DNA from: Halobacteriovorax sp.
GTDB lineage: Bacteria; Bdellovibrionota; Bacteriovoracia; Bacteriovoracales; Bacteriovoracaceae
Assembly: GCA_002720865.1 (NCBI GenBank)
Contig: PBIO01000027.1
Span: 1 to 64,000, forward strand
Direction: 5' to 3'
Length of the DNA: 64,000 nt
Part shown: positions 1 through 64,000 of the stretch, in pieces
How positions within the stretch are numbered: the stretch's first letter is position 1
How the letters are laid out: each line of letters begins with the position of its first letter
The notes under the pieces: generated by a model
Database searches by the model: none
What the model saw: the letters and a program-made list of their open reading frames with translations, nothing else
Told to the model about the DNA's origin: nothing
Made by a program: the position numbers and the translations under genes

Positions 1-2
1 AA

Positions 3-61
3 GATATTCAAAATCTAGCTTGCGAAGCAAGTTGATCCAGGATGGATCAATTTTGAATGTC
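3..61. other. Compact three-way-junction inverted-repeat element at window edge
   Basis: Nearly every base can pair. An outer helix of about 11 bp (3-13 with 51-61, one G-T pair) encloses a 5-bp hairpin with a 3-base loop (19-31) and a 7-bp hairpin with a 5-base loop (32-50). It lies about 50 bases beyond the purM stop on the minus strand. Neither strand has a T-tract after it, so it is not an obvious intrinsic terminator. It could be an mRNA 3' end stabiliser, part of a small RNA, or one copy of a dispersed palindromic repeat. Pairing is seen in the sequence; function is unknown. Confidence 0.45.
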
Positions 62-109
62 TAAAAACTAGGATGGTTTTAGTTTTATCACCACCCAAGT
101 AGGTCAGTT

Positions 110-1090
110 TTAATAGCTAAAGCCTAATGCCTTAACATTTACTTTTCCATTTCCAGGTTCCACTGTTCCAAGCCTCCAGGCCTTTTCTTCTCCTAAAAGA
201 TTTAATACCTTTTCAGGTTGGTCAGTAGTGAATACAAGCCCTAGCCCCATATTAAAAGTTCGATAAAGCTCTGGATTCTCTAAACCACTTCTTTTAGCCA
301 GTACACTGAAAATGGGTGATACCTCATCAAGACTTGGGAGAAAATCTAACACATAATCTAAATTTTTATTATTTCTTGCAATATTAGTTAAACCACCACC
401 CGTGATATGAGCAGCGGAAGTAATAAGTTTATTGTTTATTAATGGTCTTAAAGTATCCTCATAAATTTTAGTAGGAGTTAAGGCCAATTTTAAAAGGTCA
501 GTCTCATCCTCCTTTAAAAGTTTTCTAATTAAAGAAAACCCATTGCTATGAGGACCACTAGAGGCCAATCCAATAATTGTCTGTCCTGGTTTAATTTTAT
601 CTCCACCAAGCAGATCCTCTTTATTGATTTCTCCCACACAAAATCCCGCAAGATCATACTCGCCGTCTTCATACATTCCCGGCATCTCTGCGGTCTCTCC
701 TCCAATAAGAGCAGCTTTAGACTGCATACACCCTTCGATAATACCATCTAAAACACTTGCAGCAGTATCAACTTCAAGTTTTCCAGTTGCTAGATAATCC
801 ATAAAGAAAAGTGGTTTGGCACCTGTACATAAAACATCATTAGTACACATGGCCACTAGGTCTATCCCAACAGTATTGTGAATATCCAATTGCTTGGCGA
901 GCATTAGCTTCGTCCCAACTCCATCTGTCCCAGCGGCTAAAATACGCTCGTCATCTATTTTATATAAACAAGCAAAGCCTCCTACGCCTTCCAAAACCCG
1001 TTCTCCATAAGTTCTAGTAACTTTAGATTTGATCTTTTCAACAAAGGCATCACCTTTTTCAATATCAACACCTGCTTCTTTATAATCCAT
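110..1090 (-). CDS. purM: Phosphoribosylformylglycinamidine cyclo-ligase (AIR synthetase)
   Basis: Cytosolic enzyme that closes the imidazole ring of FGAM with ATP to give AIR, the fifth step of purine synthesis. The 326-residue length is normal for PurM. It starts MDYKEAGVDI and carries the family motifs AAGTDGVGTKL (metal/ATP loop), GGETAEMPG and GLASSGPHSNGFSL, followed by a C-terminal ITGGGLTNI region. The ATG has an AGAGGA ribosome site. It is the last gene of the purine operon, 14 bases after purH. Assignment is secure. Confidence 0.97.
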   Translation of the reverse strand: MDYKEAGVDIEKGDAFVEKIKSKVTRTYGERVLEGVGGFACLYKIDDERILAAGTDGVGTKLMLAKQLDIHNTVGIDLVAMCTNDVLCTGAKPLFFMDYLATGKLEVDTAASVLDGIIEGCMQSKAALIGGETAEMPGMYEDGEYDLAGFCVGEINKEDLLGGDKIKPGQTIIGLASSGPHSNGFSLIRKLLKEDETDLLKLALTPTKIYEDTLRPLINNKLITSAAHITGGGLTNIARNNKNLDYVLDFLPSLDEVSPIFSVLAKRSGLENPELYRTFNMGLGLVFTTDQPEKVLNLLGEEKAWRLGTVEPGNGKVNVKALGFSY

Positions 1091-1104
1091 AAAATCCTCT
1101 ACTA

Positions 1105-2685
1105 TTAATGTCTAAAATGTCTTCTACCTGTAAAAGCTAGAGAAATATCGAGTTCATTGGCAGTTTCGATTACTTCTTCATCTCTTATACTCCCACCGGG
1201 CTGTATAATATTTCTTACCCCAACCTTATGAGCTGCTTCTACTGTATCTTTGAAAGGGAAAAATGCATCAGAGATGAGTATTGCCTCTTCTAACGACTCA
1301 TGTCCATTTTCTTTAGCTTTATCCGCCGCCTGCAACAAGCTGATTAGGCGATTAGGATTTCCCATACCAGCGCCAATTAAAGCTAATCCATTGTCCATCG
1401 ACTTTACCAAAGCAATAGCATTACTTCTTAAGTGCTTTCCTACAAAGATCCCAAATTGCCCTAAATTAAGATTTTCTCTGGGGAATTCTTTTTTAGACAT
1501 TGATTGAAATTCTAAGTCCTTTCCTAAATCTTCATTTTGAACTACCCAGCCACCACTTATGGAGCGAACCATAGTTTCACTTCTCTCTGGACTTAACATA
1601 TTTGATTTTATTAACCGTAAGTTTTTCTTATTCGCGAATAGCTCCAATGCTTCAACAGAAAAATCGGGAGCAATAATAACTTCAACAAATTTTTTACTTA
1701 GCCATTCAGCAATGTCTTTTTGAACAGGTCTATTGAAACAGATAATACTTCCAAAAGCACTAATAGGATCTCCATCCCAAGCAAGTTTTAAAGCCTCAAG
1801 TGGTTCATTAGCGAGAGCCGCCCCGCAAGGATTTAAATGCTTAACAACTGTTACAACAGAGTTTAGATTGTCATTTACTAGAGTATGAAGGTCACTAGTA
1901 CATCTTAAAGCAGCGTCGGCATCTAGTAGGTTATTATAGCTCATAGGTTTACCTTGAATAGGTCTAGCATGGGCCAAACCTTCGCCACTATGATCCTGAT
2001 ATACCCAACCTCGCTGATGTGGATTTTCGCCATATCTTAGACTACTTGATTTCTTAGCTGCGAGGGTTAGGGTTCTACTTTCCGCATTGAATTCTTTTTC
2101 TAGTACGTTTGCAATAAGACCATCATATGCGGCAGTACTTCTAAAAGCTTCCATGGAAAAGTTTTTCCTTAAGGCCAAATCAGTATTCCCTGAGGTATTT
2201 TCTAAACAATCCAAAAGAAGGTCATACTGACCTGGATTTGTACAAGTACAAACAGATTCAAAGTTTTTGGCCGCGGCCCTAATCATGGTCGGTCCACCAA
2301 TATCAATATTTTCAACTAACTCATCTAAATCACCATTTCTTTGAACAACTTGATCAAAAGGATACAAATTACAAATCACTAAATCGATTGGTTCAATTCC
2401 AAGCTCGTTGGCTTCTAGTATATCTTGACTATTATTTCGTCTAAAAAGAAGGGCAGAACCTACTTGAAAACTAAGAGTTTTCATTCGACCACCAAAGGCC
2501 TCAGGATTTCCGGTAACTTTATCTATTGGGGTATACGAAATCCCCCTTTCTTCTAAGAATTTTCCTGTACCACCGCTCGAGATAATCTCTACATTAAGTT
2601 TTTTTAATCCAAGGGCCACTCTTTCAAGTCCGCTCTTATCACTAACAGACACTAAGGCTCTTTTAATTTTTTTTAATTCATTCAT
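1105..2685 (-). CDS. purH: Bifunctional AICAR transformylase / IMP cyclohydrolase
   Basis: Catalyses the last two steps of IMP synthesis. The N-terminal MGS-like domain is the cyclohydrolase; the C-terminal domain is the formyltransferase, with KHLNPCGAA and a C-terminus ending GRRHFRH as usual. The canonical cyclohydrolase motif KTLHPxIHGG is here KTLSFQVGSALLFRR, so its usual His is absent. An in-frame TTG at 2691 lies only 2 bases from the GAGGGG ribosome site, whereas the ATG at 2685 lies 8 bases away, so I start at 2685 (526 residues). It overlaps the purQ end by a few bases, suggesting translational coupling. Confidence 0.96.
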   Translation of the reverse strand: MNELKKIKRALVSVSDKSGLERVALGLKKLNVEIISSGGTGKFLEERGISYTPIDKVTGNPEAFGGRMKTLSFQVGSALLFRRNNSQDILEANELGIEPIDLVICNLYPFDQVVQRNGDLDELVENIDIGGPTMIRAAAKNFESVCTCTNPGQYDLLLDCLENTSGNTDLALRKNFSMEAFRSTAAYDGLIANVLEKEFNAESRTLTLAAKKSSSLRYGENPHQRGWVYQDHSGEGLAHARPIQGKPMSYNNLLDADAALRCTSDLHTLVNDNLNSVVTVVKHLNPCGAALANEPLEALKLAWDGDPISAFGSIICFNRPVQKDIAEWLSKKFVEVIIAPDFSVEALELFANKKNLRLIKSNMLSPERSETMVRSISGGWVVQNEDLGKDLEFQSMSKKEFPRENLNLGQFGIFVGKHLRSNAIALVKSMDNGLALIGAGMGNPNRLISLLQAADKAKENGHESLEEAILISDAFFPFKDTVEAAHKVGVRNIIQPGGSIRDEEVIETANELDISLAFTGRRHFRH

Positions 2686-3449
2686 TTCCAAGTCCCCTCA
2701 TTCTTTGAAATATAATCGACGGCATTCTTAAAAATTCCAAACCCCCAAGACTTCTCCAAGGGATTTCTATTATCAACTGCATGTGTAGCTTTAAATAAAT
2801 CTGCTTCTGGATGTGGCATTAGACCAAAAACGACTCCAGTTGGGTCACAAACCCCGGCAATTTGGTTATAAGACCCGTTTACATCTTGAGTGTAGGTAAG
2901 GGCAACTTGTCCTTGATCCTTTAAAGTTTTATAGGATTTTTCTTCCTCATCTTTTAAAAAGACAATTCTCCCCTCACCATGTCTAATGGGAAGAGTTGAT
3001 TCAGTCTTTAAAGATTTTGTCCATAAGCAAACAGAGCTCTCTTCAACTTTTACTCCTGCCCACTTATTGATAAACTTACCACTCCTATTTGGAGCTAGTC
3101 CCATCTTTCTATGACCATCGATATTAAAGACATCTAACTTCATTAGGATCTGAAAACCATTGCAAATTCCGATGACGGGTCTTTTTTGAGCAATAAACTT
3201 TTTAAGCTCTTCGCCCATAAAGTTTTTAAGTTTTAAAGAAAAAACTTGGCCACTTCCAATTTCATCTCCGTAACTAAACCCGCCTGGTAAAGCAAGTATA
3301 TGATAATCAAAAAGTCTTGAAGGGTTTTTTATCAATTCATTTATAGTCATAATAGTTGACTCTGCTCCCGCTTTATTAAAAGCAAATGCAGTTTCTTTTT
3401 CGCAATTAATTCCTTCACCAGTTAAAACTAAAACCTTTGGTACTAACAT
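2682..3449 (-). CDS. purQ: FGAM synthase glutaminase subunit PurQ
   Basis: Class I glutamine amidotransferase that supplies ammonia to PurL. It has the GICNGFQ nucleophile loop (catalytic Cys), PGGFSYGD near the oxyanion region and the HPEAD His/Glu pair near the C-terminus. At 255 residues it is a separate protein, yet it resembles the glutaminase domain fused to the end of large PurL enzymes. The start overlaps the purL end by 7 bases and has a GGAGG site. Function is secure; the pairing with a PurS-containing PurL is notable. Confidence 0.95.
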   Translation of the reverse strand: MLVPKVLVLTGEGINCEKETAFAFNKAGAESTIMTINELIKNPSRLFDYHILALPGGFSYGDEIGSGQVFSLKLKNFMGEELKKFIAQKRPVIGICNGFQILMKLDVFNIDGHRKMGLAPNRSGKFINKWAGVKVEESSVCLWTKSLKTESTLPIRHGEGRIVFLKDEEEKSYKTLKDQGQVALTYTQDVNGSYNQIAGVCDPTGVVFGLMPHPEADLFKATHAVDNRNPLEKSWGFGIFKNAVDYISKNEGTWK

Positions 3450-6400
3450 AGCTCTGTCCTCCAGGCTTTTTGAAGTTCTAGAATGTCTTTTTTGATAAGA
3501 AGTTCCTTTGAGTCCCTAACAATAAGCATTTCTTCCATTATTGTCTTTCCAATACATATAGCGTCCTTACCAAAAAGATCCTCTACTTTAGAAGCATTCT
3601 CGGGGTTCACGGTAACGACAAATCTTCCAGGAGCCTCATTAAATAGAACTTCTAAAGAATTATCGGGAATATTAACTTCAACTCCGAGGCCATTCCCAAA
3701 GCAAGATTCGCTTAGGGTTACCGCGAGTCCCCCTTCAGAAATATCGTGAGTTGAATTAAAAAGATTATCTTTTATAGCCTTATGTATATTTTTATATCTA
3801 TTAAAATTACCTTCTAAATTAATCTTAGGAAGTTCAGAATCACTAATTTTTGTTATTTCCAAAAACTCGGAACCAAGAAGACCTTCACCAAAACCCCCAA
3901 GAAGATATACTTTTTCATCACTGCTTCTAACAGATGCTTGTGTAGTAGAATTGATATTGGTTTTACCCATAGCGCTTACTAAGAGTGTTGGTAAAACACT
4001 TACTTTAATATCCTCATCGTACCCATTCTTTCCTCGGAAATCATTTTTCATTGAATCTTTACCACTAACTAGGGGGGCACCATAGGCTTCACAAATATCA
4101 GAGAGGCCTTTGCATGCCCTAACCAGTTGAGCCAACTTATGGTCGCCGTCTTTATTTTTTGAACTATGATAAATAGGATCCGGCCAACAAAAATTATCTA
4201 ACAAGCAGACTGTCTCAGGGTCAGCTCCACTTGCAATAATATTTCTAAAGGCCTCATCAACTGAAAATTGTGCCATTAAATAAGTATCATACAGACTGAC
4301 TCTAGGGGCGAGTCCGCAGCCGATAGCAATAGCATTATCCATTTCTCCACCGTGGGGTCCTAGCCAAACAACGCCGCTATCATTAGGAGCTTCACCTAAC
4401 TTACCACCAAAGGGCTTTATATGAGTGGCCCCTCCGACTTCATGGTCATATCTTCTAACCCACTCTTCTTTTGAAGCAATTGTGGGTCTTTTTAATAATT
4501 CAATTAAACTTCTCTCAAGAAAACTTCTATTACTAACACCATTGAACTCACTTAGCTCAGCGCCCTTATACCAGTTTTCTCTTGTATAAATCTCTCCTTC
4601 CCATTTTGCATTTAACTTCATTTGTGGAAGTCCATTATGTAAAAAATCGAGATCGATTTTTCCGCAAAGTTCAGAATTATATCTAAGTTCTAAATAACCT
4701 GAATCTGTGAACTCTCCAATGTCATTTGCCGAAACCGAATAATCCACTGCTAAGGCTTCAAACTCGGTTGTTCTAGAAGGGTGAACACTAAAGGTCATTC
4801 TTTCCTGGCTTTCACTTATAAAAAGCTCGTAAGGTTTTAAGCCGGGATACTTTGTAGGTGCTAAAGCTAAATCAACGAGTGCGCCACCGGTCAGTTCGGC
4901 CATCTCTCCCACACTACTACTAAGTCCTCCAGCTCCATTATCAGTAACAGAAGAAAAAAGACCTCGGTCTCGCGCTTCCATCATAAAGTCCATAACTCTT
5001 TTTTGAGTGATTGGATCGCCGATTTGCACGGCCGTTGCCGGAGAATTTTCATCCAGTTCAAGCGAACTAAAAGTAGCCCCATGAATACCGTCAGCACCAA
5101 TGGCACCTCCGACCATATATATTCTATCCCCAGGTTTTTGCCCTTTTTGCTCAGTCGTTCTTCCATCGGCTAACTTCTTTGGCATAACCCCAACTGTTCC
5201 ACAAAAAACAAGAGGTTTTCCAGCATAGTTAGGATCAAAAAAGAAAGCTCCATTTACGGTAGGAACGCCGCTTTTGTTTCCGCCGTCCTCTACTCCCTTA
5301 TGAACCCCTTCAATCATTCTACGAGGAGGCTTAGGTCCAACTGGCAAAGCTTTACCATCGTCGTAATCACTTAGACTGGCAGGAGCAAAGCAAAATACAT
5401 CTGTATTGGCGATTGGTCTCGCTCCTAGACCACAACCTAAGATATCCCTGTTAACTCCCAAGATCCCAGTCAAAGCACCACCATAGGGGTCTAGTGCACT
5501 TGGGGAATTATGTGTTTCAGCTTTAAAGCATAAGTCCACTTTTTCATCAAAACTTACAATACCGGCATTGTCACTGAAGACACTAATCAACCAATCTAAC
5601 TTTCTTTCTTTTTTAATTTTTTCTGTTGTATTTTTGATAAACTCTTTAAATAAACTATCAACCTTAAAGCTCCCTAAATTTGGGCCATACTTTGGTTCTG
5701 ATGTTTCTGAGTAAGAGATATCTGCTGCAAAAATCTTATGCTTACAATGCTCACTCCAAGTTTGGGCCAATACTTCAAGTTCTATATCGGTCGGGCATAA
5801 TGGTAGACCCGAAGCCTCTCTTGCTGTTTGAACATCTTTTCTTTCGTAGAACTTTTTTATAGTTCCAAGTTCCTCAACTGTTAAGGCTAAACATCTTTCT
5901 ATTGAAAGAGACTCGAGGTCTGAATCGCTAATATTGAGGTCAATGGCCTTTACTTCACCAGTTCCTGAAATTTTAACTTTCGGTAAACTGATATGCTTAA
6001 ATCGTTCTGCTCTTCTTAATTCTTTAATTGTATAAACCTGAATTTGGTTTAATAGAGGGTTCGCTAATATTTCTCGGCCAAGTCTTTGTGCGTCCTTTCT
6101 ATCTAGATTTCCATAGACCCAATAGATTTTTCCAGTAGAGATCTTATTTTGGCAGTTGAAAACTTTAAAAGCATCCTCGACGGCTTTACCTGAATTGTCA
6201 GTAACACCTGGCTTGAAACCAACTTCAATCGCAAATGAAGCTTCACCTCTATCCCACTCTAAGCAGTTGAACTCATCTAAAACTGAATCAGCTAGGACTT
6301 TTTGTGCTGTATCAGTAGAGATCTCTTTTTCGGACTCTATTAAGAAGAAGTGTGTTTCCTCCATCCTATCAAGGTCCATCTTAAAGACATCTCTTGCTTC

Positions 6401-6466
6401 ATTCACCCAGCTATTTAAATGATGTCCTTGATACTTATTTGTAATTTCTACTCTTGAATAGTTCAT
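3443..6466 (-). CDS. purL: FGAM synthase, PurS-like domain fused to PurL, no glutaminase
   Basis: ATP-dependent amidation of FGAR to FGAM. The 1007-residue length lies between small PurL (about 740) and large PurL (about 1300, with glutaminase). The N-terminal 150-180 residues form a PurS-like part (EVGFKPGVTDNSGKAVEDAF), followed by the linker and the catalytic core with LAQTWSEHCKHK, FKAETHNSPSALDP, DNGAGGLSSSVGEM and HDISEGGLAVTLSE. The chain stops where the glutaminase would start, and PurQ follows as a separate gene. The reading frame is open back to 6526, but ATG 6466 has an AGGAC site and begins just after purN ends, so it is the likely start. Confidence 0.95.
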   Translation of the reverse strand: MNYSRVEITNKYQGHHLNSWVNEARDVFKMDLDRMEETHFFLIESEKEISTDTAQKVLADSVLDEFNCLEWDRGEASFAIEVGFKPGVTDNSGKAVEDAFKVFNCQNKISTGKIYWVYGNLDRKDAQRLGREILANPLLNQIQVYTIKELRRAERFKHISLPKVKISGTGEVKAIDLNISDSDLESLSIERCLALTVEELGTIKKFYERKDVQTAREASGLPLCPTDIELEVLAQTWSEHCKHKIFAADISYSETSEPKYGPNLGSFKVDSLFKEFIKNTTEKIKKERKLDWLISVFSDNAGIVSFDEKVDLCFKAETHNSPSALDPYGGALTGILGVNRDILGCGLGARPIANTDVFCFAPASLSDYDDGKALPVGPKPPRRMIEGVHKGVEDGGNKSGVPTVNGAFFFDPNYAGKPLVFCGTVGVMPKKLADGRTTEQKGQKPGDRIYMVGGAIGADGIHGATFSSLELDENSPATAVQIGDPITQKRVMDFMMEARDRGLFSSVTDNGAGGLSSSVGEMAELTGGALVDLALAPTKYPGLKPYELFISESQERMTFSVHPSRTTEFEALAVDYSVSANDIGEFTDSGYLELRYNSELCGKIDLDFLHNGLPQMKLNAKWEGEIYTRENWYKGAELSEFNGVSNRSFLERSLIELLKRPTIASKEEWVRRYDHEVGGATHIKPFGGKLGEAPNDSGVVWLGPHGGEMDNAIAIGCGLAPRVSLYDTYLMAQFSVDEAFRNIIASGADPETVCLLDNFCWPDPIYHSSKNKDGDHKLAQLVRACKGLSDICEAYGAPLVSGKDSMKNDFRGKNGYDEDIKVSVLPTLLVSAMGKTNINSTTQASVRSSDEKVYLLGGFGEGLLGSEFLEITKISDSELPKINLEGNFNRYKNIHKAIKDNLFNSTHDISEGGLAVTLSESCFGNGLGVEVNIPDNSLEVLFNEAPGRFVVTVNPENASKVEDLFGKDAICIGKTIMEEMLIVRDSKELLIKKDILELQKAWRTELC

Positions 6467-6476
6467 TTTATTCGTC

Positions 6477-7088
6477 CTATGTGGCAAACAGTTGATCAAT
6501 TGCTTTTTTATAGAGCTTATATTCAACCTCTAGGCCCCGGGCCTTAAAGCTTTGTAAATTATCTTCTTTTTTTCTTTGAAAACTTTCTTGAATAATTATG
6601 GGTCCAGTATCGATACCTGAATCCACATGGTGAACTGTAACGCCTGACTGTTCGACACCAGAATCCCAGGCCTGCTCATAGGCATCTTTTCCAGGAAAAG
6701 AAGGAAGAAGCGCAGGGTGTATATTAATTATCTTACTTTTTTCTTTTTGTTCATCCCAATATTTAGAAATAAAATCCGCTGATAAAATTCTCATATAGCC
6801 TGCCAGAAAAACCCATTCTATTTTATTACTTTCTAAAATATTTAGAATTTTACTTTCATGTATTGTTTTTGCTTCTAGGTGACTAAGTTCTTTTGATTTT
6901 TCATAAGGTACAACATAGCAGTCAACCGAATATTTTTCACATCTTGTGATTACTCCTGCATCAACTTTATCTGTAATTACACAGGCCACGTTATAGGTTT
7001 TTTTAATTTGGGCATAGGAAAGCAGGTTCTCGGCATTAGTTCCGGAACCACTGGCCATGATAGCGACCACGGGTCTAGATTCTGGCAA
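6477..7088 (-). CDS. purN: Phosphoribosylglycinamide formyltransferase (folate-dependent)
   Basis: Transfers a formyl group from 10-formyl-tetrahydrofolate to GAR. Family signatures are MASGSGTNAENLL (phosphate loop), HPALLPSFPGKDAYEQAW with the catalytic Asn-His nearby (INIHPALL), and VTVHHVDSGIDTGPII. Length 203 is normal. The start is TTG with a weak ribosome site and lies inside the 3' end of purD (14-base overlap), so translation is probably coupled to purD. Confidence 0.95.
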   Translation of the reverse strand: MPESRPVVAIMASGSGTNAENLLSYAQIKKTYNVACVITDKVDAGVITRCEKYSVDCYVVPYEKSKELSHLEAKTIHESKILNILESNKIEWVFLAGYMRILSADFISKYWDEQKEKSKIINIHPALLPSFPGKDAYEQAWDSGVEQSGVTVHHVDSGIDTGPIIIQESFQRKKEDNLQSFKARGLEVEYKLYKKAIDQLFAT

Positions 7089-8367
7089 TATCTTGTCGAT
7101 AATGCATCCCCTTAAAGTTAAAGTTTTTTATTTGGGAATAAGCTAGTTCCTTCGCTTCTTCAGTAGTGCTTCCAACCGCACTGACCCCCATGACTCTCCC
7201 TCCTGAATTGACCAATTCATTTTTATTATTTCTATTCACACCAGCAAAAAATAAATGGATACTTCCATCAGTAGGATCATTGTATTCAACAGGATAAGAA
7301 ATTGGATTATTTGTGTTAAGAGGTGTTTTATCAATTGAAGGATAGCCTCCACTTGTTAGAACAATATGGACACAACTTTTCTGCTTAGAGCTTATATCTA
7401 TTGACTCGTTTAAACTATGATTAGCAACTTTTTTTAAATAATCATGTAAATCAATATTTAAAGTGGGCATGAGAATTTGAGTCTCGGGGTCCCCCATCCT
7501 AACATTGTACTCAATGACGTTAATCTCCTCATTCTCAATCATTAATCCAACAAAAAGAAAGCCATTAAAAGTGTTACCTTCTTTTTCCATTCCTAAAAGC
7601 GTCTTTCTAAAAACTTCGTCAATTTTTCTCTTAACAGATTCTGAAGGCCAGCCTTGGGGCTGATAGCCCCCCATGCCTCCAGTATTAGGACCTAAGTCAT
7701 TATCAAATACTCTTTTATAATCGCAGGCATACCCAAGGGTGACATAATTTGTTCCGTCACAAAGAGCAAAGGCAGAAAGCTCTTTACCACGTAGCATTTC
7801 TTCAAATAAAATTTCCTTTGTAGAAATACTACAATCTTTATTATCTAAGAAATCATAAACCGCGCTCTTTGCCAGGTCTAACTTATCAGTTACAACGACT
7901 CCCTTTCCTCCGGCCAGAGCATCCGCTTTAACAACGATTCCTTTTTCCATAGGCAAGGATTCTAAATAAGTATACCCCTCCTCTACTGAGCCCACAGTTT
8001 TAAAAGAAGCGGTTGGTATGTCATATTTTTGCATAAAGTTTTTTGCAAAAATCTTTGAAGACTCAAGTTTTGCAGCAGCGGCACTTGGACCTACGACTGG
8101 AATTTTCTTTTCTCGTAGCCAATCAGCAACTCCATTCGCAAGAGGATCTTCAGGTCCAATAACAACATAATCGGGGTTTAATTGCTCAATCCTTTTGATA
8201 AAATTATCTTTTTCCTTCCAGCTTAAATTATCGGTACTTACTTTTGGAGTAATCTCCATCCCGGGGTTTCCAGGGCATACGATGATGCTGTCGACCTTAG
8301 AGCTTCTGGAAAGTTTCCAGGCCAGTGCGTGCTCCCGTCCTCCCGAACCTAGGATAAGTACTTTCAT
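7075..8367 (-). CDS. purD: Phosphoribosylamine-glycine ligase (GAR synthetase)
   Basis: ATP-grasp ligase joining phosphoribosylamine and glycine. It starts MKVLILGSGGREHALAWKL, with GPEDPLANGVADWL, VVKADALAGGKGVVV and the metal-site segment NVRMGDPETQ. Length 430 is standard. The ATG overlaps the purC stop by four bases (ATGA), a typical coupled junction. Confidence 0.97.
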   Translation of the reverse strand: MKVLILGSGGREHALAWKLSRSSKVDSIIVCPGNPGMEITPKVSTDNLSWKEKDNFIKRIEQLNPDYVVIGPEDPLANGVADWLREKKIPVVGPSAAAAKLESSKIFAKNFMQKYDIPTASFKTVGSVEEGYTYLESLPMEKGIVVKADALAGGKGVVVTDKLDLAKSAVYDFLDNKDCSISTKEILFEEMLRGKELSAFALCDGTNYVTLGYACDYKRVFDNDLGPNTGGMGGYQPQGWPSESVKRKIDEVFRKTLLGMEKEGNTFNGFLFVGLMIENEEINVIEYNVRMGDPETQILMPTLNIDLHDYLKKVANHSLNESIDISSKQKSCVHIVLTSGGYPSIDKTPLNTNNPISYPVEYNDPTDGSIHLFFAGVNRNNKNELVNSGGRVMGVSAVGSTTEEAKELAYSQIKNFNFKGMHYRQDIARI

Positions 8368-9491
8368 TTTGAATCTCCATCGATTTTCTCAATAACCTGA
8401 TCTAAGTTCCAGCAGGATTTAAAAACGTCTTCACCGTTAAATTTTTTGTTTAGACTTTGTGCTAAGGACTTGTACATTTCCTCACAAGCATTCTTAAGAT
8501 CTAAATCTAATTGTGGTGGCTCAGTCTTAAATTCAGTTAAACAAAACTCTTTCCAGTCTTTTATTCCACGCTCATCGGCAATAAGCTTAGATTTTTCGAC
8601 AATTTCATACCAGTCAGATTTTCTATAAAATTTTCTAAGAGTTTCTTTTGATAACTGGGTCCCCTTATAAGTCAGCCTAAGTTCATCTGGTCCAATAGAG
8701 TCCACTAAAGTAAATCTTCTATTTCCAGTTTCATCTTTCTCTCCAAAAGCGAACTCAAGTTTCCCATCCCAAAGCTCCACATCAATCTCTTTAAAAATAT
8801 CTTTAATTCTAAGAGCAACCAGCGAAACGAAATCCTTGAGGGTTTCAAACTCTACTTCATTGAGTCCAGCAATATCCCTGGCACCTTCATAAGCAGTATA
8901 CCTATCACTTGGCTCAAGCTTAGTTGAAAATTCAATAATGGGTTTAGCAAACTTTTCACCGATAAGAGGTGCCTGAGAAAGACCCAACTCTTTTACATAA
9001 TCTGGGTTTGCTGTTCTCTTGAGTAAGCTAGAGCCTCTTGGAACACCAAATCTAAAGACAACCTCTAGGGGAACCAAACAATTTACAGGTCTTTCTCTAT
9101 AGACAGTGTAGTCCCACTCATTATTATTCAAATATTTTGGTTTTATAACTTCGACGGGCTTAATTTTATACTGATTATCACCAGTACCTAAACCTACTCC
9201 GTGATGACTCATTCCCTTTCTTTTAAAACTTTCAAGTAGAGGGTTAAATTTAAACCGCTTTAAGCCCTCCGGAAGCTCCCAGTTTTCCCAACTTTCTTTC
9301 TTCCCAAGGTAATTAAAGAAGAAATCTGCCATGGAAGCAAGAGCTGCTCCTTTTCCCTCTAGCTCGTCTGGCATTGCGCCCCAATCAAAAACACTAAATC
9401 TATCTGAGTATTCGAATATAAAATCTCCACTCTGGGGGACTTTTAAAACATTTTTAACTGAACCTTCAAACATTAATTCTGTTTTTTCCAA
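8364..9491 (-). CDS. purC: SAICAR synthetase, long divergent form
   Basis: Condenses CAIR with aspartate. Recognisable PurC segments are MFEGSVKNVLKV at the N-terminus, YRERPVNCLVPLEVVFRFG in the middle, LWDGKLEFAFG and LVDSIGPDELRL. At 375 residues it is much longer than the 237-residue E. coli enzyme and sequence identity looks low. TTG is the start, with AGGAG 5 bases upstream, immediately after the purF stop. The operon context strengthens the call. Confidence 0.9.
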   Translation of the reverse strand: MEKTELMFEGSVKNVLKVPQSGDFIFEYSDRFSVFDWGAMPDELEGKGAALASMADFFFNYLGKKESWENWELPEGLKRFKFNPLLESFKRKGMSHHGVGLGTGDNQYKIKPVEVIKPKYLNNNEWDYTVYRERPVNCLVPLEVVFRFGVPRGSSLLKRTANPDYVKELGLSQAPLIGEKFAKPIIEFSTKLEPSDRYTAYEGARDIAGLNEVEFETLKDFVSLVALRIKDIFKEIDVELWDGKLEFAFGEKDETGNRRFTLVDSIGPDELRLTYKGTQLSKETLRKFYRKSDWYEIVEKSKLIADERGIKDWKEFCLTEFKTEPPQLDLDLKNACEEMYKSLAQSLNKKFNGEDVFKSCWNLDQVIEKIDGDSK

Positions 9492-9506
9492 GCTAGCTCC
9501 TATGCT

Positions 9507-11000
9507 CTACGCAGTACCTTCTTTTGATAGTGACCTTTGTCTTGCGAACTCTTCCCCGGCTTCAATGGAAGTGGGGTATTTATTATTTACACAGGCCATG
9601 CATAATTCGTTTTTTTCAACCGCTTCTTTTAAATCGTCCTCATCCAAGTAAATAACTCTATTAGCCCCGATATAATCAGCAATTTCTTCTAAGTTTTTAT
9701 CATTAGCGATAAGTTCAGACTCTTTTGGAAAATCAATTCCATAAAAACAACCATGTCTTAATGGAGGACAAGTTATGGCCATGGTTATATCTTTAGCACC
9801 ATATTTTTTTAATAATTGAATTATCTTTTTACTGGTGGTTCCTCTCACGATGCTATCATCCACGAGAAGAATATTTTTTCCTTCAATTTCACTTCTTACA
9901 GGAGAGAGTTTAAGCTCTACGGCCTTCTCTCTTTTGTCTTGTGTATTTAAAATAAAACTTCTTTGAGTGTATCTATTTTTAATAAGTCCTTCACGATAAG
10001 GAAGCCCTAGTGACTCCGCCAATGCTATGGCTGAAGTTCTGGATGTGTCAGGAACTGGACATACTATATCTGGACGAATGACATTATTTTCTATTAGCTT
10101 ACGGGCCCTTCTCCCTAAAACTCTTCCTAGATTTAACCGGACTCCATAAATTGACTTACCTTCAAAGCTAGATTCAGCTGCAGAGAAGTAGACCCACTCA
10201 AACATACAAGGAGAAGCCGATTTTGGTGTTGCTAATTCTTCAGAATGTATTTCACCATTCTCTTGGATAAAGATAACTTCACCAGGTTTAATATCTCTTA
10301 CGTATTCAAAGCCTAAGAAGTTTAAGGCGTTTGTTTCACTAACTAGACAATGACTTACTATGTTTTTTTCACTATCCCAGACCTTTTTACCCAAAATTAA
10401 CGGTCGGATTCCTTGTGGGTCTCGCATTCCAAAAAGACCTACACCAGATAAAAGTCCTGCAATCGCATAAGCACCAATGGCCTTTTCAAAGATATTTTTT
10501 GCGCTGGCTTTAATATGTTCAAAGCTAATCTCAGCACCCCAATCACGTTTTTCCTGTACGCCATGACACCAGAGGTTCAAAAGTACTTCCACATCATTAT
10601 TGGTCAACTGTTGAATCTTATAATTTTCAGAAAACTCTTTTGCTAGTTGATGATAATTAACAAGATTCCCATTATGAACCATGCCAACACCAAAGGGATA
10701 ACCAGTTACGATAGGCTGGAGATCAGCCTTTCCATCAGTCCCCACAGTAGCGTATCGATTATGGCCGATGGCCATTCTTCCTTTTAATTTTTCTAGGTTT
10801 TCTAGGTCAAATACTTGAGAGACAAGGCCTAAATCTTTTTCACCTCGAAACTTTCCTCGTTCCTCATCATAACTAAGGATTCCGGCCGCATCTTGGCCTC
10901 TATGCTGTAAGGTCAATAATGCTCGATAAACTTCATAGGAAGCATTATTGAGCTTTAGGTCATCTGCTTTAGGGTGAACAAGTCCAATAATTCCGCACAT
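9507..11000 (-). CDS. purF: Glutamine PRPP amidotransferase, Fe-S type
   Basis: First committed step: converts PRPP and glutamine to phosphoribosylamine. It starts MCGIIG, so the nucleophile Cys2 follows Met directly and there is no propeptide. The PRPP loop is LLVDDSIVRGTTSKKI. Cysteines at PCMFEWVYF, in CPPLRHGCF and in LCMACVNNKYP match the ligands of the [4Fe-4S] cluster in Bacillus-type PurF (family knowledge). It is the first gene of the operon. The leader (11001-11147) shows no purine-riboswitch core. Confidence 0.96.
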   Translation of the reverse strand: MCGIIGLVHPKADDLKLNNASYEVYRALLTLQHRGQDAAGILSYDEERGKFRGEKDLGLVSQVFDLENLEKLKGRMAIGHNRYATVGTDGKADLQPIVTGYPFGVGMVHNGNLVNYHQLAKEFSENYKIQQLTNNDVEVLLNLWCHGVQEKRDWGAEISFEHIKASAKNIFEKAIGAYAIAGLLSGVGLFGMRDPQGIRPLILGKKVWDSEKNIVSHCLVSETNALNFLGFEYVRDIKPGEVIFIQENGEIHSEELATPKSASPCMFEWVYFSAAESSFEGKSIYGVRLNLGRVLGRRARKLIENNVIRPDIVCPVPDTSRTSAIALAESLGLPYREGLIKNRYTQRSFILNTQDKREKAVELKLSPVRSEIEGKNILLVDDSIVRGTTSKKIIQLLKKYGAKDITMAITCPPLRHGCFYGIDFPKESELIANDKNLEEIADYIGANRVIYLDEDDLKEAVEKNELCMACVNNKYPTSIEAGEEFARQRSLSKEGTA

Positions 11001-11147
11001 TAAATATCTCTCTTCGCTGTACCGTGTTGTGAAATCTCTATTTTCAGTTTAGTGATTTTTGGATTTGTTTGGCCAGTACTTTTTTAAATTATTCTAATAT
11101 TTACCATTAGTTTAGCCTAATACCAAATTAGCTTAATTCAAGAGAGT

Positions 11148-12092
11148 TTAATAGCTACCAATCAGGGCCTCGAACTTAATATAGTAGCTAAATACACCTT
11201 TCCAGTTATTGGATTTAGGAAACTCCAGGGATGGTCCCGTTTCTAGGTAGAACCATCTATTGTGCAGGAGCTGACGATAGCTAATATTAGTGGAATATTT
11301 ATCTATATAGAGATCTGGCCTAGACCTTCCCGTGGCCCTGGCATTAAAAGAAACGGCCCTTCTTTTACTGATCTGCCAGAAAATAGATGGTCCATGTTCT
11401 GTTTGAAACTCATCGGTTTCATCCATCCAGGTGGCTGAGTTTCTAAGCCTAAATAGTACAGTGGAGCTTATGGGTCTATCAAAATCTATAGTCGAGGTTT
11501 CCCCAAATCCATCTCGGCTAAACCAAAAAAACTCCTGTGAGAATCTAAACTCCCACTTCCCAAAATAGACAGATCTTCTTAATCGTAAGTTAGCAAAAAA
11601 CTGAGGAGGAATTTCAACCTTTACTCCCGTATTAAAGTTCAGGCTCCACTTGGAAGGTTCACTTAAAATGGCTTTTGTTAATTTATTTTGGGTTTTAGGC
11701 GCTTTAATATCTTTGCCTTCTGTTCCCGCCTCAGAAGGCTTCTCTTCTTTCTTGCTTTGCCCTTTAGCTGGTTCCTTAGAAAAAGATAGTTTTAATAAAT
11801 TTTCTAAGTATGGAAGCTTTAAACGAAATTTAATAAGCCCTTCATGCTCAATATCTCCATCCTTAGAAATACTCGTAATATAGGCCAATTTAATTTGGCT
11901 GCCATTTGCCTGATCCTCCGCTCTTTTAGAACCAAAGAAGCGATCAATTCTATTGCTAAGTCTTAAGACTCCCGTAGAAAGTTTTCCATGAACATTATCT
12001 ATAAGCTCAGTTCGTTTTGGCTTAGATGGGAGTTCTTCGGAAAATCCCGAACTTATAAATGACGCTACGAGTAGTATGGTTAATTTTAGCAT
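11148..12092 (-). CDS. Exported protein, probable outer-membrane beta-barrel
   Basis: Not recognised as a named family. A signal peptide (residues about 1-18) is followed by a polar region, a Lys/Glu-rich linker around residues 105-135, and a C-terminal half of alternating aromatic/polar strands (FRFSQEFFWFSRDG, NRWFYLETGPSLEF) ending in Tyr, as barrel proteins often do. It is transcribed divergently from apaG. Function unknown. Confidence 0.65.
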   Translation of the reverse strand: MLKLTILLVASFISSGFSEELPSKPKRTELIDNVHGKLSTGVLRLSNRIDRFFGSKRAEDQANGSQIKLAYITSISKDGDIEHEGLIKFRLKLPYLENLLKLSFSKEPAKGQSKKEEKPSEAGTEGKDIKAPKTQNKLTKAILSEPSKWSLNFNTGVKVEIPPQFFANLRLRRSVYFGKWEFRFSQEFFWFSRDGFGETSTIDFDRPISSTVLFRLRNSATWMDETDEFQTEHGPSIFWQISKRRAVSFNARATGRSRPDLYIDKYSTNISYRQLLHNRWFYLETGPSLEFPKSNNWKGVFSYYIKFEALIGSY

Positions 12093-12141
12093 TATTTATA
12101 ATTTTAAGTGCAAGGAATCACTTTGGGCAAGTTAAGTTTCC

Positions 12142-12170
12142 TTGACGTTCTTAAGGCCCTTAGCTTTAAT
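12142..12170 (+). promoter_or_regulatory. Sigma-70-like promoter for apaG
   Basis: TTGACG (12142-12147) and TTTAAT (12165-12170) are separated by exactly 17 bases; five of six bases match consensus in each box. The predicted mRNA start near 12177 leaves a leader of about 20 bases with an AAGGGG ribosome site. Confidence 0.6.
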
Positions 12171-12196
12171 GAGCCTTCATTTGTAAGGGGATACAC

Positions 12197-12613
12197 TTGA
12201 GTAAAGAAAAGTTTTTATATAGTGAAACTACGGACTGTATTCAGATAGAAGCTGCACCTTTTTATATTCCAGAAAGGTCCTCTCCAGTAGATAATTATTT
12301 TTTCTACGCCTACACCATCAAAATCACGAATCACGGACAACAAAGAGTTCAGTTGCTTTCTAGAAGTTGGCTGATTCGAAACGGAAAAAAAGAAGAAAAC
12401 GAAGTAAGAGGCGAAGGCGTTGTAGGTGAAAAACCTTTTATTGAGCCTGGTGAATCTTATCAATATACTAGCTTTTGCCCTATAACGACTTCTACAGGCA
12501 ATATGCGTGGAAAGTTTAAGTTTAGAAATGAAGCTGATCTAGATTTTTGGGTTCCGATCCCGGTTTTCTTTCTAAGAAAGCCCGAGACCTTTTTCCCTCA
12601 GGTGCATGCGTAA
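12197..12613 (+). CDS. apaG: ApaG domain protein
   Basis: Small immunoglobulin-like fold protein of the ApaG/DUF525 family, linked in other bacteria to Co/Mg tolerance but without an established biochemical role. Hallmarks are FFYAYTIKITNHG, VQLLSRSWLI, GEGVVGEKPFIEPGESYQYTS and TGNMRGKF. Length 138 is normal. Translation begins at TTG with AAGGGG six bases upstream. It is a single-gene unit with its own promoter. Confidence 0.93.
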   Translation: MSKEKFLYSETTDCIQIEAAPFYIPERSSPVDNYFFYAYTIKITNHGQQRVQLLSRSWLIRNGKKEENEVRGEGVVGEKPFIEPGESYQYTSFCPITTSTGNMRGKFKFRNEADLDFWVPIPVFFLRKPETFFPQVHA

Positions 12614-12618
12614 GCAAG

Positions 12619-13200
12619 TTAGTGCATTCCACCTCGTAAAACTGAAGTCACAGTATAGGCACCAATAAATTTAATCTTCTTGATAGTAAGTGAAATCTTA
12701 AGCCAGCCCGTAGCATTTACATCGCTATGATACCAAACATAGGCCCACCACTTTCCAGATACTGGAAGTACCTTAACTTTATAAGTATCTTTATATTTAC
12801 CAAAAGATTCCCTTCCTTCAAAAATAAGGGTCGCTTTATCATTGGTAAGTTTTCCATCGCGCTCTAATAAGCGGTAGCCTTCAGGCGTAGCAAATTCGAT
12901 TGGTAAAACTTGGTCAATTCCCCCTGACTGATGCTTTTTAGGAAAAGGAACAAAAAGCTTTGGTTTAATTTTATACCTTAAGGAAACGATAAACTCTCTA
13001 GGGTTCAAATTAAGTTTCGAAATTTTTATATGACCACTTTTATGATATTTACCTTTCACAACGTCATGGTGGATTGTCATAGAGTCATCAAAGAACTGAT
13101 CTAAGTATGAGTCGTAATCATGGGTGAATGCTTTAGATTCAAAAGAAAAAATTACACTGAAAAGTAACAAGGCTAAAGCGCCGTACTGGGCCATCTTCAT
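12619..13200 (-). CDS. Exported protein of unknown function
   Basis: Not recognised. The preferred ATG at 13200 has GGAGG about seven bases upstream and gives a clean signal peptide (MKMAQYGALALLL, cleavage near SKA-FTH); an upstream in-frame start at 13230 has no such site. The mature part of about 165 residues is rich in beta-type segments and ends VLRGGMH. Predicted periplasmic. It ends convergently with apaG, five bases away. Confidence 0.7.
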   Translation of the reverse strand: MKMAQYGALALLLFSVIFSFESKAFTHDYDSYLDQFFDDSMTIHHDVVKGKYHKSGHIKISKLNLNPREFIVSLRYKIKPKLFVPFPKKHQSGGIDQVLPIEFATPEGYRLLERDGKLTNDKATLIFEGRESFGKYKDTYKVKVLPVSGKWWAYVWYHSDVNATGWLKISLTIKKIKFIGAYTVTSVLRGGMH

Positions 13201-13357
13201 CAATATCCTCCCTGACATTGAAAATCTCAACTATAGGACCATTAAATCAAGTTTTACTAATCTTGTCCTCTTTACTTGGGTTATGTAAGAATTTGTTAAT
13301 AAAGCATTTCACTCAGGCATTCTTTAATCCTAGTTCCTTGTATGGTTTAATAGGTCC

Positions 13358-14308
13358 ATGAAAATCTTAATACTGACTTCAATGATATTTCTTTTCTCCT
13401 GCCAAAATATGGCCGTAGAAAGAAATCCTAATAGTTTTAGTTTTGAGTTCGACCCAAGCAGGTCCTGCGCTGATATCGATATTGTTCTAGAGGATTTAAA
13501 CACTCATAGCGACTATAAGTATGATAAAAATGAACTCTCCACATGGCTCGAGTCTAGAGGTGCAACCAAGGCCATAGCTTTAGTTGCCCATGGTTTAAAC
13601 TTAAAACCAAGTAAGATGAATGCTCTTGCAAAAGTTCTTACATCTAATGGAACAGAGGTCCTAAGAGTTAGCCTCGCTGGGCATCGGGGATCAAAAAAAG
13701 AAGGACTTTTTACTACTCATCAAACCTGGAGAAATGAATTTCAGGCCCATTATTGTTTGGCCAAGAAAAGAGCCCAGTCTCTAAACGTTCCCCTTTATTT
13801 TCTGGGCTTCTCCCTGGGAGCATTAGCAGGAGTCGATTTCTTAAATACCCAAGTTTCCCATCTCGTAGAAAAAATGGTCCTAATCTCTCCTGCCACTGAT
13901 GTTCACTGGTACAGCAAAATTCCTGGTAACTTAGGATGGATTGGAGGAAGGATTAGTCTTCCAAGTAAAAATATAAAGGCCTATAGAAGTCAACCTAGCA
14001 CAAGTTTAGCTTCCTATCGCGCAATGAAGGAATCGCAGGAATCTTTAGATGAAATCAGCTTAAGTTCTTTAAATATACCAACGATGATATTTGTAGATCC
14101 AGATGATGAGCTTGTAAGCTTAAAAAAAATAAACAAAAGAATTAATAAACAAAGATTAGACAACTGGAAAACTAAGTCCATCAACAACAGTGGGTCTACT
14201 TTAAAGAAGACATACCACCACCTAGTAGTAGACAAGGCCAGTATGGGCTCCCACCAATGGGAAATTGTTAAGAAAAATATAATTGATCACTTTAATCTTA
14301 AGGAATAA
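13358..14308 (+). CDS. Lipoprotein alpha/beta hydrolase
   Basis: Predicted envelope lipoprotein esterase/lipase. A signal peptide with lipobox FLFSC (Cys near residue 15) precedes an alpha/beta-hydrolase domain: AHGLNLKPSKM (oxyanion-side HG), nucleophile elbow GFSLGA (Ser near residue 150), an Asp in VDPDDEL and a late His (YHHLVVDK). Resembles serine aminopeptidase/monoacylglycerol lipase-type hydrolases; substrate unknown. Confidence 0.82.
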   Translation: MKILILTSMIFLFSCQNMAVERNPNSFSFEFDPSRSCADIDIVLEDLNTHSDYKYDKNELSTWLESRGATKAIALVAHGLNLKPSKMNALAKVLTSNGTEVLRVSLAGHRGSKKEGLFTTHQTWRNEFQAHYCLAKKRAQSLNVPLYFLGFSLGALAGVDFLNTQVSHLVEKMVLISPATDVHWYSKIPGNLGWIGGRISLPSKNIKAYRSQPSTSLASYRAMKESQESLDEISLSSLNIPTMIFVDPDDELVSLKKINKRINKQRLDNWKTKSINNSGSTLKKTYHHLVVDKASMGSHQWEIVKKNIIDHFNLKE

Positions 14309-14335
14309 AAAAAGGCCTCTTAAAAGAGGCCTTCT
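14305..14335 (-). terminator. Intrinsic terminator between convergent genes
   Basis: Perfect 10-bp arms (14312-14321 and 14324-14333) with a 2-base loop. Read on the minus strand the stem is followed by a run of seven T, so it primarily ends the coiled-coil gene; the plus-strand side is less T-rich. Confidence 0.85.
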
Positions 14336-14361
14336 CAATATTAAAATATCTTAAAAGTTTT

Positions 14362-15408
14362 TTATTTTCCAAGAGTCGTGGCTTCTGCTGCTACATCTCT
14401 TTCAACTTTTTCACCAAGAGCTTCAATAATTTTAGCTCCCCTTTGCTTATCATTTAAATGATCAAGAGACTTTTTAACAATCTCTGGTGAAAGCTTATTA
14501 ACATCATCAGCGCCCTTAGCCGCGCACATAGTTTGGTATTCACAAACAGAACCCATAGCATTTGCGATTTGAGAATTAACATAACTCCCTAAGGCCGTAT
14601 TTCCAATCTTTTCTCTCAACTCAGGATTCTCTGTAAAAACATTTTTAAGCTCTGACTTAGAAACACCTAATTTTGTCGCTAGTGAATCTAAATCCCGGAG
14701 CATTAACTCTGCTTCAAGCGAAGCGTTTTTTCCATTTTGAATCATTTGCCCAACAGCTAAATGTAATGTAGGTGCTACTTTTGCTCCAAGGTATTCTTTA
14801 GAAGCTTTTTGAAAAGTCTCAAGACCCTTTTGAGCCTCACCAAAGCTTGTTTGAGCCGCGACTAGCTCTTCCTTCTTTTTAGAAATTGTTCCTTCATACT
14901 CTTTTTTCTGTTGCTCGTAACTCTTTAATGAAGCTTCATATTCTTTTTGCTTACTTTCCGCTTCCTGAATACTTTTTTGCGCTGAGGTAATTAAGTTTTG
15001 ATAGTCATCAGCGCCCTTCTTCTTACTGTACCAAGGCGTAGAAAAGTTTCTATCTTTAATTGCTTGCTCTAAAGCCACTTCATACTCTTTTACCTTCTGA
15101 CGTAAGTTGGCCGATTCTGACTTCTTGGCTTCAATTCTCTTTTTGGTTGGAGCAATATATCTGTTCTCATAATTTTTTAAACTTTTATCGTATGAAGCAA
15201 GTTTAGCCTCTAGCTGTTTAACAGATGAATTAGCATTAGCGATAGCTTTGCTTCTTTCTTTTTCTCTACTAGATTCTACTTTTTGAAGGGCCTTTAATTG
15301 GTCCTGATAAGACTCAACAAGTTCTTCAATACCGCTATTTCTGCCAAAGCCAAAAGCTTGAGAGCTTAAACCAAGGGCAAGTACACTAATAATAATTTTA
15401 TTTTTCAT
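14362..15408 (-). CDS. Periplasmic coiled-coil protein
   Basis: Not assigned to a family. Signal peptide MKNKIIISVLALGLSSQAFG, then residues about 30-210 are nearly continuous heptad-like Lys/Glu/Gln-rich helix (KQKEYEASLKSYEQQKKEYE and neighbours). A C-terminal globular part carries a Cys pair (CEYQTMC). Likely a soluble periplasmic or peptidoglycan-associated structural protein. Monocistronic, with its own terminator. Confidence 0.75.
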   Translation of the reverse strand: MKNKIIISVLALGLSSQAFGFGRNSGIEELVESYQDQLKALQKVESSREKERSKAIANANSSVKQLEAKLASYDKSLKNYENRYIAPTKKRIEAKKSESANLRQKVKEYEVALEQAIKDRNFSTPWYSKKKGADDYQNLITSAQKSIQEAESKQKEYEASLKSYEQQKKEYEGTISKKKEELVAAQTSFGEAQKGLETFQKASKEYLGAKVAPTLHLAVGQMIQNGKNASLEAELMLRDLDSLATKLGVSKSELKNVFTENPELREKIGNTALGSYVNSQIANAMGSVCEYQTMCAAKGADDVNKLSPEIVKKSLDHLNDKQRGAKIIEALGEKVERDVAAEATTLGK

Positions 15409-15569
15409 CGTTCCTCCACTTTTTATAAATAAAAACTAAAGTCTCATCGGATGATCGATGAATTTACTTTACTTAAAAACAATGGCTTAGATGGAATATC
15501 CGAGGTTATCCCTTTAGTAAAATTAGAGGGTTAGCTAATCTAGCCTCCCCATGATACCATAATATAAGA

Positions 15570-15595
15570 ACCTACTGGGAAGGTAGCCCAGAGGT
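15570..15595 (+). promoter_or_regulatory. Leader hairpin next to the HNH gene ribosome site
   Basis: ACCT-A-CTGGG pairs with CCCAG-AGGT across a 7-base loop: nine pairs with one bulged A. It ends two bases before the AAAGGAG ribosome site of the HNH gene, so it could influence initiation. Structure is visible; a regulatory role is inference. Confidence 0.35.
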
Positions 15596-15609
15596 AAAGG
15601 AGTCCACGC

Positions 15610-16134
15610 ATGAGAACATTAGTGCTGGATAGTACGTACTTCCCCGTAAAGATTGTTGGCTGGCAAAAGGCCATGATCTTGCTCATCACCGGAAGGGCCG
15701 AAATCGTCACAGAGTATGAGGATAATATTATCCGAACTGTGTCACAGTCCTTTCAGCTTCCAAAGATTTTAAGACTTAACAATAAACACAAGGCCCAAAA
15801 AAAGGTTAAGTTTACAAGAATGAATGTTTTTTGGAGAGATGCTTTTAAGTGCCAGTACTGTCTTACCCAATTACCTGCTTCTAGTTTAACATTTGACCAT
15901 GTTATCCCATCCTCTAAGGGTGGAGATACCTCTTGGGAAAACGTCGTAACCTGTTGTCCCGGCTGTAATACTAAAAAAGGTGATAAGCCATTAGATAGCA
16001 CAGGAATGAAGCTTTATAAAAAACCCATTCAGCCAGACTGGTCACCCCAATTATGCTTAAGGTTAAAAATTGACGACCCAGCGGAGTGGTATGACTGGCT
16101 GCCTGGCTCAAAAACACTCTCTATGGCCATTTAA
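15610..16134 (+). CDS. HNH endonuclease family protein
   Basis: A 174-residue protein with an N-terminal region (LVLDSTYFPVKIVGWQKAM) typical of stand-alone bacterial HNH proteins. The zinc/HNH core follows: CQYC, then LTFDHVIPSSKGG (catalytic His), then CCPGCNTKKGDK. The fold is a metal-dependent nuclease; the cellular target is not known. No mobile-element context is visible, so it looks like a resident gene. ATG with AAAGGAG. Confidence 0.88.
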   Translation: MRTLVLDSTYFPVKIVGWQKAMILLITGRAEIVTEYEDNIIRTVSQSFQLPKILRLNNKHKAQKKVKFTRMNVFWRDAFKCQYCLTQLPASSLTFDHVIPSSKGGDTSWENVVTCCPGCNTKKGDKPLDSTGMKLYKKPIQPDWSPQLCLRLKIDDPAEWYDWLPGSKTLSMAI

Positions 16135-16329
16135 AATTAGCCACGGATAGTTCTCAAATAGCTCTTTTAATTTAAAAAAGATGATCTATATCAATATTTT
16201 TATTTTATACTTTTTCAAGCAATAAATGTCTAATATTACATTCTTCTTAATTGTCTCAACATATTTCTTATTAATTTTACCCCAGAGTAACCGATACTTG
16301 TTTAACCTAGATATATAAAGGAAAGGTGG

Positions 16330-17736
16330 ATGGATAAAGAAGTTATCATCATTAGTGATCCAACATATGAATGGGCCAAATCCATGGGTCATTTTTTATG
16401 CTCAGTAGACTTTAAGCCTATAATTTTAGGTAGCGGAAAAGAAATCCAAAAAGAAATTTACGAAAATTCTGAAGTAACCACTCTTCTTTTAAATTTTGAA
16501 ACTGAAAATCATTCAGCTCTTGAAGTGCTTAGGTACATCAAGTCTATGAAGCCTAGTTTAAGAGTCTTTATGATCTTTGATAGTCAAAAAACTTTTGAAG
16601 AATCTGGTCTAGAGAAAAATGACCTCATTAAACTGGGAGTCACAAGCCATTTAATAAAACCTTTTAATAATCAAAAAGTCTCTAACCTCTTAAGTGGTGG
16701 TCAAAAGTTTGATACCTGGAAAGATACTACCAGATCATCAAGTGAGGAAGGGCCGCAAGAGATTGAAGCGGAAGATAAACAGTTCACAAGAATTAAACTA
16801 AAAGACTTTGCCGCTGGAGCAAGAACCGTATTTGACCACTATATTAAACTTGGAAATAAGAGGTATTTAAAAATCCTTCACCGTGGAGAAACTTTTAGTG
16901 TCAAAAGAATTACCGCTTATAGTGAAAAAGAAGTTGAGTATCTTTACTTTAAATCAAGTGAAAGAACAGAATACATAAATTATCTAAATAATTTAATTTC
17001 TAAAATTGCTCTAAAGCCAAATATTAAAACAAGTCAAAAACTTAATATGATGAAAATGGGAAGCGAACTTTTAGTTGAAGAGATTTATACAAAGGGTCTT
17101 TCCCCCTCTTTAATGAAAGAATCTAAATCCATCACCGAAGGGGTTCAAAAATGTTTAAAAGGGAACCCAGACCTTTTTAAGCTCTTAAGAAATCTTAACG
17201 AAGAAGATCCAAGCGCCTATTCTAAGGCCTACTTGACCTCTCTTTTTTCTGGAATGATCTGTATTCAAATTCCATGGGCCGGAAAACGAACTGCTGATAT
17301 TGTTGGCGAGGCTTCTTTCTTACTAGATCTTGGTATTCTAAAGATACCACCAGCAGAAAGAAATATTGACCCAAAATTAATGAAACCTGAAGAACTAAAA
17401 AGATATCACTCCCATCCGCTACTATCTGTTGAAATGCTTGAATCCTATAATTTTATTAGCGATAGCGTTAAGCAGGTTATCCTTGATCACCATGAGTATG
17501 TAAATGGTGAAGGATACCCCAAAGGCATTAGCGGTGTTCAGATTTTCCCACTTGCAAAGATTGTTTGTTTCGCCTCTGAATTTGCGGAATATATTTTACA
17601 TAAAAAGGTTTCCCCTGTTGATGGAATGAAGGAGCTCTTAGTTGCCAAGAAAAGCTTACATAAATATGACGCTGAAATTGTAAAATGTTTCGTGGCCTCT
17701 TTAATGCAAAAAGACTTTGCGAGCAAGGCAAGTTAA
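16330..17736 (+). CDS. Degenerate receiver + middle domain + HD-GYP-like protein
   Basis: Residues 1-120 fold like a response-regulator receiver, but the phospho-acceptor Asp is Asn (LLLNFETE, near residue 55) while the switch Lys remains (LIKPF). Residues about 168-216 (FDHYIKLGNKRYLKILHRG) match a domain shared with the proteins at 28516 and 29859. The C-terminus is HD-GYP-like: the HD motif is altered (LLDLGILKIP, His lost), but HHEYVNGEGYP is kept. HD-GYP proteins hydrolyse c-di-GMP; with the His missing, activity is doubtful and binding or scaffolding is possible. It heads the first signalling cluster. Confidence 0.82.
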   Translation: MDKEVIIISDPTYEWAKSMGHFLCSVDFKPIILGSGKEIQKEIYENSEVTTLLLNFETENHSALEVLRYIKSMKPSLRVFMIFDSQKTFEESGLEKNDLIKLGVTSHLIKPFNNQKVSNLLSGGQKFDTWKDTTRSSSEEGPQEIEAEDKQFTRIKLKDFAAGARTVFDHYIKLGNKRYLKILHRGETFSVKRITAYSEKEVEYLYFKSSERTEYINYLNNLISKIALKPNIKTSQKLNMMKMGSELLVEEIYTKGLSPSLMKESKSITEGVQKCLKGNPDLFKLLRNLNEEDPSAYSKAYLTSLFSGMICIQIPWAGKRTADIVGEASFLLDLGILKIPPAERNIDPKLMKPEELKRYHSHPLLSVEMLESYNFISDSVKQVILDHHEYVNGEGYPKGISGVQIFPLAKIVCFASEFAEYILHKKVSPVDGMKELLVAKKSLHKYDAEIVKCFVASLMQKDFASKAS

Positions 17737-17737
17737 A

Positions 17738-19354
17738 ATGATACTTTACTTTGGTGATGATCAAAACTTTGTTGACCGTATGAATTCTCACTATTCATCT
17801 AACTCTTCTTATGAAGAACTATTCGCCGAAAAAGAAATCTTTCGCGGTGAAAACATAATTTCTAAGATGATTTCAAAGAGACCAACTGCCATGATCTTTG
17901 ATTTTTCATATTCAAATGAAAAAAACCACGAAGTTTTCACTAAAATAAACTATTTAAAAAAGAATAAAGTTTTTAAAGGTGTTCCATTAATTGGAATTTT
18001 TAAGAACAAAGGAGAACTTAATAAGCTTTCTTACCTTTTTAATATTGGATTAAATTATCCCTTTATAAGAGGAACAGATGAAAGAATTCTCTTTGCAGAT
18101 ATTCACTATTTTTGTTTTGAACTTAATGCAGGTTTTTCTAAGTTTGCAAAGGCAAAGTTTAAAGGTCTTCCCTATCAAATAAAACACTTGGCGCATATAT
18201 ATGGGTTTACCAAGGAGACTATACTAATTGAATCAGATGTTTCTTTTAATACAGATGATTTAAAGAGTTTAGAGCTAAGACTAATGGAGGAAGATACTTC
18301 ATTAGATTTAAGGGCGGAAAAAACATTTGAAGTTGGTATTTCTAGTTCCTACTTAAATAGATCTGAATTTGAAATACCCTTTTTGGGTCCTTGGGATGAC
18401 CCAGGTTCTGACCTCATACATAAAGATAGTTTCGAAACCTGGATTGAAGAAAGTACTGAACATTTAAAACAAAAAAATGGAAGAATCCTTCTAATAACTG
18501 AAAGGCCTGAAGACTTTGTCCTAGCAGGGGAACTTGCTGTTCAATGCAATTTTGATATTTATGTATCTGACTCTTTCGAAGAGAGCAAAGAATATCTTTC
18601 TGCCTATAATTTTGATGTTATTTATTATAGACTTTCAAAAGAAGATGACCCCTTTCAAGGGGAAAACAATTTTGAAAATCTCTATAGACTGACCAACGCC
18701 ATAAAAAACAAATCCCGGGACCTAAAAACTGTTTTCGTCGCCTTTAACTCACCTTCAAAAAGTAATGCCTTAAAAAAGGCTATTGAGTATGATCATATTG
18801 TTGCTGTTGGTAATGAGTTAAGTTCTAATCAGCTAGGAAGTTTTACTAACCTCTTTCAGGAAAAAGGCTTAAAGCTTTCCTGTAAAACTGGCTGTTATTC
18901 ACTTAACAATAATGAATCCCGAGCAAAAATATTATTGGACGTAGAAATAACTTCCTTGACCGAGCATGAGATAACTTTTACCTCAAAAGAGAATCTTCCC
19001 ATGTACAGTATTGTTACAATTGATGTGCCAACAGAGCTTACCGTTATCATAGTCCCCCCTATCAATAATTTAGAGTCCAATCATCAATCCCATCATTATA
19101 TGGGTTTTTTGACAGGTGGAAGCGAACAAGACGCTGAGCTACTAAGAAGCTTTGTTAACAGAGCAATTATTAAAGGCCTTGAGGTTTTTAGTCTTGAGGG
19201 TATAGAAGAAGAGCTTTCAGAATTAGACCCTTCCGAAATAATCAACAACTCAGACACTACTGAGGCGATAGAAGAGCAAGTGCCCAAGGTTGTTAAAGAA
19301 GTTAAAAATAATATAAAAAGAAAAACTAATAATAATGGCAAATCTAAACTATAG
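17738..19354 (+). CDS. Two degenerate receiver-like domains plus PilZ-like C-terminus
   Basis: 538 residues from the ATG at 17738, one base after the preceding stop. The N-terminal receiver-like part keeps an Asp (MIFDFSYS) but lacks the usual Thr and Lys. A second receiver-like stretch (RILLITERPEDFVLAGELAV, from about residue 245) has Tyr where the Asp should be (FDVIYYRL). Residues about 385-495 form a beta-rich PilZ-like region with poor RxxxR motifs. A charged, Asn/Lys-rich tail follows. Likely a signal-output scaffold; domain calls are by pattern only. Confidence 0.65.
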   Translation: MILYFGDDQNFVDRMNSHYSSNSSYEELFAEKEIFRGENIISKMISKRPTAMIFDFSYSNEKNHEVFTKINYLKKNKVFKGVPLIGIFKNKGELNKLSYLFNIGLNYPFIRGTDERILFADIHYFCFELNAGFSKFAKAKFKGLPYQIKHLAHIYGFTKETILIESDVSFNTDDLKSLELRLMEEDTSLDLRAEKTFEVGISSSYLNRSEFEIPFLGPWDDPGSDLIHKDSFETWIEESTEHLKQKNGRILLITERPEDFVLAGELAVQCNFDIYVSDSFEESKEYLSAYNFDVIYYRLSKEDDPFQGENNFENLYRLTNAIKNKSRDLKTVFVAFNSPSKSNALKKAIEYDHIVAVGNELSSNQLGSFTNLFQEKGLKLSCKTGCYSLNNNESRAKILLDVEITSLTEHEITFTSKENLPMYSIVTIDVPTELTVIIVPPINNLESNHQSHHYMGFLTGGSEQDAELLRSFVNRAIIKGLEVFSLEGIEEELSELDPSEIINNSDTTEAIEEQVPKVVKEVKNNIKRKTNNNGKSKL

Positions 19355-19362
19355 GACTAGTT

Positions 19363-19785
19363 ATGAGCAAAGGTAATTTGTTAATCGTCGAAGATGAAAA
19401 GGCCTTAAGTGATCTTTTAGTTGATCTTCTCGGTCCACATGCTGAAAAAGTTTTCACCGCTTACAACGGTTTAGAGGCTTTGGATGAAGTGGCCAATAAT
19501 GAAGTTCATGGGATTGTTTGTGATATCAATATGCCAAAAATGAACGGGATTGAATTTATCGCAAAGATGAGGGAGCTTGGTAATAACCACCCAATTATTT
19601 TTTATACGGCCCATGGGAATGAAGCGCTAATGAGAGAGGCACTGTCTTATGGTGCCTTTGACTTTCTAGCTAAACCAAACTTTGACAATTTAGAAGGAAC
19701 TGTTCGTCAGGCCTTAGATGAAGGACTTAAAAGTGGAGGGTCCTCCTCATCTGAGGATGAATTAGCCGAGCTTATAAAAGGATAA
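19363..19785 (+). CDS. CheY-like response regulator
   Basis: Single receiver domain with all active residues: acidic pair in VEDEKA, phospho-acceptor Asp in CDINMPKMNG, Thr in YTAHGNE and Lys in LAKPNF. A Ser/Glu-rich tail of about 20 residues ends the 140-residue protein. It is the only intact receiver in this cluster and the plausible phospho-acceptor for the kinase at 20791. Same operon, 8 bases after the preceding gene. Confidence 0.92.
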   Translation: MSKGNLLIVEDEKALSDLLVDLLGPHAEKVFTAYNGLEALDEVANNEVHGIVCDINMPKMNGIEFIAKMRELGNNHPIIFYTAHGNEALMREALSYGAFDFLAKPNFDNLEGTVRQALDEGLKSGGSSSSEDELAELIKG

Positions 19786-19786
19786 A

Positions 19787-20179
19787 ATGAAAAAACTTTT
19801 ATTATTATTCATCTTTTTCTGTTCTTGTACTGATTCTAATTTGAATCATATAACTCCCCTCGGTGCCCATAGTCTAGTTTTTCACGATCAAGGTTTTATT
19901 ATTGATGTTAGAGCAGACTCAAAATATTTAGAGGTTCCTGATAAGGCTTACGTTATTTCAGAACGAGACATCGTAAATAATAATCCTCGTTGGATTAAAA
20001 TTTACTCTGAGAATAAAAACAAAAGGCTTATTTTATGCTGCGGAGAAAAGGAAGAATTTTCTACTTTATTGCCTTATATCAATAAAAATCAATTAAAAGT
20101 CTTTTACCTAACCGATTTAGAGGACTGGAAAGAAAAAGGTCTCCATGTTGATGCTCCAAGAAAACTGGCGGAGGAGTAG
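19787..20179 (+). CDS. Rhodanese-like lipoprotein
   Basis: 130 residues. Signal peptide with lipobox-like FFCSC, then a small rhodanese-like domain: HDQGFIIDVRADSKYL followed by RLILCCGEKEE, where a Cys occupies the active-site loop position. Predicted membrane-attached on the periplasmic side. Sulfur transfer or redox sensing are options. It directly precedes an SCO1-like gene, hinting at a shared redox/copper job (inference). Confidence 0.68.
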   Translation: MKKLLLLFIFFCSCTDSNLNHITPLGAHSLVFHDQGFIIDVRADSKYLEVPDKAYVISERDIVNNNPRWIKIYSENKNKRLILCCGEKEEFSTLLPYINKNQLKVFYLTDLEDWKEKGLHVDAPRKLAEE

Positions 20180-20180
20180 A

Positions 20181-20831
20181 ATGCTTAGAAATTATTTACC
20201 ATATTTTCTAATAGTTGCCACCACCTGTCTTATGTTAGGTCTCCCTAAATTATCAACAAAAATAAGCTCACCACAAGTTAATGGGAAAATGACCGATAAA
20301 GAAGCTCCTGAATTTTCTTTAAGAACAACTAAGAAAACGACTTTTAATAACTCTAATCTTAAAAACAAATGGACGCTTTTAACTTTTGGTTTTTCTAAAT
20401 GTAATGGAATATGTCCATTAAATCTTAGTAAACTTGGTGTCTTGATAGACTCTATTAAAGAAACTGATGCAAGCCGCTTGAAAGATCTGCAATTCGTTTT
20501 TATTTCTATTGATAAAGAAAGGGACAATCCTAAATCACTAGAGGATTTCACCTCTAATTTTTCAAAGTTGATAATCCCATTAAGTGACGGAGACGACACT
20601 GGACCGATTGTCTCTAAAAGATTTAATTCTTATATAAATAAGCAAAAAAACAAACAACCAGACTATCAAATATCCCATGCGGGTTTTATTTACCTTATTG
20701 ATCCAAATTCAAGAATAAAAATTATCTATACCAACGAAGAAGTAGCCTCAGAAGAGATTTTATCTGATTTAAAATTTCTAGGGAGACAGTATGGAACAGG
20801 CATTAGGAAAACTAGACTTAGCTCAATGTGA
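20181..20831 (+). CDS. SCO1/SenC-family thioredoxin-fold protein
   Basis: Membrane-anchored periplasmic thioredoxin-fold protein; family members deliver copper to cytochrome oxidase or act as thiol sensors. It shows an N-terminal membrane segment, GFSKCNGICPLN (CxxxC copper/redox site), and the conserved His in ISHAGFIYLID. Length 216 is normal. ATG 20181 has GGAGG; the frame is open further upstream but overlaps the previous gene. It overlaps the kinase start by about 40 bases. Confidence 0.88.
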   Translation: MLRNYLPYFLIVATTCLMLGLPKLSTKISSPQVNGKMTDKEAPEFSLRTTKKTTFNNSNLKNKWTLLTFGFSKCNGICPLNLSKLGVLIDSIKETDASRLKDLQFVFISIDKERDNPKSLEDFTSNFSKLIIPLSDGDDTGPIVSKRFNSYINKQKNKQPDYQISHAGFIYLIDPNSRIKIIYTNEEVASEEILSDLKFLGRQYGTGIRKTRLSSM

Positions 20832-22164
20832 AGACACAAAAATTAGAAATGAGGAGGAAATTCTACTTTCGAGTAGGCTTGAGTCTGATAAACTTATCCT
20901 AATTTTTTTGTGGCTGCACTTTCCACTGGCCGCTTTTATAATACCAAATGGCTATGGAACCCATATTGAAGGTGCAATTGCTTCTTTGGCTTTATGTACT
21001 ATTGGAACCCTAAGCTATCATATCTCTAGAGGAACTTTTGCTCACCGTCTATTAAACGGGCTCCTTCTCCTTGCTTTCTCAGCTCTTTTTATTACTTTAC
21101 AGTATGGAAGAATTGAAATGCACTTTCATGTTTTCGCCATTTTCCCTATACTTTTGATCTATAAAGACTGGAAAGTATACCCCCTCCCCGTTTTATTTAT
21201 TGCCGTACATCATGCGGCATTTAACTATTGCCAAATAAATGGAATAGATTTTTACGGATTACCATTGATTGTTTTCAACTATGGTAATGGTTGGGATATT
21301 GTTATTTTACATGCGGCCTTTGTAATTTTTGAGGCTGGTTTTTTAAGCTATTTTGCGAAAATTTTCAGAAGGCAACATATTTTCATTGAGAACGCTAATG
21401 ATATCCTTCAAAAGACTCTTGCTAAGAGAACAAAGGAGCTAAATGATCAGCACGCTCTTATGGTTAACTCAGCAAAGCTTTCTAGCCTCGGGGAAATGGC
21501 CGGAAGTATTGCCCACGAAATTAACAACCCTCTTGCCATCATCAGAGCGTCTAGTTTGCTAGTAGACCGGGCCGTTCCAAAAGATATTCAAGATAGAGCA
21601 AAGTTTGATAAGCATATCAATCAAATTAATAATACAGTTGACCGAATTACAAAAATTGTTTCAGGTCTAAGAAATCTATCTCGTTCCGAGAAAATTGATG
21701 AAGTAGAGAACCATACTCTTAAAGAGTGCTTAGAAGATGTCGTTTTGTTAACAGAATCAAAACGTCGTAACAGAGATATAAGGTTAAAATTTGATTTAGA
21801 AGATGAGGTTTTTCAAACTTTAGTAAACGTACAACTTGTCCAAATCAACCAGGTTTTTATGAATCTCTTCAATAACTCTATTGATGCCCTTACCGAAACA
21901 GAAGGCGACGCCTGGATATCAATAGATTATGTAAAAACTGAATCTAAGCACAAAATATTCTTCAGAGATTCTGGAATAGGGATTAAAGCCGATATTGTCG
22001 AAAAAATATTTGTTCCCTATTTTACTTCTAAAGATTTTGGAAAGGGCACTGGATTGGGCCTATCCCTAAGTAAATCGATTTTGAAGAAACATGGGGGAGA
22101 TTTATATTATAAAGGCGACGAGGGATCAACATGCTTTGTGATTGAACTTCCAATTACAAAATAA
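20791..22164 (+). CDS. Membrane sensor histidine kinase
   Basis: An N-terminal polytopic sensor of five or six helices (residues about 30-195) contains EMHFHVFAIFPILLIYKDWK, a pattern seen in membrane sensors of some kinases and chemoreceptors. A coiled linker leads to the H-box SLGEMAGSIAHEINNP (His near residue 242) and an ATPase domain with NLFNNSIDAL, FRDSGIGI and GKGTGLGLSLSKSI. The overlap with the SCO1-like gene suggests the sensed signal may relate to copper, oxygen or thiol state (inference). Confidence 0.9.
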   Translation: MEQALGKLDLAQCEDTKIRNEEEILLSSRLESDKLILIFLWLHFPLAAFIIPNGYGTHIEGAIASLALCTIGTLSYHISRGTFAHRLLNGLLLLAFSALFITLQYGRIEMHFHVFAIFPILLIYKDWKVYPLPVLFIAVHHAAFNYCQINGIDFYGLPLIVFNYGNGWDIVILHAAFVIFEAGFLSYFAKIFRRQHIFIENANDILQKTLAKRTKELNDQHALMVNSAKLSSLGEMAGSIAHEINNPLAIIRASSLLVDRAVPKDIQDRAKFDKHINQINNTVDRITKIVSGLRNLSRSEKIDEVENHTLKECLEDVVLLTESKRRNRDIRLKFDLEDEVFQTLVNVQLVQINQVFMNLFNNSIDALTETEGDAWISIDYVKTESKHKIFFRDSGIGIKADIVEKIFVPYFTSKDFGKGTGLGLSLSKSILKKHGGDLYYKGDEGSTCFVIELPITK

Positions 22165-23005
22165 GGTCTATAAAATTTGCTTCGCCCCAATCCTTTGCGG
22201 GATCTCCCTTTCCCCAACGATTGCATTTATCGTTAGGGTCTTTTTTATAATTAAAACCCGTTCCTCTCACATGGATCCCAACAATTTCGTGGGATTCAGC
22301 GCTGAAGACGGCTGAACCAGAGTTTACGGAGTAAGTATCTAGCTGATGTCTAAAGGAGTTTTTATTTAAGTCAGAAGAAATAATAGTGCCACTTGGCTGA
22401 TATTTCATAGGAAGCCCTAAGGGAAAACCAAGAATAAAAAGCTCTGTACCAACAGGAGCGCGTCTCCCAATAGAAATTTTAAGAGGTGCTCTACCCTCTA
22501 CTTCTTTTGTTAACTCTACTACCGCATAGTCTTTATAAGTAACCCACTCAAATTCTTGTTTAACAATTTTTTTAATTATATAAACATTTTCTTTTTTTAT
22601 CGTTTTAGGGCCCGCTCCATTCGCCTCTGCTTTATAATCAAAAACCACGGCATAATCATCGATTCCCATATTCATAGAATCGTCGAAACAGTGGGCGGCC
22701 GTGCCTACTAAATTTGTTCCAATAAGAAAGGCGCTACAATTGGCAAGCGGGCTTTGTTTTTTCACAAATTTTTCATCTTCACAAAAGCCAAAATCTTCAA
22801 TATAGGAACTCGTATCGAGAGTATATTCATCCTCATTTTTAGATTTTAAAAACTTCTTTAAAACGAGCGCAGGAATAGATTTTGATAACTCTACAATCTC
22901 TTTGTTTTTTACATCCACAAGATCAGTACGATTATCTTCACCGAAAATAGTAGCGTTTGAATTAACTGAAAGAAAAATGGCAAGTATGATTAATGCTTTC
23001 ATCAA
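22154..23005 (-). CDS. Exported trypsin-like serine protease
   Basis: Signal peptide (residues 1-18), then an S1-type fold with a complete triad: TAAHC (His near 105), DYAVVEL (Asp near 159) and VNSGSAVF (Ser near 225). LFILGFPLGLPMKYQPSG is typical of secreted bacterial glutamyl-endopeptidase-like enzymes. Several Cys may form disulfides. It is last of a three-gene exported-protein operon, its start overlapping the preceding stop by four bases. Confidence 0.88.
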   Translation of the reverse strand: MMKALIILAIFLSVNSNATIFGEDNRTDLVDVKNKEIVELSKSIPALVLKKFLKSKNEDEYTLDTSSYIEDFGFCEDEKFVKKQSPLANCSAFLIGTNLVGTAAHCFDDSMNMGIDDYAVVFDYKAEANGAGPKTIKKENVYIIKKIVKQEFEWVTYKDYAVVELTKEVEGRAPLKISIGRRAPVGTELFILGFPLGLPMKYQPSGTIISSDLNKNSFRHQLDTYSVNSGSAVFSAESHEIVGIHVRGTGFNYKKDPNDKCNRWGKGDPAKDWGEANFIDLIL

Positions 23006-23769
23006 TTTCCATCAGGGTAAACATGTGTATCAGTTTCATCACCATGAATCTCTAACTCAATGGCGACCCTTATTGTTCCAGCATCATTTTTTGTGTAAGC
23101 ATTAAAAGGATCATCTTTTAAGTCATTCTCTCCCATTCTTTTTAACCAAATAATATAATGTTCATCTAGCTTAAAACTAACAAAGTCACCTTTAGAATGG
23201 ATCGGATCGCCTTTTATCTTAAATTCACTCTTTATCGCCTCTGTCGCTCTTTGAAAAGCTTGTGGCCCAGGCCGATATTCAAAACTTAAGTGTTGAAGTG
23301 TTTCATTTCCATTCTCATCGGCCATATACTGGGCATGAACATATCTAGTCCCTGGCAGAGTATCTTTAGTTCTCACAATATTCATAGAGCCGGTGTAGGG
23401 ATTAGAATTGATATTTACCGTAGGTCTCAAGTTTAAATTTCTAAGTGATTCTCTTAAGCTTTTCGAGTCTTTTTTTTCTTCAAAAACCTCTGCAAAGGTT
23501 GTGCTCAATTTTGCTAGAGACTCTTCATTTTCATCTTTGGGTTTAAAAGGTGGGACTATCGCTTTTTCTTGGTTAGGCTTTTTTACTATTGGACTCTTTA
23601 CCTTTAACTTAGCTTTGCCATGGTCGTGAGAATGATCATGTTTCTCAATCGTCTTAGTCTCTACTTCTTTTTCAATCTCGGTAAACTCTACTTCTTCTTT
23701 CTTGTCATCACCAAGAAAAAAGAAGCCTGCTATAACAAGTAGAGCGATAAGCCCTAATACTTTTTTCAT
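23002..23769 (-). CDS. Membrane-anchored His-rich protein, unknown function
   Basis: One N-terminal hydrophobic segment (residues 3-19, uncleaved anchor or signal), then a Glu/Lys stretch and HDHSHDHGKAK, a likely metal-binding His cluster. The C-terminal domain (residues about 115-255) contains ESLRNLNLRPTVN and repeats no motif I know. Predicted periplasmic, between LytM-like and trypsin-like genes, so it could be an inhibitor, chaperone or substrate of either (inference). Confidence 0.62.
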   Translation of the reverse strand: MKKVLGLIALLVIAGFFFLGDDKKEEVEFTEIEKEVETKTIEKHDHSHDHGKAKLKVKSPIVKKPNQEKAIVPPFKPKDENEESLAKLSTTFAEVFEEKKDSKSLRESLRNLNLRPTVNINSNPYTGSMNIVRTKDTLPGTRYVHAQYMADENGNETLQHLSFEYRPGPQAFQRATEAIKSEFKIKGDPIHSKGDFVSFKLDEHYIIWLKRMGENDLKDDPFNAYTKNDAGTIRVAIELEIHGDETDTHVYPDGN

Positions 23770-25440
23770 CTAGAATTTTCCGTCTTCCCACTTAAGTAGG
23801 TATTTAGTTGGGTCCATTAGGTCACTTCTTCTACTGTACTTATTCTTACCAATTACTTTAAGAGGACCCTTTCCAGTTCCTTTGTATAGTTCAAAGTGTA
23901 ACATAGGTCGGCAACAGTTTGAGTTAACTTTCCCGATATATCCAATTCTGTCACCCATTTTTATTTTGGCATTTTGAGTAACACCTTTAACTGCTTTACC
24001 TGTTAACTCTCCATATACGGCAATAAAGCCCCCATGATGCCTAACCTGAATAGCGTAGGTTCCTTGATAGTAATAATATTTCCCTACAATCACTTTACCA
24101 GGTCCAACAGAAAGAGCTGGTTCATCTAGGTATCTATAAAGGTCACAAGCAGCGTGTAATCTCTTTCCATCAGATCTACCTGCACCAAAACGTCTCATAC
24201 CATTAGTATAAGCATGAGTTGGTCTTTTAACCGTTGGAAATTCACAGCAATCTTTATCGTCAATACTTGTTATCTTTGCATTATGATTCCTAACAAATGT
24301 ATTATCATTTACGTGCTGACAAGTGCTTTTTGCTTCAACAAAGCTTTCAGCTACCCAACCCTCGGTCTGGTCGGCTTCTTCTCTGTCAGGAAACTGTACT
24401 TTAACGAAAGTATATGTACTTCCATTGATTACTTTAGTCTTTTTGGTTTCACCGTCCCAGCCTTGAAAGACTTTTACTTTTTCACCTTTTCTAGCACTGA
24501 AGAGAACTTTATCAAGGTCTACGGCCCTAACATTTAGTGTATCTCCACTAATACAAACCACATTTTCAACATTTCCTTGAATGACTTCTTCTTCCTCAGT
24601 AGGCTCCACTTCATCTGTAGGGTCTTCGGGTAAATCTTCTACGACAATAGCGATTGGAGCTGTTTCTTCTTGGTTGTTATCCACATACTCGCTCGGGTCA
24701 CCCATATCTGTTAGGTCTCCAAGAAAGGTAGAATTATCGTCAAGAGCATCAACAAGTCTTTGCGGATCTAATACCGTTGGGATGACATTATGTGCTCTAG
24801 CCTTTGATAATGCTTCAAAAGACCTAAAAATAGCGGTCTCGTCCCAATAAACTCCTACATAGGCAATAGGCTCTTCTTTGTTCTCTGGAGCGTAAACTCT
24901 AAAGACAATATACTCCCTATTAGAACCGAACTCACCGCAAACCATTTTAAAATATGAGCCTTCAACAGCAATATGCCACATAGTTCCGATTGTGCTTTTT
25001 CTAAGAGTTCCAATAGCAACATCTGGAGCACCTTTTGTTAATTTAAGGATAAAGTCATCAGCTGGTCTTAGTGATCTATGGAAAAGATAACCTTTATCCC
25101 CTCTTTCAGAAAACCATCTATTGGGTCTTACACCCTTCATTTGATTAACACCTGTTACTTCAATATATTTAAAATCCTTTTTCTTTTTCCCATCAATTAT
25201 TTTTACCAGGGAAGAATTTACTAAATGAGATTGAAGTACACCTCTATAATTACGAAGGTTTTCCGTAACCTGAGTTTTCTTACCGTAATAATTAGAAAGC
25301 CTGAACCGATTCGATTCGACTTTAACAACGCCGCAGCCCTTGGCTTCAACGAGTTTATCTTGGTTGTCCCAGTAGAACATAGGAGTGGCCATAGCTTGGC
25401 CGACAGCAAAAAGAGTCATTATAGTTATAAGAATTTTCAT
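23770..25440 (-). CDS. Exported SH3 + degenerate LytM/M23 protein
   Basis: 556 residues from ATG 25440, which begins the signal peptide MKILITIMTLFAVGQAMA. An N-terminal unknown domain (to about 250) and an acidic linker (TDEVEPTEEEEV) precede an SH3-type domain (VCISGDTLNVRA...) and a C-terminal M23 fold. Zinc ligands remain (HAACD near 430-434; His of MLHFELY near 516), but the two catalytic His are replaced: HLH reads MLH, and the YGH position is VYGEL. Probably binds rather than cuts peptidoglycan, as LytM activators such as EnvC do. Confidence 0.8.
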   Translation of the reverse strand: MKILITIMTLFAVGQAMATPMFYWDNQDKLVEAKGCGVVKVESNRFRLSNYYGKKTQVTENLRNYRGVLQSHLVNSSLVKIIDGKKKKDFKYIEVTGVNQMKGVRPNRWFSERGDKGYLFHRSLRPADDFILKLTKGAPDVAIGTLRKSTIGTMWHIAVEGSYFKMVCGEFGSNREYIVFRVYAPENKEEPIAYVGVYWDETAIFRSFEALSKARAHNVIPTVLDPQRLVDALDDNSTFLGDLTDMGDPSEYVDNNQEETAPIAIVVEDLPEDPTDEVEPTEEEEVIQGNVENVVCISGDTLNVRAVDLDKVLFSARKGEKVKVFQGWDGETKKTKVINGSTYTFVKVQFPDREEADQTEGWVAESFVEAKSTCQHVNDNTFVRNHNAKITSIDDKDCCEFPTVKRPTHAYTNGMRRFGAGRSDGKRLHAACDLYRYLDEPALSVGPGKVIVGKYYYYQGTYAIQVRHHGGFIAVYGELTGKAVKGVTQNAKIKMGDRIGYIGKVNSNCCRPMLHFELYKGTGKGPLKVIGKNKYSRRSDLMDPTKYLLKWEDGKF

Positions 25441-25569
25441 AGTCTGATTTAAGCATATTATTGAAATAAATTGGTTTTGAGTGTAAAGATTACACACTGT
25501 GTCATCCTAAAAAGAACCTTAAAATCAGCTACTTATGACCTATGTAGCACTCAAAAGGGCGAAGAAAGT

Positions 25570-25598
25570 TTGCCACCCCAAGTGGCCCTCTATATAAT
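25570..25598 (+). promoter_or_regulatory. Strong promoter producing a leaderless tldD mRNA
   Basis: TTGCCA (25570-25575), a 17-base spacer and a perfect TATAAT (25593-25598). Only seven bases, CCGCCCC, separate the -10 box from the tldD ATG at 25606, which places the expected transcription start on the A of the start codon. No Shine-Dalgarno sequence is possible. The GC-rich discriminator resembles promoters under stringent control (family knowledge). Confidence 0.75.
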
Positions 25599-25605
25599 CC
25601 GCCCC

Positions 25606-27078
25606 ATGATAGATAACGAGATAAGAAACTTATTAGACGATTTAAAGGCGAAAGGCGCTGAATACGCCGATGTCAGATACCATACTCTAGATCTTCATGA
25701 GCAGATCCACCTTCAGGATGGATTAATGAAGAACTATAATTTTCAAGATAAAAAAGGATATGGCGTACGAGTTCTCTATAAAGGTGCCTGGGGTTTTTTT
25801 AGTAATGAAGACCCTAAGCTTTTAAAGGAGACTGCGGCCATCGCCATGAAGAAGGCTCAAAGTGCCGCTTTATTTATGCAAGACTCTGTAAAGCTTGCTC
25901 CAAAAGAAGTTTACAAAGAAAATTTTCGATCGAATATCGGAGAAGATCCCTTTGAAGTAAATCTTAAGGATAAGATAGAACTTTTATCTAATATAAATAA
26001 AAGATTAAAACATGAGCGCTTCACCTTTAGAGGAGCTAGTGCAAGTTTTAATAAAAGAACTATTTTATTCTTTGATACAGATGGATCTGAAATTGAGAAA
26101 CATACTTTAGAGGTAGACCCTTATATGTATGCCTATGCTAAAGATAGAGATGGTCTTACCCAAAGCCGATCCTATCTTATGTATCAAAATGCTACCCCTG
26201 ACTCCACAGTAGGTTTAGAAAATATTAGAAATGAGGAACAATTCTCTTCTCACCCGGAGCGAATAAAGGAAGAGCTACTGCAGGTTCTAGATGCTCCTAT
26301 TCAAGAGGAAGAGGTTTGCTCGTTAATTCCCGGTCATGAAATGATGGCCTTGCAAACTCACGAGACTATAGGCCATGCCCTAGAGCTAGATCGTATTTTA
26401 GGATATGAATTAAGCTACGCTGGTGGCTCTCATGTTGATCTTGAAGACTTTAATTCTCTAAAATTTGGTAGCGAAAAATTAAATGCCCACGCTTCTGGTA
26501 CGACTTTAAACTCTCCAGGAAGTGTTGGCTTTGACGACGACGGTGTAAAAGGGGTCGACGTATTAATGATTGAAAAAGGAAAATTGAAGAACTGTATCAC
26601 CTCTAGGCAGATGATAATGGAGGCGAACCAAAAAGCAGGAAAAGAAATCTTTAAAGAAAGCGGAGGTGCCTGCCGTGCCCAAAGCTACAATAATCTTCCC
26701 ATTGAAAGAATGAATAATATTAATATCGATTCTGGTAATGACGGAACTCTTGAGGATATTATTTCTAAAACTGAAAATGGACTAATGCTTGAAACTCCTA
26801 AGTCTTGGTCCATTGGCTCAAATAGAGAAAATTTTCATTTTGCCTGTGAAATTGGCTGGAAAATTCGAGATGGAAAGATCTCTCACGTTGTTCGAAATCC
26901 AACTTACAAAGGTGACTCGTTAAAATTTTGGCATTCTCTTGACCTTGTCGGAGATAGTTCCACTTGGCAGCTTCAACAAGTTTTTAATTGCGGAAAAGGC
27001 CAACCAAATCAAATCATGCACCTGGCCCATGGCGTTCCTATCTGCAGGTTTAATTCTATAGAGGTGGGGAATAAGTAA
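25606..27078 (+). CDS. tldD: TldD metalloprotease subunit
   Basis: With TldE forms a zinc protease that trims unfolded or modified peptides in the cytosol. 490 residues from MIDNEIRNLL; the frame is open upstream but the family N-terminus starts here. The zinc motif HETIGH (HExxxH) is present in QTHETIGHALELDR, and GSVGFDDDGVKG is typical. The start has no ribosome site and sits at the predicted transcript 5' end. It overlaps the tldE start by one base. Confidence 0.95.
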   Translation: MIDNEIRNLLDDLKAKGAEYADVRYHTLDLHEQIHLQDGLMKNYNFQDKKGYGVRVLYKGAWGFFSNEDPKLLKETAAIAMKKAQSAALFMQDSVKLAPKEVYKENFRSNIGEDPFEVNLKDKIELLSNINKRLKHERFTFRGASASFNKRTILFFDTDGSEIEKHTLEVDPYMYAYAKDRDGLTQSRSYLMYQNATPDSTVGLENIRNEEQFSSHPERIKEELLQVLDAPIQEEEVCSLIPGHEMMALQTHETIGHALELDRILGYELSYAGGSHVDLEDFNSLKFGSEKLNAHASGTTLNSPGSVGFDDDGVKGVDVLMIEKGKLKNCITSRQMIMEANQKAGKEIFKESGGACRAQSYNNLPIERMNNINIDSGNDGTLEDIISKTENGLMLETPKSWSIGSNRENFHFACEIGWKIRDGKISHVVRNPTYKGDSLKFWHSLDLVGDSSTWQLQQVFNCGKGQPNQIMHLAHGVPICRFNSIEVGNK

Positions 27079-28472
27079 TGAATAAAGAATCGGTAATTGA
27101 TTGCTTAAAAAATATTGTAAGTGGCCTTAAAAGTGAGAATTTTCATACTGAAGTTATTTATCGGGGCGAAAAGTCGCATTTAATTCGCGCCGGAAGAAAT
27201 CAGATATCACTTAATGTTGGTGAAGAAGGCTCAAAGTTTTTCTTGAATCTTCAAAAGGGAAAACGTTTTATCTCAGGGTCCTTAACCGCTAAGGATAACG
27301 ATCATGAAAAAGTCATCTCCTACGCTAAAGACTTAGCAACTAAAATAGACTTAATGCCAGAAGTACCCCATTTAAAAGAGCCGAAGCCTTTGGCTCAGGG
27401 TTTGATAGTAGAAGAAGCTGACGAAAATTTAAAAAATTTTGATACAGAAGTAGCCGTAAAATTTTATGAAGATGCATTTAAAAGATTTGAGAAAGACTCA
27501 ATTGAGTTATCTGGCGCTTTTAGTGCAGGTTTTTATAATATCGCGATGGCCTCAACAAACTCTCCATCCCCCTCATATTATGAAGGGACAGACTTTAACA
27601 CAGAGCTTGTTTTGCAACTTCTTAAAGATGACAAAAAAGAACTTCGTGTTTCACAAGTTGGAGCACATATCACAGATTATCGTCCGTCAAAAATGTTGGA
27701 TCATCTCCAAAAGACGATGGATATAAAGAAGCAAACACCGAGAAAAGATCTTCCTCCTGGCGAGTACGATGTGATTTTTCACGCCGATGCTTTTTCAGAT
27801 ATGATTTCCTATATGACTTGGGTCGCTCTTAGGGGGGACTCATGGCTTTATCAAACCGGCATGCTTCAAAAAGGAGAACATGATCCAGGAAGTCAGGTCT
27901 TTGGAGAAAATTTTCACCTTACTGATAATCATGAAGACGAGGACGTTTTATTTCATAGACCGTTTGGATTAAATGGTGCGCTTAAACCTAATTTTACTGC
28001 ATTTGATAAAGGCGTACTAAAAGGCTTTTATCACACCAATAAAGATACTTGTGACAAATTTGATATTGAGATTAATAACTGTAGTCAAATTTCAAGCTAT
28101 AAGCTTCATCCTGGAAATGGACCTGCCAGCTTTGAAGAAATGATAAAGTCTACGACCAAACCTACGCTTTATATTCCCTATATCCATTATATGAACTTTA
28201 CTAACCCTGCTAAAGGGGAGTTCACAGGAACAAGCCGTTTTGGAACTTTTTTGATTGAAAATGGAAAAGTCAGTCACCATATATATAACTTAAGAATAAA
28301 TGACTCTTTTCATTCTATTTTCAATAATATCGATTGGCTTAGCTCAAAGCTTGAACAGGTCAATTTCTCAAATACCTACGGATTAAGGCTGGCCGGCTCA
28401 GTCGCCTGCCCTCGATATGCCAGAGTAAACGGAGTAAAAATAAGCGGTTCTAGCGGAACATCTAAGTCCTAG
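27078..28472 (+). CDS. tldE: TldE/PmbA protease partner
   Basis: 464-residue partner of TldD. Members lack the zinc motif and shape the proteolytic chamber. Recognisable by DLPPGEYDVIFHADAFSDM, YHTNKDTCDKF and a C-terminal TNPAKGEFTGTSRFGTFLIENG block. No HExxxH is seen, as expected. Start directly abuts tldD. Confidence 0.92.
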   Translation: MNKESVIDCLKNIVSGLKSENFHTEVIYRGEKSHLIRAGRNQISLNVGEEGSKFFLNLQKGKRFISGSLTAKDNDHEKVISYAKDLATKIDLMPEVPHLKEPKPLAQGLIVEEADENLKNFDTEVAVKFYEDAFKRFEKDSIELSGAFSAGFYNIAMASTNSPSPSYYEGTDFNTELVLQLLKDDKKELRVSQVGAHITDYRPSKMLDHLQKTMDIKKQTPRKDLPPGEYDVIFHADAFSDMISYMTWVALRGDSWLYQTGMLQKGEHDPGSQVFGENFHLTDNHEDEDVLFHRPFGLNGALKPNFTAFDKGVLKGFYHTNKDTCDKFDIEINNCSQISSYKLHPGNGPASFEEMIKSTTKPTLYIPYIHYMNFTNPAKGEFTGTSRFGTFLIENGKVSHHIYNLRINDSFHSIFNNIDWLSSKLEQVNFSNTYGLRLAGSVACPRYARVNGVKISGSSGTSKS

Positions 28473-28515
28473 GAATATTTTAGGTAAATATCTAAAATTA
28501 GGTTAAAATAGAATT

Positions 28516-29862
28516 GTGAAAGCTCTTTTTATATGTTCTGAAAGGACAAACTGGAATAACTTCATTGGCTTCTTTAGAGATCATCTAAGTGAAGTCGAGT
28601 TGTTTTGTGCAAGAAATGGAAGTGATTCCATGGACATAATTATCCACGAATCCCCTATCTCAGTAATAATCATTGATAATCAATTGCAAGATGAAGAACA
28701 AATCTCAATTGCAGAAGATATTTTCGAGGCCGCAGGCCAAAAGCCTATTATCTTTCTTGGTGATGAAAGCTCGACAACAGAACTTATTACTTCAGAATTT
28801 TTTAGTAATTATAAAACTAATGAGATAATTGAAAAACCTTATCCAGAAGAAAAACTCAAATCCTCAATCGAAAAAGCACTAGAATGGAGCAAGACCAATA
28901 CTGGGGGTAGTGCTCATAAAACCGTTGAAGAAGAAGAGTACCTTCCCGTAAAACTAAAAAGCTTTTACCTCTATGACAAGGTCGCCTACGATGTTTATTA
29001 CATGGTTTATACTGACAATTATATGAAGGTGCTTACAAAGAATAAAAGATATACGGAATCAACAATTCAAAACCTGGCCAAGAAAAATATAAAAGATTTA
29101 TATCTAATAAAATCAGAAAAAATAAAGTTCCTCGATGAATCGATGCAAAGAGCAATTGAAATTTTGACATCAAAGAACTCTGATCAAGATAAAAAAATAT
29201 CAACTCAAATTTGTGGTGTTCTTTTAATTCATGAAATGGTTAACGAGGTTGGTGTAAGTGACTCAGTTTTAAGTTTAGCCGATTTAATTGTTAATGCCGC
29301 CCAAGAAGTGGTTAAGGACATAAAAGACTTTGGTACTTTATTTGCTCAGATGCCACTTACTTATGGTGACTTAGGAGAGCAGGCTATTTTCATGTTATAC
29401 CTCTGTCATTATATGAATGCAGAGCTTGAATGGGAGTCAGATATGACTTTTAGAAAGCTTGGGTTAGCCTGTATACTTCATGACTGTAAACTAAAATACG
29501 ACGATCTAAGTTTAATTAGAAATATTGAAGACGAGCAATTAAAAGAATATAACCTCCATAGTCTAAATATTTATAAAGAACATATGCTTCAGGCTTCTCA
29601 GGTCTCAACTGAATTCAATAACTTTCCGGATTGTAGCTTTATAATAAGGGAGCATCATACTTTACCAGAAAAAAAGTATACGAATAATATGAACTCAATT
29701 AGCTGCCTTTTCACACTAGTAAGAAGACTGACTACAGAGTTAGCGAATTTTGGTTTTACAAAGATGGGAATTAAGCAGGCCTTACCAGAGATTCAAGTTT
29801 ACGAGTTTGGGAACTTTAAGAAGCCGTACGATGCGATTTTGAAAATATTCTCAATCAACTAA
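28516..29862 (+). CDS. Receiver + shared middle domain + degenerate HD protein
   Basis: 448 residues. The receiver-like N-terminus keeps a potential phospho-Asp (VIIIDNQLQDE) and Lys (IIEKPYP). Residues about 155-205 (YDVYYMVYTDNYMKVL) match the middle domain of the 16330 and 29859 proteins. The C-terminal HD region keeps HD (ILHDCKL, near 321) and HH (REHHTLP, near 380) but has no GYP. It starts GTG with no clear ribosome site; TAAAAT lies 6 bases upstream, so it may also be leaderless. c-di-GMP hydrolysis is uncertain. Confidence 0.78.
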   Translation: MKALFICSERTNWNNFIGFFRDHLSEVELFCARNGSDSMDIIIHESPISVIIIDNQLQDEEQISIAEDIFEAAGQKPIIFLGDESSTTELITSEFFSNYKTNEIIEKPYPEEKLKSSIEKALEWSKTNTGGSAHKTVEEEEYLPVKLKSFYLYDKVAYDVYYMVYTDNYMKVLTKNKRYTESTIQNLAKKNIKDLYLIKSEKIKFLDESMQRAIEILTSKNSDQDKKISTQICGVLLIHEMVNEVGVSDSVLSLADLIVNAAQEVVKDIKDFGTLFAQMPLTYGDLGEQAIFMLYLCHYMNAELEWESDMTFRKLGLACILHDCKLKYDDLSLIRNIEDEQLKEYNLHSLNIYKEHMLQASQVSTEFNNFPDCSFIIREHHTLPEKKYTNNMNSISCLFTLVRRLTTELANFGFTKMGIKQALPEIQVYEFGNFKKPYDAILKIFSIN

Positions 29863-31202
29863 ATTCTAATTTTTTCTAATGTCCCAATAATTTTATGATA
29901 ACTTTTGTTTGTATAGCGATCCTGAAGCTCTTCTAAGATCGTTCCTATGACTGGCTCCTCTCCATCATCCTTGGCTTTTAAGAACTCATCAACAAACGCT
30001 TCACCAATCAAGATGATTTTTGCCAGGGGAGAAACATCATCACCTGGATCCATGGCAAAGCCTACTCCATTTGTAGCACCATGATGCTGGGTAGTGATTG
30101 TATCAGCTCCCATAGGTGCTTTAGGTAATCTCTTAAGCGCATTACCAGCTTCTTTTGCATGATTTATGATAACGTCTTTTTCTTCATCAGAGAGCTCAGG
30201 AGAGAAAATTAAATCTTCTTCATATTTAATATCTTGGTGGTCATTATAGATTGGCACTAAAAACATATCATGAAAAAATAGTACGTAACTGACTTTTTCT
30301 ACATGCTCTTTACTGCCCCAAGGAATTTTATCAAGGATATATTGGCAGACAAAGGTTGTTAACACTGAGTGCATATAAATAAATCTCGATTTATTACTAA
30401 GCATCGATTTTAAGAGATCACCCAAGCTAGGCTCTGAGTTGATTACATCATTAATTGCATCTACGCATTGCCCTGAGATTTCGAGCACCTCTTCCGCTAC
30501 TTCTTCGTTTGAAAAGAGGTTCTGAGCCACAAGCTCAAAGCCTGATTCAACGGCCTCAAGCTTCTCATCTTGATTTAAGCTCTTATCCGAAAGCTTAGTT
30601 GATATATTACTTGTTACTTTATTTGTAATTTCTAATCTTTTTGAAGCAGGTATATATAAATTTAATATTTCAAGGTTTTTAAATTTTTCAAACTTTTGAT
30701 CTATGGCCTGTCCTTCTGACCATACTTTAGTAAATATTTCTTCTTTTCCTGGTTTACTGACTTTATAAAAAACATCGCAAGGTGCATTTGTCATCCCAAG
30801 AAGGACCTTTAAGCCCATGGGAAAGTATTCACCTACTGCTTTTTCGGCCATTTCTTCAGCTGTAATTCCTAGAACTCTAGCAATACTTCTTAAGAAAAAC
30901 TGAATATTTAAGTTTCCAGGAACAGTGATAACTTCTGGAGTATTACTGACTTCAGATTTTTCTCCAACAATGACTACTGGTAGATCATTTTTTTGAGCAG
31001 CAGAGGCCATCTCTTTACCAACATCATTTTCATCAATAAGCGAAAGTGAGATTAGAATATCGTAGTTACCTGAAGAGGCCTTTGACATGGCATTTTCAAG
31101 GGAAGAGTCGACTTCGAGATCAATATCCAAATAACTAGATAAATTTATGGTGTAGATATCATTTAAAAATTCATTATCTGATAGAAAGAGTGCTCTTGGC
31201 AT
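29859..31202 (-). CDS. Degenerate receiver + shared middle domain + HD-GYP-like protein
   Basis: 447 residues. The receiver-like N-terminus has lost the acceptor Asp (NYDILISLSLID). The middle domain starts near residue 142 (CDVFYKVSKPGKEEIF). The HD region has FFHDMFLVP (near 311), an NHAKEAGNAL His, TQHHGATNGVGF in place of HHE-DG-GYP, and a late Asp (GEAFVDEF). The metal ligands look more complete here than in the two paralogues, so phosphodiesterase activity is possible. Encoded convergently with 28516 (4-base overlap). Confidence 0.8.
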   Translation of the reverse strand: MPRALFLSDNEFLNDIYTINLSSYLDIDLEVDSSLENAMSKASSGNYDILISLSLIDENDVGKEMASAAQKNDLPVVIVGEKSEVSNTPEVITVPGNLNIQFFLRSIARVLGITAEEMAEKAVGEYFPMGLKVLLGMTNAPCDVFYKVSKPGKEEIFTKVWSEGQAIDQKFEKFKNLEILNLYIPASKRLEITNKVTSNISTKLSDKSLNQDEKLEAVESGFELVAQNLFSNEEVAEEVLEISGQCVDAINDVINSEPSLGDLLKSMLSNKSRFIYMHSVLTTFVCQYILDKIPWGSKEHVEKVSYVLFFHDMFLVPIYNDHQDIKYEEDLIFSPELSDEEKDVIINHAKEAGNALKRLPKAPMGADTITTQHHGATNGVGFAMDPGDDVSPLAKIILIGEAFVDEFLKAKDDGEEPVIGTILEELQDRYTNKSYHKIIGTLEKIRI

Positions 31203-31205
31203 AAA

Positions 31206-31895
31206 CTAATCTCTTTCTTTTATAAAACGATAGCCTTTTCCATGTGCCGACTTAATCGTGTACTGGCTTTGGCCTATTTTTTTTCTAATCTTAGAAATAT
31301 GTTGGTCCACAGTTCTATCTACGACATAGTTGTTCTTACCCCAAATTTCAGTAAGAATAACTTCTCTGGACATGACTGTTCCTTCCTGCTTCGCCATTAA
31401 ATATAAAATTTTAAACTCAATAGGCGTTAAATCTACTGCATTGGCCACACCACTTAACTCAAGGGACAAGGCCTGTGTTGATAAGTCAAAGCGAAGATCA
31501 CCCTTGACCATGATATTTGCTTCACCTGCGTGACTGGTTCTAAGTCTGGCCTGAATCCTAGCCTTTAACTCTAAGGGCTCGAAAGGTTTAGTAACATAAT
31601 CATCAGCACCTGACTCAAAAGCCGTTAATTTATTTTCTAGTTCTTTTTGAGAAGTAAGCATAACGATTGGCAAATCTGGTCTTTTTAAATCTTGCTTAAT
31701 ATAATGACAAAATTCGGTCCCCCTTCCGTCGGGAAGCATTTCATCTAGAATAATAAAATCATATTCTTCTTTATTGAATTCCTCTCTGGCCTTTGAAATA
31801 TTCGAGGCCCAAGTCAGACTATAGTCAGAGGATAGTGCTGCATTCACTAAGTTAAAAATATCTTGATCATCATCTACTACTAGTATTTTTTTCAT
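31206..31895 (-). CDS. OmpR/PhoB-family response regulator
   Basis: DNA-binding regulator. Receiver with VVDDDQD, acceptor Asp in IILDEMLPDG, Thr in MLTSQKE and Lys in VTKPFEP, followed by a winged helix (LTPIEFKILYLMAKQEG; YVVDRTVDQHISKIRKKIG; KSAHGKGYRF). Length 229 is standard. It ends 3 bases before the HD protein gene, so the two are co-transcribed. No adjacent cognate kinase; the Hpt protein at 32014 or the kinase at 20791 are candidates. Confidence 0.95.
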   Translation of the reverse strand: MKKILVVDDDQDIFNLVNAALSSDYSLTWASNISKAREEFNKEEYDFIILDEMLPDGRGTEFCHYIKQDLKRPDLPIVMLTSQKELENKLTAFESGADDYVTKPFEPLELKARIQARLRTSHAGEANIMVKGDLRFDLSTQALSLELSGVANAVDLTPIEFKILYLMAKQEGTVMSREVILTEIWGKNNYVVDRTVDQHISKIRKKIGQSQYTIKSAHGKGYRFIKERD

Positions 31896-32013
31896 TACCC
31901 GAGCTTTCCGGTTTGTCTCTTATGTTTATATAGTTAAATTTTAAGGTCATTTCCAAAAGTTTCCTACAATAAAATTCAAATGATTGATAAAATTAAAGAG
32001 AGGAGCTGAATTT

Positions 32014-32316
32014 ATGAGCGACAAGATTATTGTAAAAATTGATAGTGACTTAGAAGAAATTATTCCTATGTTTATTGACAATAGGCACAAAGACTTAAAA
32101 GAACTCGATGAACACTTAGTTTCAAACGATATACAGTCAATCGAAGTCATTGCTCATAAGCTAGCAGGTAATGCTGGCTCTTACGGATTTATGGACTTAA
32201 GTAAAGTTGGTGCAAGTCTTGAAGAGGCTTGTAAGGAAAAAAACCAAGAAGATATAAAGAAGTATATCTTGGAGTATAAAGATTTCATGAAAAATCTAGA
32301 GGTTGTTTTCGAGTGA
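32014..32316 (+). CDS. Hpt phosphotransfer protein
   Basis: 100-residue helical-bundle protein with the Hpt signature IEVIAHKLAGNAGSYGF, whose His is the phospho-carrier. The ATG at 32014 has a GAGGAG site. It would relay phosphate between a hybrid kinase and receivers. It is followed by two receiver proteins in the same operon, whose first GTG overlaps its stop. No hybrid kinase is in the window. Confidence 0.88.
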   Translation: MSDKIIVKIDSDLEEIIPMFIDNRHKDLKELDEHLVSNDIQSIEVIAHKLAGNAGSYGFMDLSKVGASLEEACKEKNQEDIKKYILEYKDFMKNLEVVFE

Positions 32317-33041
32317 GTTTAAAAGGAAAAGAGATTCTCGTCATCGACGACGATTCTCAATATCAATTTTTTATAAACAATATCTTGTCCAACCTGGGAA
32401 TCACTATTACTCAGGCAAAAAATTATGATGAAGCAATAAATTGCCTTAAAGAATCTATCCCCCATTTAATTATCACAGATATTAAGTTAAATGATGGTAA
32501 AGATGGACTTGAGATTCAAAAGTATTTAAAAGAAAATAAAAGTTATAAAGCTATACCAGTATTTGTTATTACGGCCGATGCAACCAGAAGCACAATCTTT
32601 CAATCCCTCGCTCTCGGGGCCAATGAATATATGATTAAACCCGTCATTGCAAAAAATCTTATTCAAAAGATAAGGCGACTCTTTATGGACTATGCTGCGC
32701 CTGAAATTAGGTTGCTTGACGATAGTACTGGTAAATTTAAACCAGAATTTGAAATGGCCTTTGAAAACAATTTTGATATTGAAATTGAAACTGACTTTAA
32801 TCTTAGGGCCATTAATGAGCTCTCCTGTATTTTACAAGGGCCAGTTAAATTCCCTAAAGAAACTGTATTAGAATTAAATTCCGATTTATTAAACTCAATT
32901 GGTGGTGATGGGCTAGGTTTTAGGTCTATTGAAAATAGTCGTACAATAGAAGCTGGTACCTTTAGCACTCGATTTAGCCTAATAGGAATAGATGAAAAAA
33001 CTGCTCAAAAAATAAGAGCATTAAGGGTAACAAAATCGTAA
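32313..33041 (+). CDS. Response regulator with C-terminal PilZ-like region
   Basis: 242 residues. Receiver with VIDDDSQ, acceptor Asp in IITDIKLNDGKDG, Thr in VITADAT and Lys in MIKPVIA. Residues about 140-240 are beta-rich, PilZ-like, and lack a clear RxxxR/DxSxxG, so c-di-GMP binding cannot be claimed. The GTG overlaps the Hpt stop, giving translational coupling and suggesting it receives phosphate from that Hpt. Confidence 0.8.
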   Translation: MSLKGKEILVIDDDSQYQFFINNILSNLGITITQAKNYDEAINCLKESIPHLIITDIKLNDGKDGLEIQKYLKENKSYKAIPVFVITADATRSTIFQSLALGANEYMIKPVIAKNLIQKIRRLFMDYAAPEIRLLDDSTGKFKPEFEMAFENNFDIEIETDFNLRAINELSCILQGPVKFPKETVLELNSDLLNSIGGDGLGFRSIENSRTIEAGTFSTRFSLIGIDEKTAQKIRALRVTKS

Positions 33042-33745
33042 TGGCAAAAGATCTAATTCTTACTATTGACGATGATAAAGACTTTAATAGGTTATTGGAA
33101 CTTAAATTAAAAAAGCATGGCTTTGAGGTCATAACGACAACAGACGCTTCAGATTTTCTTAGAAAACTTCACCACCGAAACCCTTCACTATGCATAATTG
33201 ATTTAAATTTGGCAGAGGCTTTTGGTGCTGGTTTTCAAATAATACAGGCCATAAGAAATTCAAACCAAAAACATATTCCCCTATTTGTTTTAAGTTATAG
33301 ATCAGATAAAAAAGACATTGCCAGAGCCATTCAACTTGGGGCCAATGACTATCTTCATAAACCTCTCGATGAGCTCGTCTTGCTCGATAAGATTAATCAA
33401 TATCTCAACGTAAACGAGCCTTATACACCACTACCTTTTTTTGAAATCACGCAGGCAAAAAGGCAATCAAAAGTTAAGTTTAAGCATAAAGTCATCGCGA
33501 TTAGCGAATTTGGGATAACTATAGAAGGTCCTTGTTTGATAGCAAGGGGAACCCTCTTAACCATTAAATCAAAGGTTCTTTCTAATATTTTGAAAAGTCC
33601 TGAACAAGTTTTGAAATTATCAGTTTCAGATACATGGATGGAGTCCGAGCGTAATCTTTATAGGGCCTTTCTTGAATTTAACCCTGATAACCATGCTTTG
33701 CTTTCAGCAGTGAGAACCTGGCTTTTGGCCAACGCCACTACTTAA
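33041..33745 (+). CDS. Response regulator with C-terminal PilZ-like region
   Basis: 234 residues, same layout as the preceding protein. Receiver: TIDDDKDF, acceptor Asp in CIIDLNLAEAFG, Ser in VLSYRSDK and Lys in LHKPLDE. C-terminal beta-rich region from about residue 135 (RQSKVKFKHKVIAISEFGIT). It starts on the preceding stop (1-base overlap). Output is not predicted to be DNA binding; protein or second-messenger binding is likelier. Confidence 0.8.
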   Translation: MAKDLILTIDDDKDFNRLLELKLKKHGFEVITTTDASDFLRKLHHRNPSLCIIDLNLAEAFGAGFQIIQAIRNSNQKHIPLFVLSYRSDKKDIARAIQLGANDYLHKPLDELVLLDKINQYLNVNEPYTPLPFFEITQAKRQSKVKFKHKVIAISEFGITIEGPCLIARGTLLTIKSKVLSNILKSPEQVLKLSVSDTWMESERNLYRAFLEFNPDNHALLSAVRTWLLANATT

Positions 33746-34304
33746 AATGAAAGCTAAGATCAATCATAGGTATCATTGAAGTATAGCTTTGACTTGGCTC
33801 AGTTAAGTTATTTCCAGAATCGACAACTTCGCTAACTGATAGAGAGTGGTAATTAAATGAGGCGCCCACATAGAATTTTCTATTAATTTTCATTTGATAG
33901 CCAAGAGCAAAGTGAAGGCCTGACCCATCAATGTCCTCAGAATTTCCTCCTCTTTTTCTTTCCCCTTTTGCAAAGGGTAACCAGTTTGCTGATAGAAATA
34001 TATTTTTACCGTCATTTAGGTACCATAAAAACTTTGGTCCCATTTGAGTGGTAGAGATTTCATCTTTATTTGTGACCGCGTCAGATTTGTAGTTTCGACT
34101 TAGCATCATATAAGTCCACCCCACATAAAGTTTTCCACCATCTGTTAGACTAGCACCTATAAAGACAGCATTATCCATTTTTCCATAATCAAAATTGTCG
34201 ACGTCATCGCCTTCAGTTGAAAAATTATTGGAAAAATGAATTGTCCAAGCCCCGTAACAAGGGGCCAAGGACAAGCTAAGAAATATTAAAAGAAGCTGCT
34301 TCAA
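33738..34304 (-). CDS. Small outer-membrane beta-barrel protein
   Basis: 188 residues. Signal peptide ending PCYGA, then alternating strands (VFIGASLTDGGKLYVGWTYM, FYVGASFNYHSLSV) and a C-terminal Phe-containing strand IDLSFHFK. Predicted 8-strand barrel of the OmpW/OmpA size class; ligand unknown. Cotranscribed with the gene at 34306 (gap 1 base). Confidence 0.72.
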   Translation of the reverse strand: MKQLLLIFLSLSLAPCYGAWTIHFSNNFSTEGDDVDNFDYGKMDNAVFIGASLTDGGKLYVGWTYMMLSRNYKSDAVTNKDEISTTQMGPKFLWYLNDGKNIFLSANWLPFAKGERKRGGNSEDIDGSGLHFALGYQMKINRKFYVGASFNYHSLSVSEVVDSGNNLTEPSQSYTSMIPMIDLSFHFK

Positions 34305-34305
34305 A

Positions 34306-34887
34306 TTATTTTCTAACCATAATGCTATGGCGCCCGGTTCTCATTCCAAACCGAAAACTAACTGAATCATAAACTGAGTTTCTATTTCTTAAATATGGAG
34401 CTGTATAATGACCCCAAGAACTTACGCGGCCGTAAATCGCTGACCAATGCCCTTTTTGAGTTAAATCAACTCTTTTGCCACCGTAGTAACCATCAGCTCG
34501 AAGACTAACAAACCCACCACTTCTTGTAGAAGTCATTCCCCAAATATGAATACTATCCGGAGAGCCATCAACCCAAATCATTTCGCTGTCAGTAAGGATT
34601 CCTGAATCAGAATTATAGGTAACCTCAACCCTAGCGGAAAACCTATCAGAACTCCCAAAGGCAGGAAGTGGAAATAAGAACTCTCCGGGGCTACGGGATC
34701 TATTTCCCATAGATCTCCAAATGGCATCATTGGTGACATCCACCCTAGTTCCATCATCTTTATATAAGTAGGCCCTAAACTGATGATACCTTTCGGCCTT
34801 AACCATAAATGAATTTTCTATACGAATTTCAGCCGCAAGTAGCTGTGAACAACCTAAAATCAGGCCCATAAGAGCTAAGATCTTCAT
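34306..34887 (-). CDS. Exported protein with two Ig-like (Big2-type) repeats
   Basis: 193 residues. The signal peptide MKILALMGLILGCSQLLAA has a possible lipobox Cys at 13, but the context fits signal peptidase I. Two tandem halves share a pattern: DDGTRVDVTNDAIWRSM and YGGKRVDLTQKGHWSAIYG, characteristic of bacterial Ig-like domains. Likely surface or periplasmic, operating with the barrel encoded next. Confidence 0.66.
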   Translation of the reverse strand: MKILALMGLILGCSQLLAAEIRIENSFMVKAERYHQFRAYLYKDDGTRVDVTNDAIWRSMGNRSRSPGEFLFPLPAFGSSDRFSARVEVTYNSDSGILTDSEMIWVDGSPDSIHIWGMTSTRSGGFVSLRADGYYGGKRVDLTQKGHWSAIYGRVSSWGHYTAPYLRNRNSVYDSVSFRFGMRTGRHSIMVRK

Positions 34888-34955
34888 AATAATTTCCCCT
34901 TTTTATTAATTCCTAAAGATCATTCCAGCTTCGGCCTAAAATTGTCAATCTTTGT

Positions 34956-34985
34956 TTTACCAATAATTACGATAACTTATATAGT
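34956..34985 (+). promoter_or_regulatory. Candidate promoter for the porin-like gene
   Basis: TTTACC (34956-34961) and TATAGT (34980-34985), 18 bases apart, in an AT-rich region that otherwise lacks genes. It would give a leader of about 100 bases ahead of GTG 35095. Confidence 0.4.
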
Positions 34986-35094
34986 ATAAACAAGCCTGAC
35001 ACCCCGTGTAATCATTACAGTTCAATAGATTTGATAGACGCGACGCGCTAATATAGGCGAAATACTTTTAATTGTGTGGACAAGGAGCCCCTGC

Positions 35095-36264
35095 GTGAAA
35101 AAATCACTAATTGCCCTATCGATTCTGACTCTTTTAGCTCAATCGGCCTTAGCAACCGATACAAATGGCGACAAAAAAGAAAAGAAGAAAGAAGCTGAAA
35201 AACAAGAGCAAGTAAAAAAAGAAAAAGAAGATGAAGTCGATGAATATGATGAAATCGATGATTTTGATGACCTAGACGCAGAACTTGATGAAGGTCTTGA
35301 AAGTGATTTTCAAATCTCTGTTGATGGTGAAGTAAACGCAAACGCTATGACAGGCTCAAATGACGGAGTTAATTTTTCTGACTCTTATGTTTCATTAAGT
35401 GCTGTTTATAAAAATAAGATCCGCGCCGTTATCACCGCCAAATTAGAAGAGATTTTTAAAGATAATAAGATTGATTTGAATGATGATTTTAGTTTAGGTG
35501 AGTTCATTAAAGAAGCCTATATTGAAATTCGCGAAATCAAAGGTGCTCCAGTTGCCGTAATCGTTGGTAAACAGCCAATTGCTTTTGGTCAAAATGTTCA
35601 GGCCATGCCTATCTTTAATAATAATCCACTTGCTGACCTTCAAGAAATTGATGAAGTCTTTGGATTAACTGTTGAGTTAACAGAAGGTCTATTTGGAATT
35701 TTCGATCAAGCAGAAGTCTCTGTATTTGAATCAAAAGAAGGTGACTTTGAAATTGGAAAAATTGATGGTGTATCAATTCGTTTATCAAAAGCATTAACTG
35801 ACAATTGGCTACTTTCTGTAAGTCATGTTGAGCAAGGTAATAGCCATCTTAACTCTGGAAATGAAAGAAGAACTTCAGTTGGTCTAATCGGTGAAACATC
35901 TGACGGAATGCTAGTTGGATGGGTTGAAGGTATGTATTTTTCAAACAATCCAAAGTATCCAAATTCTTCTTTTGGTATCACGGCAGGTGGAATGATGAGA
36001 GTTCATGAAACTACGGATATCATCGTTGAATATACTTATGTAGAAAAAGAAGTTCATCAAATTGGACTCGGTGCCCGCGTTGCTCTAACACAAAACCTAT
36101 CTCTAGGTGCTGAAGTTAGATATAACGATTACGTAAGCGCAAAAGACGAATTCACTTTTGGTCTTAATATGACTTATACCTTTGGTACAAGTGGACGTGT
36201 ACAAAACCAAACGTCAATCTTTGGCGGTGGTGATGATGATACTGAAGATGATATTTTAGATTAA
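35095..36264 (+). CDS. Porin-like outer-membrane protein with acidic N-terminal segment
   Basis: 389 residues from GTG 35095, chosen because AAGGAG lies ahead and the signal peptide (KKSLIALSILTLLAQSALA) follows at once. After it comes a Lys/Glu block and a very acidic stretch (residues about 45-75), then a beta-barrel whose strands resemble LbtU-type siderophore porins (AVIVGKQPIAFGQNVQAMP). The tail is DDDTEDDILD, after the last strand MTYTFGTS. Likely abundant; the transported substrate is unproven. Confidence 0.75.
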   Translation: MKKSLIALSILTLLAQSALATDTNGDKKEKKKEAEKQEQVKKEKEDEVDEYDEIDDFDDLDAELDEGLESDFQISVDGEVNANAMTGSNDGVNFSDSYVSLSAVYKNKIRAVITAKLEEIFKDNKIDLNDDFSLGEFIKEAYIEIREIKGAPVAVIVGKQPIAFGQNVQAMPIFNNNPLADLQEIDEVFGLTVELTEGLFGIFDQAEVSVFESKEGDFEIGKIDGVSIRLSKALTDNWLLSVSHVEQGNSHLNSGNERRTSVGLIGETSDGMLVGWVEGMYFSNNPKYPNSSFGITAGGMMRVHETTDIIVEYTYVEKEVHQIGLGARVALTQNLSLGAEVRYNDYVSAKDEFTFGLNMTYTFGTSGRVQNQTSIFGGGDDDTEDDILD

Positions 36265-36272
36265 TCTTATAA

Positions 36273-36296
36273 AGGCCCTGCACGACAACAGGGCCT
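36273..36296 (+). other. Intergenic hairpin after the porin-like gene
   Basis: AGGCCCTG pairs with CAGGGCCT around an 8-base loop. No T-run follows, so it is more likely an mRNA 3' stabiliser or partial read-through point before the next gene (36324) than a full terminator. Confidence 0.5.
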
Positions 36297-36323
36297 ATAA
36301 AAATAAAGACGAGAAGAAACGAC

Positions 36324-37868
36324 ATGAGAAAACTATTAAGTGTATTTACATTTTTTATCTTTATGAGTACCGCTGGTATTTCATCTATCGCCGCTGAAGA
36401 GACACACCTCTTTTGGATTGCGGGAAAGTTCCTTAACAAAATTTATACAAACTACGATGTTACCCAGTATATGGAAAGAGCTCTATTAGATGATGCCCAA
36501 AGAGGAAAGCTCTTTAAAGAGGCCGGTGGTGACTATAACCAGTACAAAACCCTGGTTAGAAAATATACGAAGAAATCCTTTGGACCTGCTCTAAAAGTTC
36601 TTATGTACAACAAGATTCTTGAGCATCACGCCACTTTTGGAAAGTCAGTTGGTGAGTGGAAGGCGTTTAGAATCTCTCCTTCAGATTATCATAAAAGAAT
36701 ACAAGATTTAGAGAATAAGGTTTTAAAACCCCTATTAGATAAAAGACTAGGTATTGTTAAATCTAGGGATCAATTCGGTGCTTACTTAATTGAAAATAAC
36801 TTTCCCCACAAAGAAGGTGAATCTAATACTGATGTTTATTTTCGTTGGTATAACGACCAAAAATTTAGACTTAAGCACGAGCTTAGAACTAGTGAGGCCC
36901 AAAGGTATGAGGCCATAGCGGCCATGGGTCATAGAAGAGAACTATATATAAGACCTACTGAGCAAAATGACTTCTTTAAAAGAGTTAAGAGAGAAATTGA
37001 AAGAGACCTTGAAGGGAAAAAGCTCTCTCAAACTGAAGTATCAAATATTTTAAGAAAAAACCCAGACCTAAAAGTTGTCATCAAGGATATACACTATCTA
37101 AGCCTAAACTCTGCTCCTCTTTCAAGAATCCTTGAAGAAAGTGCCCAGAAATTTGAGGAAGCAAAAGCAATTGCTATAAATGGAATAACTCCAAGCTTAT
37201 CTATGCAAAAAATAAATAAGGTTTTAAGCTACGAAGCCTTAGCAGCAAAAATGGCTAAGAAATATAACGATGTTGATAAACTTACTAAAGCTAGCCAAAA
37301 AGCTATGGAAAAGTTTATGGCCACAAGTAATTATAAAGAGATTATGAAGGCCAAGCTCTACGCACTAGCGGCAACTTTAGTTGAGGAAAAAGCAGATAGA
37401 TCTAATATTGCGGCAACCATAACAAATGTCTTAGAAAAAGCTATGGCCGATCTAAAAGTAAAACTTCCAATCAAGGAAACCTATACATCTGACAATGTTA
37501 AGAAGCTTCTCTTTGAAGACCTTATTGTAGTTCATCTTAGAGACTCTATAAAAGAACAGTTAGGGTCAAGGTTTGATGGATACTTGAAAAAAGCTCTTAA
37601 TATGGCCCTTTGGACGATTGAGTTTGATGCAAAGAAAATTGCCATAAATGCCAAGCCTGAAGTCTCTGTTGAACTAAGAGAGTATATGACTTTTGAAACT
37701 CAAAAAAGAATCCAGGATCACCTAAAGATGCTTCAGTTTAAAGAGCTAATGACTGACTTTAGAGAAAATCAACTCAGAAGAAGAATGGAAGGTCTTTTCT
37801 CAGTTGATCTAGATGGAAAAAATCAATTAAACGGAACCAATGCCTTTGACTGGCTTCTTGAAAACTAA
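36324..37868 (+). CDS. Exported helical protein, possibly SurA-N-like
   Basis: 514 residues. Signal peptide cleaved near SIAAEE. The segment FLNKIYTNYDVTQYMERAL has the look of the SurA/PpiD chaperone N-domain (a variant of the 'VNDxVIxxxDV' start), but no parvulin domain is visible. The rest is Lys/Arg/Glu-rich helix. Function not recognised; a periplasmic chaperone-like role is a guess. Convergent with the CpaF-type gene, 4-base overlap. Confidence 0.58.
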   Translation: MRKLLSVFTFFIFMSTAGISSIAAEETHLFWIAGKFLNKIYTNYDVTQYMERALLDDAQRGKLFKEAGGDYNQYKTLVRKYTKKSFGPALKVLMYNKILEHHATFGKSVGEWKAFRISPSDYHKRIQDLENKVLKPLLDKRLGIVKSRDQFGAYLIENNFPHKEGESNTDVYFRWYNDQKFRLKHELRTSEAQRYEAIAAMGHRRELYIRPTEQNDFFKRVKREIERDLEGKKLSQTEVSNILRKNPDLKVVIKDIHYLSLNSAPLSRILEESAQKFEEAKAIAINGITPSLSMQKINKVLSYEALAAKMAKKYNDVDKLTKASQKAMEKFMATSNYKEIMKAKLYALAATLVEEKADRSNIAATITNVLEKAMADLKVKLPIKETYTSDNVKKLLFEDLIVVHLRDSIKEQLGSRFDGYLKKALNMALWTIEFDAKKIAINAKPEVSVELREYMTFETQKRIQDHLKMLQFKELMTDFRENQLRRRMEGLFSVDLDGKNQLNGTNAFDWLLEN

Positions 37869-38995
37869 GAAGCCTTTTTCATAAGTTCTTTCACCCAATC
37901 CGGAGAGATAAAGTTGCTCTTCGGAAATGGAAGCTTATTAACCACAATATCATTAAAGAAACTTGGTACATAATTACAGGGAACCATCTCGCCAGTATAC
38001 TTACCCGTTTCAGGATCTTTACCGGTTTGAACCCACTTAAAAATATCACGAACAATATAATTACCTTTATCATCAAGTCCTAAAATTTCGCTAATATGTG
38101 AAGTTCTTCTTCCTCCATCATGATAACGATTACACTGAACAACTAGCTGCATGGCCGAACCAATCATTTTTCTGATGGCATCTGGAGGGATTTGCGTATC
38201 ACCCATTAGACAAAGAGTTTCTAAACGAGTGCAAGCGTCAAGTGGATTATTCGCGTGAACTGTTCCCATTGAACCATCATGACCTGTGTTCATAACCTGA
38301 ATAAGATCTAGGGCCTCATCTCCTCTAACTTCACCTACAATCATTCGATCAGGTCTAAGTCTCATGGAAGATTGAACGAGGTCTCTAATATCGACTTCTG
38401 TAATTCCCCGAGTAGGGTCTGCTTTTCTCGTGACAAAGTTAACTACATGTTCTGCCTTAACTTGCAGTTCAGCTGAATCTTCAATAATGATTAGTCTCTG
38501 AGTTTTAGGGATTCTTCCCCCTAAAACATTTAGCATCGTGGTTTTACCTGAACCGGTACCACCAGAGACGATTATATTTTTAGAAAGATAAATACATATA
38601 TCTAAAAACCTTGCTCCCATAGCTGAAAGCGAACCAAACTCAATTAAATCTTTTATTCCAAGTTTTTCTTTAGAAAACTTTCTAATTGCTACTGTTGTTC
38701 CATTTTGTGCCATAGGAGGAATCACAACGGCCACCCTTGACCCGTCTGGTAGAGTTGCATCAAGCCTCGGATTATCCGCATCGATTACTCTTCCAACGGA
38801 CTGAGCAATAGCACGCATGGCCGAAACCAGTGCATCTTCATTAGGAAATTGATTGGGAGTCTTGTAGACAAGACCTTTTTGTTCCACAAATACTTCGTGA
38901 GGACCATTAATCATGATCTCTGTGACAGATTCATCTTTTAACAGGTCGCCGATCGGTGCCAACAACCCTTCAATAGCATCATCAAATACACTCAC
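37865..38995 (-). CDS. CpaF/TadA-family secretion ATPase
   Basis: Hexameric ATPase of the type II/IV pilus superfamily. Walker A is SGGTGSGKTT; the Asp box is IIIEDSAEL; VGEVRGDEALDLIQVMNTGHDGS and GTVHANNPLDA complete the core. 376 residues, with the usual N-terminal domain (VTEIMINGPHEVFVE). GTG start, four bases after the cupredoxin-like gene. No TadB/TadC, pilin or secretin gene is adjacent, so its machine must be encoded elsewhere. Confidence 0.9.
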   Translation of the reverse strand: MSVFDDAIEGLLAPIGDLLKDESVTEIMINGPHEVFVEQKGLVYKTPNQFPNEDALVSAMRAIAQSVGRVIDADNPRLDATLPDGSRVAVVIPPMAQNGTTVAIRKFSKEKLGIKDLIEFGSLSAMGARFLDICIYLSKNIIVSGGTGSGKTTMLNVLGGRIPKTQRLIIIEDSAELQVKAEHVVNFVTRKADPTRGITEVDIRDLVQSSMRLRPDRMIVGEVRGDEALDLIQVMNTGHDGSMGTVHANNPLDACTRLETLCLMGDTQIPPDAIRKMIGSAMQLVVQCNRYHDGGRRTSHISEILGLDDKGNYIVRDIFKWVQTGKDPETGKYTGEMVPCNYVPSFFNDIVVNKLPFPKSNFISPDWVKELMKKAS

Positions 38996-38999
38996 TGCT

Positions 39000-39452
39000 C
39001 TAGTACTCCCTTGGCATCCAAACCCGAGCTTTTTCAGGTTTACTAGCTATTTTTCGTTTCACTTTTTCTTCTTTCGTTGGTCTATCAAGAACCGTGATCC
39101 TTCCTTCTATTTTTCCAGTTGGACAATAGAACTTATAAACGCCTGGCTTTTTAAAATAAACTGATCCCTCAGTAATCTCGCCTCGATTGGCGGACATAAA
39201 AAGATCCTTTTCAGGAATGGTAAAGCAGCTTGGGTTCTTATCTTTGCCAGTTAAGAAAAACTTAACCTTCTCCCCTTTGAATACTGAAATTCTTCTTGGG
39301 TAAAAACCTTCTTCTGCTGCAATAATTGAAACTTCTCTCGTTGGAACTGAGAATTTAGTTTTCTTTGCGTAGTAGGAATCTTCTAAGGCCATGGCACGGC
39401 CAAAGACTATCATCCAAGCAAACCCCAATAAAAATAAGACCATGCCTTTCAT
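39000..39452 (-). CDS. Exported cupredoxin-like protein lacking copper ligands
   Basis: 150 residues. Signal peptide, then a cupredoxin-type sandwich: SIIAAEEGFYPRRISVFKGE, KNPSCFTIPEKDLF and GVYKFYCPTGKIEGRITVL. Where copper proteins have His (HxFxxP) and Cys-x2-His...Met, this has Ser/Cys-Phe and YCPTGKIEG, with no His or Met, so copper binding is unlikely. The fold call is by motif spacing. It precedes the CpaF-type gene. Confidence 0.68.
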   Translation of the reverse strand: MKGMVLFLLGFAWMIVFGRAMALEDSYYAKKTKFSVPTREVSIIAAEEGFYPRRISVFKGEKVKFFLTGKDKNPSCFTIPEKDLFMSANRGEITEGSVYFKKPGVYKFYCPTGKIEGRITVLDRPTKEEKVKRKIASKPEKARVWMPREY

Positions 39453-39511
39453 GGTTTTCCCTCCGGTTACTTAAACTTATCGACCGTTTTAAAGGAAAAC
39501 TTTACCGGTAC

Positions 39512-39527
39512 TAATCCCTCGGGATTA
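39512..39527 (-). other. Short hairpin after the exported alpha-crystallin gene
   Basis: TAATCCC and GGGATTA (7-bp arms, 2-base loop) sit just beyond the stop of the 39535 gene in minus orientation. A TACCGGTA palindrome follows. The T-tract is weak, so this is only a possible terminator. Confidence 0.35.
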
Positions 39528-39534
39528 CGAGTTT

Positions 39535-40278
39535 CTAGATAGTTAGATCACCTTCAGACTTAGGTATAGGCTTTAGACCGGGCCTTACTGGAGGTTTTGG
39601 GTTGGGCTTAACTTTTGGAGTTGGAGGCCTCAGGTTCATTTTTTTATCTCTTTTATATAGATCCGCCACTTTCTTCTTGGGAAGCTTAATAAGAATTTCC
39701 CCGGCCTTATTCTCAAATCTAGCCTTATCAGCATCCACATCGCTAGGGACAGGAAAGGTTTTATTTATACTTTGTCTGGATTCAAAGTAATTGGTTCCTT
39801 GAGTAGTCTTTTGCTCCTGCTTTTTTATGATCGTCCCTTTCACAATAATATGATTATTTTCAATTTTTATTTCAAAAGGGGCATCCTCAGGCATGGTCAT
39901 CTTTAGTATTAAAATTCTTTCTTTTGGCGTTTCAAGCCACCGGGAATCCCCATCATCAAGCCCTGCAAAGGGTTTTGCTCTATCGAACATTTTATCAAAA
40001 TTATCGTCGTCAAAAAATTTTTGAAAGGCGCCTGGATCAAAACTTTTTAAGACCTTTTCTACTTCTTTATCCATTTGTTTGAATAAATCACTCTTAAAAT
40101 ATTTTTGGATTAGGGCCCTGTCCGCTTCCATTTGTTCGCGCCACCTTTTGACGGCTTCCTGTTGTTCTTTCTCCCATTCGGCCCGTTGCCTATTAGCCTC
40201 TTCCTGACGCTTTTTAAAATCATCACTTTGGGCGAAACATATTGAAATAGAAATAAATAAAAAAATAAATACTTTCAT
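39535..40278 (-). CDS. Exported small heat-shock (alpha-crystallin) protein
   Basis: 247 residues. It begins with a clear signal peptide (MKVFIFLFISISICFAQS), unlike cytosolic Hsp20 proteins. Residues 20-60 are charged coiled coil. An alpha-crystallin domain follows: RILILKMTMPEDAPFEIKIE, IIVKGTI, and FPVPSDVDADKARFENKAGE leading to ILIKLPK. The C-terminus is Pro/Lys-rich. Predicted periplasmic holdase. It overlaps the upstream Nif3-like gene by four bases. Confidence 0.8.
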   Translation of the reverse strand: MKVFIFLFISISICFAQSDDFKKRQEEANRQRAEWEKEQQEAVKRWREQMEADRALIQKYFKSDLFKQMDKEVEKVLKSFDPGAFQKFFDDDNFDKMFDRAKPFAGLDDGDSRWLETPKERILILKMTMPEDAPFEIKIENNHIIVKGTIIKKQEQKTTQGTNYFESRQSINKTFPVPSDVDADKARFENKAGEILIKLPKKKVADLYKRDKKMNLRPPTPKVKPNPKPPVRPGLKPIPKSEGDLTI

Positions 40279-40586
40279 AGTTCTTCTAACTTTATCACAT
40301 CGTAAGCAGGAGTTTCATAGGGATGAGCTAGTTTAAGGGCTTCAACAACCTTTCTAATCATATCGTCAGCAACTACCATCTCAAGTTTAACTTCCTCTAC
40401 CACCTCGACTTTATTTTCCTCTCCAATATATGGGTTTGCTCCTTTTAATGGTCTAAATTGACCAAAGCCTTTAGTTTCAAAACAGCAATGATCATAATCA
40501 CCAATCTTACCAGCCCCAGCTTCAAACATGGCTTCTTTTACCTGAGCTACTGACTCAAGATTAACAAAGGTAGCTATTTTATACAC
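40275..40586 (-). CDS. YqfO/Nif3 C-terminal-domain-like protein
   Basis: 103 residues, a stand-alone version of the CutA-like insert domain found in YqfO/Nif3 proteins. Signatures are GAGKIGDYDHCCF, FRPLKGANPYIG and HPYETPAYDV. Cytosolic; function of the lone domain is not established. First gene of an apparent four-gene minus-strand unit with the alpha-crystallin protein. Confidence 0.82.
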   Translation of the reverse strand: MYKIATFVNLESVAQVKEAMFEAGAGKIGDYDHCCFETKGFGQFRPLKGANPYIGEENKVEVVEEVKLEMVVADDMIRKVVEALKLAHPYETPAYDVIKLEEL

Positions 40587-40741
40587 CGCAAACTCCTTGA
40601 AATTGCATTCGAAAATACTAACATTTTGGTCAATATTTTGACTAGCCTACTCTAGCTCTATTAAAAACTTACAGCAATTAAATCCTCGTTCTAAACATTA
40701 GACAAAACGACACCGGTAAAGAAAAATTTATTCACAAATTA

Positions 40742-40774
40742 GATGGAATGATTCCATTGGACGGTTAGGCCGTC
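40742..40774 (+). promoter_or_regulatory. Two leader hairpins before the HExxH protein gene
   Basis: TGGAAT-G-ATTCCA and GACGG-TTAGG-CCGTC lie in tandem just ahead of the GGAGGAG ribosome site for 40793. A candidate -35 box TTGACT is at 40638 with TATTAA 15 bases on. They may stabilise the transcript or set its expression level. Confidence 0.35.
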
Positions 40775-40792
40775 ATCACGGAGGAGAAAATC

Positions 40793-41668
40793 ATGAGAAA
40801 AGGACTACTAGCTCTCGCGCTTGCTACTGTACTGTCCGCCCCTGCATTTGCTTGTGACATGCATGGAGACAGCGGTATTGTAGAAAAAAACGATCTTTGG
40901 ATATCAACAGATGCTAAATCGGTAAGCACTATTGATGAGAAGACATTTAACTCAATTCTTGATCGCGTTGAAGAAATCTACGCGCCAATTCTTTCAGAAA
41001 TGGGAAAACAACTTTCAGTTATTAGAAAGTGGGAAGACGGTACGGTTAACGCCTACGCACAACAAACTGGAAATGTTTGGAAAATCTCAATGTTTGGTGG
41101 TTTAGCTCGTCATGAGACAATTACTGCTGACGCTTTTGCACTTGTTGCTTGTCATGAATTAGGACATCACTTAGGTGGTCAACCACGTAAGAAATCTTGG
41201 TTTGGTTCTTCTTGGGCCTCAAACGAAGGTCAGTCTGACTGGTGGGGTAATATGAAGTGTATGAGAAAATTCATGGAAAATGATGACAACATCTCAATCG
41301 CTGGTGATATGCAAATTCCTGAGATCGCAAAAACTAAATGTGATGCTAACTTCTCAGACGCTAACGAAGTAGCTATGTGTTACAGAGGTGCAATGGCAGG
41401 ACTTAGCCTTGGTAACCTTTTCCGTGCTCTACGTAACCTTGATACAGAGCTGAAGTTTGACACTCCAGATCCTAAAGTCGTTACAGCTACTAACCACAAT
41501 CACCCAGCTCCTCAGTGTCGTCTAGATACTTATTTTGCAGGTGCTCTTTGTGATAGAGATGCTTATGCTGACGTAGACGGAACTTCGCATACTAAGAACG
41601 TATGTAACAGAGCCGCTGGAGACGTTGATGGTCTTCGTCCACTATGCTGGTACAAAGTTAAGCAATAA
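40793..41668 (+). CDS. Exported zinc metalloprotease-like protein
   Basis: 291 residues. Signal peptide cut near AFA-CDMH. A zinc motif HELGHH (His near 121) is followed about 25 residues on by SNEGQSDWWGNMKCMR, whose Glu is a plausible third ligand as in M48-like peptidases. The C-terminal third is Cys-rich (disulfides). Codon choice and a strong leader suggest high expression. Peptidase activity and substrate are inferred. Confidence 0.78.
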   Translation: MRKGLLALALATVLSAPAFACDMHGDSGIVEKNDLWISTDAKSVSTIDEKTFNSILDRVEEIYAPILSEMGKQLSVIRKWEDGTVNAYAQQTGNVWKISMFGGLARHETITADAFALVACHELGHHLGGQPRKKSWFGSSWASNEGQSDWWGNMKCMRKFMENDDNISIAGDMQIPEIAKTKCDANFSDANEVAMCYRGAMAGLSLGNLFRALRNLDTELKFDTPDPKVVTATNHNHPAPQCRLDTYFAGALCDRDAYADVDGTSHTKNVCNRAAGDVDGLRPLCWYKVKQ

Positions 41669-41696
41669 AAAAATACTTTTTTAAAGTAGAATAATT

Positions 41697-41723
41697 AAGG
41701 CTCCATTTATGGAGCCTTTTTTT
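41697..41723 (+). terminator. Intrinsic terminator
   Basis: AAGGCTCCAT and ATGGAGCCTT (10-bp arms) followed by a T-run (41717-41723). Ends the metalloprotease-like gene. Confidence 0.9.
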
Positions 41724-41744
41724 GGTTAAAAATCAGAGGTAAAA

Positions 41745-42689
41745 ATGTTTTCTATTCCCTTAATAATTTCTAAATCAATTGAGATCAATAAACCTGCCCC
41801 AGAAGTTTTTGATTACCTTTCAGACTTTAAAAACTGGCAGACCTGGTCCCCATGGATTTGTATGGAACCTAGTTGTCCCGTTAGTTTTGAGGGAAATCCT
41901 ACGGAGCTTGGTCATAGGCAAAGTTGGGATGGTAAGTTTATAGGATCAGGGACGATGTCCCTTATTAAAATTATACCAAACAAAGTACTCTCCTATGACC
42001 TTAGGTTTTTGAAGCCCTGGAAGAGTGAGAGTAAAACACAGTTTGTTTTTGAAGAAACCAGTGCAGGAACAAAGGTCACATGGAATATGCAAGGAAGTCT
42101 GCCTTTCTTTTTATTCTTTTTTAAGAAAATGATGACGGCACTAATCACAATGGACTATGACCGCGGCCTAAACATGCTTAAAGAAGTTCTTGAGACAGGA
42201 AGCACAACCACAAAAACAAGCTATGATGGTGTTACGAGTCAAGATTCATTTCACTATGTGGGAATCAGAAGGACTTGTAAAATGGATGACATGCCAAGTT
42301 CCATGGAAGAAGACTTTCAAACACTTAATAAATTAATAGAAGACGGAAAAATCAAATCCCCCAAACTTGGACTTTCTTTTTATCATAAATACGACTTTGT
42401 AAAAAGCGAGTGCGACTATACTTCGGGCTATATAATAGAGGAACCAGCTATAAACTCAACAGAGTTAAATTTAGTAAGTGGCACGGTAAAATCTCATAAA
42501 GGCCTAAAGGTTAAACATCTTGGTCCCTATAAACATTTAGGAAATGCATGGACAGCGGCGCAAACAATAATGCGAAGTCAAAAAATGAAATGCCAAAAAG
42601 GCATTCACCCCTATGAAATTTATCGATCAATGCCAGGAAAAGTTTTAGATACAGAGATAGAAACAGATATCTACATCCCTGTTAAATAA
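41745..42689 (+). CDS. SRPBCC domain fused to GyrI-like domain
   Basis: 314 residues. The N-terminal SRPBCC/polyketide-cyclase-type domain (SIEINKPAPEVFDYLSDFKN; YDLRFLKPWKSES) has an aromatic pocket. From about residue 160 a GyrI-like small-molecule-binding domain follows (YVGIRRTCKMDDMPSSM; VKHLGPYKHLGNAWTAAQ; DIYIPVK). The domain pair is known among bacterial AraC-effector-like proteins. Ligand unknown. ATG with AGAGG. Confidence 0.8.
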   Translation: MFSIPLIISKSIEINKPAPEVFDYLSDFKNWQTWSPWICMEPSCPVSFEGNPTELGHRQSWDGKFIGSGTMSLIKIIPNKVLSYDLRFLKPWKSESKTQFVFEETSAGTKVTWNMQGSLPFFLFFFKKMMTALITMDYDRGLNMLKEVLETGSTTTKTSYDGVTSQDSFHYVGIRRTCKMDDMPSSMEEDFQTLNKLIEDGKIKSPKLGLSFYHKYDFVKSECDYTSGYIIEEPAINSTELNLVSGTVKSHKGLKVKHLGPYKHLGNAWTAAQTIMRSQKMKCQKGIHPYEIYRSMPGKVLDTEIETDIYIPVK

Positions 42690-42690
42690 A

Positions 42691-42718
42691 AAAAGACCCA
42701 CTTAAAAGTGGGTCCTTT
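42691..42718. terminator. Bidirectional intrinsic terminator
   Basis: GACCCACTT and AAGTGGGTC with a 2-base loop (42695-42714), flanked by an A-run on the left and T-rich bases on the right. It serves both convergent genes; the minus-strand T-run is longer. Confidence 0.88.
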
Positions 42719-42739
42719 ATTTAGAAATTTTAATTTTTC

Positions 42740-43222
42740 TTAGTGGTTATGTCCGCCTGGCCCATGAGCATGCCCATGAGAAAGCTCTTCTTCTGTAGCT
42801 GCTCTAACTTCTTCAACTTTTACATCAAAGTTTAAAGTCTTTCCGGCCATTGGGTGATTACCGTCGATGGAAACATTATCTCCTTCAATCTTAGTAACCT
42901 GAACCACCAATGGACCAACTTCTGTATCAACCTGGAATTGGTCTCCAACATTAAGTGGTTGAGCTGGATCAAAATTTGACTTTGGAACATCCTGAACAAG
43001 CTCGTCACGATATGGTCCGTAACCATCTTCTGGTTTAATACTTACTTTAAGTTCTTCACCCTTTTCTTTTCCTTCTAAGGCCGTTTCTAGTCCTGGGATA
43101 AGATTCCCATGCCCTTGAAGATAAGTTAGTGGATCTTGACCCTCAGAAGAGTCCATAACCGCTCCATCATCACCAGTAAGGGTGTAATGAATAGAGACGA
43201 CACTGTCTTTTGTAATTTTCAT
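42740..43222 (-). CDS. SlyD-type FKBP peptidyl-prolyl isomerase
   Basis: 160 residues, an FKBP fold with an insert-in-flap domain as in SlyD: VSIHYTLTGDDGAVMDSSEG, YLQGHGNLIPGLETAL, EDGYGPYRDELVQDVP and DGNHPMAGKTLNFDVKV. The His-rich tail HGHAHGPGGHNH would bind Ni or other metals. Cytosolic chaperone/isomerase. AAGGA ribosome site; ten bases after the phosphatase gene. Confidence 0.92.
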   Translation of the reverse strand: MKITKDSVVSIHYTLTGDDGAVMDSSEGQDPLTYLQGHGNLIPGLETALEGKEKGEELKVSIKPEDGYGPYRDELVQDVPKSNFDPAQPLNVGDQFQVDTEVGPLVVQVTKIEGDNVSIDGNHPMAGKTLNFDVKVEEVRAATEEELSHGHAHGPGGHNH

Positions 43223-43232
43223 ATATAGTTCC

Positions 43233-44015
43233 TTAGTTAAGAAGGCTTAATAGTTCATTCATAAGTGTTCTACTTGTGGAAACACCACTTGTCATGGAAA
43301 TGCTATTATTTCCATCGAGACCTTGATGCACTCCGCCAGCCTCTTCCATAATTATTTTTAGGGGAGCTAAGTCCCAGATATGTAAATAAGGGTCTACCAT
43401 TAAATCTAAGCGTCCCGTGGCCACTAAGATATGTCCATAACAGTCTCCCCACATTCTTTCCTTAGAGCAGGTATTTCGAAGCAGTTCTAAGAGCTCATCA
43501 TTTTTAGAAATAGAAAAATATTCTGGAGCACTATAACTAAACATGGATTTCTTTAAACTTTCGGCCGTTTTTATTTTGCAGGGAATAAATTCTGAAGTAT
43601 TTGAGCGCCTATGATGAGTCCCCATTCCAAGTCCGGCATAGACTGTTTCGTTTAGACTAGGAAAGTGAACAACTCCCCCAACACTTTTGCCATTATTCAA
43701 AAGGCCGATCATACATCCGTACAAAGGAACACCATTTATAAAAGAGCTAGTTCCATCAATAGGGTCTATAGTCCACACCCATTCAGCTTCATCATTTTGT
43801 TTTCCCCATTCCTCACCAATTAGGCCATCTTCAGGAAAATGATCGAGAATATTTTCTCTTAAGATTCGCTCAGTCTCCTTATCGGCCTTAGTAACAAAGC
43901 TTCCGTCGACCTTAGTCTCCACAGCGAATCCTTTCTCAGCAAAATCGAGGATAATAAAGCTAGCATCCCCAACTAAATCAAGGGCCAAGGAAAGTCGTGT
44001 TTTGAGGGGATCCAT
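43233..44015 (-). CDS. Inositol-monophosphatase-family phosphatase, histidinol-phosphatase-like
   Basis: 260 residues. Metal-binding motifs are LIGEEWGK (Glu), TIDPIDGTSSF and a C-terminal WDLAPLKIIMEEAGG. The pattern resembles HisN-type histidinol phosphatases more than inositol phosphatases, but the histidine genes are not nearby, so substrate remains open. The ribosome site is partly in the upstream hairpin. Confidence 0.85.
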   Translation of the reverse strand: MDPLKTRLSLALDLVGDASFIILDFAEKGFAVETKVDGSFVTKADKETERILRENILDHFPEDGLIGEEWGKQNDEAEWVWTIDPIDGTSSFINGVPLYGCMIGLLNNGKSVGGVVHFPSLNETVYAGLGMGTHHRRSNTSEFIPCKIKTAESLKKSMFSYSAPEYFSISKNDELLELLRNTCSKERMWGDCYGHILVATGRLDLMVDPYLHIWDLAPLKIIMEEAGGVHQGLDGNNSISMTSGVSTSRTLMNELLSLLN

Positions 44016-44025
44016 ACAAGAAAGT

Positions 44026-44079
44026 TACCTGGTTACTTGCAAAACTGAAATAAATTTCAGTTTTACAAGTAACCAGGTA
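44026..44079. repeat. Long near-perfect inverted repeat before the IMPase-family gene
   Basis: Arms of 25 bases (44026-44050 and 44055-44079) with one mismatch and a 4-base TAAA loop. It begins 9 bases beyond the FKBP stop and ends 11 bases before the phosphatase ATG (minus strand). The only likely ribosome site (AGGTAAC) for the latter lies in the stem. Weak T-run, so a conventional terminator is less likely. Confidence 0.75.
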
Positions 44080-44087
44080 CCTAATAA

Positions 44088-44813
44088 TTATTTTTTCTTA
44101 GGAGCTGGTGCTGGAGCAGGAGCGTCTTTTTTCTTAATTTCAAAAAGCTCTACTTCAAATACCAGAGTGGCTCCGCCTGGAACCTTTGGTGGTGCACCTG
44201 CATCGCCGTAAGCAAGATTTGCTGGGATAACAAGTTTAATTTTTCCACCTTCTTTTATTAACTGAAGACCTTCAGTCCAGCCTTTGATGACTCTATTAAG
44301 AGGAAAAGTAACTTTGGTACCTCTATCAACTGAAGAATCAAAAACTTTACCGTCAGTTAATGTTCCGTGATAGTGAACTTCAACTAAATCATCAGCCTTT
44401 GGAGTTTTACCTGTACCTTCTTTTAAAACTTTATAAGCGATACCTGACTCAGTTTTCTTAGCTCCACTTTTTACAAAGTCCTCTAGAAACTTTTGTCCTG
44501 ATTGCTTTAGCTTTTCAGAGTTTTTTTGCATTCTTTCTCTGAATACTTTTTGTACTTGAGGCTGATACTTAGCTACGTCGACGGCAGGTTTTGAACCATT
44601 AGCAGCGTCACGAACACCTTGTACTAAAGAGTTGATTTCACCCTCGCTAAGTGAAAGGTTAGCAAGACGAGAACCAAACATACTACCTACAGTATAAAAT
44701 ACTTTTTCATCTTCATTAGATGGTGCTGTACTTGAAGAACCAGATCCGCCTTCTTTTTTACAACCTACAGTTAGAAGAGCGCCTAGCAATAGGGCCAAAC
44801 TCAGAAATTTCAT
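44088..44813 (-). CDS. FkpA/Mip-type FKBP lipoprotein
   Basis: 241 residues. Lipobox TVGCKKE at residue 18, then a Gly/Ser linker, an N-terminal FKBP_N dimerisation domain (VFYTVGSMFGSRLANL), and an FKBP domain (VEVHYHGTLTDGKVFDSSVD; VIKGWTEGLQLIKEGGKI; AYGDAGAPPKVPGGATLVF). Ends with a Lys/Pro/Ala-rich tail. Predicted to assist folding of envelope proteins. Confidence 0.92.
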   Translation of the reverse strand: MKFLSLALLLGALLTVGCKKEGGSGSSSTAPSNEDEKVFYTVGSMFGSRLANLSLSEGEINSLVQGVRDAANGSKPAVDVAKYQPQVQKVFRERMQKNSEKLKQSGQKFLEDFVKSGAKKTESGIAYKVLKEGTGKTPKADDLVEVHYHGTLTDGKVFDSSVDRGTKVTFPLNRVIKGWTEGLQLIKEGGKIKLVIPANLAYGDAGAPPKVPGGATLVFEVELFEIKKKDAPAPAPAPKKK

Positions 44814-44893
44814 TTAACATCCTTTGTCATTATTTCTATATTACTGAAAATTCTAATGAACCTTCGTCATTTTGCAAAGATAAAACATCGGTT

Positions 44894-45682
44894 TTAATTT
44901 AATGGCTCAGGGTATAAATGCTTCTCCCAGGCCTTTTGTTTTCCATTTGGAGAGATTTTATAATCATTATTATAAAGGGCCCATTCCCAGTCCCCGTAAA
45001 GTGGGTTGGGAAGGACAATAAACTTTTTTCCCCATTGGTTCTTTTGTGTATCAACAAGAGTTGCTCTGGCATCTAGAGGCTTACCATCGAAAATTTCAGC
45101 AAAATCACCTAATGTATCTCCCATAAGAAGAACAATATGGTGTTTTGCTAGGATTTGTTTTCTTCTAGGCTCTTTTGTTTTTTTTGTCGTTTTCATCAGT
45201 AGGTTTTCTTTCTTTATCGGAAAGCCTGCTTCCTTTAAGTTTTTATAAGTAGCGTCAAATAAAGTTATCTTTCTATTTGTCACATAAAAAACTTCAACGC
45301 CTTTCTTATTTGCCCAGTTCAAAAATTCTTTTGCCCCAGGAAGTGCACGTGCATTGGCCTGATTGGTCCATTCTTTCCAATTCTCAGAATTATACGTATC
45401 CCCTTCAATAATTAATTTTGCTTGAAAGGGAGAATTATCAAGAACTGTTTCATCCACATCCACAACAACTGCTCGCTTCTTTGTTCTGGTGGCGTACTGG
45501 ATGTCCGCATTAAGCCTAAGCTTAGCTAAATTAAAAGCTTGGTAGCTTAAGGCCCTATACTCCGCTGCATTTTGGACCCAGAGAGTTGCACCCACCATAA
45601 AGCCTTGTGGATTTGATTTTCTTGAAATTTGGCTACAAGAAAAAGCTGATATCAAAAATAAAATAAACCAAAGATTTTTCAT
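44894..45682 (-). CDS. Class C acid phosphatase, e(P4)-like lipoprotein
   Basis: 262 residues from ATG 45682 (AAGG upstream; a GTG at 45697 is an alternative). Lipobox FSCSQ. HAD-type phosphatase with DVDETVLDNSP (nucleophile and acid Asp), VEVFYVTNRK and LLMGDTLGDFAEIF. Outer-membrane 5'-nucleotidase/NAD-scavenging role in relatives. It follows rnhA with a slight overlap. Confidence 0.88.
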   Translation of the reverse strand: MKNLWFILFLISAFSCSQISRKSNPQGFMVGATLWVQNAAEYRALSYQAFNLAKLRLNADIQYATRTKKRAVVVDVDETVLDNSPFQAKLIIEGDTYNSENWKEWTNQANARALPGAKEFLNWANKKGVEVFYVTNRKITLFDATYKNLKEAGFPIKKENLLMKTTKKTKEPRRKQILAKHHIVLLMGDTLGDFAEIFDGKPLDARATLVDTQKNQWGKKFIVLPNPLYGDWEWALYNNDYKISPNGKQKAWEKHLYPEPLN

Positions 45683-45683
45683 T

Positions 45684-46328
45684 TTAATAACCTTCACTGT
45701 CTAGGGCCTCATTGGCCAACTGATCACAGTATTCATTTTGAGGATGCCCTTGATGACCCCTCACCCATTCATAATCAATATTTTTAAACTCGGAGACGAG
45801 CTCATCTAAAATTTTCCACTGCTCAACATTTTCAGGAACTTTCTTATCAGCTTTTTTCCAGCCCCTGGCCTTCCAGCCTGGAACCCATTTTGAAATTCCA
45901 TCTAGGACATATTTGGAATCGCTTACTAACCTAGTTTCTGTTTCAGAGGGAATATTATTATTTTCATAATATTCAAGAAGAGTACGAAGTCCTTCAATGG
46001 CCCCTTGAAGCTCCATCCTATTATTAGTTGTTTCTTCATCTACTGCCGAATCAAAGAAGATGACTTCTCCCTTCCAGTTTTGGGCCACCATTCCCCAGGC
46101 CCCTGGACCTGGATTGCCTCGACAAGCCCCATCACTATAAACAGCATACCCTTCTGTCTTTAAATTTTCTGGAGCTGAAAATTCAGCAGTGCTAGATTTT
46201 TTGGAAACAGTAAAGTCTAAGTGATCAGCTTCTTTTACCAGAACATCTAAAGCCTCTAAGGCCGATTGATTATCAACAAAGAGCTCTTTTAAAAATTTTA
46301 TGCTTTTATCAAATTTATTTTTACTCAT
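45684..46328 (-). CDS. rnhA: Ribonuclease HI
   Basis: 214 residues, longer than the 155-residue standard because of about 60 extra N-terminal residues that are not a typical hybrid-binding domain. Catalytic residues: YSDGACRGNPGPGAW (Asp), NNRMELQGAIEG (Glu), LVSDSKYV (Asp) and NEYCDQLANEA (Asp), plus the WVRGHQGHP loop. Degrades RNA in RNA-DNA hybrids. It overlaps tyrS by four bases. Confidence 0.94.
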   Translation of the reverse strand: MSKNKFDKSIKFLKELFVDNQSALEALDVLVKEADHLDFTVSKKSSTAEFSAPENLKTEGYAVYSDGACRGNPGPGAWGMVAQNWKGEVIFFDSAVDEETTNNRMELQGAIEGLRTLLEYYENNNIPSETETRLVSDSKYVLDGISKWVPGWKARGWKKADKKVPENVEQWKILDELVSEFKNIDYEWVRGHQGHPQNEYCDQLANEALDSEGY

Positions 46329-47569
46329 TTTAATTTTAGGAATTTTCTCTTCCCAACCTTTATAACTTTCCCAGCAAAGGAATCGTCTAGAACCTTTTCG
46401 ATATCGGTAATTTTATCACCGTCAACAACTCCGACAGCGTTGGCCTGAACCATCCTTCTGGCCTCTTTTTTAGATGGCACTAAGCCAGCATCGAGCAAGA
46501 TATCAATTAAAAGAGCACCTCTTTCAAACTCAGACTCAGGGGCATCATCTGGAACTCCCCCTTTTTTAAATACGGACTCAAACTTCTCTCTCATTTCTAT
46601 GCCAGAGCCTTCACCATGAAAAAAGTCGACCACATTCATAGCAAGCATTTTCTTTGTTTCATTAGGGTGAAGTGTTCCCTTCTCAAGACCTGCAATGGTC
46701 TGCTCAATCTCATCGGTGTTTAAGCTAGAAACATATCTAAAGTAATCCGCCATTAGCTCGTCGGGAATAGACATAATCTTTCCAAACTTATCAAAAGGGT
46801 CATCTTGAATGGCGATATAATTATTTAAAGATTTACTCATCTTTTGAGAGCCGCAGGTACCCGTAATAATCGGAAGAAGCATGGCCACTTGAGGTCTCAT
46901 ATTCCTATGTTTTTGATAGTCTCTTCCCATTAGAACATTAAACTTTTGATCACTACCACCAAGCTCCACGTCAGCTTTAACAAAAACAGAATCAATCCCT
47001 TGAAGGACGGGGTAGAAAAGCTCATGTAGAGCAAGTGGGCTTCCCTCCTCTAATCTCTTTGCAAAGGTGTCGTGAGAGAGAAGTTTAGCGCAAGTTGTTT
47101 CCGCGGCCCAACCGATAATATCTCTAAGCCCAACCTCTTCAAACCATTCTGTTTGGTAACAGACTTCAGTTCTATTACGATCTAAAACCGTGTAGACCTG
47201 ATCCATATAAGTTCTGGCATTGGCCCTAACCTGATCGGCCGTAAGACTAGATCGGCTAACATCTTTTCCCGTTGGGTCGCCAATACTTGCCGTATAGTCA
47301 CCAATAATAACAACCCCTAGGTGACCTAGGTCTTGAAACTGCCTCATTTTTTTATAGGGAACGAGATGACCCAAGTGCACATCAAAGCCAGTTGGATCAA
47401 TTCCACATTTAACCCTTAGGGGTTTATCTTCTTTAATTGAATGCCGAAGCATATCTCTAAACTCAGGTTCTGGTGTTATTTCAGAAACACCAAAAGAGAG
47501 CACTTTCCATTGTCTTTGAAACTCTGCTTCTTGATCACTTGTTAATTCTATTTTTTCAGCATCAGCCAT
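46325..47569 (-). CDS. tyrS: Tyrosyl-tRNA synthetase
   Basis: 414 residues. Class Ic synthetase with HLGHLVPYKKM (HIGH-like), the tyrosine pocket and KMSKSLNNY. The C-terminus is an S4 RNA-binding domain (LVPSKKEARRMVQANAVGVV). Supplies Tyr-tRNA. First gene of the tyrS-rnhA-phosphatase unit. I see no T-box in the 144-base intergenic region. Confidence 0.97.
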   Translation of the reverse strand: MADAEKIELTSDQEAEFQRQWKVLSFGVSEITPEPEFRDMLRHSIKEDKPLRVKCGIDPTGFDVHLGHLVPYKKMRQFQDLGHLGVVIIGDYTASIGDPTGKDVSRSSLTADQVRANARTYMDQVYTVLDRNRTEVCYQTEWFEEVGLRDIIGWAAETTCAKLLSHDTFAKRLEEGSPLALHELFYPVLQGIDSVFVKADVELGGSDQKFNVLMGRDYQKHRNMRPQVAMLLPIITGTCGSQKMSKSLNNYIAIQDDPFDKFGKIMSIPDELMADYFRYVSSLNTDEIEQTIAGLEKGTLHPNETKKMLAMNVVDFFHGEGSGIEMREKFESVFKKGGVPDDAPESEFERGALLIDILLDAGLVPSKKEARRMVQANAVGVVDGDKITDIEKVLDDSFAGKVIKVGKRKFLKLK

Positions 47570-47658
47570 AAATGAACTCCATTTAGATAACCAGCCTATT
47601 TTAACGAACTTCTTTATAGTTGTCCCCCTTTACTCTAATGATGCGACAAGTAATCTAC

Positions 47659-47687
47659 TTGCTATCGACGTGGCCTCCCATTAAAAT
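47659..47687 (+). promoter_or_regulatory. Sigma-70-like promoter for the M14 peptidase gene
   Basis: TTGCTA (47659-47664), 17-base spacer, TAAAAT (47682-47687); the gene start at 47714 has GGGAG. Confidence 0.5.
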
Positions 47688-47713
47688 CGAGAAGAGAATT
47701 ATTTGGGAGAAAT

Positions 47714-48397
47714 ATGAACTTAGTTGATTTAAAACCTGGCTCAAGTGCCATGGGTGACGACATCGTTTCCTTTAGAACTGAGAATAAGGGTTCAAAGTAT
47801 ATTTATCTTATGGCCGGTGTTCACGGTGATGAGGTGGAAGGTGTTTATGTTCTCGATGAAATAATGAAATGGTTAAAAGAAACTGAAGAGTATCAACTTC
47901 CAACTATTATCATTCCAATTCTAAATGTGGACGGTTACCGTGCTGGTACAAGAGTAAATGCCCACGGAGTTGATCTCAATAGAAACCTTCCCTCTAAGTC
48001 TTGGACAAGTGAAGCCAGAGAAGCAAAGTATAATCCTGGCGCTGAAGCATTAAGCGAACCAGAGAATCAATATTTAGATAAGCTCTTTAGTAAGTATAAG
48101 CCTGGCTTTATTTTAACCATGCATTCTTGGAAACCCATGATCAACTACAATGGTGACTGTAAGGATTTAGCGGATATTTTGCACAAGCATAATAATTATG
48201 AAGTTTGCGATGATATTCAAGGTCACCCAACTCCCGGCTCTCTTGGGGACTATGGTCCTGAAAAATATGGAGCCCCAGTCCTAACTTTTGAGTGTCCCCT
48301 TATTTCAGAGGGAAAAACCTTAAAAGAAGTTTGGGATGAAAGTGCAGAGGGCTTTAAAGAATTACTTCTGTCAGAGAACTTGAAAAAATACCTCTAA
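47714..48397 (+). CDS. M14 zinc carboxypeptidase / MpaA-like peptidase
   Basis: 227 residues. Zinc and catalytic motifs: MAGVHGDEVEGVYV (His, Glu), NRNLPSKSW (substrate Arg region) and LTMHSWKP (His), with a late TFECPLI Glu. Similar to MpaA (cleaves murein tripeptide) and succinylglutamate desuccinylase-type proteins. No signal peptide, so cytosolic peptidoglycan recycling is a reasonable role (inference). Confidence 0.83.
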   Translation: MNLVDLKPGSSAMGDDIVSFRTENKGSKYIYLMAGVHGDEVEGVYVLDEIMKWLKETEEYQLPTIIIPILNVDGYRAGTRVNAHGVDLNRNLPSKSWTSEAREAKYNPGAEALSEPENQYLDKLFSKYKPGFILTMHSWKPMINYNGDCKDLADILHKHNNYEVCDDIQGHPTPGSLGDYGPEKYGAPVLTFECPLISEGKTLKEVWDESAEGFKELLLSENLKKYL

Positions 48398-48412
48398 GAT
48401 ACCGAAATCACA

Positions 48413-48435
48413 CACTGTCTAAACTTTAGACAGTG
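48413..48435. promoter_or_regulatory. 23-bp perfect palindrome, candidate operator
   Basis: Arms CACTGTCTAAA and TTTAGACAGTG, 11 bp each, with one central C. It lies 15 bases after the M14 gene stop, well ahead of the barrel gene at 48590, followed by a smaller GCGC-TCCG-GCGC hairpin. No T-run follows, so a protein-binding site is likelier than a terminator. Confidence 0.5.
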
Positions 48436-48589
48436 GGGCCAAAGCGCTCCGGCGCATCCACCTAGTTTCAGCCATTTCCGACTAAAGCAGTCCAGCTTTG
48501 ACTCCAATTCATTGGCACATAGGTTGCACTTTAATCTTGGAACAAATAGACAGATGGAGTTGTCATAAGCCGGTAACATGAGGAAAAAC

Positions 48590-49405
48590 ATGGCCTTAGT
48601 GCAACTTTTTATCTTTTTTCTATTAATGGGAAGCTCTGCCTTTGGTGGCGAAATGTCTAAAAATAAGACAGGTCTAAATGCCGAAGAGAAAAAGAGCTAC
48701 AATATAACCTTCGGGTCCGTTTTAACCTCTTCCCTTCATGAGCTTGATTCAAACGATCATCAGCTATCTAATGAGTTTTCAATATCACCTACTTTTGATT
48801 TAGGTCAGGGCTATACCTTATTTTCAAGTATTGCCGGAACTAAAGATCTAAAAGGCGAAAGAAAATTCTATATGGGTGATGGCTCCGTAGGAGTTAGCAC
48901 GACTTTAAGAAAATTTGGAGACCTAACTATTACGGGAACTAGTGCCGTGGCCATTCCACTAAGTGAAGGTTCTAAAGATATTCAAACTCTAAGAACAAGC
49001 ATTAGCTTAATCCCTAGTTTTAAGTACTCGGTAAATAAAAGTATCAAGCTATCTTATACTCCCTCAGCAAAACTAAATATTCATGAATTTAAAACCAGCT
49101 TAACTGGTTCAAGTAATACTCAATATCAATTAGGAAATACGGCAGCCTTTGTGTTTACAGGACTAGATTGGGTTACTGCCGTAGCAACAGCAACTTATTT
49201 AAGAAAATTTACTTATAGAGGTAATACTTCGGATGTTTATGCTTTTTCTCAAAGCTTAAGCTTTACTCCGACTCCTGCTACCTCTATTACCCTAGGCCAT
49301 GCAATAGGGGCCAACCCACTACAACCAAACGGAATAGAACAAGAAATAAAAGTATTTGATGAAAGAAAGTCCAGTGTCTTCACTGGATTTAGCTTTACCT
49401 ACTAA
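48590..49405 (+). CDS. Predicted outer-membrane beta-barrel protein
   Basis: 271 residues from ATG 48590, preferred over 48578 because GAGG lies six bases upstream. The signal peptide MALVQLFIFFLLMGSSAFGG is followed by alternating strands and a terminal aromatic strand FTGFSFTY. No family recognised. It ends 11 bases before the giant metzincin-like lipoprotein, so the two are likely an operon. Confidence 0.7.
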   Translation: MALVQLFIFFLLMGSSAFGGEMSKNKTGLNAEEKKSYNITFGSVLTSSLHELDSNDHQLSNEFSISPTFDLGQGYTLFSSIAGTKDLKGERKFYMGDGSVGVSTTLRKFGDLTITGTSAVAIPLSEGSKDIQTLRTSISLIPSFKYSVNKSIKLSYTPSAKLNIHEFKTSLTGSSNTQYQLGNTAAFVFTGLDWVTAVATATYLRKFTYRGNTSDVYAFSQSLSFTPTPATSITLGHAIGANPLQPNGIEQEIKVFDERKSSVFTGFSFTY

Positions 49406-49416
49406 AGGATGATGTA

Positions 49417-52400
49417 ATGAAGGTGAATGAAGAAAGAAACCTAATGAAAACCATGATGGGACTGCTCTTAGTGGCCAGTCTTTTTGTCAGTTGTGCTAAG
49501 GAACTTCCTGAAGATGTCAGTGATGATATTATCGAGACGGCCCATAGCTTAGAACTTTTTAAGTCTTCAGCTGAACTTGAGACAGTTGGTGAGACTGGGA
49601 TTATGGCCTTAAGCTCTAAGGACGAAGTTAGCGATATTATCGCGGTAAACGAGCTTGGTCTTAGAAGTGTTAAAATGGTAAACGGGAACCCTGAGCTGGC
49701 TCCTTTCTTTGAAGATCTAAAACTAGAGTCTTCCACTCCAGGTGAAAAATTCACAGTACATTTTGCTTTTACAAGTAGTGCTCTTGTTGCCTACGCTGAG
49801 GTAAAAAGCCAAAGACTTACAGTTATTAATGAGCAGTTAAGTGAAACGATTAAGACTTTTTCTGGAAAAACAGTAAGAGCCTATCCTATCTTTCAATATT
49901 CGGTTCAAGCCTTTGGGGCCCTAGAAAAAGCAGAGAATGCTCTTGGTGAAAAAACAAGAACTGTTCTTTTCAAAACTAAGGCCATGGCCAATGCCACTCA
50001 TATTAAAATTGACCCAAAAGCAGAGAAAAGAAAGCATGCTGCTTTTAGATTCGATGAAATAGACGATGTTAAAGTTGTTTTTGATAAACAAAAGATCTCA
50101 AAAAGGCTTTTTAAAACTAAAGATATTATCAATCTTTTTAACTACTCATCAGAAGTTGAAGCTAACTCATCAATTGGTAAAGATGACTTTTTAAGAATGA
50201 GCGTACTAAAGGACCTACTCGTCATCCAGGTTCCTGTTAAGAAGTCTAGCCTTACGGATATTGAACTAGCTGCCCTTACATCATCTGAAAGAGATCCTAG
50301 AATTAAAATGTGTGATAAAACCATTGCTCAAGCTTCAAAAATTAAAGCTAGCATTTGTGTTCTAAAGCCTCTTTACTCGGTAAAGTTAAAGCATATTAAA
50401 TTAAAGAAGAAATACGAAGAAGGTGTTCTTTTGGCACAAATGGACTCTCCAGCTTCTTTAAATAAAATGAATCTTTCAAAGCTAATCGAAATTGACCTAG
50501 ATTCTAGATTAATTGACGCGACTATCGGAAAAGATATCAACAATGTTGATGAAATCCTAACAAGTAAAGATAAGCATTTTGACCTAAACGCCGAATACCT
50601 CTACGTACCGATGACAATGGGTACACCAAGAGAAGTTATCGCGGCAGATCCTTTTTACCAAGGTAAAGAAAAAATCGTTAAGATGCGTTTTGCTAAAGAC
50701 GGACTTGAAATTTACGAGCTTGAAAAAGACGGACGTTTTACAGATAACGACCTTAACAATACTCCAGTACTAAAAGTTCCTGGTGCTCATATTGATTATA
50801 AATGTAAGCAAGATGAGAACGACGAATGTGTTGGTGGAGATGTTGTCGACACTGACAAAGAATGGAATGAAAAAAGGTTTTTTAAGCCATCTCTTGACTC
50901 ACTAAATGTACTAGAAGTTAATCCTCTAGACGTTATGACTGTTGAAGCTGATAGCTGCTTAAGAAATGTCGGAACAAAGCTTGTTGATTATACAATCAAA
51001 AAAGGTGTTCTTAATATCGAACTTGAGAAAACTTATAAGACAAGTAACTCATGGAGATGTATCGCTGAGCACTATTTTACTGATACTGAAAACATGACTG
51101 GTTTTTCTCAAGCTGGATTTAAGGTTAGATTTTTCTACTCTGTCGTTAAACTTGATAGCTTAGCTAGCAAGGACTATGAGCCAGTTGCTTACCCTATTCC
51201 TGATCACGACGAATTTGGTTTCTTTAAAGATAAGATTTCTAAGTTAAATGGGAACTTTGATAGCCAAAGAAAAGAAAACAATTACCTTCTTAACAGATGG
51301 AACCCTAAGAAAAAGGTTATCACTTATCACCTAAGTGATACTTTTAATAAGCCAAAAAATAAGCTTATAAAAGATGCTACTTATAAAGCCTTTGAAGGAA
51401 TGAATAAGTCATTAAAGCTTGCTAATGCTGGTTTTGAATTAGAGCTTAAGGAGCCAAGTGGTAAAAAATCTGGTGACTTAAGAAATAGCATGATCGTTCT
51501 TATCGATGATCCTCTTTCAAATGGATTATTAGGATATGCTCCAACAGTAACAAACCCAAGAACTGGTGAGATTGTTCAGGGACATGTAAACATGTACTCA
51601 GGTGTTCTTACTTCAATCGTTCGTCATACTTGGGAAGGCATGGTTGACTTTACTGTAAAGAAAGCTGCTGAAGAAAAGAAGCTTTCTGAGAAGTCTATGC
51701 TACTAGTTGAAAAGAAGGCCAATACTGAAGAAGAAACAGATGAAGATAAGCAAAACAAGCTTAAGAAGATCACAAGTAAAAGACTTCTTCAAAAAGCACT
51801 TGCTGGTGGTAATCAGACTAAGTCATCACTTTTTGGTAACTTTTATGATTTCAAAATTCCTGTAAATAAAGCTGAGAAGTTAAAGAAAAACTCTAAGAAA
51901 GCAAAGCTTGCCATGGAGAGAAGACTTCATGAGAAATTTGTTTGGAATAGAGAAACAGATAGAGCTCTATCAGAGATGAGTGAATTTGAAAAACGTGCTC
52001 ATAAGCATGAAAGAAGACTTCAAAGATTCGCTGAAAACAATGCCCTATCTGCTGAAGCCTATAAGATCGCTCATACTACTAAAGAGCTTCTTCCAGGTGT
52101 TAAGGAAATGAAAGATGTTTTCAAGGCCGATGGAACACTTAAAAGATGGAGTGAGCTAACTGAAGATCAGAGAAAGATCGCAGTTGACCTCATCGTTCCT
52201 TATACTTACACAGCAACTCTAGTTCACGAAGTTGGTCACGGACTTGGTCTAAGACATAACTTTATCGCTTCAAAAGATGCTGCTAACTACTGGACTGAAG
52301 AAGAAGCTAAAGCTCTAGGACTTTCTCATGCCCCAGCTTACTCATCAGTAATGGATTACGCTTTTGATCCGTTAAATGAGAGTACAGTTTTTGGTAAGTA

Positions 52401-54234
52401 CGATATAGCTGCTCTTCGCTTTGGTTATGCTCGTGAAGTAGAGCTAAATAGAGCTATGACAAATGACGGAACACTTCCTGAAGATGTTAAAGATAAAGAA
52501 TTTGTAAAAATTAAAACAAGTCTTTATGACCTAACAAATGAGTTAGATGCTGGAAACGAAGCAAGATCTGAAGGTGCTGGAGAAGACACGCCAGTTCTAG
52601 AAGAAAAGCTAGCTTCTTATCAGTTCTGTACAGACTCTAACGCCGGTCTATCCGCTTCTTGTAATAGATTTGATGAAGGTTCGACTCTAGTTGAGATTGT
52701 TAATCACTATATCGACAAGTACGAAACTTACTATAGATACAGAAACTTTAGAGATGGAAGAAACACTTTTCAAGCTGAAGGTCTAGGTGGGTACACTATC
52801 GCTAGATACCATGAGTTCAATAGAATCCGTGGTATCTTCGAAGAGTGGGAATTCTTCGCCTCAATTTTTGGTGCTGATTTAATGGCCCAAGGTTGTGGAC
52901 CTGCAGAGCTTGCGCTTTACCCAATCTGTAAAGATATTAATGAAAGAAGAGATTCAGTTAAAATCGCTGGTGACTTCTTCCTAAGAGTTCTAAAGATGCC
53001 AGACCATACTTGTGCTCTTGCTAAAGCTGATGACCCTACAAAAGTAGTGGAACTTAGAACACTTGCTAAGATCTATGATGATGTTAAATTTTCTATCAAG
53101 CATGTTACTAAGACTTGTTTTGACCCTGCTGTAAAAAAAGAAGTTGCAGGTGACAATCTAGTTGTCGTTGGTGAAGCTGGTAAATTCTTAAATGGATTTA
53201 AAGACAATAGCCCTATTCATATTTATTCAAATGATAGAGCTGTTAGAGGTACTTGGGTTGACAAAGTAATTGCCATGAAAGCTCTTTTACAAAGACAAAG
53301 TGGAAGACCAATTACTGAAAGTAACCATATGGCCATGGTTGACCATGGAAGTATTGCTCCTAAGATTGGGAACTTCTTAAGGCATTTGATTCTTGGAGAC
53401 GACCTTATTGAGCCGGTTAAGTTTAAAACTGAAGATGGAATGGAATTTGAGCAAGAGTACTCAATTGACCTTAGCTATATGGTTAACGGACCTCAAAGAG
53501 GGCTACCATGGCTAAAGAATTTCTTCGAACTTCCTGAATCTGGGAACGCCAAGCTTACGGAAGTAATCTTAAAGAATGCCAAAAGTTTTGGTCTAACTCA
53601 AGATGACGAGTACGGACAAGATGCCCATGATATTGTGAACCTTTTCACAGTTAGAAAGTACAAACTAGGTGAAGCTAGAGATCTAACAGATCTAGAGTAT
53701 ATCCTTCTTGATGATACATTCTATGCCGCTAACGAGACTAATGCTCTAGCAAGTATCATGATCGAATCTTTTAAGACTCTTGATTTCTTAAAAGAAGTTG
53801 ACCAAGAACTTATTATCAAAGTTGTTAACGCAAGAATTAATCCTCCTCTTCCAGATGGACTTACACCAGAAGAAGAAATTGCGATTAGTCTGCCAGACTC
53901 ACTACTTGGTTCTTTACTTCAAGCAGCTGAACAGACCTTCTCACTACCGGACAGTGAGTGGCTTAAGCTTGAGTTCTTTGTTGGAAGATTTGGTGAGGAA
54001 ATGGGTACCAATCTTTATAAGGCCTATATGCTAAAAGTTGATGGACTTAAAAAGGTTATTGCTCTTAAAGAAGGAATGGGCAAACCACCTGCAATGGCCG
54101 GAGAAGTTGAATTAAAGCTTTACGAAATGGACCTTGATATTATCAGAAGTTTCGTTGAAGGAAGTCTTGAGAAAAAGACTGAGCTTTATCAGCAGACTAT
54201 GCCATTAATGCCAGAGATGGTTCACTTTAGATAG
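49417..54234 (+). CDS. Giant metzincin-like zinc protease lipoprotein
   Basis: 1605 residues. A lipobox (LFVSCAKE, Cys about residue 26) anchors it in the envelope. The zinc motif HEVGHGLGLRHNF (His near 937) and a Met-turn SSVMDY (near 979) define a metzincin fold of the DUF4953/DUF5117-like type. The N-terminal 900 residues contain beta-rich and Lys-rich helical parts; the C-terminus is helical. ATG 49417 has AAGGATG; 49444 is an alternative. Codon use is strongly biased, suggesting high expression. Activity is inferred. Confidence 0.86.
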   Translation: MKVNEERNLMKTMMGLLLVASLFVSCAKELPEDVSDDIIETAHSLELFKSSAELETVGETGIMALSSKDEVSDIIAVNELGLRSVKMVNGNPELAPFFEDLKLESSTPGEKFTVHFAFTSSALVAYAEVKSQRLTVINEQLSETIKTFSGKTVRAYPIFQYSVQAFGALEKAENALGEKTRTVLFKTKAMANATHIKIDPKAEKRKHAAFRFDEIDDVKVVFDKQKISKRLFKTKDIINLFNYSSEVEANSSIGKDDFLRMSVLKDLLVIQVPVKKSSLTDIELAALTSSERDPRIKMCDKTIAQASKIKASICVLKPLYSVKLKHIKLKKKYEEGVLLAQMDSPASLNKMNLSKLIEIDLDSRLIDATIGKDINNVDEILTSKDKHFDLNAEYLYVPMTMGTPREVIAADPFYQGKEKIVKMRFAKDGLEIYELEKDGRFTDNDLNNTPVLKVPGAHIDYKCKQDENDECVGGDVVDTDKEWNEKRFFKPSLDSLNVLEVNPLDVMTVEADSCLRNVGTKLVDYTIKKGVLNIELEKTYKTSNSWRCIAEHYFTDTENMTGFSQAGFKVRFFYSVVKLDSLASKDYEPVAYPIPDHDEFGFFKDKISKLNGNFDSQRKENNYLLNRWNPKKKVITYHLSDTFNKPKNKLIKDATYKAFEGMNKSLKLANAGFELELKEPSGKKSGDLRNSMIVLIDDPLSNGLLGYAPTVTNPRTGEIVQGHVNMYSGVLTSIVRHTWEGMVDFTVKKAAEEKKLSEKSMLLVEKKANTEEETDEDKQNKLKKITSKRLLQKALAGGNQTKSSLFGNFYDFKIPVNKAEKLKKNSKKAKLAMERRLHEKFVWNRETDRALSEMSEFEKRAHKHERRLQRFAENNALSAEAYKIAHTTKELLPGVKEMKDVFKADGTLKRWSELTEDQRKIAVDLIVPYTYTATLVHEVGHGLGLRHNFIASKDAANYWTEEEAKALGLSHAPAYSSVMDYAFDPLNESTVFGKYDIAALRFGYAREVELNRAMTNDGTLPEDVKDKEFVKIKTSLYDLTNELDAGNEARSEGAGEDTPVLEEKLASYQFCTDSNAGLSASCNRFDEGSTLVEIVNHYIDKYETYYRYRNFRDGRNTFQAEGLGGYTIARYHEFNRIRGIFEEWEFFASIFGADLMAQGCGPAELALYPICKDINERRDSVKIAGDFFLRVLKMPDHTCALAKADDPTKVVELRTLAKIYDDVKFSIKHVTKTCFDPAVKKEVAGDNLVVVGEAGKFLNGFKDNSPIHIYSNDRAVRGTWVDKVIAMKALLQRQSGRPITESNHMAMVDHGSIAPKIGNFLRHLILGDDLIEPVKFKTEDGMEFEQEYSIDLSYMVNGPQRGLPWLKNFFELPESGNAKLTEVILKNAKSFGLTQDDEYGQDAHDIVNLFTVRKYKLGEARDLTDLEYILLDDTFYAANETNALASIMIESFKTLDFLKEVDQELIIKVVNARINPPLPDGLTPEEEIAISLPDSLLGSLLQAAEQTFSLPDSEWLKLEFFVGRFGEEMGTNLYKAYMLKVDGLKKVIALKEGMGKPPAMAGEVELKLYEMDLDIIRSFVEGSLEKKTELYQQTMPLMPEMVHFR

Positions 54235-54261
54235 CAGCAGCAAGGCAAATTTAAAAAATAA

Positions 54262-54288
54262 AAAAAGGCTCCGTTAGGGAGCCTTTTT
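54262..54288. terminator. Bidirectional intrinsic terminator
   Basis: AAAAAGGCTCC and GGAGCCTTTTT (11-bp arms, 5-base loop), with A-run and T-run on the two sides. Ends both the giant lipoprotein and the ferredoxin-like gene. Confidence 0.88.
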
Positions 54289-54313
54289 ATTTCTTAAAAT
54301 TTCTTTTATTTTC

Positions 54314-55153
54314 TTAATTAGCTTTCGTAAATTTAATAATCTCAACTGGACAAGCTTCTGCCGCTTCCTGAATATTTAGACCATTTTCAAGTGGAGCTCC
54401 TGGACGAACAATACAACCACCATCTTTTACTTCAAAGACGTCTGGAGAGATTGTTTCGCAGGCGTCACAAACAATACAGCCGTCTTCAATCCAAACCTTA
54501 GCTAGAGCAAAGTTCTCTTCCTTAGGAGCATCTGAAGCACCTGCAGCGAACTCTCCTGCGAACTCAGGATTACTTGCAATCTTTAAAGCATTCCCTGTGG
54601 CCGGAAGTGGATCGGCAATAAAGCTTCTCTGTGTTTGATGGAAAACTGGCTTTTTATAATTAGGTGTATTTTCTTCGTTATACTGATCGGCCGTTTGAGT
54701 TGCTCCGTCCATTTGCTTTTTTAGGTCTCGCCCCTTCATTCTAAAGTATTGAGAAACACCGTCTTTACTAGCATTAATCTCAACTTCAATCATGGCATCA
54801 TCAAAGCCCTTGGCCTTAACCATATCATCTAATTTACTTCCCATATCAAAGTCTTGGGCAAAGGTATGATCAATCCCTTGAAAACTTCTTGTAAGATCAA
54901 CTTGAGCTGGTGAGCCAAATGGGTTGAACAGTCTTAACCTTACCACATCAAATTTCGCAGGCTCTCTAGAGCTATTAAAACGAAAAGCAAAAGCAAAACC
55001 ATTAGCACCATGCTTTGATTTTAAAATTTCAAGCCCTGGACGAGCGAATAGAAAATGTAGCCCACCACTAGTTAAACTTAATAATCCGATACCAATTACT
55101 AGGCCTATTGCCATTAAACTAGCTACACCTAACGAAAGAATCTGAAGACTCAA
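54314..55153 (-). CDS. Membrane-anchored protein with C-terminal 4Fe-4S ferredoxin domain
   Basis: 279 residues. Starts at TTG (AGGAG 6 bases upstream). The N-terminal membrane helix (residues 5-32) is followed by an unknown domain of about 180 residues (FNSSREPAKFDVVRLRLFNP) and a single-cluster ferredoxin: CIVCDACETISPDVF and AEACPVEII. Redox partner unknown; not part of a recognised respiratory operon. It follows truB by 71 bases and may share that transcript. Confidence 0.8.
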   Translation of the reverse strand: MSLQILSLGVASLMAIGLVIGIGLLSLTSGGLHFLFARPGLEILKSKHGANGFAFAFRFNSSREPAKFDVVRLRLFNPFGSPAQVDLTRSFQGIDHTFAQDFDMGSKLDDMVKAKGFDDAMIEVEINASKDGVSQYFRMKGRDLKKQMDGATQTADQYNEENTPNYKKPVFHQTQRSFIADPLPATGNALKIASNPEFAGEFAAGASDAPKEENFALAKVWIEDGCIVCDACETISPDVFEVKDGGCIVRPGAPLENGLNIQEAAEACPVEIIKFTKAN

Positions 55154-55224
55154 ACCTGACTCCTAATCTTGTGAAATTACAGTGCTTCTAAGATAATATC
55201 TCAAAGGCAGCTTGCCAATGAGTT

Positions 55225-56115
55225 TTAGGGGTTCTTAGGAAAATTGAAGAGAACCTCAAGCTCCTCTCCTACGCGCCTGGCAAGGCCAAGAAGCTCTCCC
55301 TGTGGGGACTTTACCCATCCAGCCTCAAGTGCCCCTAAATGACGCATATCATCCATCATGGAAAGTTTCATTCCGTTTACGTATTTTTTAAGATCATTTT
55401 CATTATTCAGGACGATATCTTTAACTTGATAAAGCTCACAAACACTTATGGGTCTTTCTATACAGTTTTCTAGGGTGCTTGCAGACTCAATTGAATGAGG
55501 ACCAATTTTAACTCTTCTAAGACCCTCAAGATGTCCCGTTGTGCCTAAGTCTTTGGCCATATCTTCAAAAAGAACTCTAATATAAGTTCCAGAACTAACT
55601 GTAACTTCAAATTCAATTTTGGGTAAATCTACATTAATAAGCTTAAACTCCAAGACTTCCCTAGGAACTTTCTCTTTTTCAATGATGATACCTTCTCTGG
55701 CATATTCATAAAGGTTTTTACCCTTATGTTTGGCCGCTGAGTAGGCCGGGGGTGCTTGTAAATAATTTTTCGAAAATCTTTCAAACCATTTACATTCTTG
55801 ATCTTTAAAATCAACTAACCCGAGGTTTTTTGGAAGTTCTGTTTCAACCAACTCTCCAGTTTTATCTCCAGTGTTTGATGAAACACCTAAGACACCTATG
55901 GCCCGATAAGTTTTTGGATAATCTTTATGTAGGTAATCCGCTAATCTTTGAGCGCCATTAATCCCAATAATCAATAGACCGGTTGCAAAGGGATCAAGAG
56001 TTCCAAAATGTCCTATTTTTTTAAATGGCTTAGGTAAATTTCTTTTGAAATGGCGAACTACATCTGTGCTCCCCATGTCCTCAGGTTTATCTACAAGAAA
56101 GGCGACGGGGTTCAT
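55225..56115 (-). CDS. truB: tRNA pseudouridine-55 synthase
   Basis: 296 residues. Motifs KIGHFGTLDPFATGLLIIG (catalytic Asp) and SGTYIRVLFEDMAKDLG. Makes pseudouridine-55 in the T-loop of tRNA. The ATG overlaps the rbfA stop by four bases. Confidence 0.96.
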   Translation of the reverse strand: MNPVAFLVDKPEDMGSTDVVRHFKRNLPKPFKKIGHFGTLDPFATGLLIIGINGAQRLADYLHKDYPKTYRAIGVLGVSSNTGDKTGELVETELPKNLGLVDFKDQECKWFERFSKNYLQAPPAYSAAKHKGKNLYEYAREGIIIEKEKVPREVLEFKLINVDLPKIEFEVTVSSGTYIRVLFEDMAKDLGTTGHLEGLRRVKIGPHSIESASTLENCIERPISVCELYQVKDIVLNNENDLKKYVNGMKLSMMDDMRHLGALEAGWVKSPQGELLGLARRVGEELEVLFNFPKNP

Positions 56116-56477
56116 TTAATAAACTGAGAATTATTTTTTTTTACGCCATTAAGTAGTTCAGTGATATTTTGCTCACAAACAAACTGATCATCATAGACAA
56201 AAATAAGTTTAGGCGTATGACGTAATTCTAGTTTCTGAGAGATAATACCTCTAACTCTAGGGGCCACTTTTGTGATGGCCTTCTTTGCGTCGCCTCTTTT
56301 TGAATCATCAAAGGTATCCCATGAACAAGTTGCTTCAGAAAAATCTCCGTTTAAAACAACTTTGGTGATACTGACAAACTGCAGGCTAGGGTCGTTCACC
56401 ACAGTTCGAAAAGATGAATTAATTTCATTCATAATTCTCTCTTCTAGCTTTATTTTGGTGAACGTTTTCTTAGCCAT
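56112..56477 (-). CDS. rbfA: Ribosome-binding factor A
   Basis: 121 residues, the small KH-like 30S maturation factor. RIMNEINSSFRTVVNDPS and LRHTPKLIFVYDDQ match the family. The infB-rbfA-truB order is widespread in bacteria. Confidence 0.94.
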   Translation of the reverse strand: MAKKTFTKIKLEERIMNEINSSFRTVVNDPSLQFVSITKVVLNGDFSEATCSWDTFDDSKRGDAKKAITKVAPRVRGIISQKLELRHTPKLIFVYDDQFVCEQNITELLNGVKKNNSQFIK

Positions 56478-56485
56478 ATATTTCC

Positions 56486-59263
56486 TTAAAGACTGTTTTC
56501 GTTTTCTACTTCTTCAGACTCAGCGGCCATTGCTGCAGCTGCTGCCTCTGCTTCTTCAGCCTTTTGTATCTCAGCTAGTTCCACATCTTCAAGGGTCCTT
56601 TTCTTTTCTACCAACATATAGGCTTCAAAAAGATCTCCGACCTTTAAGTCATTGAAATCTTTAAGACCAATACCACATTCTAGGCCGTTTTTAACCTCTT
56701 TAACGTCATCTTTGAACCTTTTAAGTGAAGATAATTCACCATCGAACATGATTCTTCCGCCTCTAAGAAGCCTAATATGGCAGCCAAGCTGAATTTTTCC
56801 GTCGACAACAAGAGAACCTGCAATTTGACCAATCTTTGGAACAACAAAAGTATCTTTAACTTCTGCTCTACCGATGAACTTCTCTTCCGTATCTGGATCA
56901 AGAAGACCTTCAAGAGCGGCCTTAACATCGTCAATTAGCTCGTAGATAATTTGGTAAGTCTTAACATCGATACCTTTTTCTTCGGCCATTCTTCTTGCCG
57001 TAGTTACAGGTCTCATTCCAAATCCAATTACAACTGCTCCAGATGAGTCCGCTAAACTAATATCGCTATCAGTAATAGGTCCAACACCGCCGCCGATGAC
57101 TTTTACATCAACTTCAGAATTAGCAAGAGGCTCAAGAGATTGTTTAATCGCTTCGAATGATCCTTGCACATCTGAACGAATAATAAGGTTAAGAGTTTTT
57201 TGCTCAACCCCTTCTCCGGCCGCAGAAGCAAAGAAGTCTTCAAGAGAAACTTGTTTTTGAGTAGGAACGCTAGCTAGCTTTCTTTTCTCATCAAGTCTAT
57301 TTTGAACGATCTTTTTAGCTTCTCTTTCATTTTTAACAACATTTAATTGATCCCCCGGACTTGGTGGTTCATTAAGGCCTAGGATTTGAACTGGCATTGA
57401 TGGACCAACTTTACTTAGCATCTCACCTTTTGAGTCCATTAAACTTCTCGCTCTACCGTAAGTCTCTCCAACAACGACTGTATCGCCTTTCTTTAGAGTT
57501 CCTTTTTGAACGAGAATTGTAGACATAGGCCCACGCCCTTGTTCAATCTTAGATTCGATAACAACCCCTTCAGCTCCACCTTTAGGGTCGGCACGAAGTT
57601 CCATCATCTCAGCTTGAAGCCCAATACCATCGAGAAGTTCATCAATCCCATCCCCTTTTAGGGCAGAGATTGGAAAGTATTGAGTTGTCCCGCCCCAGTC
57701 TTCTGGAGCTAAGTTATATTCAGATAATTCAGATTTAATTCTATCTGTATTTACGCCCTCTTTATCCATCTTATTAACAGCGATAATGATTGGGCATCCT
57801 GAGTTTTCACAATATTTAATTGATTCTTTTGTCTGAGGCATAACACCATCATCAGCAGCTACAACAAGGACAACAATATCCGTTACATCAGCTCCCCTTT
57901 GTCTCATTGAAGCAAAGGCCGCGTGACCTGGAGTATCAAGGAAAGTTAGAGTTTTTCCGCCACTAGTATTAACTGAATAGGCTCCAATATGCTGGGTAAT
58001 TCCCCCGGCCTCACCTTCGCAAACTTTAGCAGAACGAATATGGTCAAGAAGCGTTGTCTTCCCATGATCGACATGTCCCATAATTGTAATAATAGGATTT
58101 CTCACTGGAAGGTTTGATTTTTCCTCTTCAGAAAGTTCTTCATTTCCAAGGACTGCATCCTCATCAAACTTCTTATCTTCAACTCTATAGTTATATAGCT
58201 CTGCTAATTCAGATGCTAAAATAATCCCTACATAGTCATCATTCTTAAGAAGAAGATTAATTTCTAAGGCCTTATCGACAAGCTCCTTAGACTTAACTTT
58301 TAATTTCTTTGCGAGCTCAACAACTGTTGCGCCACCGTGAAGATTAACAACTCTTTTAGAGTCCTTTACTTCGGTAATTTCCGTCTTATTAGTGGCACCA
58401 GAGTAAATTCTTTTCTTTTTAACCTGCGTATAAATAGGACGACCTGACCCACTTAAAGCGGCGTAGCTTTTAAGCTCAGAGTCTGCTCTTGTTTGAGTTA
58501 GTAAGGCAGACTTACTTACGTTAGCCTTCTTTCCACTCATCATTGAGGCTAGACCACCAAATTTCTTCTTGGCGTCACCTTTTTTATCGTCGTCTTCAGT
58601 AAACTCTTCTTTTGGTGCCCCAGCTTTAGCGGCTGGTTTTTCTTCTTTTTCTTCTGATTTTTCAGGAATAAAAACTGGAGTAAACTTATGAACCTTTTCT
58701 TCATAAATTTCTTTTTTCTCCGGTTCAGCCTCTTTTTCTTCTGCGGGAGCTTCGGGTCTACTTACAACTTGTAAGCCACCTTCTTTTTTCTCATCGCTTG
58801 TTTCAGCCTTTGCCTGCACTTCTACTTCAGGAGTATTAACTTCTTCAGTCTGAACTGTGCTTGTTTCAAGAACTTCTTCTGCTGGTGCTTCTTCTTTTTC
58901 ACCAGACTTACGTCGAATAACCGTCTTCTTTCTAACTGTCGTTGCTTTCTTTTTAGGAGCGTCATCTCCCGCTTTAGCAGCAGCTTTAGTTGTCTTAGCT
59001 TTCTTCGCAACTTTCTTAGCAGTCTTGGCGGTCTTAGCTTTTTTCTTAGTGGTTTTCTTCTTAGTTTTCTTTTTGGTCGCAGCATTCTCTTCAGCAGCTT
59101 TAGCTTCCGCAGACTTTAACGATTCAAATTTAGCTAAGTCATCATCACTTAAGACACTCATATGGTTTTTGATACTATCAAAACCCTTGGTCTTAAGCTC
59201 CTCCACTAGGTCAAGTGGTTTAAGCTCTAACTCTTTTGCCAATTCAAAGACTTTTTTGGGCAT
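56486..59263 (-). CDS. infB: Translation initiation factor IF-2
   Basis: 925 residues. Starts with the IF2_N domain (MPKKVFELAKELELKPLDL), followed by a low-complexity Lys/Ala/Glu-rich linker (residues about 60-250), a second IF2_N motif (GGATVVELAKKLKVKSKEL) and the GTPase: GHVDHGKTTLLDHI, DTPGHAAFASMRQRGA and NKMDKEG. The C-terminal domains bind fMet-tRNA. The linker creates long antisense open frames that are artefacts. Confidence 0.97.
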   Translation of the reverse strand: MPKKVFELAKELELKPLDLVEELKTKGFDSIKNHMSVLSDDDLAKFESLKSAEAKAAEENAATKKKTKKKTTKKKAKTAKTAKKVAKKAKTTKAAAKAGDDAPKKKATTVRKKTVIRRKSGEKEEAPAEEVLETSTVQTEEVNTPEVEVQAKAETSDEKKEGGLQVVSRPEAPAEEKEAEPEKKEIYEEKVHKFTPVFIPEKSEEKEEKPAAKAGAPKEEFTEDDDKKGDAKKKFGGLASMMSGKKANVSKSALLTQTRADSELKSYAALSGSGRPIYTQVKKKRIYSGATNKTEITEVKDSKRVVNLHGGATVVELAKKLKVKSKELVDKALEINLLLKNDDYVGIILASELAELYNYRVEDKKFDEDAVLGNEELSEEEKSNLPVRNPIITIMGHVDHGKTTLLDHIRSAKVCEGEAGGITQHIGAYSVNTSGGKTLTFLDTPGHAAFASMRQRGADVTDIVVLVVAADDGVMPQTKESIKYCENSGCPIIIAVNKMDKEGVNTDRIKSELSEYNLAPEDWGGTTQYFPISALKGDGIDELLDGIGLQAEMMELRADPKGGAEGVVIESKIEQGRGPMSTILVQKGTLKKGDTVVVGETYGRARSLMDSKGEMLSKVGPSMPVQILGLNEPPSPGDQLNVVKNEREAKKIVQNRLDEKRKLASVPTQKQVSLEDFFASAAGEGVEQKTLNLIIRSDVQGSFEAIKQSLEPLANSEVDVKVIGGGVGPITDSDISLADSSGAVVIGFGMRPVTTARRMAEEKGIDVKTYQIIYELIDDVKAALEGLLDPDTEEKFIGRAEVKDTFVVPKIGQIAGSLVVDGKIQLGCHIRLLRGGRIMFDGELSSLKRFKDDVKEVKNGLECGIGLKDFNDLKVGDLFEAYMLVEKKRTLEDVELAEIQKAEEAEAAAAAMAAESEEVENENSL

Positions 59264-59305
59264 TCTTTACTCCATAAACAAAGCTTTTAACTTTATCTCG
59301 TGTTT

Positions 59306-60718
59306 TTACTTCAATTTAAATGCGGCGAGCTCTTCACGAAGTCTTCTTTCTGCATCAGAAAATTTCTCCGCTTCATCTTCACCATCACTGCTTCCGCTCT
59401 TCTCGATCTTACCGTGGTAAGCCGGGATAGCTGAGGCAGAAACTAATTCTTCCTCTTCATCAATCTGAAGACTAATTTCACCTTTTTCGATTAGATCATG
59501 AGTTTCCTTTAAGATCTCAGTCGCTTCAGCCTCTTCTACTTCTAGAATCTGACATAACTGCTCATTTTCCATTCCAGCAAGGTCGCCAACCCCTTCAACA
59601 CCAGCTTGAACCATAACTTGGGCCCTTGCATCTGTGATCGTAGGAATTTGCATAAGATTTTCCACAGCTTTTTGGATTTTCTCCTGAAGCTTGGATTTTG
59701 AAATAATATTAACTTTAAATCCTGTAAGCATGGCCGCAAGACGAACATTCTGTCCTCTTCTACCAATAGCAAGACTTAACTGATCTTCTTCAACAACAAC
59801 AGCAAGGTTCTTGTCTTCATCATCAATCATAATATTTGTGATTTCAGCAGGAGCAAGTGCCGCTCTAGCGAAAGTATCAAGGTCCTCTGAGTACTTAACA
59901 ATATCGATTTTCTCACCTTGAAGTTCATTTACTACATTTTGAACACGGCTACCTTTCATACCAACACAGGCACCAACCGGATCAATATCCTTATCTACAG
60001 AAACAACCGCAATCTTGGCCCTATGCCCAGGCTCTCTGGCTGCCGCTTTAATTTCGATAGTTCCATCTTGAATCTCAGGTACTTCAACTTCAAAAAGCTT
60101 CACTAGGAAAAGTGGGCTTGTTCTAGAAAGTCTGATCTCTGGACCACGATTGGTCATAACAACTTCAGATAGATAAGCCTGAATTCGGTCACCAGTTTTG
60201 AAGTTTTCACCTGGAATGATTTCTCTTCTTGGAAGAATGGCATCTGCTTTACCAAGATCAACGATAATATTCCCACGCTCATAACGACGAGCTATACCTG
60301 TTATAAGTTCAGTTTCTCTATGTTTGAAATCAGCAAAAAGAATTTCTCTTTCAGCGTCACGAACTTTTTGAAAAATAATTTGTCTGGCCGTTTGAACGTC
60401 GACTCTTGTGAAGTTAGGGTTTTCAATACGAATACCAAGTTGGTCACCAACTTCAACCTCTTCATCAAGCTCTTTAGCGTCATTTAGAGTGATCTCAAGA
60501 ATTGGATCTCTTACATCATCAACAACGTTCTTATATTGGTAAATTTCAATTTCATCATCTGAGTCGTTATAACGAGTCTCATATTCACCTTGAATTCCAA
60601 ACTTCTTTCTAGCTGTAACTAAGAAGGCCTGCTCGATCGCTTTAATTACAATATCTCTTTCGATACCACGATCCTTTCCAAGGGCCTCAATTACTTTTCC
60701 AATTTCCGAAAAAACCAT
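59306..60718 (-). CDS. nusA: Transcription termination/antitermination factor NusA
   Basis: 470 residues. N-terminal RNA-polymerase-binding domain, S1 domain (YERGNIIVDLGKADAILPRRE), two KH domains (VGACVGMKGSRVQNVVNEL; LAIGRRGQNVRLAAML), and an acidic C-terminal part with one helix-hairpin-helix. In E. coli NusA represses its own operon; the leader terminator upstream of rimP could reflect the same logic. Confidence 0.96.
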   Translation of the reverse strand: MVFSEIGKVIEALGKDRGIERDIVIKAIEQAFLVTARKKFGIQGEYETRYNDSDDEIEIYQYKNVVDDVRDPILEITLNDAKELDEEVEVGDQLGIRIENPNFTRVDVQTARQIIFQKVRDAEREILFADFKHRETELITGIARRYERGNIIVDLGKADAILPRREIIPGENFKTGDRIQAYLSEVVMTNRGPEIRLSRTSPLFLVKLFEVEVPEIQDGTIEIKAAAREPGHRAKIAVVSVDKDIDPVGACVGMKGSRVQNVVNELQGEKIDIVKYSEDLDTFARAALAPAEITNIMIDDEDKNLAVVVEEDQLSLAIGRRGQNVRLAAMLTGFKVNIISKSKLQEKIQKAVENLMQIPTITDARAQVMVQAGVEGVGDLAGMENEQLCQILEVEEAEATEILKETHDLIEKGEISLQIDEEEELVSASAIPAYHGKIEKSGSSDGEDEAEKFSDAERRLREELAAFKLK

Positions 60719-60731
60719 ATATTCCTCACTC

Positions 60732-61214
60732 TTACGCTATATCTACTTCGAGATTAGCTTTTTTTATTTCGTCATATTTTAAATTAATTTTTAAATCTTC
60801 AATCTCAAGAGCAATCCCTTCTTCTAAAACCTCAATCAAGGTGCCAATAATTTTCTTTTGGCCTTTTAGCTTCTTGGGTAACCCTTCTAAATCATCATCT
60901 AACTTCTTCTTTAAAGTCAGCTGAACATTCTGCCCTTCTACTATTTTAAAATGCTCTAAGCTTGTTAAGTTTCTATAAACACCTGGGCTACTGACTTCCA
61001 GGGTTAACTCACTTGGCATCCACTCTTCTTCTTCTATATAAGGCGTCATGGCCTTATCAATTTTTATACAGTCTTCAATGACAGCCGTTCTAGTCTCTGG
61101 GTTTTGGATATAAAGCCTTAGTTCATGAGAACCAGGTAAATAATCCAAATCATAAATTTCGAGCCCTTCAGCACTTACGACTTTTTGGCATAACTCAAAA
61201 AATTTTTTATCCAT
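60732..61214 (-). CDS. rimP: Ribosome maturation factor RimP
   Basis: 160 residues from ATG 61214 (MDKKFFELCQKVV). A TTG at 61241 follows a strong AGGAAGG and would add nine residues; which is used is unclear. Motifs LEIYDLDYLPGSHELRLYI, LTLEVSSPGVYRNL and ENVQLT-type C-domain. First gene of rimP-nusA-infB-rbfA-truB. Confidence 0.92.
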   Translation of the reverse strand: MDKKFFELCQKVVSAEGLEIYDLDYLPGSHELRLYIQNPETRTAVIEDCIKIDKAMTPYIEEEEWMPSELTLEVSSPGVYRNLTSLEHFKIVEGQNVQLTLKKKLDDDLEGLPKKLKGQKKIIGTLIEVLEEGIALEIEDLKINLKYDEIKKANLEVDIA

Positions 61215-61252
61215 TCCGGATCTTTCTTCTCTTAAAACCAAAAGACCTTCCT

Positions 61253-61292
61253 ATAAAAAAAAAGGGCGGATAAAAAATTTATTCCGCCCTAT
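61253..61292 (-). terminator. Intrinsic terminator immediately upstream of rimP
   Basis: On the minus strand AGGGCGGA pairs with TCCGCCCT, with an inner A/T extension, followed by nine T (61255-61263). The T-run is followed at once by AGGAAGG, the rimP-side ribosome site. Either it ends the GNAT transcript, or it sits in the rimP leader as an attenuator. Confidence 0.9.
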
Positions 61293-61379
61293 TATGATGA
61301 TCAAATAAAAGAACTGCTACTATGTATCAAAGCCCTTAGATAAAGACAAGATAGGACACTGATATTATTAAATTGTGAC

Positions 61380-61874
61380 CTAAAGAATTGCTTCCATGGC
61401 GAAGGCATCACGCATCGGGCCATAAAAGTCTTTTTTGCCCACAAGCACTTTGTAGCCGAGGTTTCGGTAAAAGCCTAAGGCCTCAAAATTGCTTTGCTCC
61501 ACCTCAAGAAAGACGGATTTATGTTTTTTTTCTTTTAATAGACTCATCGCATCCAAGAGGAGGGTTCGCCCCAGTCCCTGCCTTTTGAGCTCTGGGTCCA
61601 CAAGAATCTTATACAAATGAGCCGAGTCTGGATTTGAGGTTCCAAACAGGGCGAAGCCATAGACTCTCTCTACATCATGGCATACCCCTATTAAATAGGA
61701 GCCGCTCTTATGTTTTAAAACTTCGTTCCATTTTTGACTATTCCATGGAGTAGGAAAAAATTGATCGTCTAAGTTTGAAAGTCGATCGATGAGACCTTGG
61801 TGAATTTTAGTATCTTCAGATTTGCCACAAAAAAAGAAATCTATTGTACCAGGATTAGAAGAAGAGGGTTTCAT
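61380..61874 (-). CDS. GNAT N-acetyltransferase, RimI-like
   Basis: 164 residues. The acetyl-CoA loop is VDPELKRQGLGRTLL, with LEVEQSNFEALGFYRNLGY and a C-terminal DAFAMEAIL, all as in RimI-type enzymes that acetylate ribosomal protein S18. The N-terminus FFPTPWNSQKWNEVL also fits. Target is inferred. It overlaps the upstream gene by 20 bases. Confidence 0.85.
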   Translation of the reverse strand: MKPSSSNPGTIDFFFCGKSEDTKIHQGLIDRLSNLDDQFFPTPWNSQKWNEVLKHKSGSYLIGVCHDVERVYGFALFGTSNPDSAHLYKILVDPELKRQGLGRTLLLDAMSLLKEKKHKSVFLEVEQSNFEALGFYRNLGYKVLVGKKDFYGPMRDAFAMEAIL

Positions 61875-62400
61875 TGGACTTTCTAATAATGGAGGTGAAA
61901 AAAGAGTTAAGCCTTCGGGTCTGCTCCACAGAGTTATCAGAGTCCTTTACGTACCTAGACTTTATATAAAGCTCTAGCTTTACCAATTCCTGTACTTCTA
62001 AAGGCCAAGTTTTATGCCCCTTAGGAAAGCAGCTGGTCTTATTTATGGCAGCTAGCTCAGAGTCTTCAATTTTAACCAGCTGATCTTTAGTAAAGGCCTT
62101 AAGCTTTTGTAGATCGATAAAGCGGTTAATAAACACCCTTTCTTCACTAAGCGACTTCTTTTTAAAACCTAGATTAGGCAGGTGAAGATAATCTTTTTTA
62201 GTAAGTTTGGTTACTTTAAGGCTAAGCCAATCGTCTTTTAAGCAGCGAAAGTCGTCCAAATATTTAATTAACTCTTTGGCTTCACTTAGGAAGACGACTT
62301 CATTATCAAAACGAAAAAGCGCCCTATCTTTGGTCTCTTTAGAAAAAAGCCCTGTACTTAAGAACAGGGCCCAAATGGTCATTATAGTTATTGTTTTCAA
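61855..62400 (-). CDS. Small exported protein, unknown
   Basis: 181 residues. Signal peptide MKTITIMTIWALFLSTGLFS. The mature part (RFDNEVVFLSEAKELIKYLDDFRCL) superficially resembles a SurA-type N-domain (as in 36324) but no isomerase domain follows. Two Cys could bond. Operon with the GNAT gene downstream and the regulator upstream (gap 5 bases). Confidence 0.6.
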   Translation of the reverse strand: MKTITIMTIWALFLSTGLFSKETKDRALFRFDNEVVFLSEAKELIKYLDDFRCLKDDWLSLKVTKLTKKDYLHLPNLGFKKKSLSEERVFINRFIDLQKLKAFTKDQLVKIEDSELAAINKTSCFPKGHKTWPLEVQELVKLELYIKSRYVKDSDNSVEQTRRLNSFFTSIIRKSNETLFF

Positions 62401-62405
62401 TAGGT

Positions 62406-63704
62406 TTATACTGGTGAACTTAGCTCCACGTTACCGATTGTACGATCAACCTGAGGCTTAGCTTCCATATGAAAACGAATCTTAGCTAATGGGTTGAATG
62501 TATAACCGTCCTTTCCACGAACAATATACTTTCTCTTTTGGCCTTTTTCGTTCTTAGGCTCAATAAGCTTTCTAAGACGACTAACCGAAGTATAAATTAG
62601 CTTATCGTGAATTAGTGGGTTGTATTCGTCCTTCCAAATTGACTTAGCAAGGGCGTCTTTATCGTAATAGGTTCCTGAGTTCTTAGCTAATAAGAAAAGG
62701 ATCTCTAAAAGAACAAAACGATGTTTAAAGTCGATAGTTCCAAGAGACTTCTCTTTTACCTTTCTGTTTGCTCTATCTAAGTAAAGATCAACACTTGAGT
62801 CGTTAACATCTTTAATCTCTTTGTCGATTAGCTCTGCTAATCTTCTAAAAGTCGCTTTGTCTATAGACTCTTGAGCTAATTGGAAAAGCCCTAGTGCACG
62901 GTCATAGTCACCCATGCGCTTATAAACCATTCCTTTACCTAGAAGAATATAACCGTACAGGTTCCAACACTTCTTTTCTTGAAGTGTTTCATTGGCATAC
63001 TTGTAGTTTTGAAGAGCTTTTTCATAGAGATCAAGTTCTGTATAAACTTTAGCAGCGAAAAGGAACATGGCCCCTTGTAGGTAGTTTTTATTGATAATTT
63101 TTAATAATTGATTAAGCTGCGCTAGATACTCTAAAGAAGACTCATAGTCTTTTCTATTGTAGCTATTTGTCGCTAGAGCAAGAAGACATTTTGAAAGAAG
63201 CTCAGGCTCATTTTCTTCCTTACTTCTTTTATAAGCTAGTTCAAAGTTCTCTTTAGCTTCATCAAACTTTCCTGAATAATTCTTAACGATACCTACGTTA
63301 TAAAAATACTCTGAGTTCAAGCTTCCAAGAACGCTTGTTAAATCTTCCGCAATCTTCTCTGCTTCCTTAATATAAAAAGCACCTTTCTCATCATCTTGCC
63401 TCTCAGAAGCAATTCTAATAAGAAAACCTAAAATCTTTAATACAGAAAAAGCATCTCTTGGAAGCTCGGCACATTTATAAGCCTTAAGAAAATCCATCTC
63501 TGCTTTTACGAGGTCAGATTTATCGTAATGAAGTTTACCAAGTTGGTAGAAAGCTCTTCCGATTTCATGCTTCGTCATGCTTTCCGGTGTCGGCATCAAA
63601 TTCTCATCCACTTGTACAAAACCCATAGCTGCTTCAACGTCAGCTACTTGTCCTGAAGGAATAGAATTCATGTTCATAGTCTCTTGATCAATTGTTTGAT
63701 CCAT
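62406..63704 (-). CDS. TPR-containing regulator with OmpR-type winged helix
   Basis: 432 residues. Residues about 45-285 consist of TPR-type helical pairs (AFYQLGKLHYDKSDLVKAEM; GYILLGKGMVYKRMGDYDRA). The C-terminal part (KHRFVLLEILFLLAKNSGTY, IYTSVSRLRKLIE, KYIVRGKDGYTFNP) is a PhoB-like DNA-binding domain. No receiver domain, so control is probably by a protein or peptide partner of the TPRs. Upstream is TTGACC-18-TATGAG on the minus strand (weak). Confidence 0.83.
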   Translation of the reverse strand: MDQTIDQETMNMNSIPSGQVADVEAAMGFVQVDENLMPTPESMTKHEIGRAFYQLGKLHYDKSDLVKAEMDFLKAYKCAELPRDAFSVLKILGFLIRIASERQDDEKGAFYIKEAEKIAEDLTSVLGSLNSEYFYNVGIVKNYSGKFDEAKENFELAYKRSKEENEPELLSKCLLALATNSYNRKDYESSLEYLAQLNQLLKIINKNYLQGAMFLFAAKVYTELDLYEKALQNYKYANETLQEKKCWNLYGYILLGKGMVYKRMGDYDRALGLFQLAQESIDKATFRRLAELIDKEIKDVNDSSVDLYLDRANRKVKEKSLGTIDFKHRFVLLEILFLLAKNSGTYYDKDALAKSIWKDEYNPLIHDKLIYTSVSRLRKLIEPKNEKGQKRKYIVRGKDGYTFNPLAKIRFHMEAKPQVDRTIGNVELSSPV

Positions 63705-63808
63705 AATCTGTCTCCGTTCGAGGTCTGTGTAATACCCGAAATTAAAGGCTTTTTCACACAGTCTTACTTCTCATATCATAAACCTACCATTTAGGTCAAA
63801 AGAGTAAC

Positions 63809-63904
63809 AAAAACTATGTAATTTTTAGCCTTACAAGTCATTGATATTCTGAGGTTAGATTGCTAATGTATTGGCGTTAATTTCAGCAAAAAACTATGTA
63901 ATTT
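63809..63904 (+). repeat. Direct repeat in the thrS leader
   Basis: AAAAACTATGTAATTT occurs at 63809-63824 and 63889-63904, 80 bases apart, in a 211-base intergenic region. The second copy forms a TTGGCG-18-TATGTA promoter-like element just ahead of thrS. They could be tandem promoters or protein sites. Confidence 0.55.
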
Positions 63905-63915
63905 AAGGTACTTAT

Positions 63916-64000
63916 ATGTCTGAACAGGCCACTAAATTTGATATTGATACACTAAGACACTCGTCAGCCCATCTTATGGCGCAGGCCATCGAAAGAATTT
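63916..64000 (+). CDS. thrS: Threonyl-tRNA synthetase, 5' part (runs off window), no TGS domain
   Basis: 28 residues visible: MSEQATKFDIDTLRHSSAHL and on to AQAIERI. LRHSSAHLMAQAI is the start of the ThrS editing (N2) domain, normally preceded by a TGS domain of about 60 residues. A stop codon 12 bases upstream in the same frame (63904-63906) excludes a longer form. AAGGTA ribosome site. The remainder lies beyond the window. Confidence 0.85.
   Translation, partial: MSEQATKFDIDTLRHSSAHLMAQAIERI

Follow-up and report, generated by a model that had tools for sequence, protein, structure and literature searches.

A conserved tail-to-tail pair of degenerate receiver/HD-GYP-like proteins, probably non-catalytic toward c-di-GMP, in the Bacteriovorax/Halobacteriovorax group

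The window analyzed here, a 64,000-nucleotide stretch of Halobacteriovorax sp. DNA (contig PBIO01000027.1), encodes three receiver/HD proteins with altered key residues. An initial annotation took these and the surrounding signaling genes for two linked clusters forming one relay with non-catalytic outputs, which raises the question of whether the genes belong together and whether the HD proteins still act as enzymes. The genes concerned are as follows.

16330 to 17736, plus strand: HD16330 (subfamily A2), 468 aa; receiver with Asn at the acceptor position, Bd1817-type N-terminal domain (NTD), HD domain
17738 to 19354, plus strand: double-receiver protein of unit 1, receiver-beta-receiver-beta
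19363 to 19785, plus strand: CheY-like single receiver of unit 1 (Pfam), acceptor Asp present
20791 to 22164, plus strand: sensor histidine kinase, HisKA and HATPase_c (Pfam)
28516 to 29862, plus strand: HD28516 (subfamily B), 448 aa; receiver with Asp, Bd1817-type NTD, HD domain
29859 to 31202, minus strand: HD29859 (subfamily C), 447 aa; receiver without the acceptor Asp, Bd1817-type NTD, HD domain
31206 to 31895, minus strand: OmpR/PhoB-type response regulator adjoining HD29859 (Pfam)
31984 to 32316, plus strand: Hpt phosphotransfer protein (Pfam)
32313 to 33041, plus strand: single-receiver protein 32313, its C-terminal domain akin to the tail of 33041
33041 to 33745, plus strand: single-receiver protein 33041, its C-terminal domain akin to the tail of 32313

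Pfam recovered the CheY, Hpt, kinase and two single-receiver proteins named in the initial annotation; Hpt, CheY, the kinase and the OmpR-type regulator are ordinary members of their families. The HD28516 and HD29859 genes lie tail-to-tail and overlap by 4 bp. Directly upstream of HD28516, two successive plus-strand genes (25471 to 28472), the first encoding a TldD-like metalloprotease (NCBIfam, below cut-off), hold the same position in G002 and at locus L138. Elsewhere, the window encodes a 1,605-aa protein with a met-zincin (DUF4953) stretch (49417 to 54234, plus strand) and a T2SSE-type ATPase (37865 to 38995, minus strand) that is 79 to 98% identical in relatives. The ATPase best matches TadA/VirB11-like proteins, but below curated cut-offs; it adjoins the pair in only some members of the family, and we claim no link to type IV pili or predation.

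The three HD proteins are mutually homologous, with 21 to 23% identity and E values of 1e-9 to 1e-12 (blastp). HD_5 scored 61 bits in HD16330 and was sub-threshold or absent in HD28516 and HD29859, and receivers were sub-threshold or absent in all three, with weak matches for HD16330 and HD28516 (Pfam). Profile-profile comparison with hhalign recovered the receiver fold of HD29859 at 96%, and its AF2 model (pLDDT 84.6) matched DivK-type receivers and, as the best Foldseek match, Bd1817 of Bdellovibrio bacteriovorus (TM 0.6 on target). The middle domains carry the cores FDHY, YDVY and CDVF, and HMMER aligned residues 152 to 442 of HD16330, covering the middle and HD domains, to the Bd1817 structure 3TM8 (E 1.4e-12). 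Judged by this alignment, the middle domain is the NTD of Bd1817. The Bd1817-type layout of NTD, linker and HD domain was thus found by HMMER in HD16330, by Foldseek in HD29859 and by homology in HD28516. Homology, hhalign, Foldseek and Pfam HD_5 agree on three paralogues with receiver-like, middle and HD domains, as originally described.

The same NTD-linker-HD layout and a degenerate GYP motif characterize Bd1817 (PDB 3TM8/3TMB/3TMC/3TMD), an "unconventional" HD-GYP protein that is reported to be inactive on c-di-GMP (PMC4159591, PMC8177086). Unlike the window's proteins, Bd1817 has no receiver. In our alignment it retains an HHE-like Glu and Asp308, with Asp305 replaced by Asn and His277 by Glu, whereas subfamily C has Glu305 and HHG and has lost Asp308. 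RpfG and TM0186 share the receiver-plus-HD layout, and proteins of the RpfG/TM0186/PmGH type carry the motif H..HD..H..HH..D.

We then compared the window's proteins with this motif, using PmGH residue numbering after PMC4159591. That each had lost different key residues was correct, but several of the original calls proved incomplete in the alignment. HD16330 does lack the acceptor Asp (replaced by Asn) and the HD His (Leu), but His189 (Lys) and Asp305 (Ser) are gone too; its HD domain is without His189, His221 and Asp305, and HHE and GYP are kept. HD28516, annotated as lacking GYP, lacks it, but also has Gln for His189, HHT for HHE and Arg for Asp305; its receiver Asp is present. HD29859 was thought to lack the acceptor Asp only. 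It has Leu within S-L-S in the acceptor column, with no acidic residue at that place, but it also carries HHG, GFA for GYP and Glu305, with six His/Asp ligands retained. None of the three has the full H..HD..H..HH..D ligand set: HD16330 and HD28516 miss at least two, and HD29859 has six plus Glu for the last Asp. Nor does any combine a complete HHE...GYP with the ligands, HD29859 having HHG...GFA, HD28516 HHT without GYP, and HD16330 the motif without the ligands.

A tree and alignments resolved four subfamilies: A1, A2 (HD16330), B (HD28516) and C (HD29859). Residues were counted in one MAFFT alignment, consistent with a smaller one, that included 45 C and 36 B sequences. In C, His189, His221, Asp222, His250, His276 and His277 are each present in 45/45, as are HHG and Phe for the Tyr of GYP (giving GF[A/T/V]), and Glu305 occurs in 44/45. 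The receiver acceptor Asp occurs in 0/45 C sequences. Asp183 is Asp in only 12/45, Lys225 is Leu in 44/45, and Asp308 is lost. Subfamily B has likewise lost Lys225 and Asp308 (36/36), and the Arg314/Lys317 substrate loop is missing in nearly all B and C members. Both thereby differ from the RpfG/TM0186/PmGH type, C additionally in HHG and GF[A/T/V] and B in lacking His189 (Gln in 27/36) and Asp305 (never Asp). B keeps His221 in 15 sequences and HHE and GFP in 33/36, the three exceptions being the window's genus; its receiver acceptor is Asp in 9/36 and Glu in 17/36. All 21 A1 sequences have intact HHE and G[F/Y]P along with six His/Asp ligands, position 305 is Asp in 17 and Asn in 4, and the receiver acceptor is Asn or Ser. 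A2 is mostly intact outside the window's genus, with the acceptor Asp in 6/10; in three congeners of that genus His189, His221 and Asp305 are gone and the acceptor is Asn.

What these patterns mean for activity can be gauged from PmGH, in which Ala at the His/Asp222 ligands, Asp183, Lys225 or Asp308 essentially abolished activity, Ala at Glu185 or Asp305 reduced it, and GYP mutants remained active (PMC4159591). A missing GYP by itself is therefore not diagnostic. That C has lost Lys225 and Asp308 argues more strongly against ordinary hydrolysis of c-di-GMP, without proving its absence, and by their residues the HD proteins are probably non-catalytic toward c-di-GMP. Since C is altered in conserved, subfamily-specific ways, it has not undergone recent decay. 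As read from the alignment, the changes in B and C are old and subfamily specific, the one recent change in B being that its HHE/GYP loop was lost.

To place the pair in its lineage, we surveyed 129 genomes of the family for B and C, with ortholog score cut-offs chosen by eye from score lists. In raw genome counts uncorrected for phylogeny, 53 of the 129 genomes hold both genes, and these are tail-to-tail adjacent in 48 of the 53, their match ends −2 to 40 bp apart. Of the remainder, G013 has B and C 2.5 kb apart, G001 has them on two contigs with both matches cut at contig ends, and both genes are kept apart on different contigs in G020 and G083 and 28 kb from each other on one contig in G084. 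Seven genomes have one gene only, two of these near contig ends; G055, G081 and G126 carry one without the other. Around the pair, nearly all other gene order differs between the window and G004, G011 and G015. An OmpR regulator, Hpt and receiver proteins lie beside it in part of the family (L131 to L141), and sfsA, citrate synthase and others elsewhere. Named records with the HD29859 gene come from Halobacteriovorax, Bacteriovorax, Bacteriovoracaceae and a few MAGs labeled only Oligoflexia or Bdellovibrionales.

At the core of unit 2, the tail-to-tail pair 28516/29859 is conserved and has been retained across much of the Bacteriovorax/Halobacteriovorax group. Both this core and the conserved, subfamily-specific degeneracy of unit 2 escaped the first reading of the locus. 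B and C are 87 to 88% identical in protein sequence to those of G001 while silent sites are saturated, and hence both are under purifying selection; in most pairs compared, this saturation leaves no usable dN/dS. That two altered paralogues stand side by side in about 50 genomes suggests that they work jointly as regulators rather than as ordinary enzymes. In one genome (G010:C1:42432-43796, locus L048), an in-frame TAG divides the B gene into parts of 267 and 151 aa, whereas the adjoining C gene is intact.

From the observed homology, residue patterns, adjacency and co-occurrence we infer a B-C partnership. We give about an even chance to the reading that B and C have been maintained as a pair of pseudoenzymes, possibly heteromeric, and serve as receptor or scaffold, with unit 1 an independent trio. 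The two would function jointly, possibly within one heteromer. In this view C would be a pseudoenzyme with an occupied di-metal site, not switchable by phosphorylation, that binds rather than hydrolyzes a nucleotide or other ligand; B would be its partner, its phosphorylatable Asp still there in part of the group. The signal would run from the pair to the adjoining Hpt, receiver and OmpR proteins where these are present. A precedent is WhiI with BldM, in which a receiver fold without a phosphorylatable Asp takes part in a heterodimeric coincidence detector (PMC12632262), although the outputs there are DNA-binding and those of the window's proteins are HD domains. Against the pseudoenzyme-pair reading, C keeps six of seven dimetal ligands and a Glu at the seventh, so some hydrolysis may be possible. 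The window's B lacks the HHE/GYP loop, so the task of B may differ between genera. We think it unlikely, as a bolder variant, that B and C form an obligate hetero-oligomer with a divided HD-GYP site, in which C would supply the metal centre and B the HHE/GFP loop (outside the window's genus), sensing or processing a nucleotide messenger without phosphorylation of C, in Bacteriovorax-type predators only.

The strongest rival reading is that C is an active phosphohydrolase whose substrate has changed, to 3',3'-cGAMP or a linear dinucleotide for instance, with B as its regulatory partner. It ranks so because Bd2325 is reported as a cGAMP-specific phosphodiesterase (PMC9140294, PMC10482364). By those descriptions, Bd2325 shares the NTD, helical linker and HD-GYP domain seen here and is set apart by being catalytic and by an N-terminal extension in place of the receiver. 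The invariant His/Asp ligands and near-invariant Glu305 of C look maintained for chemistry, and PmGH tolerates GYP mutations. However, Lys225 and Asp308 are gone in essentially all C members and Asp183 is retained in few, each a position at which Ala abolishes PmGH activity, and the HHE Glu is Gly throughout. We regard a substrate-shifted C as somewhat improbable.

We assign little probability to the view that all three HD proteins arose by duplication of functional phosphodiesterases, are now decaying and serve no specific role. Such decay would fit HD16330, whose ligands and acceptor Asp are gone only in the window's genus and which is less conserved (70% identity to G001) than its paralogue A1 (91%), and HD28516, whose HHE/GYP loop was lost only there. 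It is at odds with frames intact in three congeners, proteins that stay 62 to 88% identical while silent sites are saturated, the family-wide invariance of C at key positions and the adjacency of the pair. For C, random decay is rejected by the invariant patterns and purifying selection. An explanation in which the proteins do not touch, and shared antisense or transcription-termination control of overlapping genes holds them tail-to-tail, draws on the closeness of the gene ends, yet both genes are kept where they lie apart (G020, G083 and G084), and we consider it a poor candidate.

The supposed two linked clusters are two separate units: in the congener G002 the pair occupies C5:64.6-67.3 kb, and the HD16330 gene is found about 300 kb away, at C5:363.7 kb. 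Genes flanking the window's stretch 16330 to 22164 otherwise match there, but the stretch itself is missing between them. HD16330, double-receiver and CheY genes occur together in G001, G002, G010, G018 and G022; in G023 a contig end follows the first two of these genes. Among the genomes looked at, histidine kinase 20791 joins the trio only in G001 and G022. Unit 1 (16330 to 19785) is therefore an independent HD/double-receiver/CheY trio conserved across genera. By its residues, HD16330 appears to have become a pseudoenzyme within the window's genus, where alone the ligands and acceptor Asp are lost. G004, G011 and G015 have a third HD gene some 10 kb from the pair; the tree rejected its orthology with HD16330 and identified it as A1. 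In the window's genome (G000), A1 (C32:59530) has six ligands, Asn305, HHE and GFP. A conserved convergent gene for a 340-aa DUF4340 protein lies beside A1 (L042:14794-17278, L117:3447-5919), a second tail-to-tail arrangement in the receiver-NTD-HD family.

The receivers of the 17738 protein were recovered by hhalign at 80% and 55%, confirming the annotated two-receiver protein; a low-confidence AF2 model (pLDDT 58.5) likewise gave receiver-beta-receiver-beta, with beta-rich segments. The PilZ-like regions proposed for the two receiver proteins did not hold up: for the tails of 32313, 33041 and 17738, hhalign gave <1% against the genome's own eight PilZ domains and stayed <2% overall, and PilZ was found neither by Pfam nor among the listed Foldseek hits of the 17738 model. 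A PilZ identity of these tails is thus not supported by profile-profile comparison. A phosphorelay into all three HD proteins is likewise not supported, given the missing acceptor Asp of C and the Asn of HD16330 in the window's genus. Of the proposed relay feeding non-catalytic outputs, the degenerate and probably non-catalytic HD proteins survive, but not the single relay, the PilZ outputs or the common phosphorelay. That both clusters form one phosphorelay feeding PilZ and HD outputs is very improbable, even though kinase, Hpt, CheY and receivers all lie within 17 kb, given the distance between the units in G002, the different paralogue near the pair in other genomes, the absent acceptors and the unsupported PilZ domains.

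The window's genome (4.9 Mb, 33 contigs) encodes at least 12 receiver-NTD-HD paralogues, none of which combines all seven canonical ligands with HHE and GYP; complete HD-GYP motifs occur in HD proteins without a receiver (L001 to L004). One C-like member (L119:3699-5906, G000:C17) has 735 aa, with sequence beyond the usual 450 aa and the motif THDHHHE / GGFC. With 2 GGDEF, 0 EAL, 8 PilZ and 14 HD_5 matches, the genome has a strong imbalance of few c-di-GMP synthases against many HD-GYP-like proteins. This count and the residue patterns support the view that receiver/HD proteins with degenerate sites have multiplied specifically in this lineage.

With about 50 pairs of natural orthologues, B/C offers a clean, testable case of probable pseudoenzyme specialization. 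It also places in an evolutionary setting the solved protein Bd1817, for which the regulatory role was reported as unknown. Judging from this one genome, Bacteriovorax-type predators carry out cyclic-dinucleotide signaling with few synthases, no EAL proteins and many HD-GYP-like proteins with conserved catalytic replacements.
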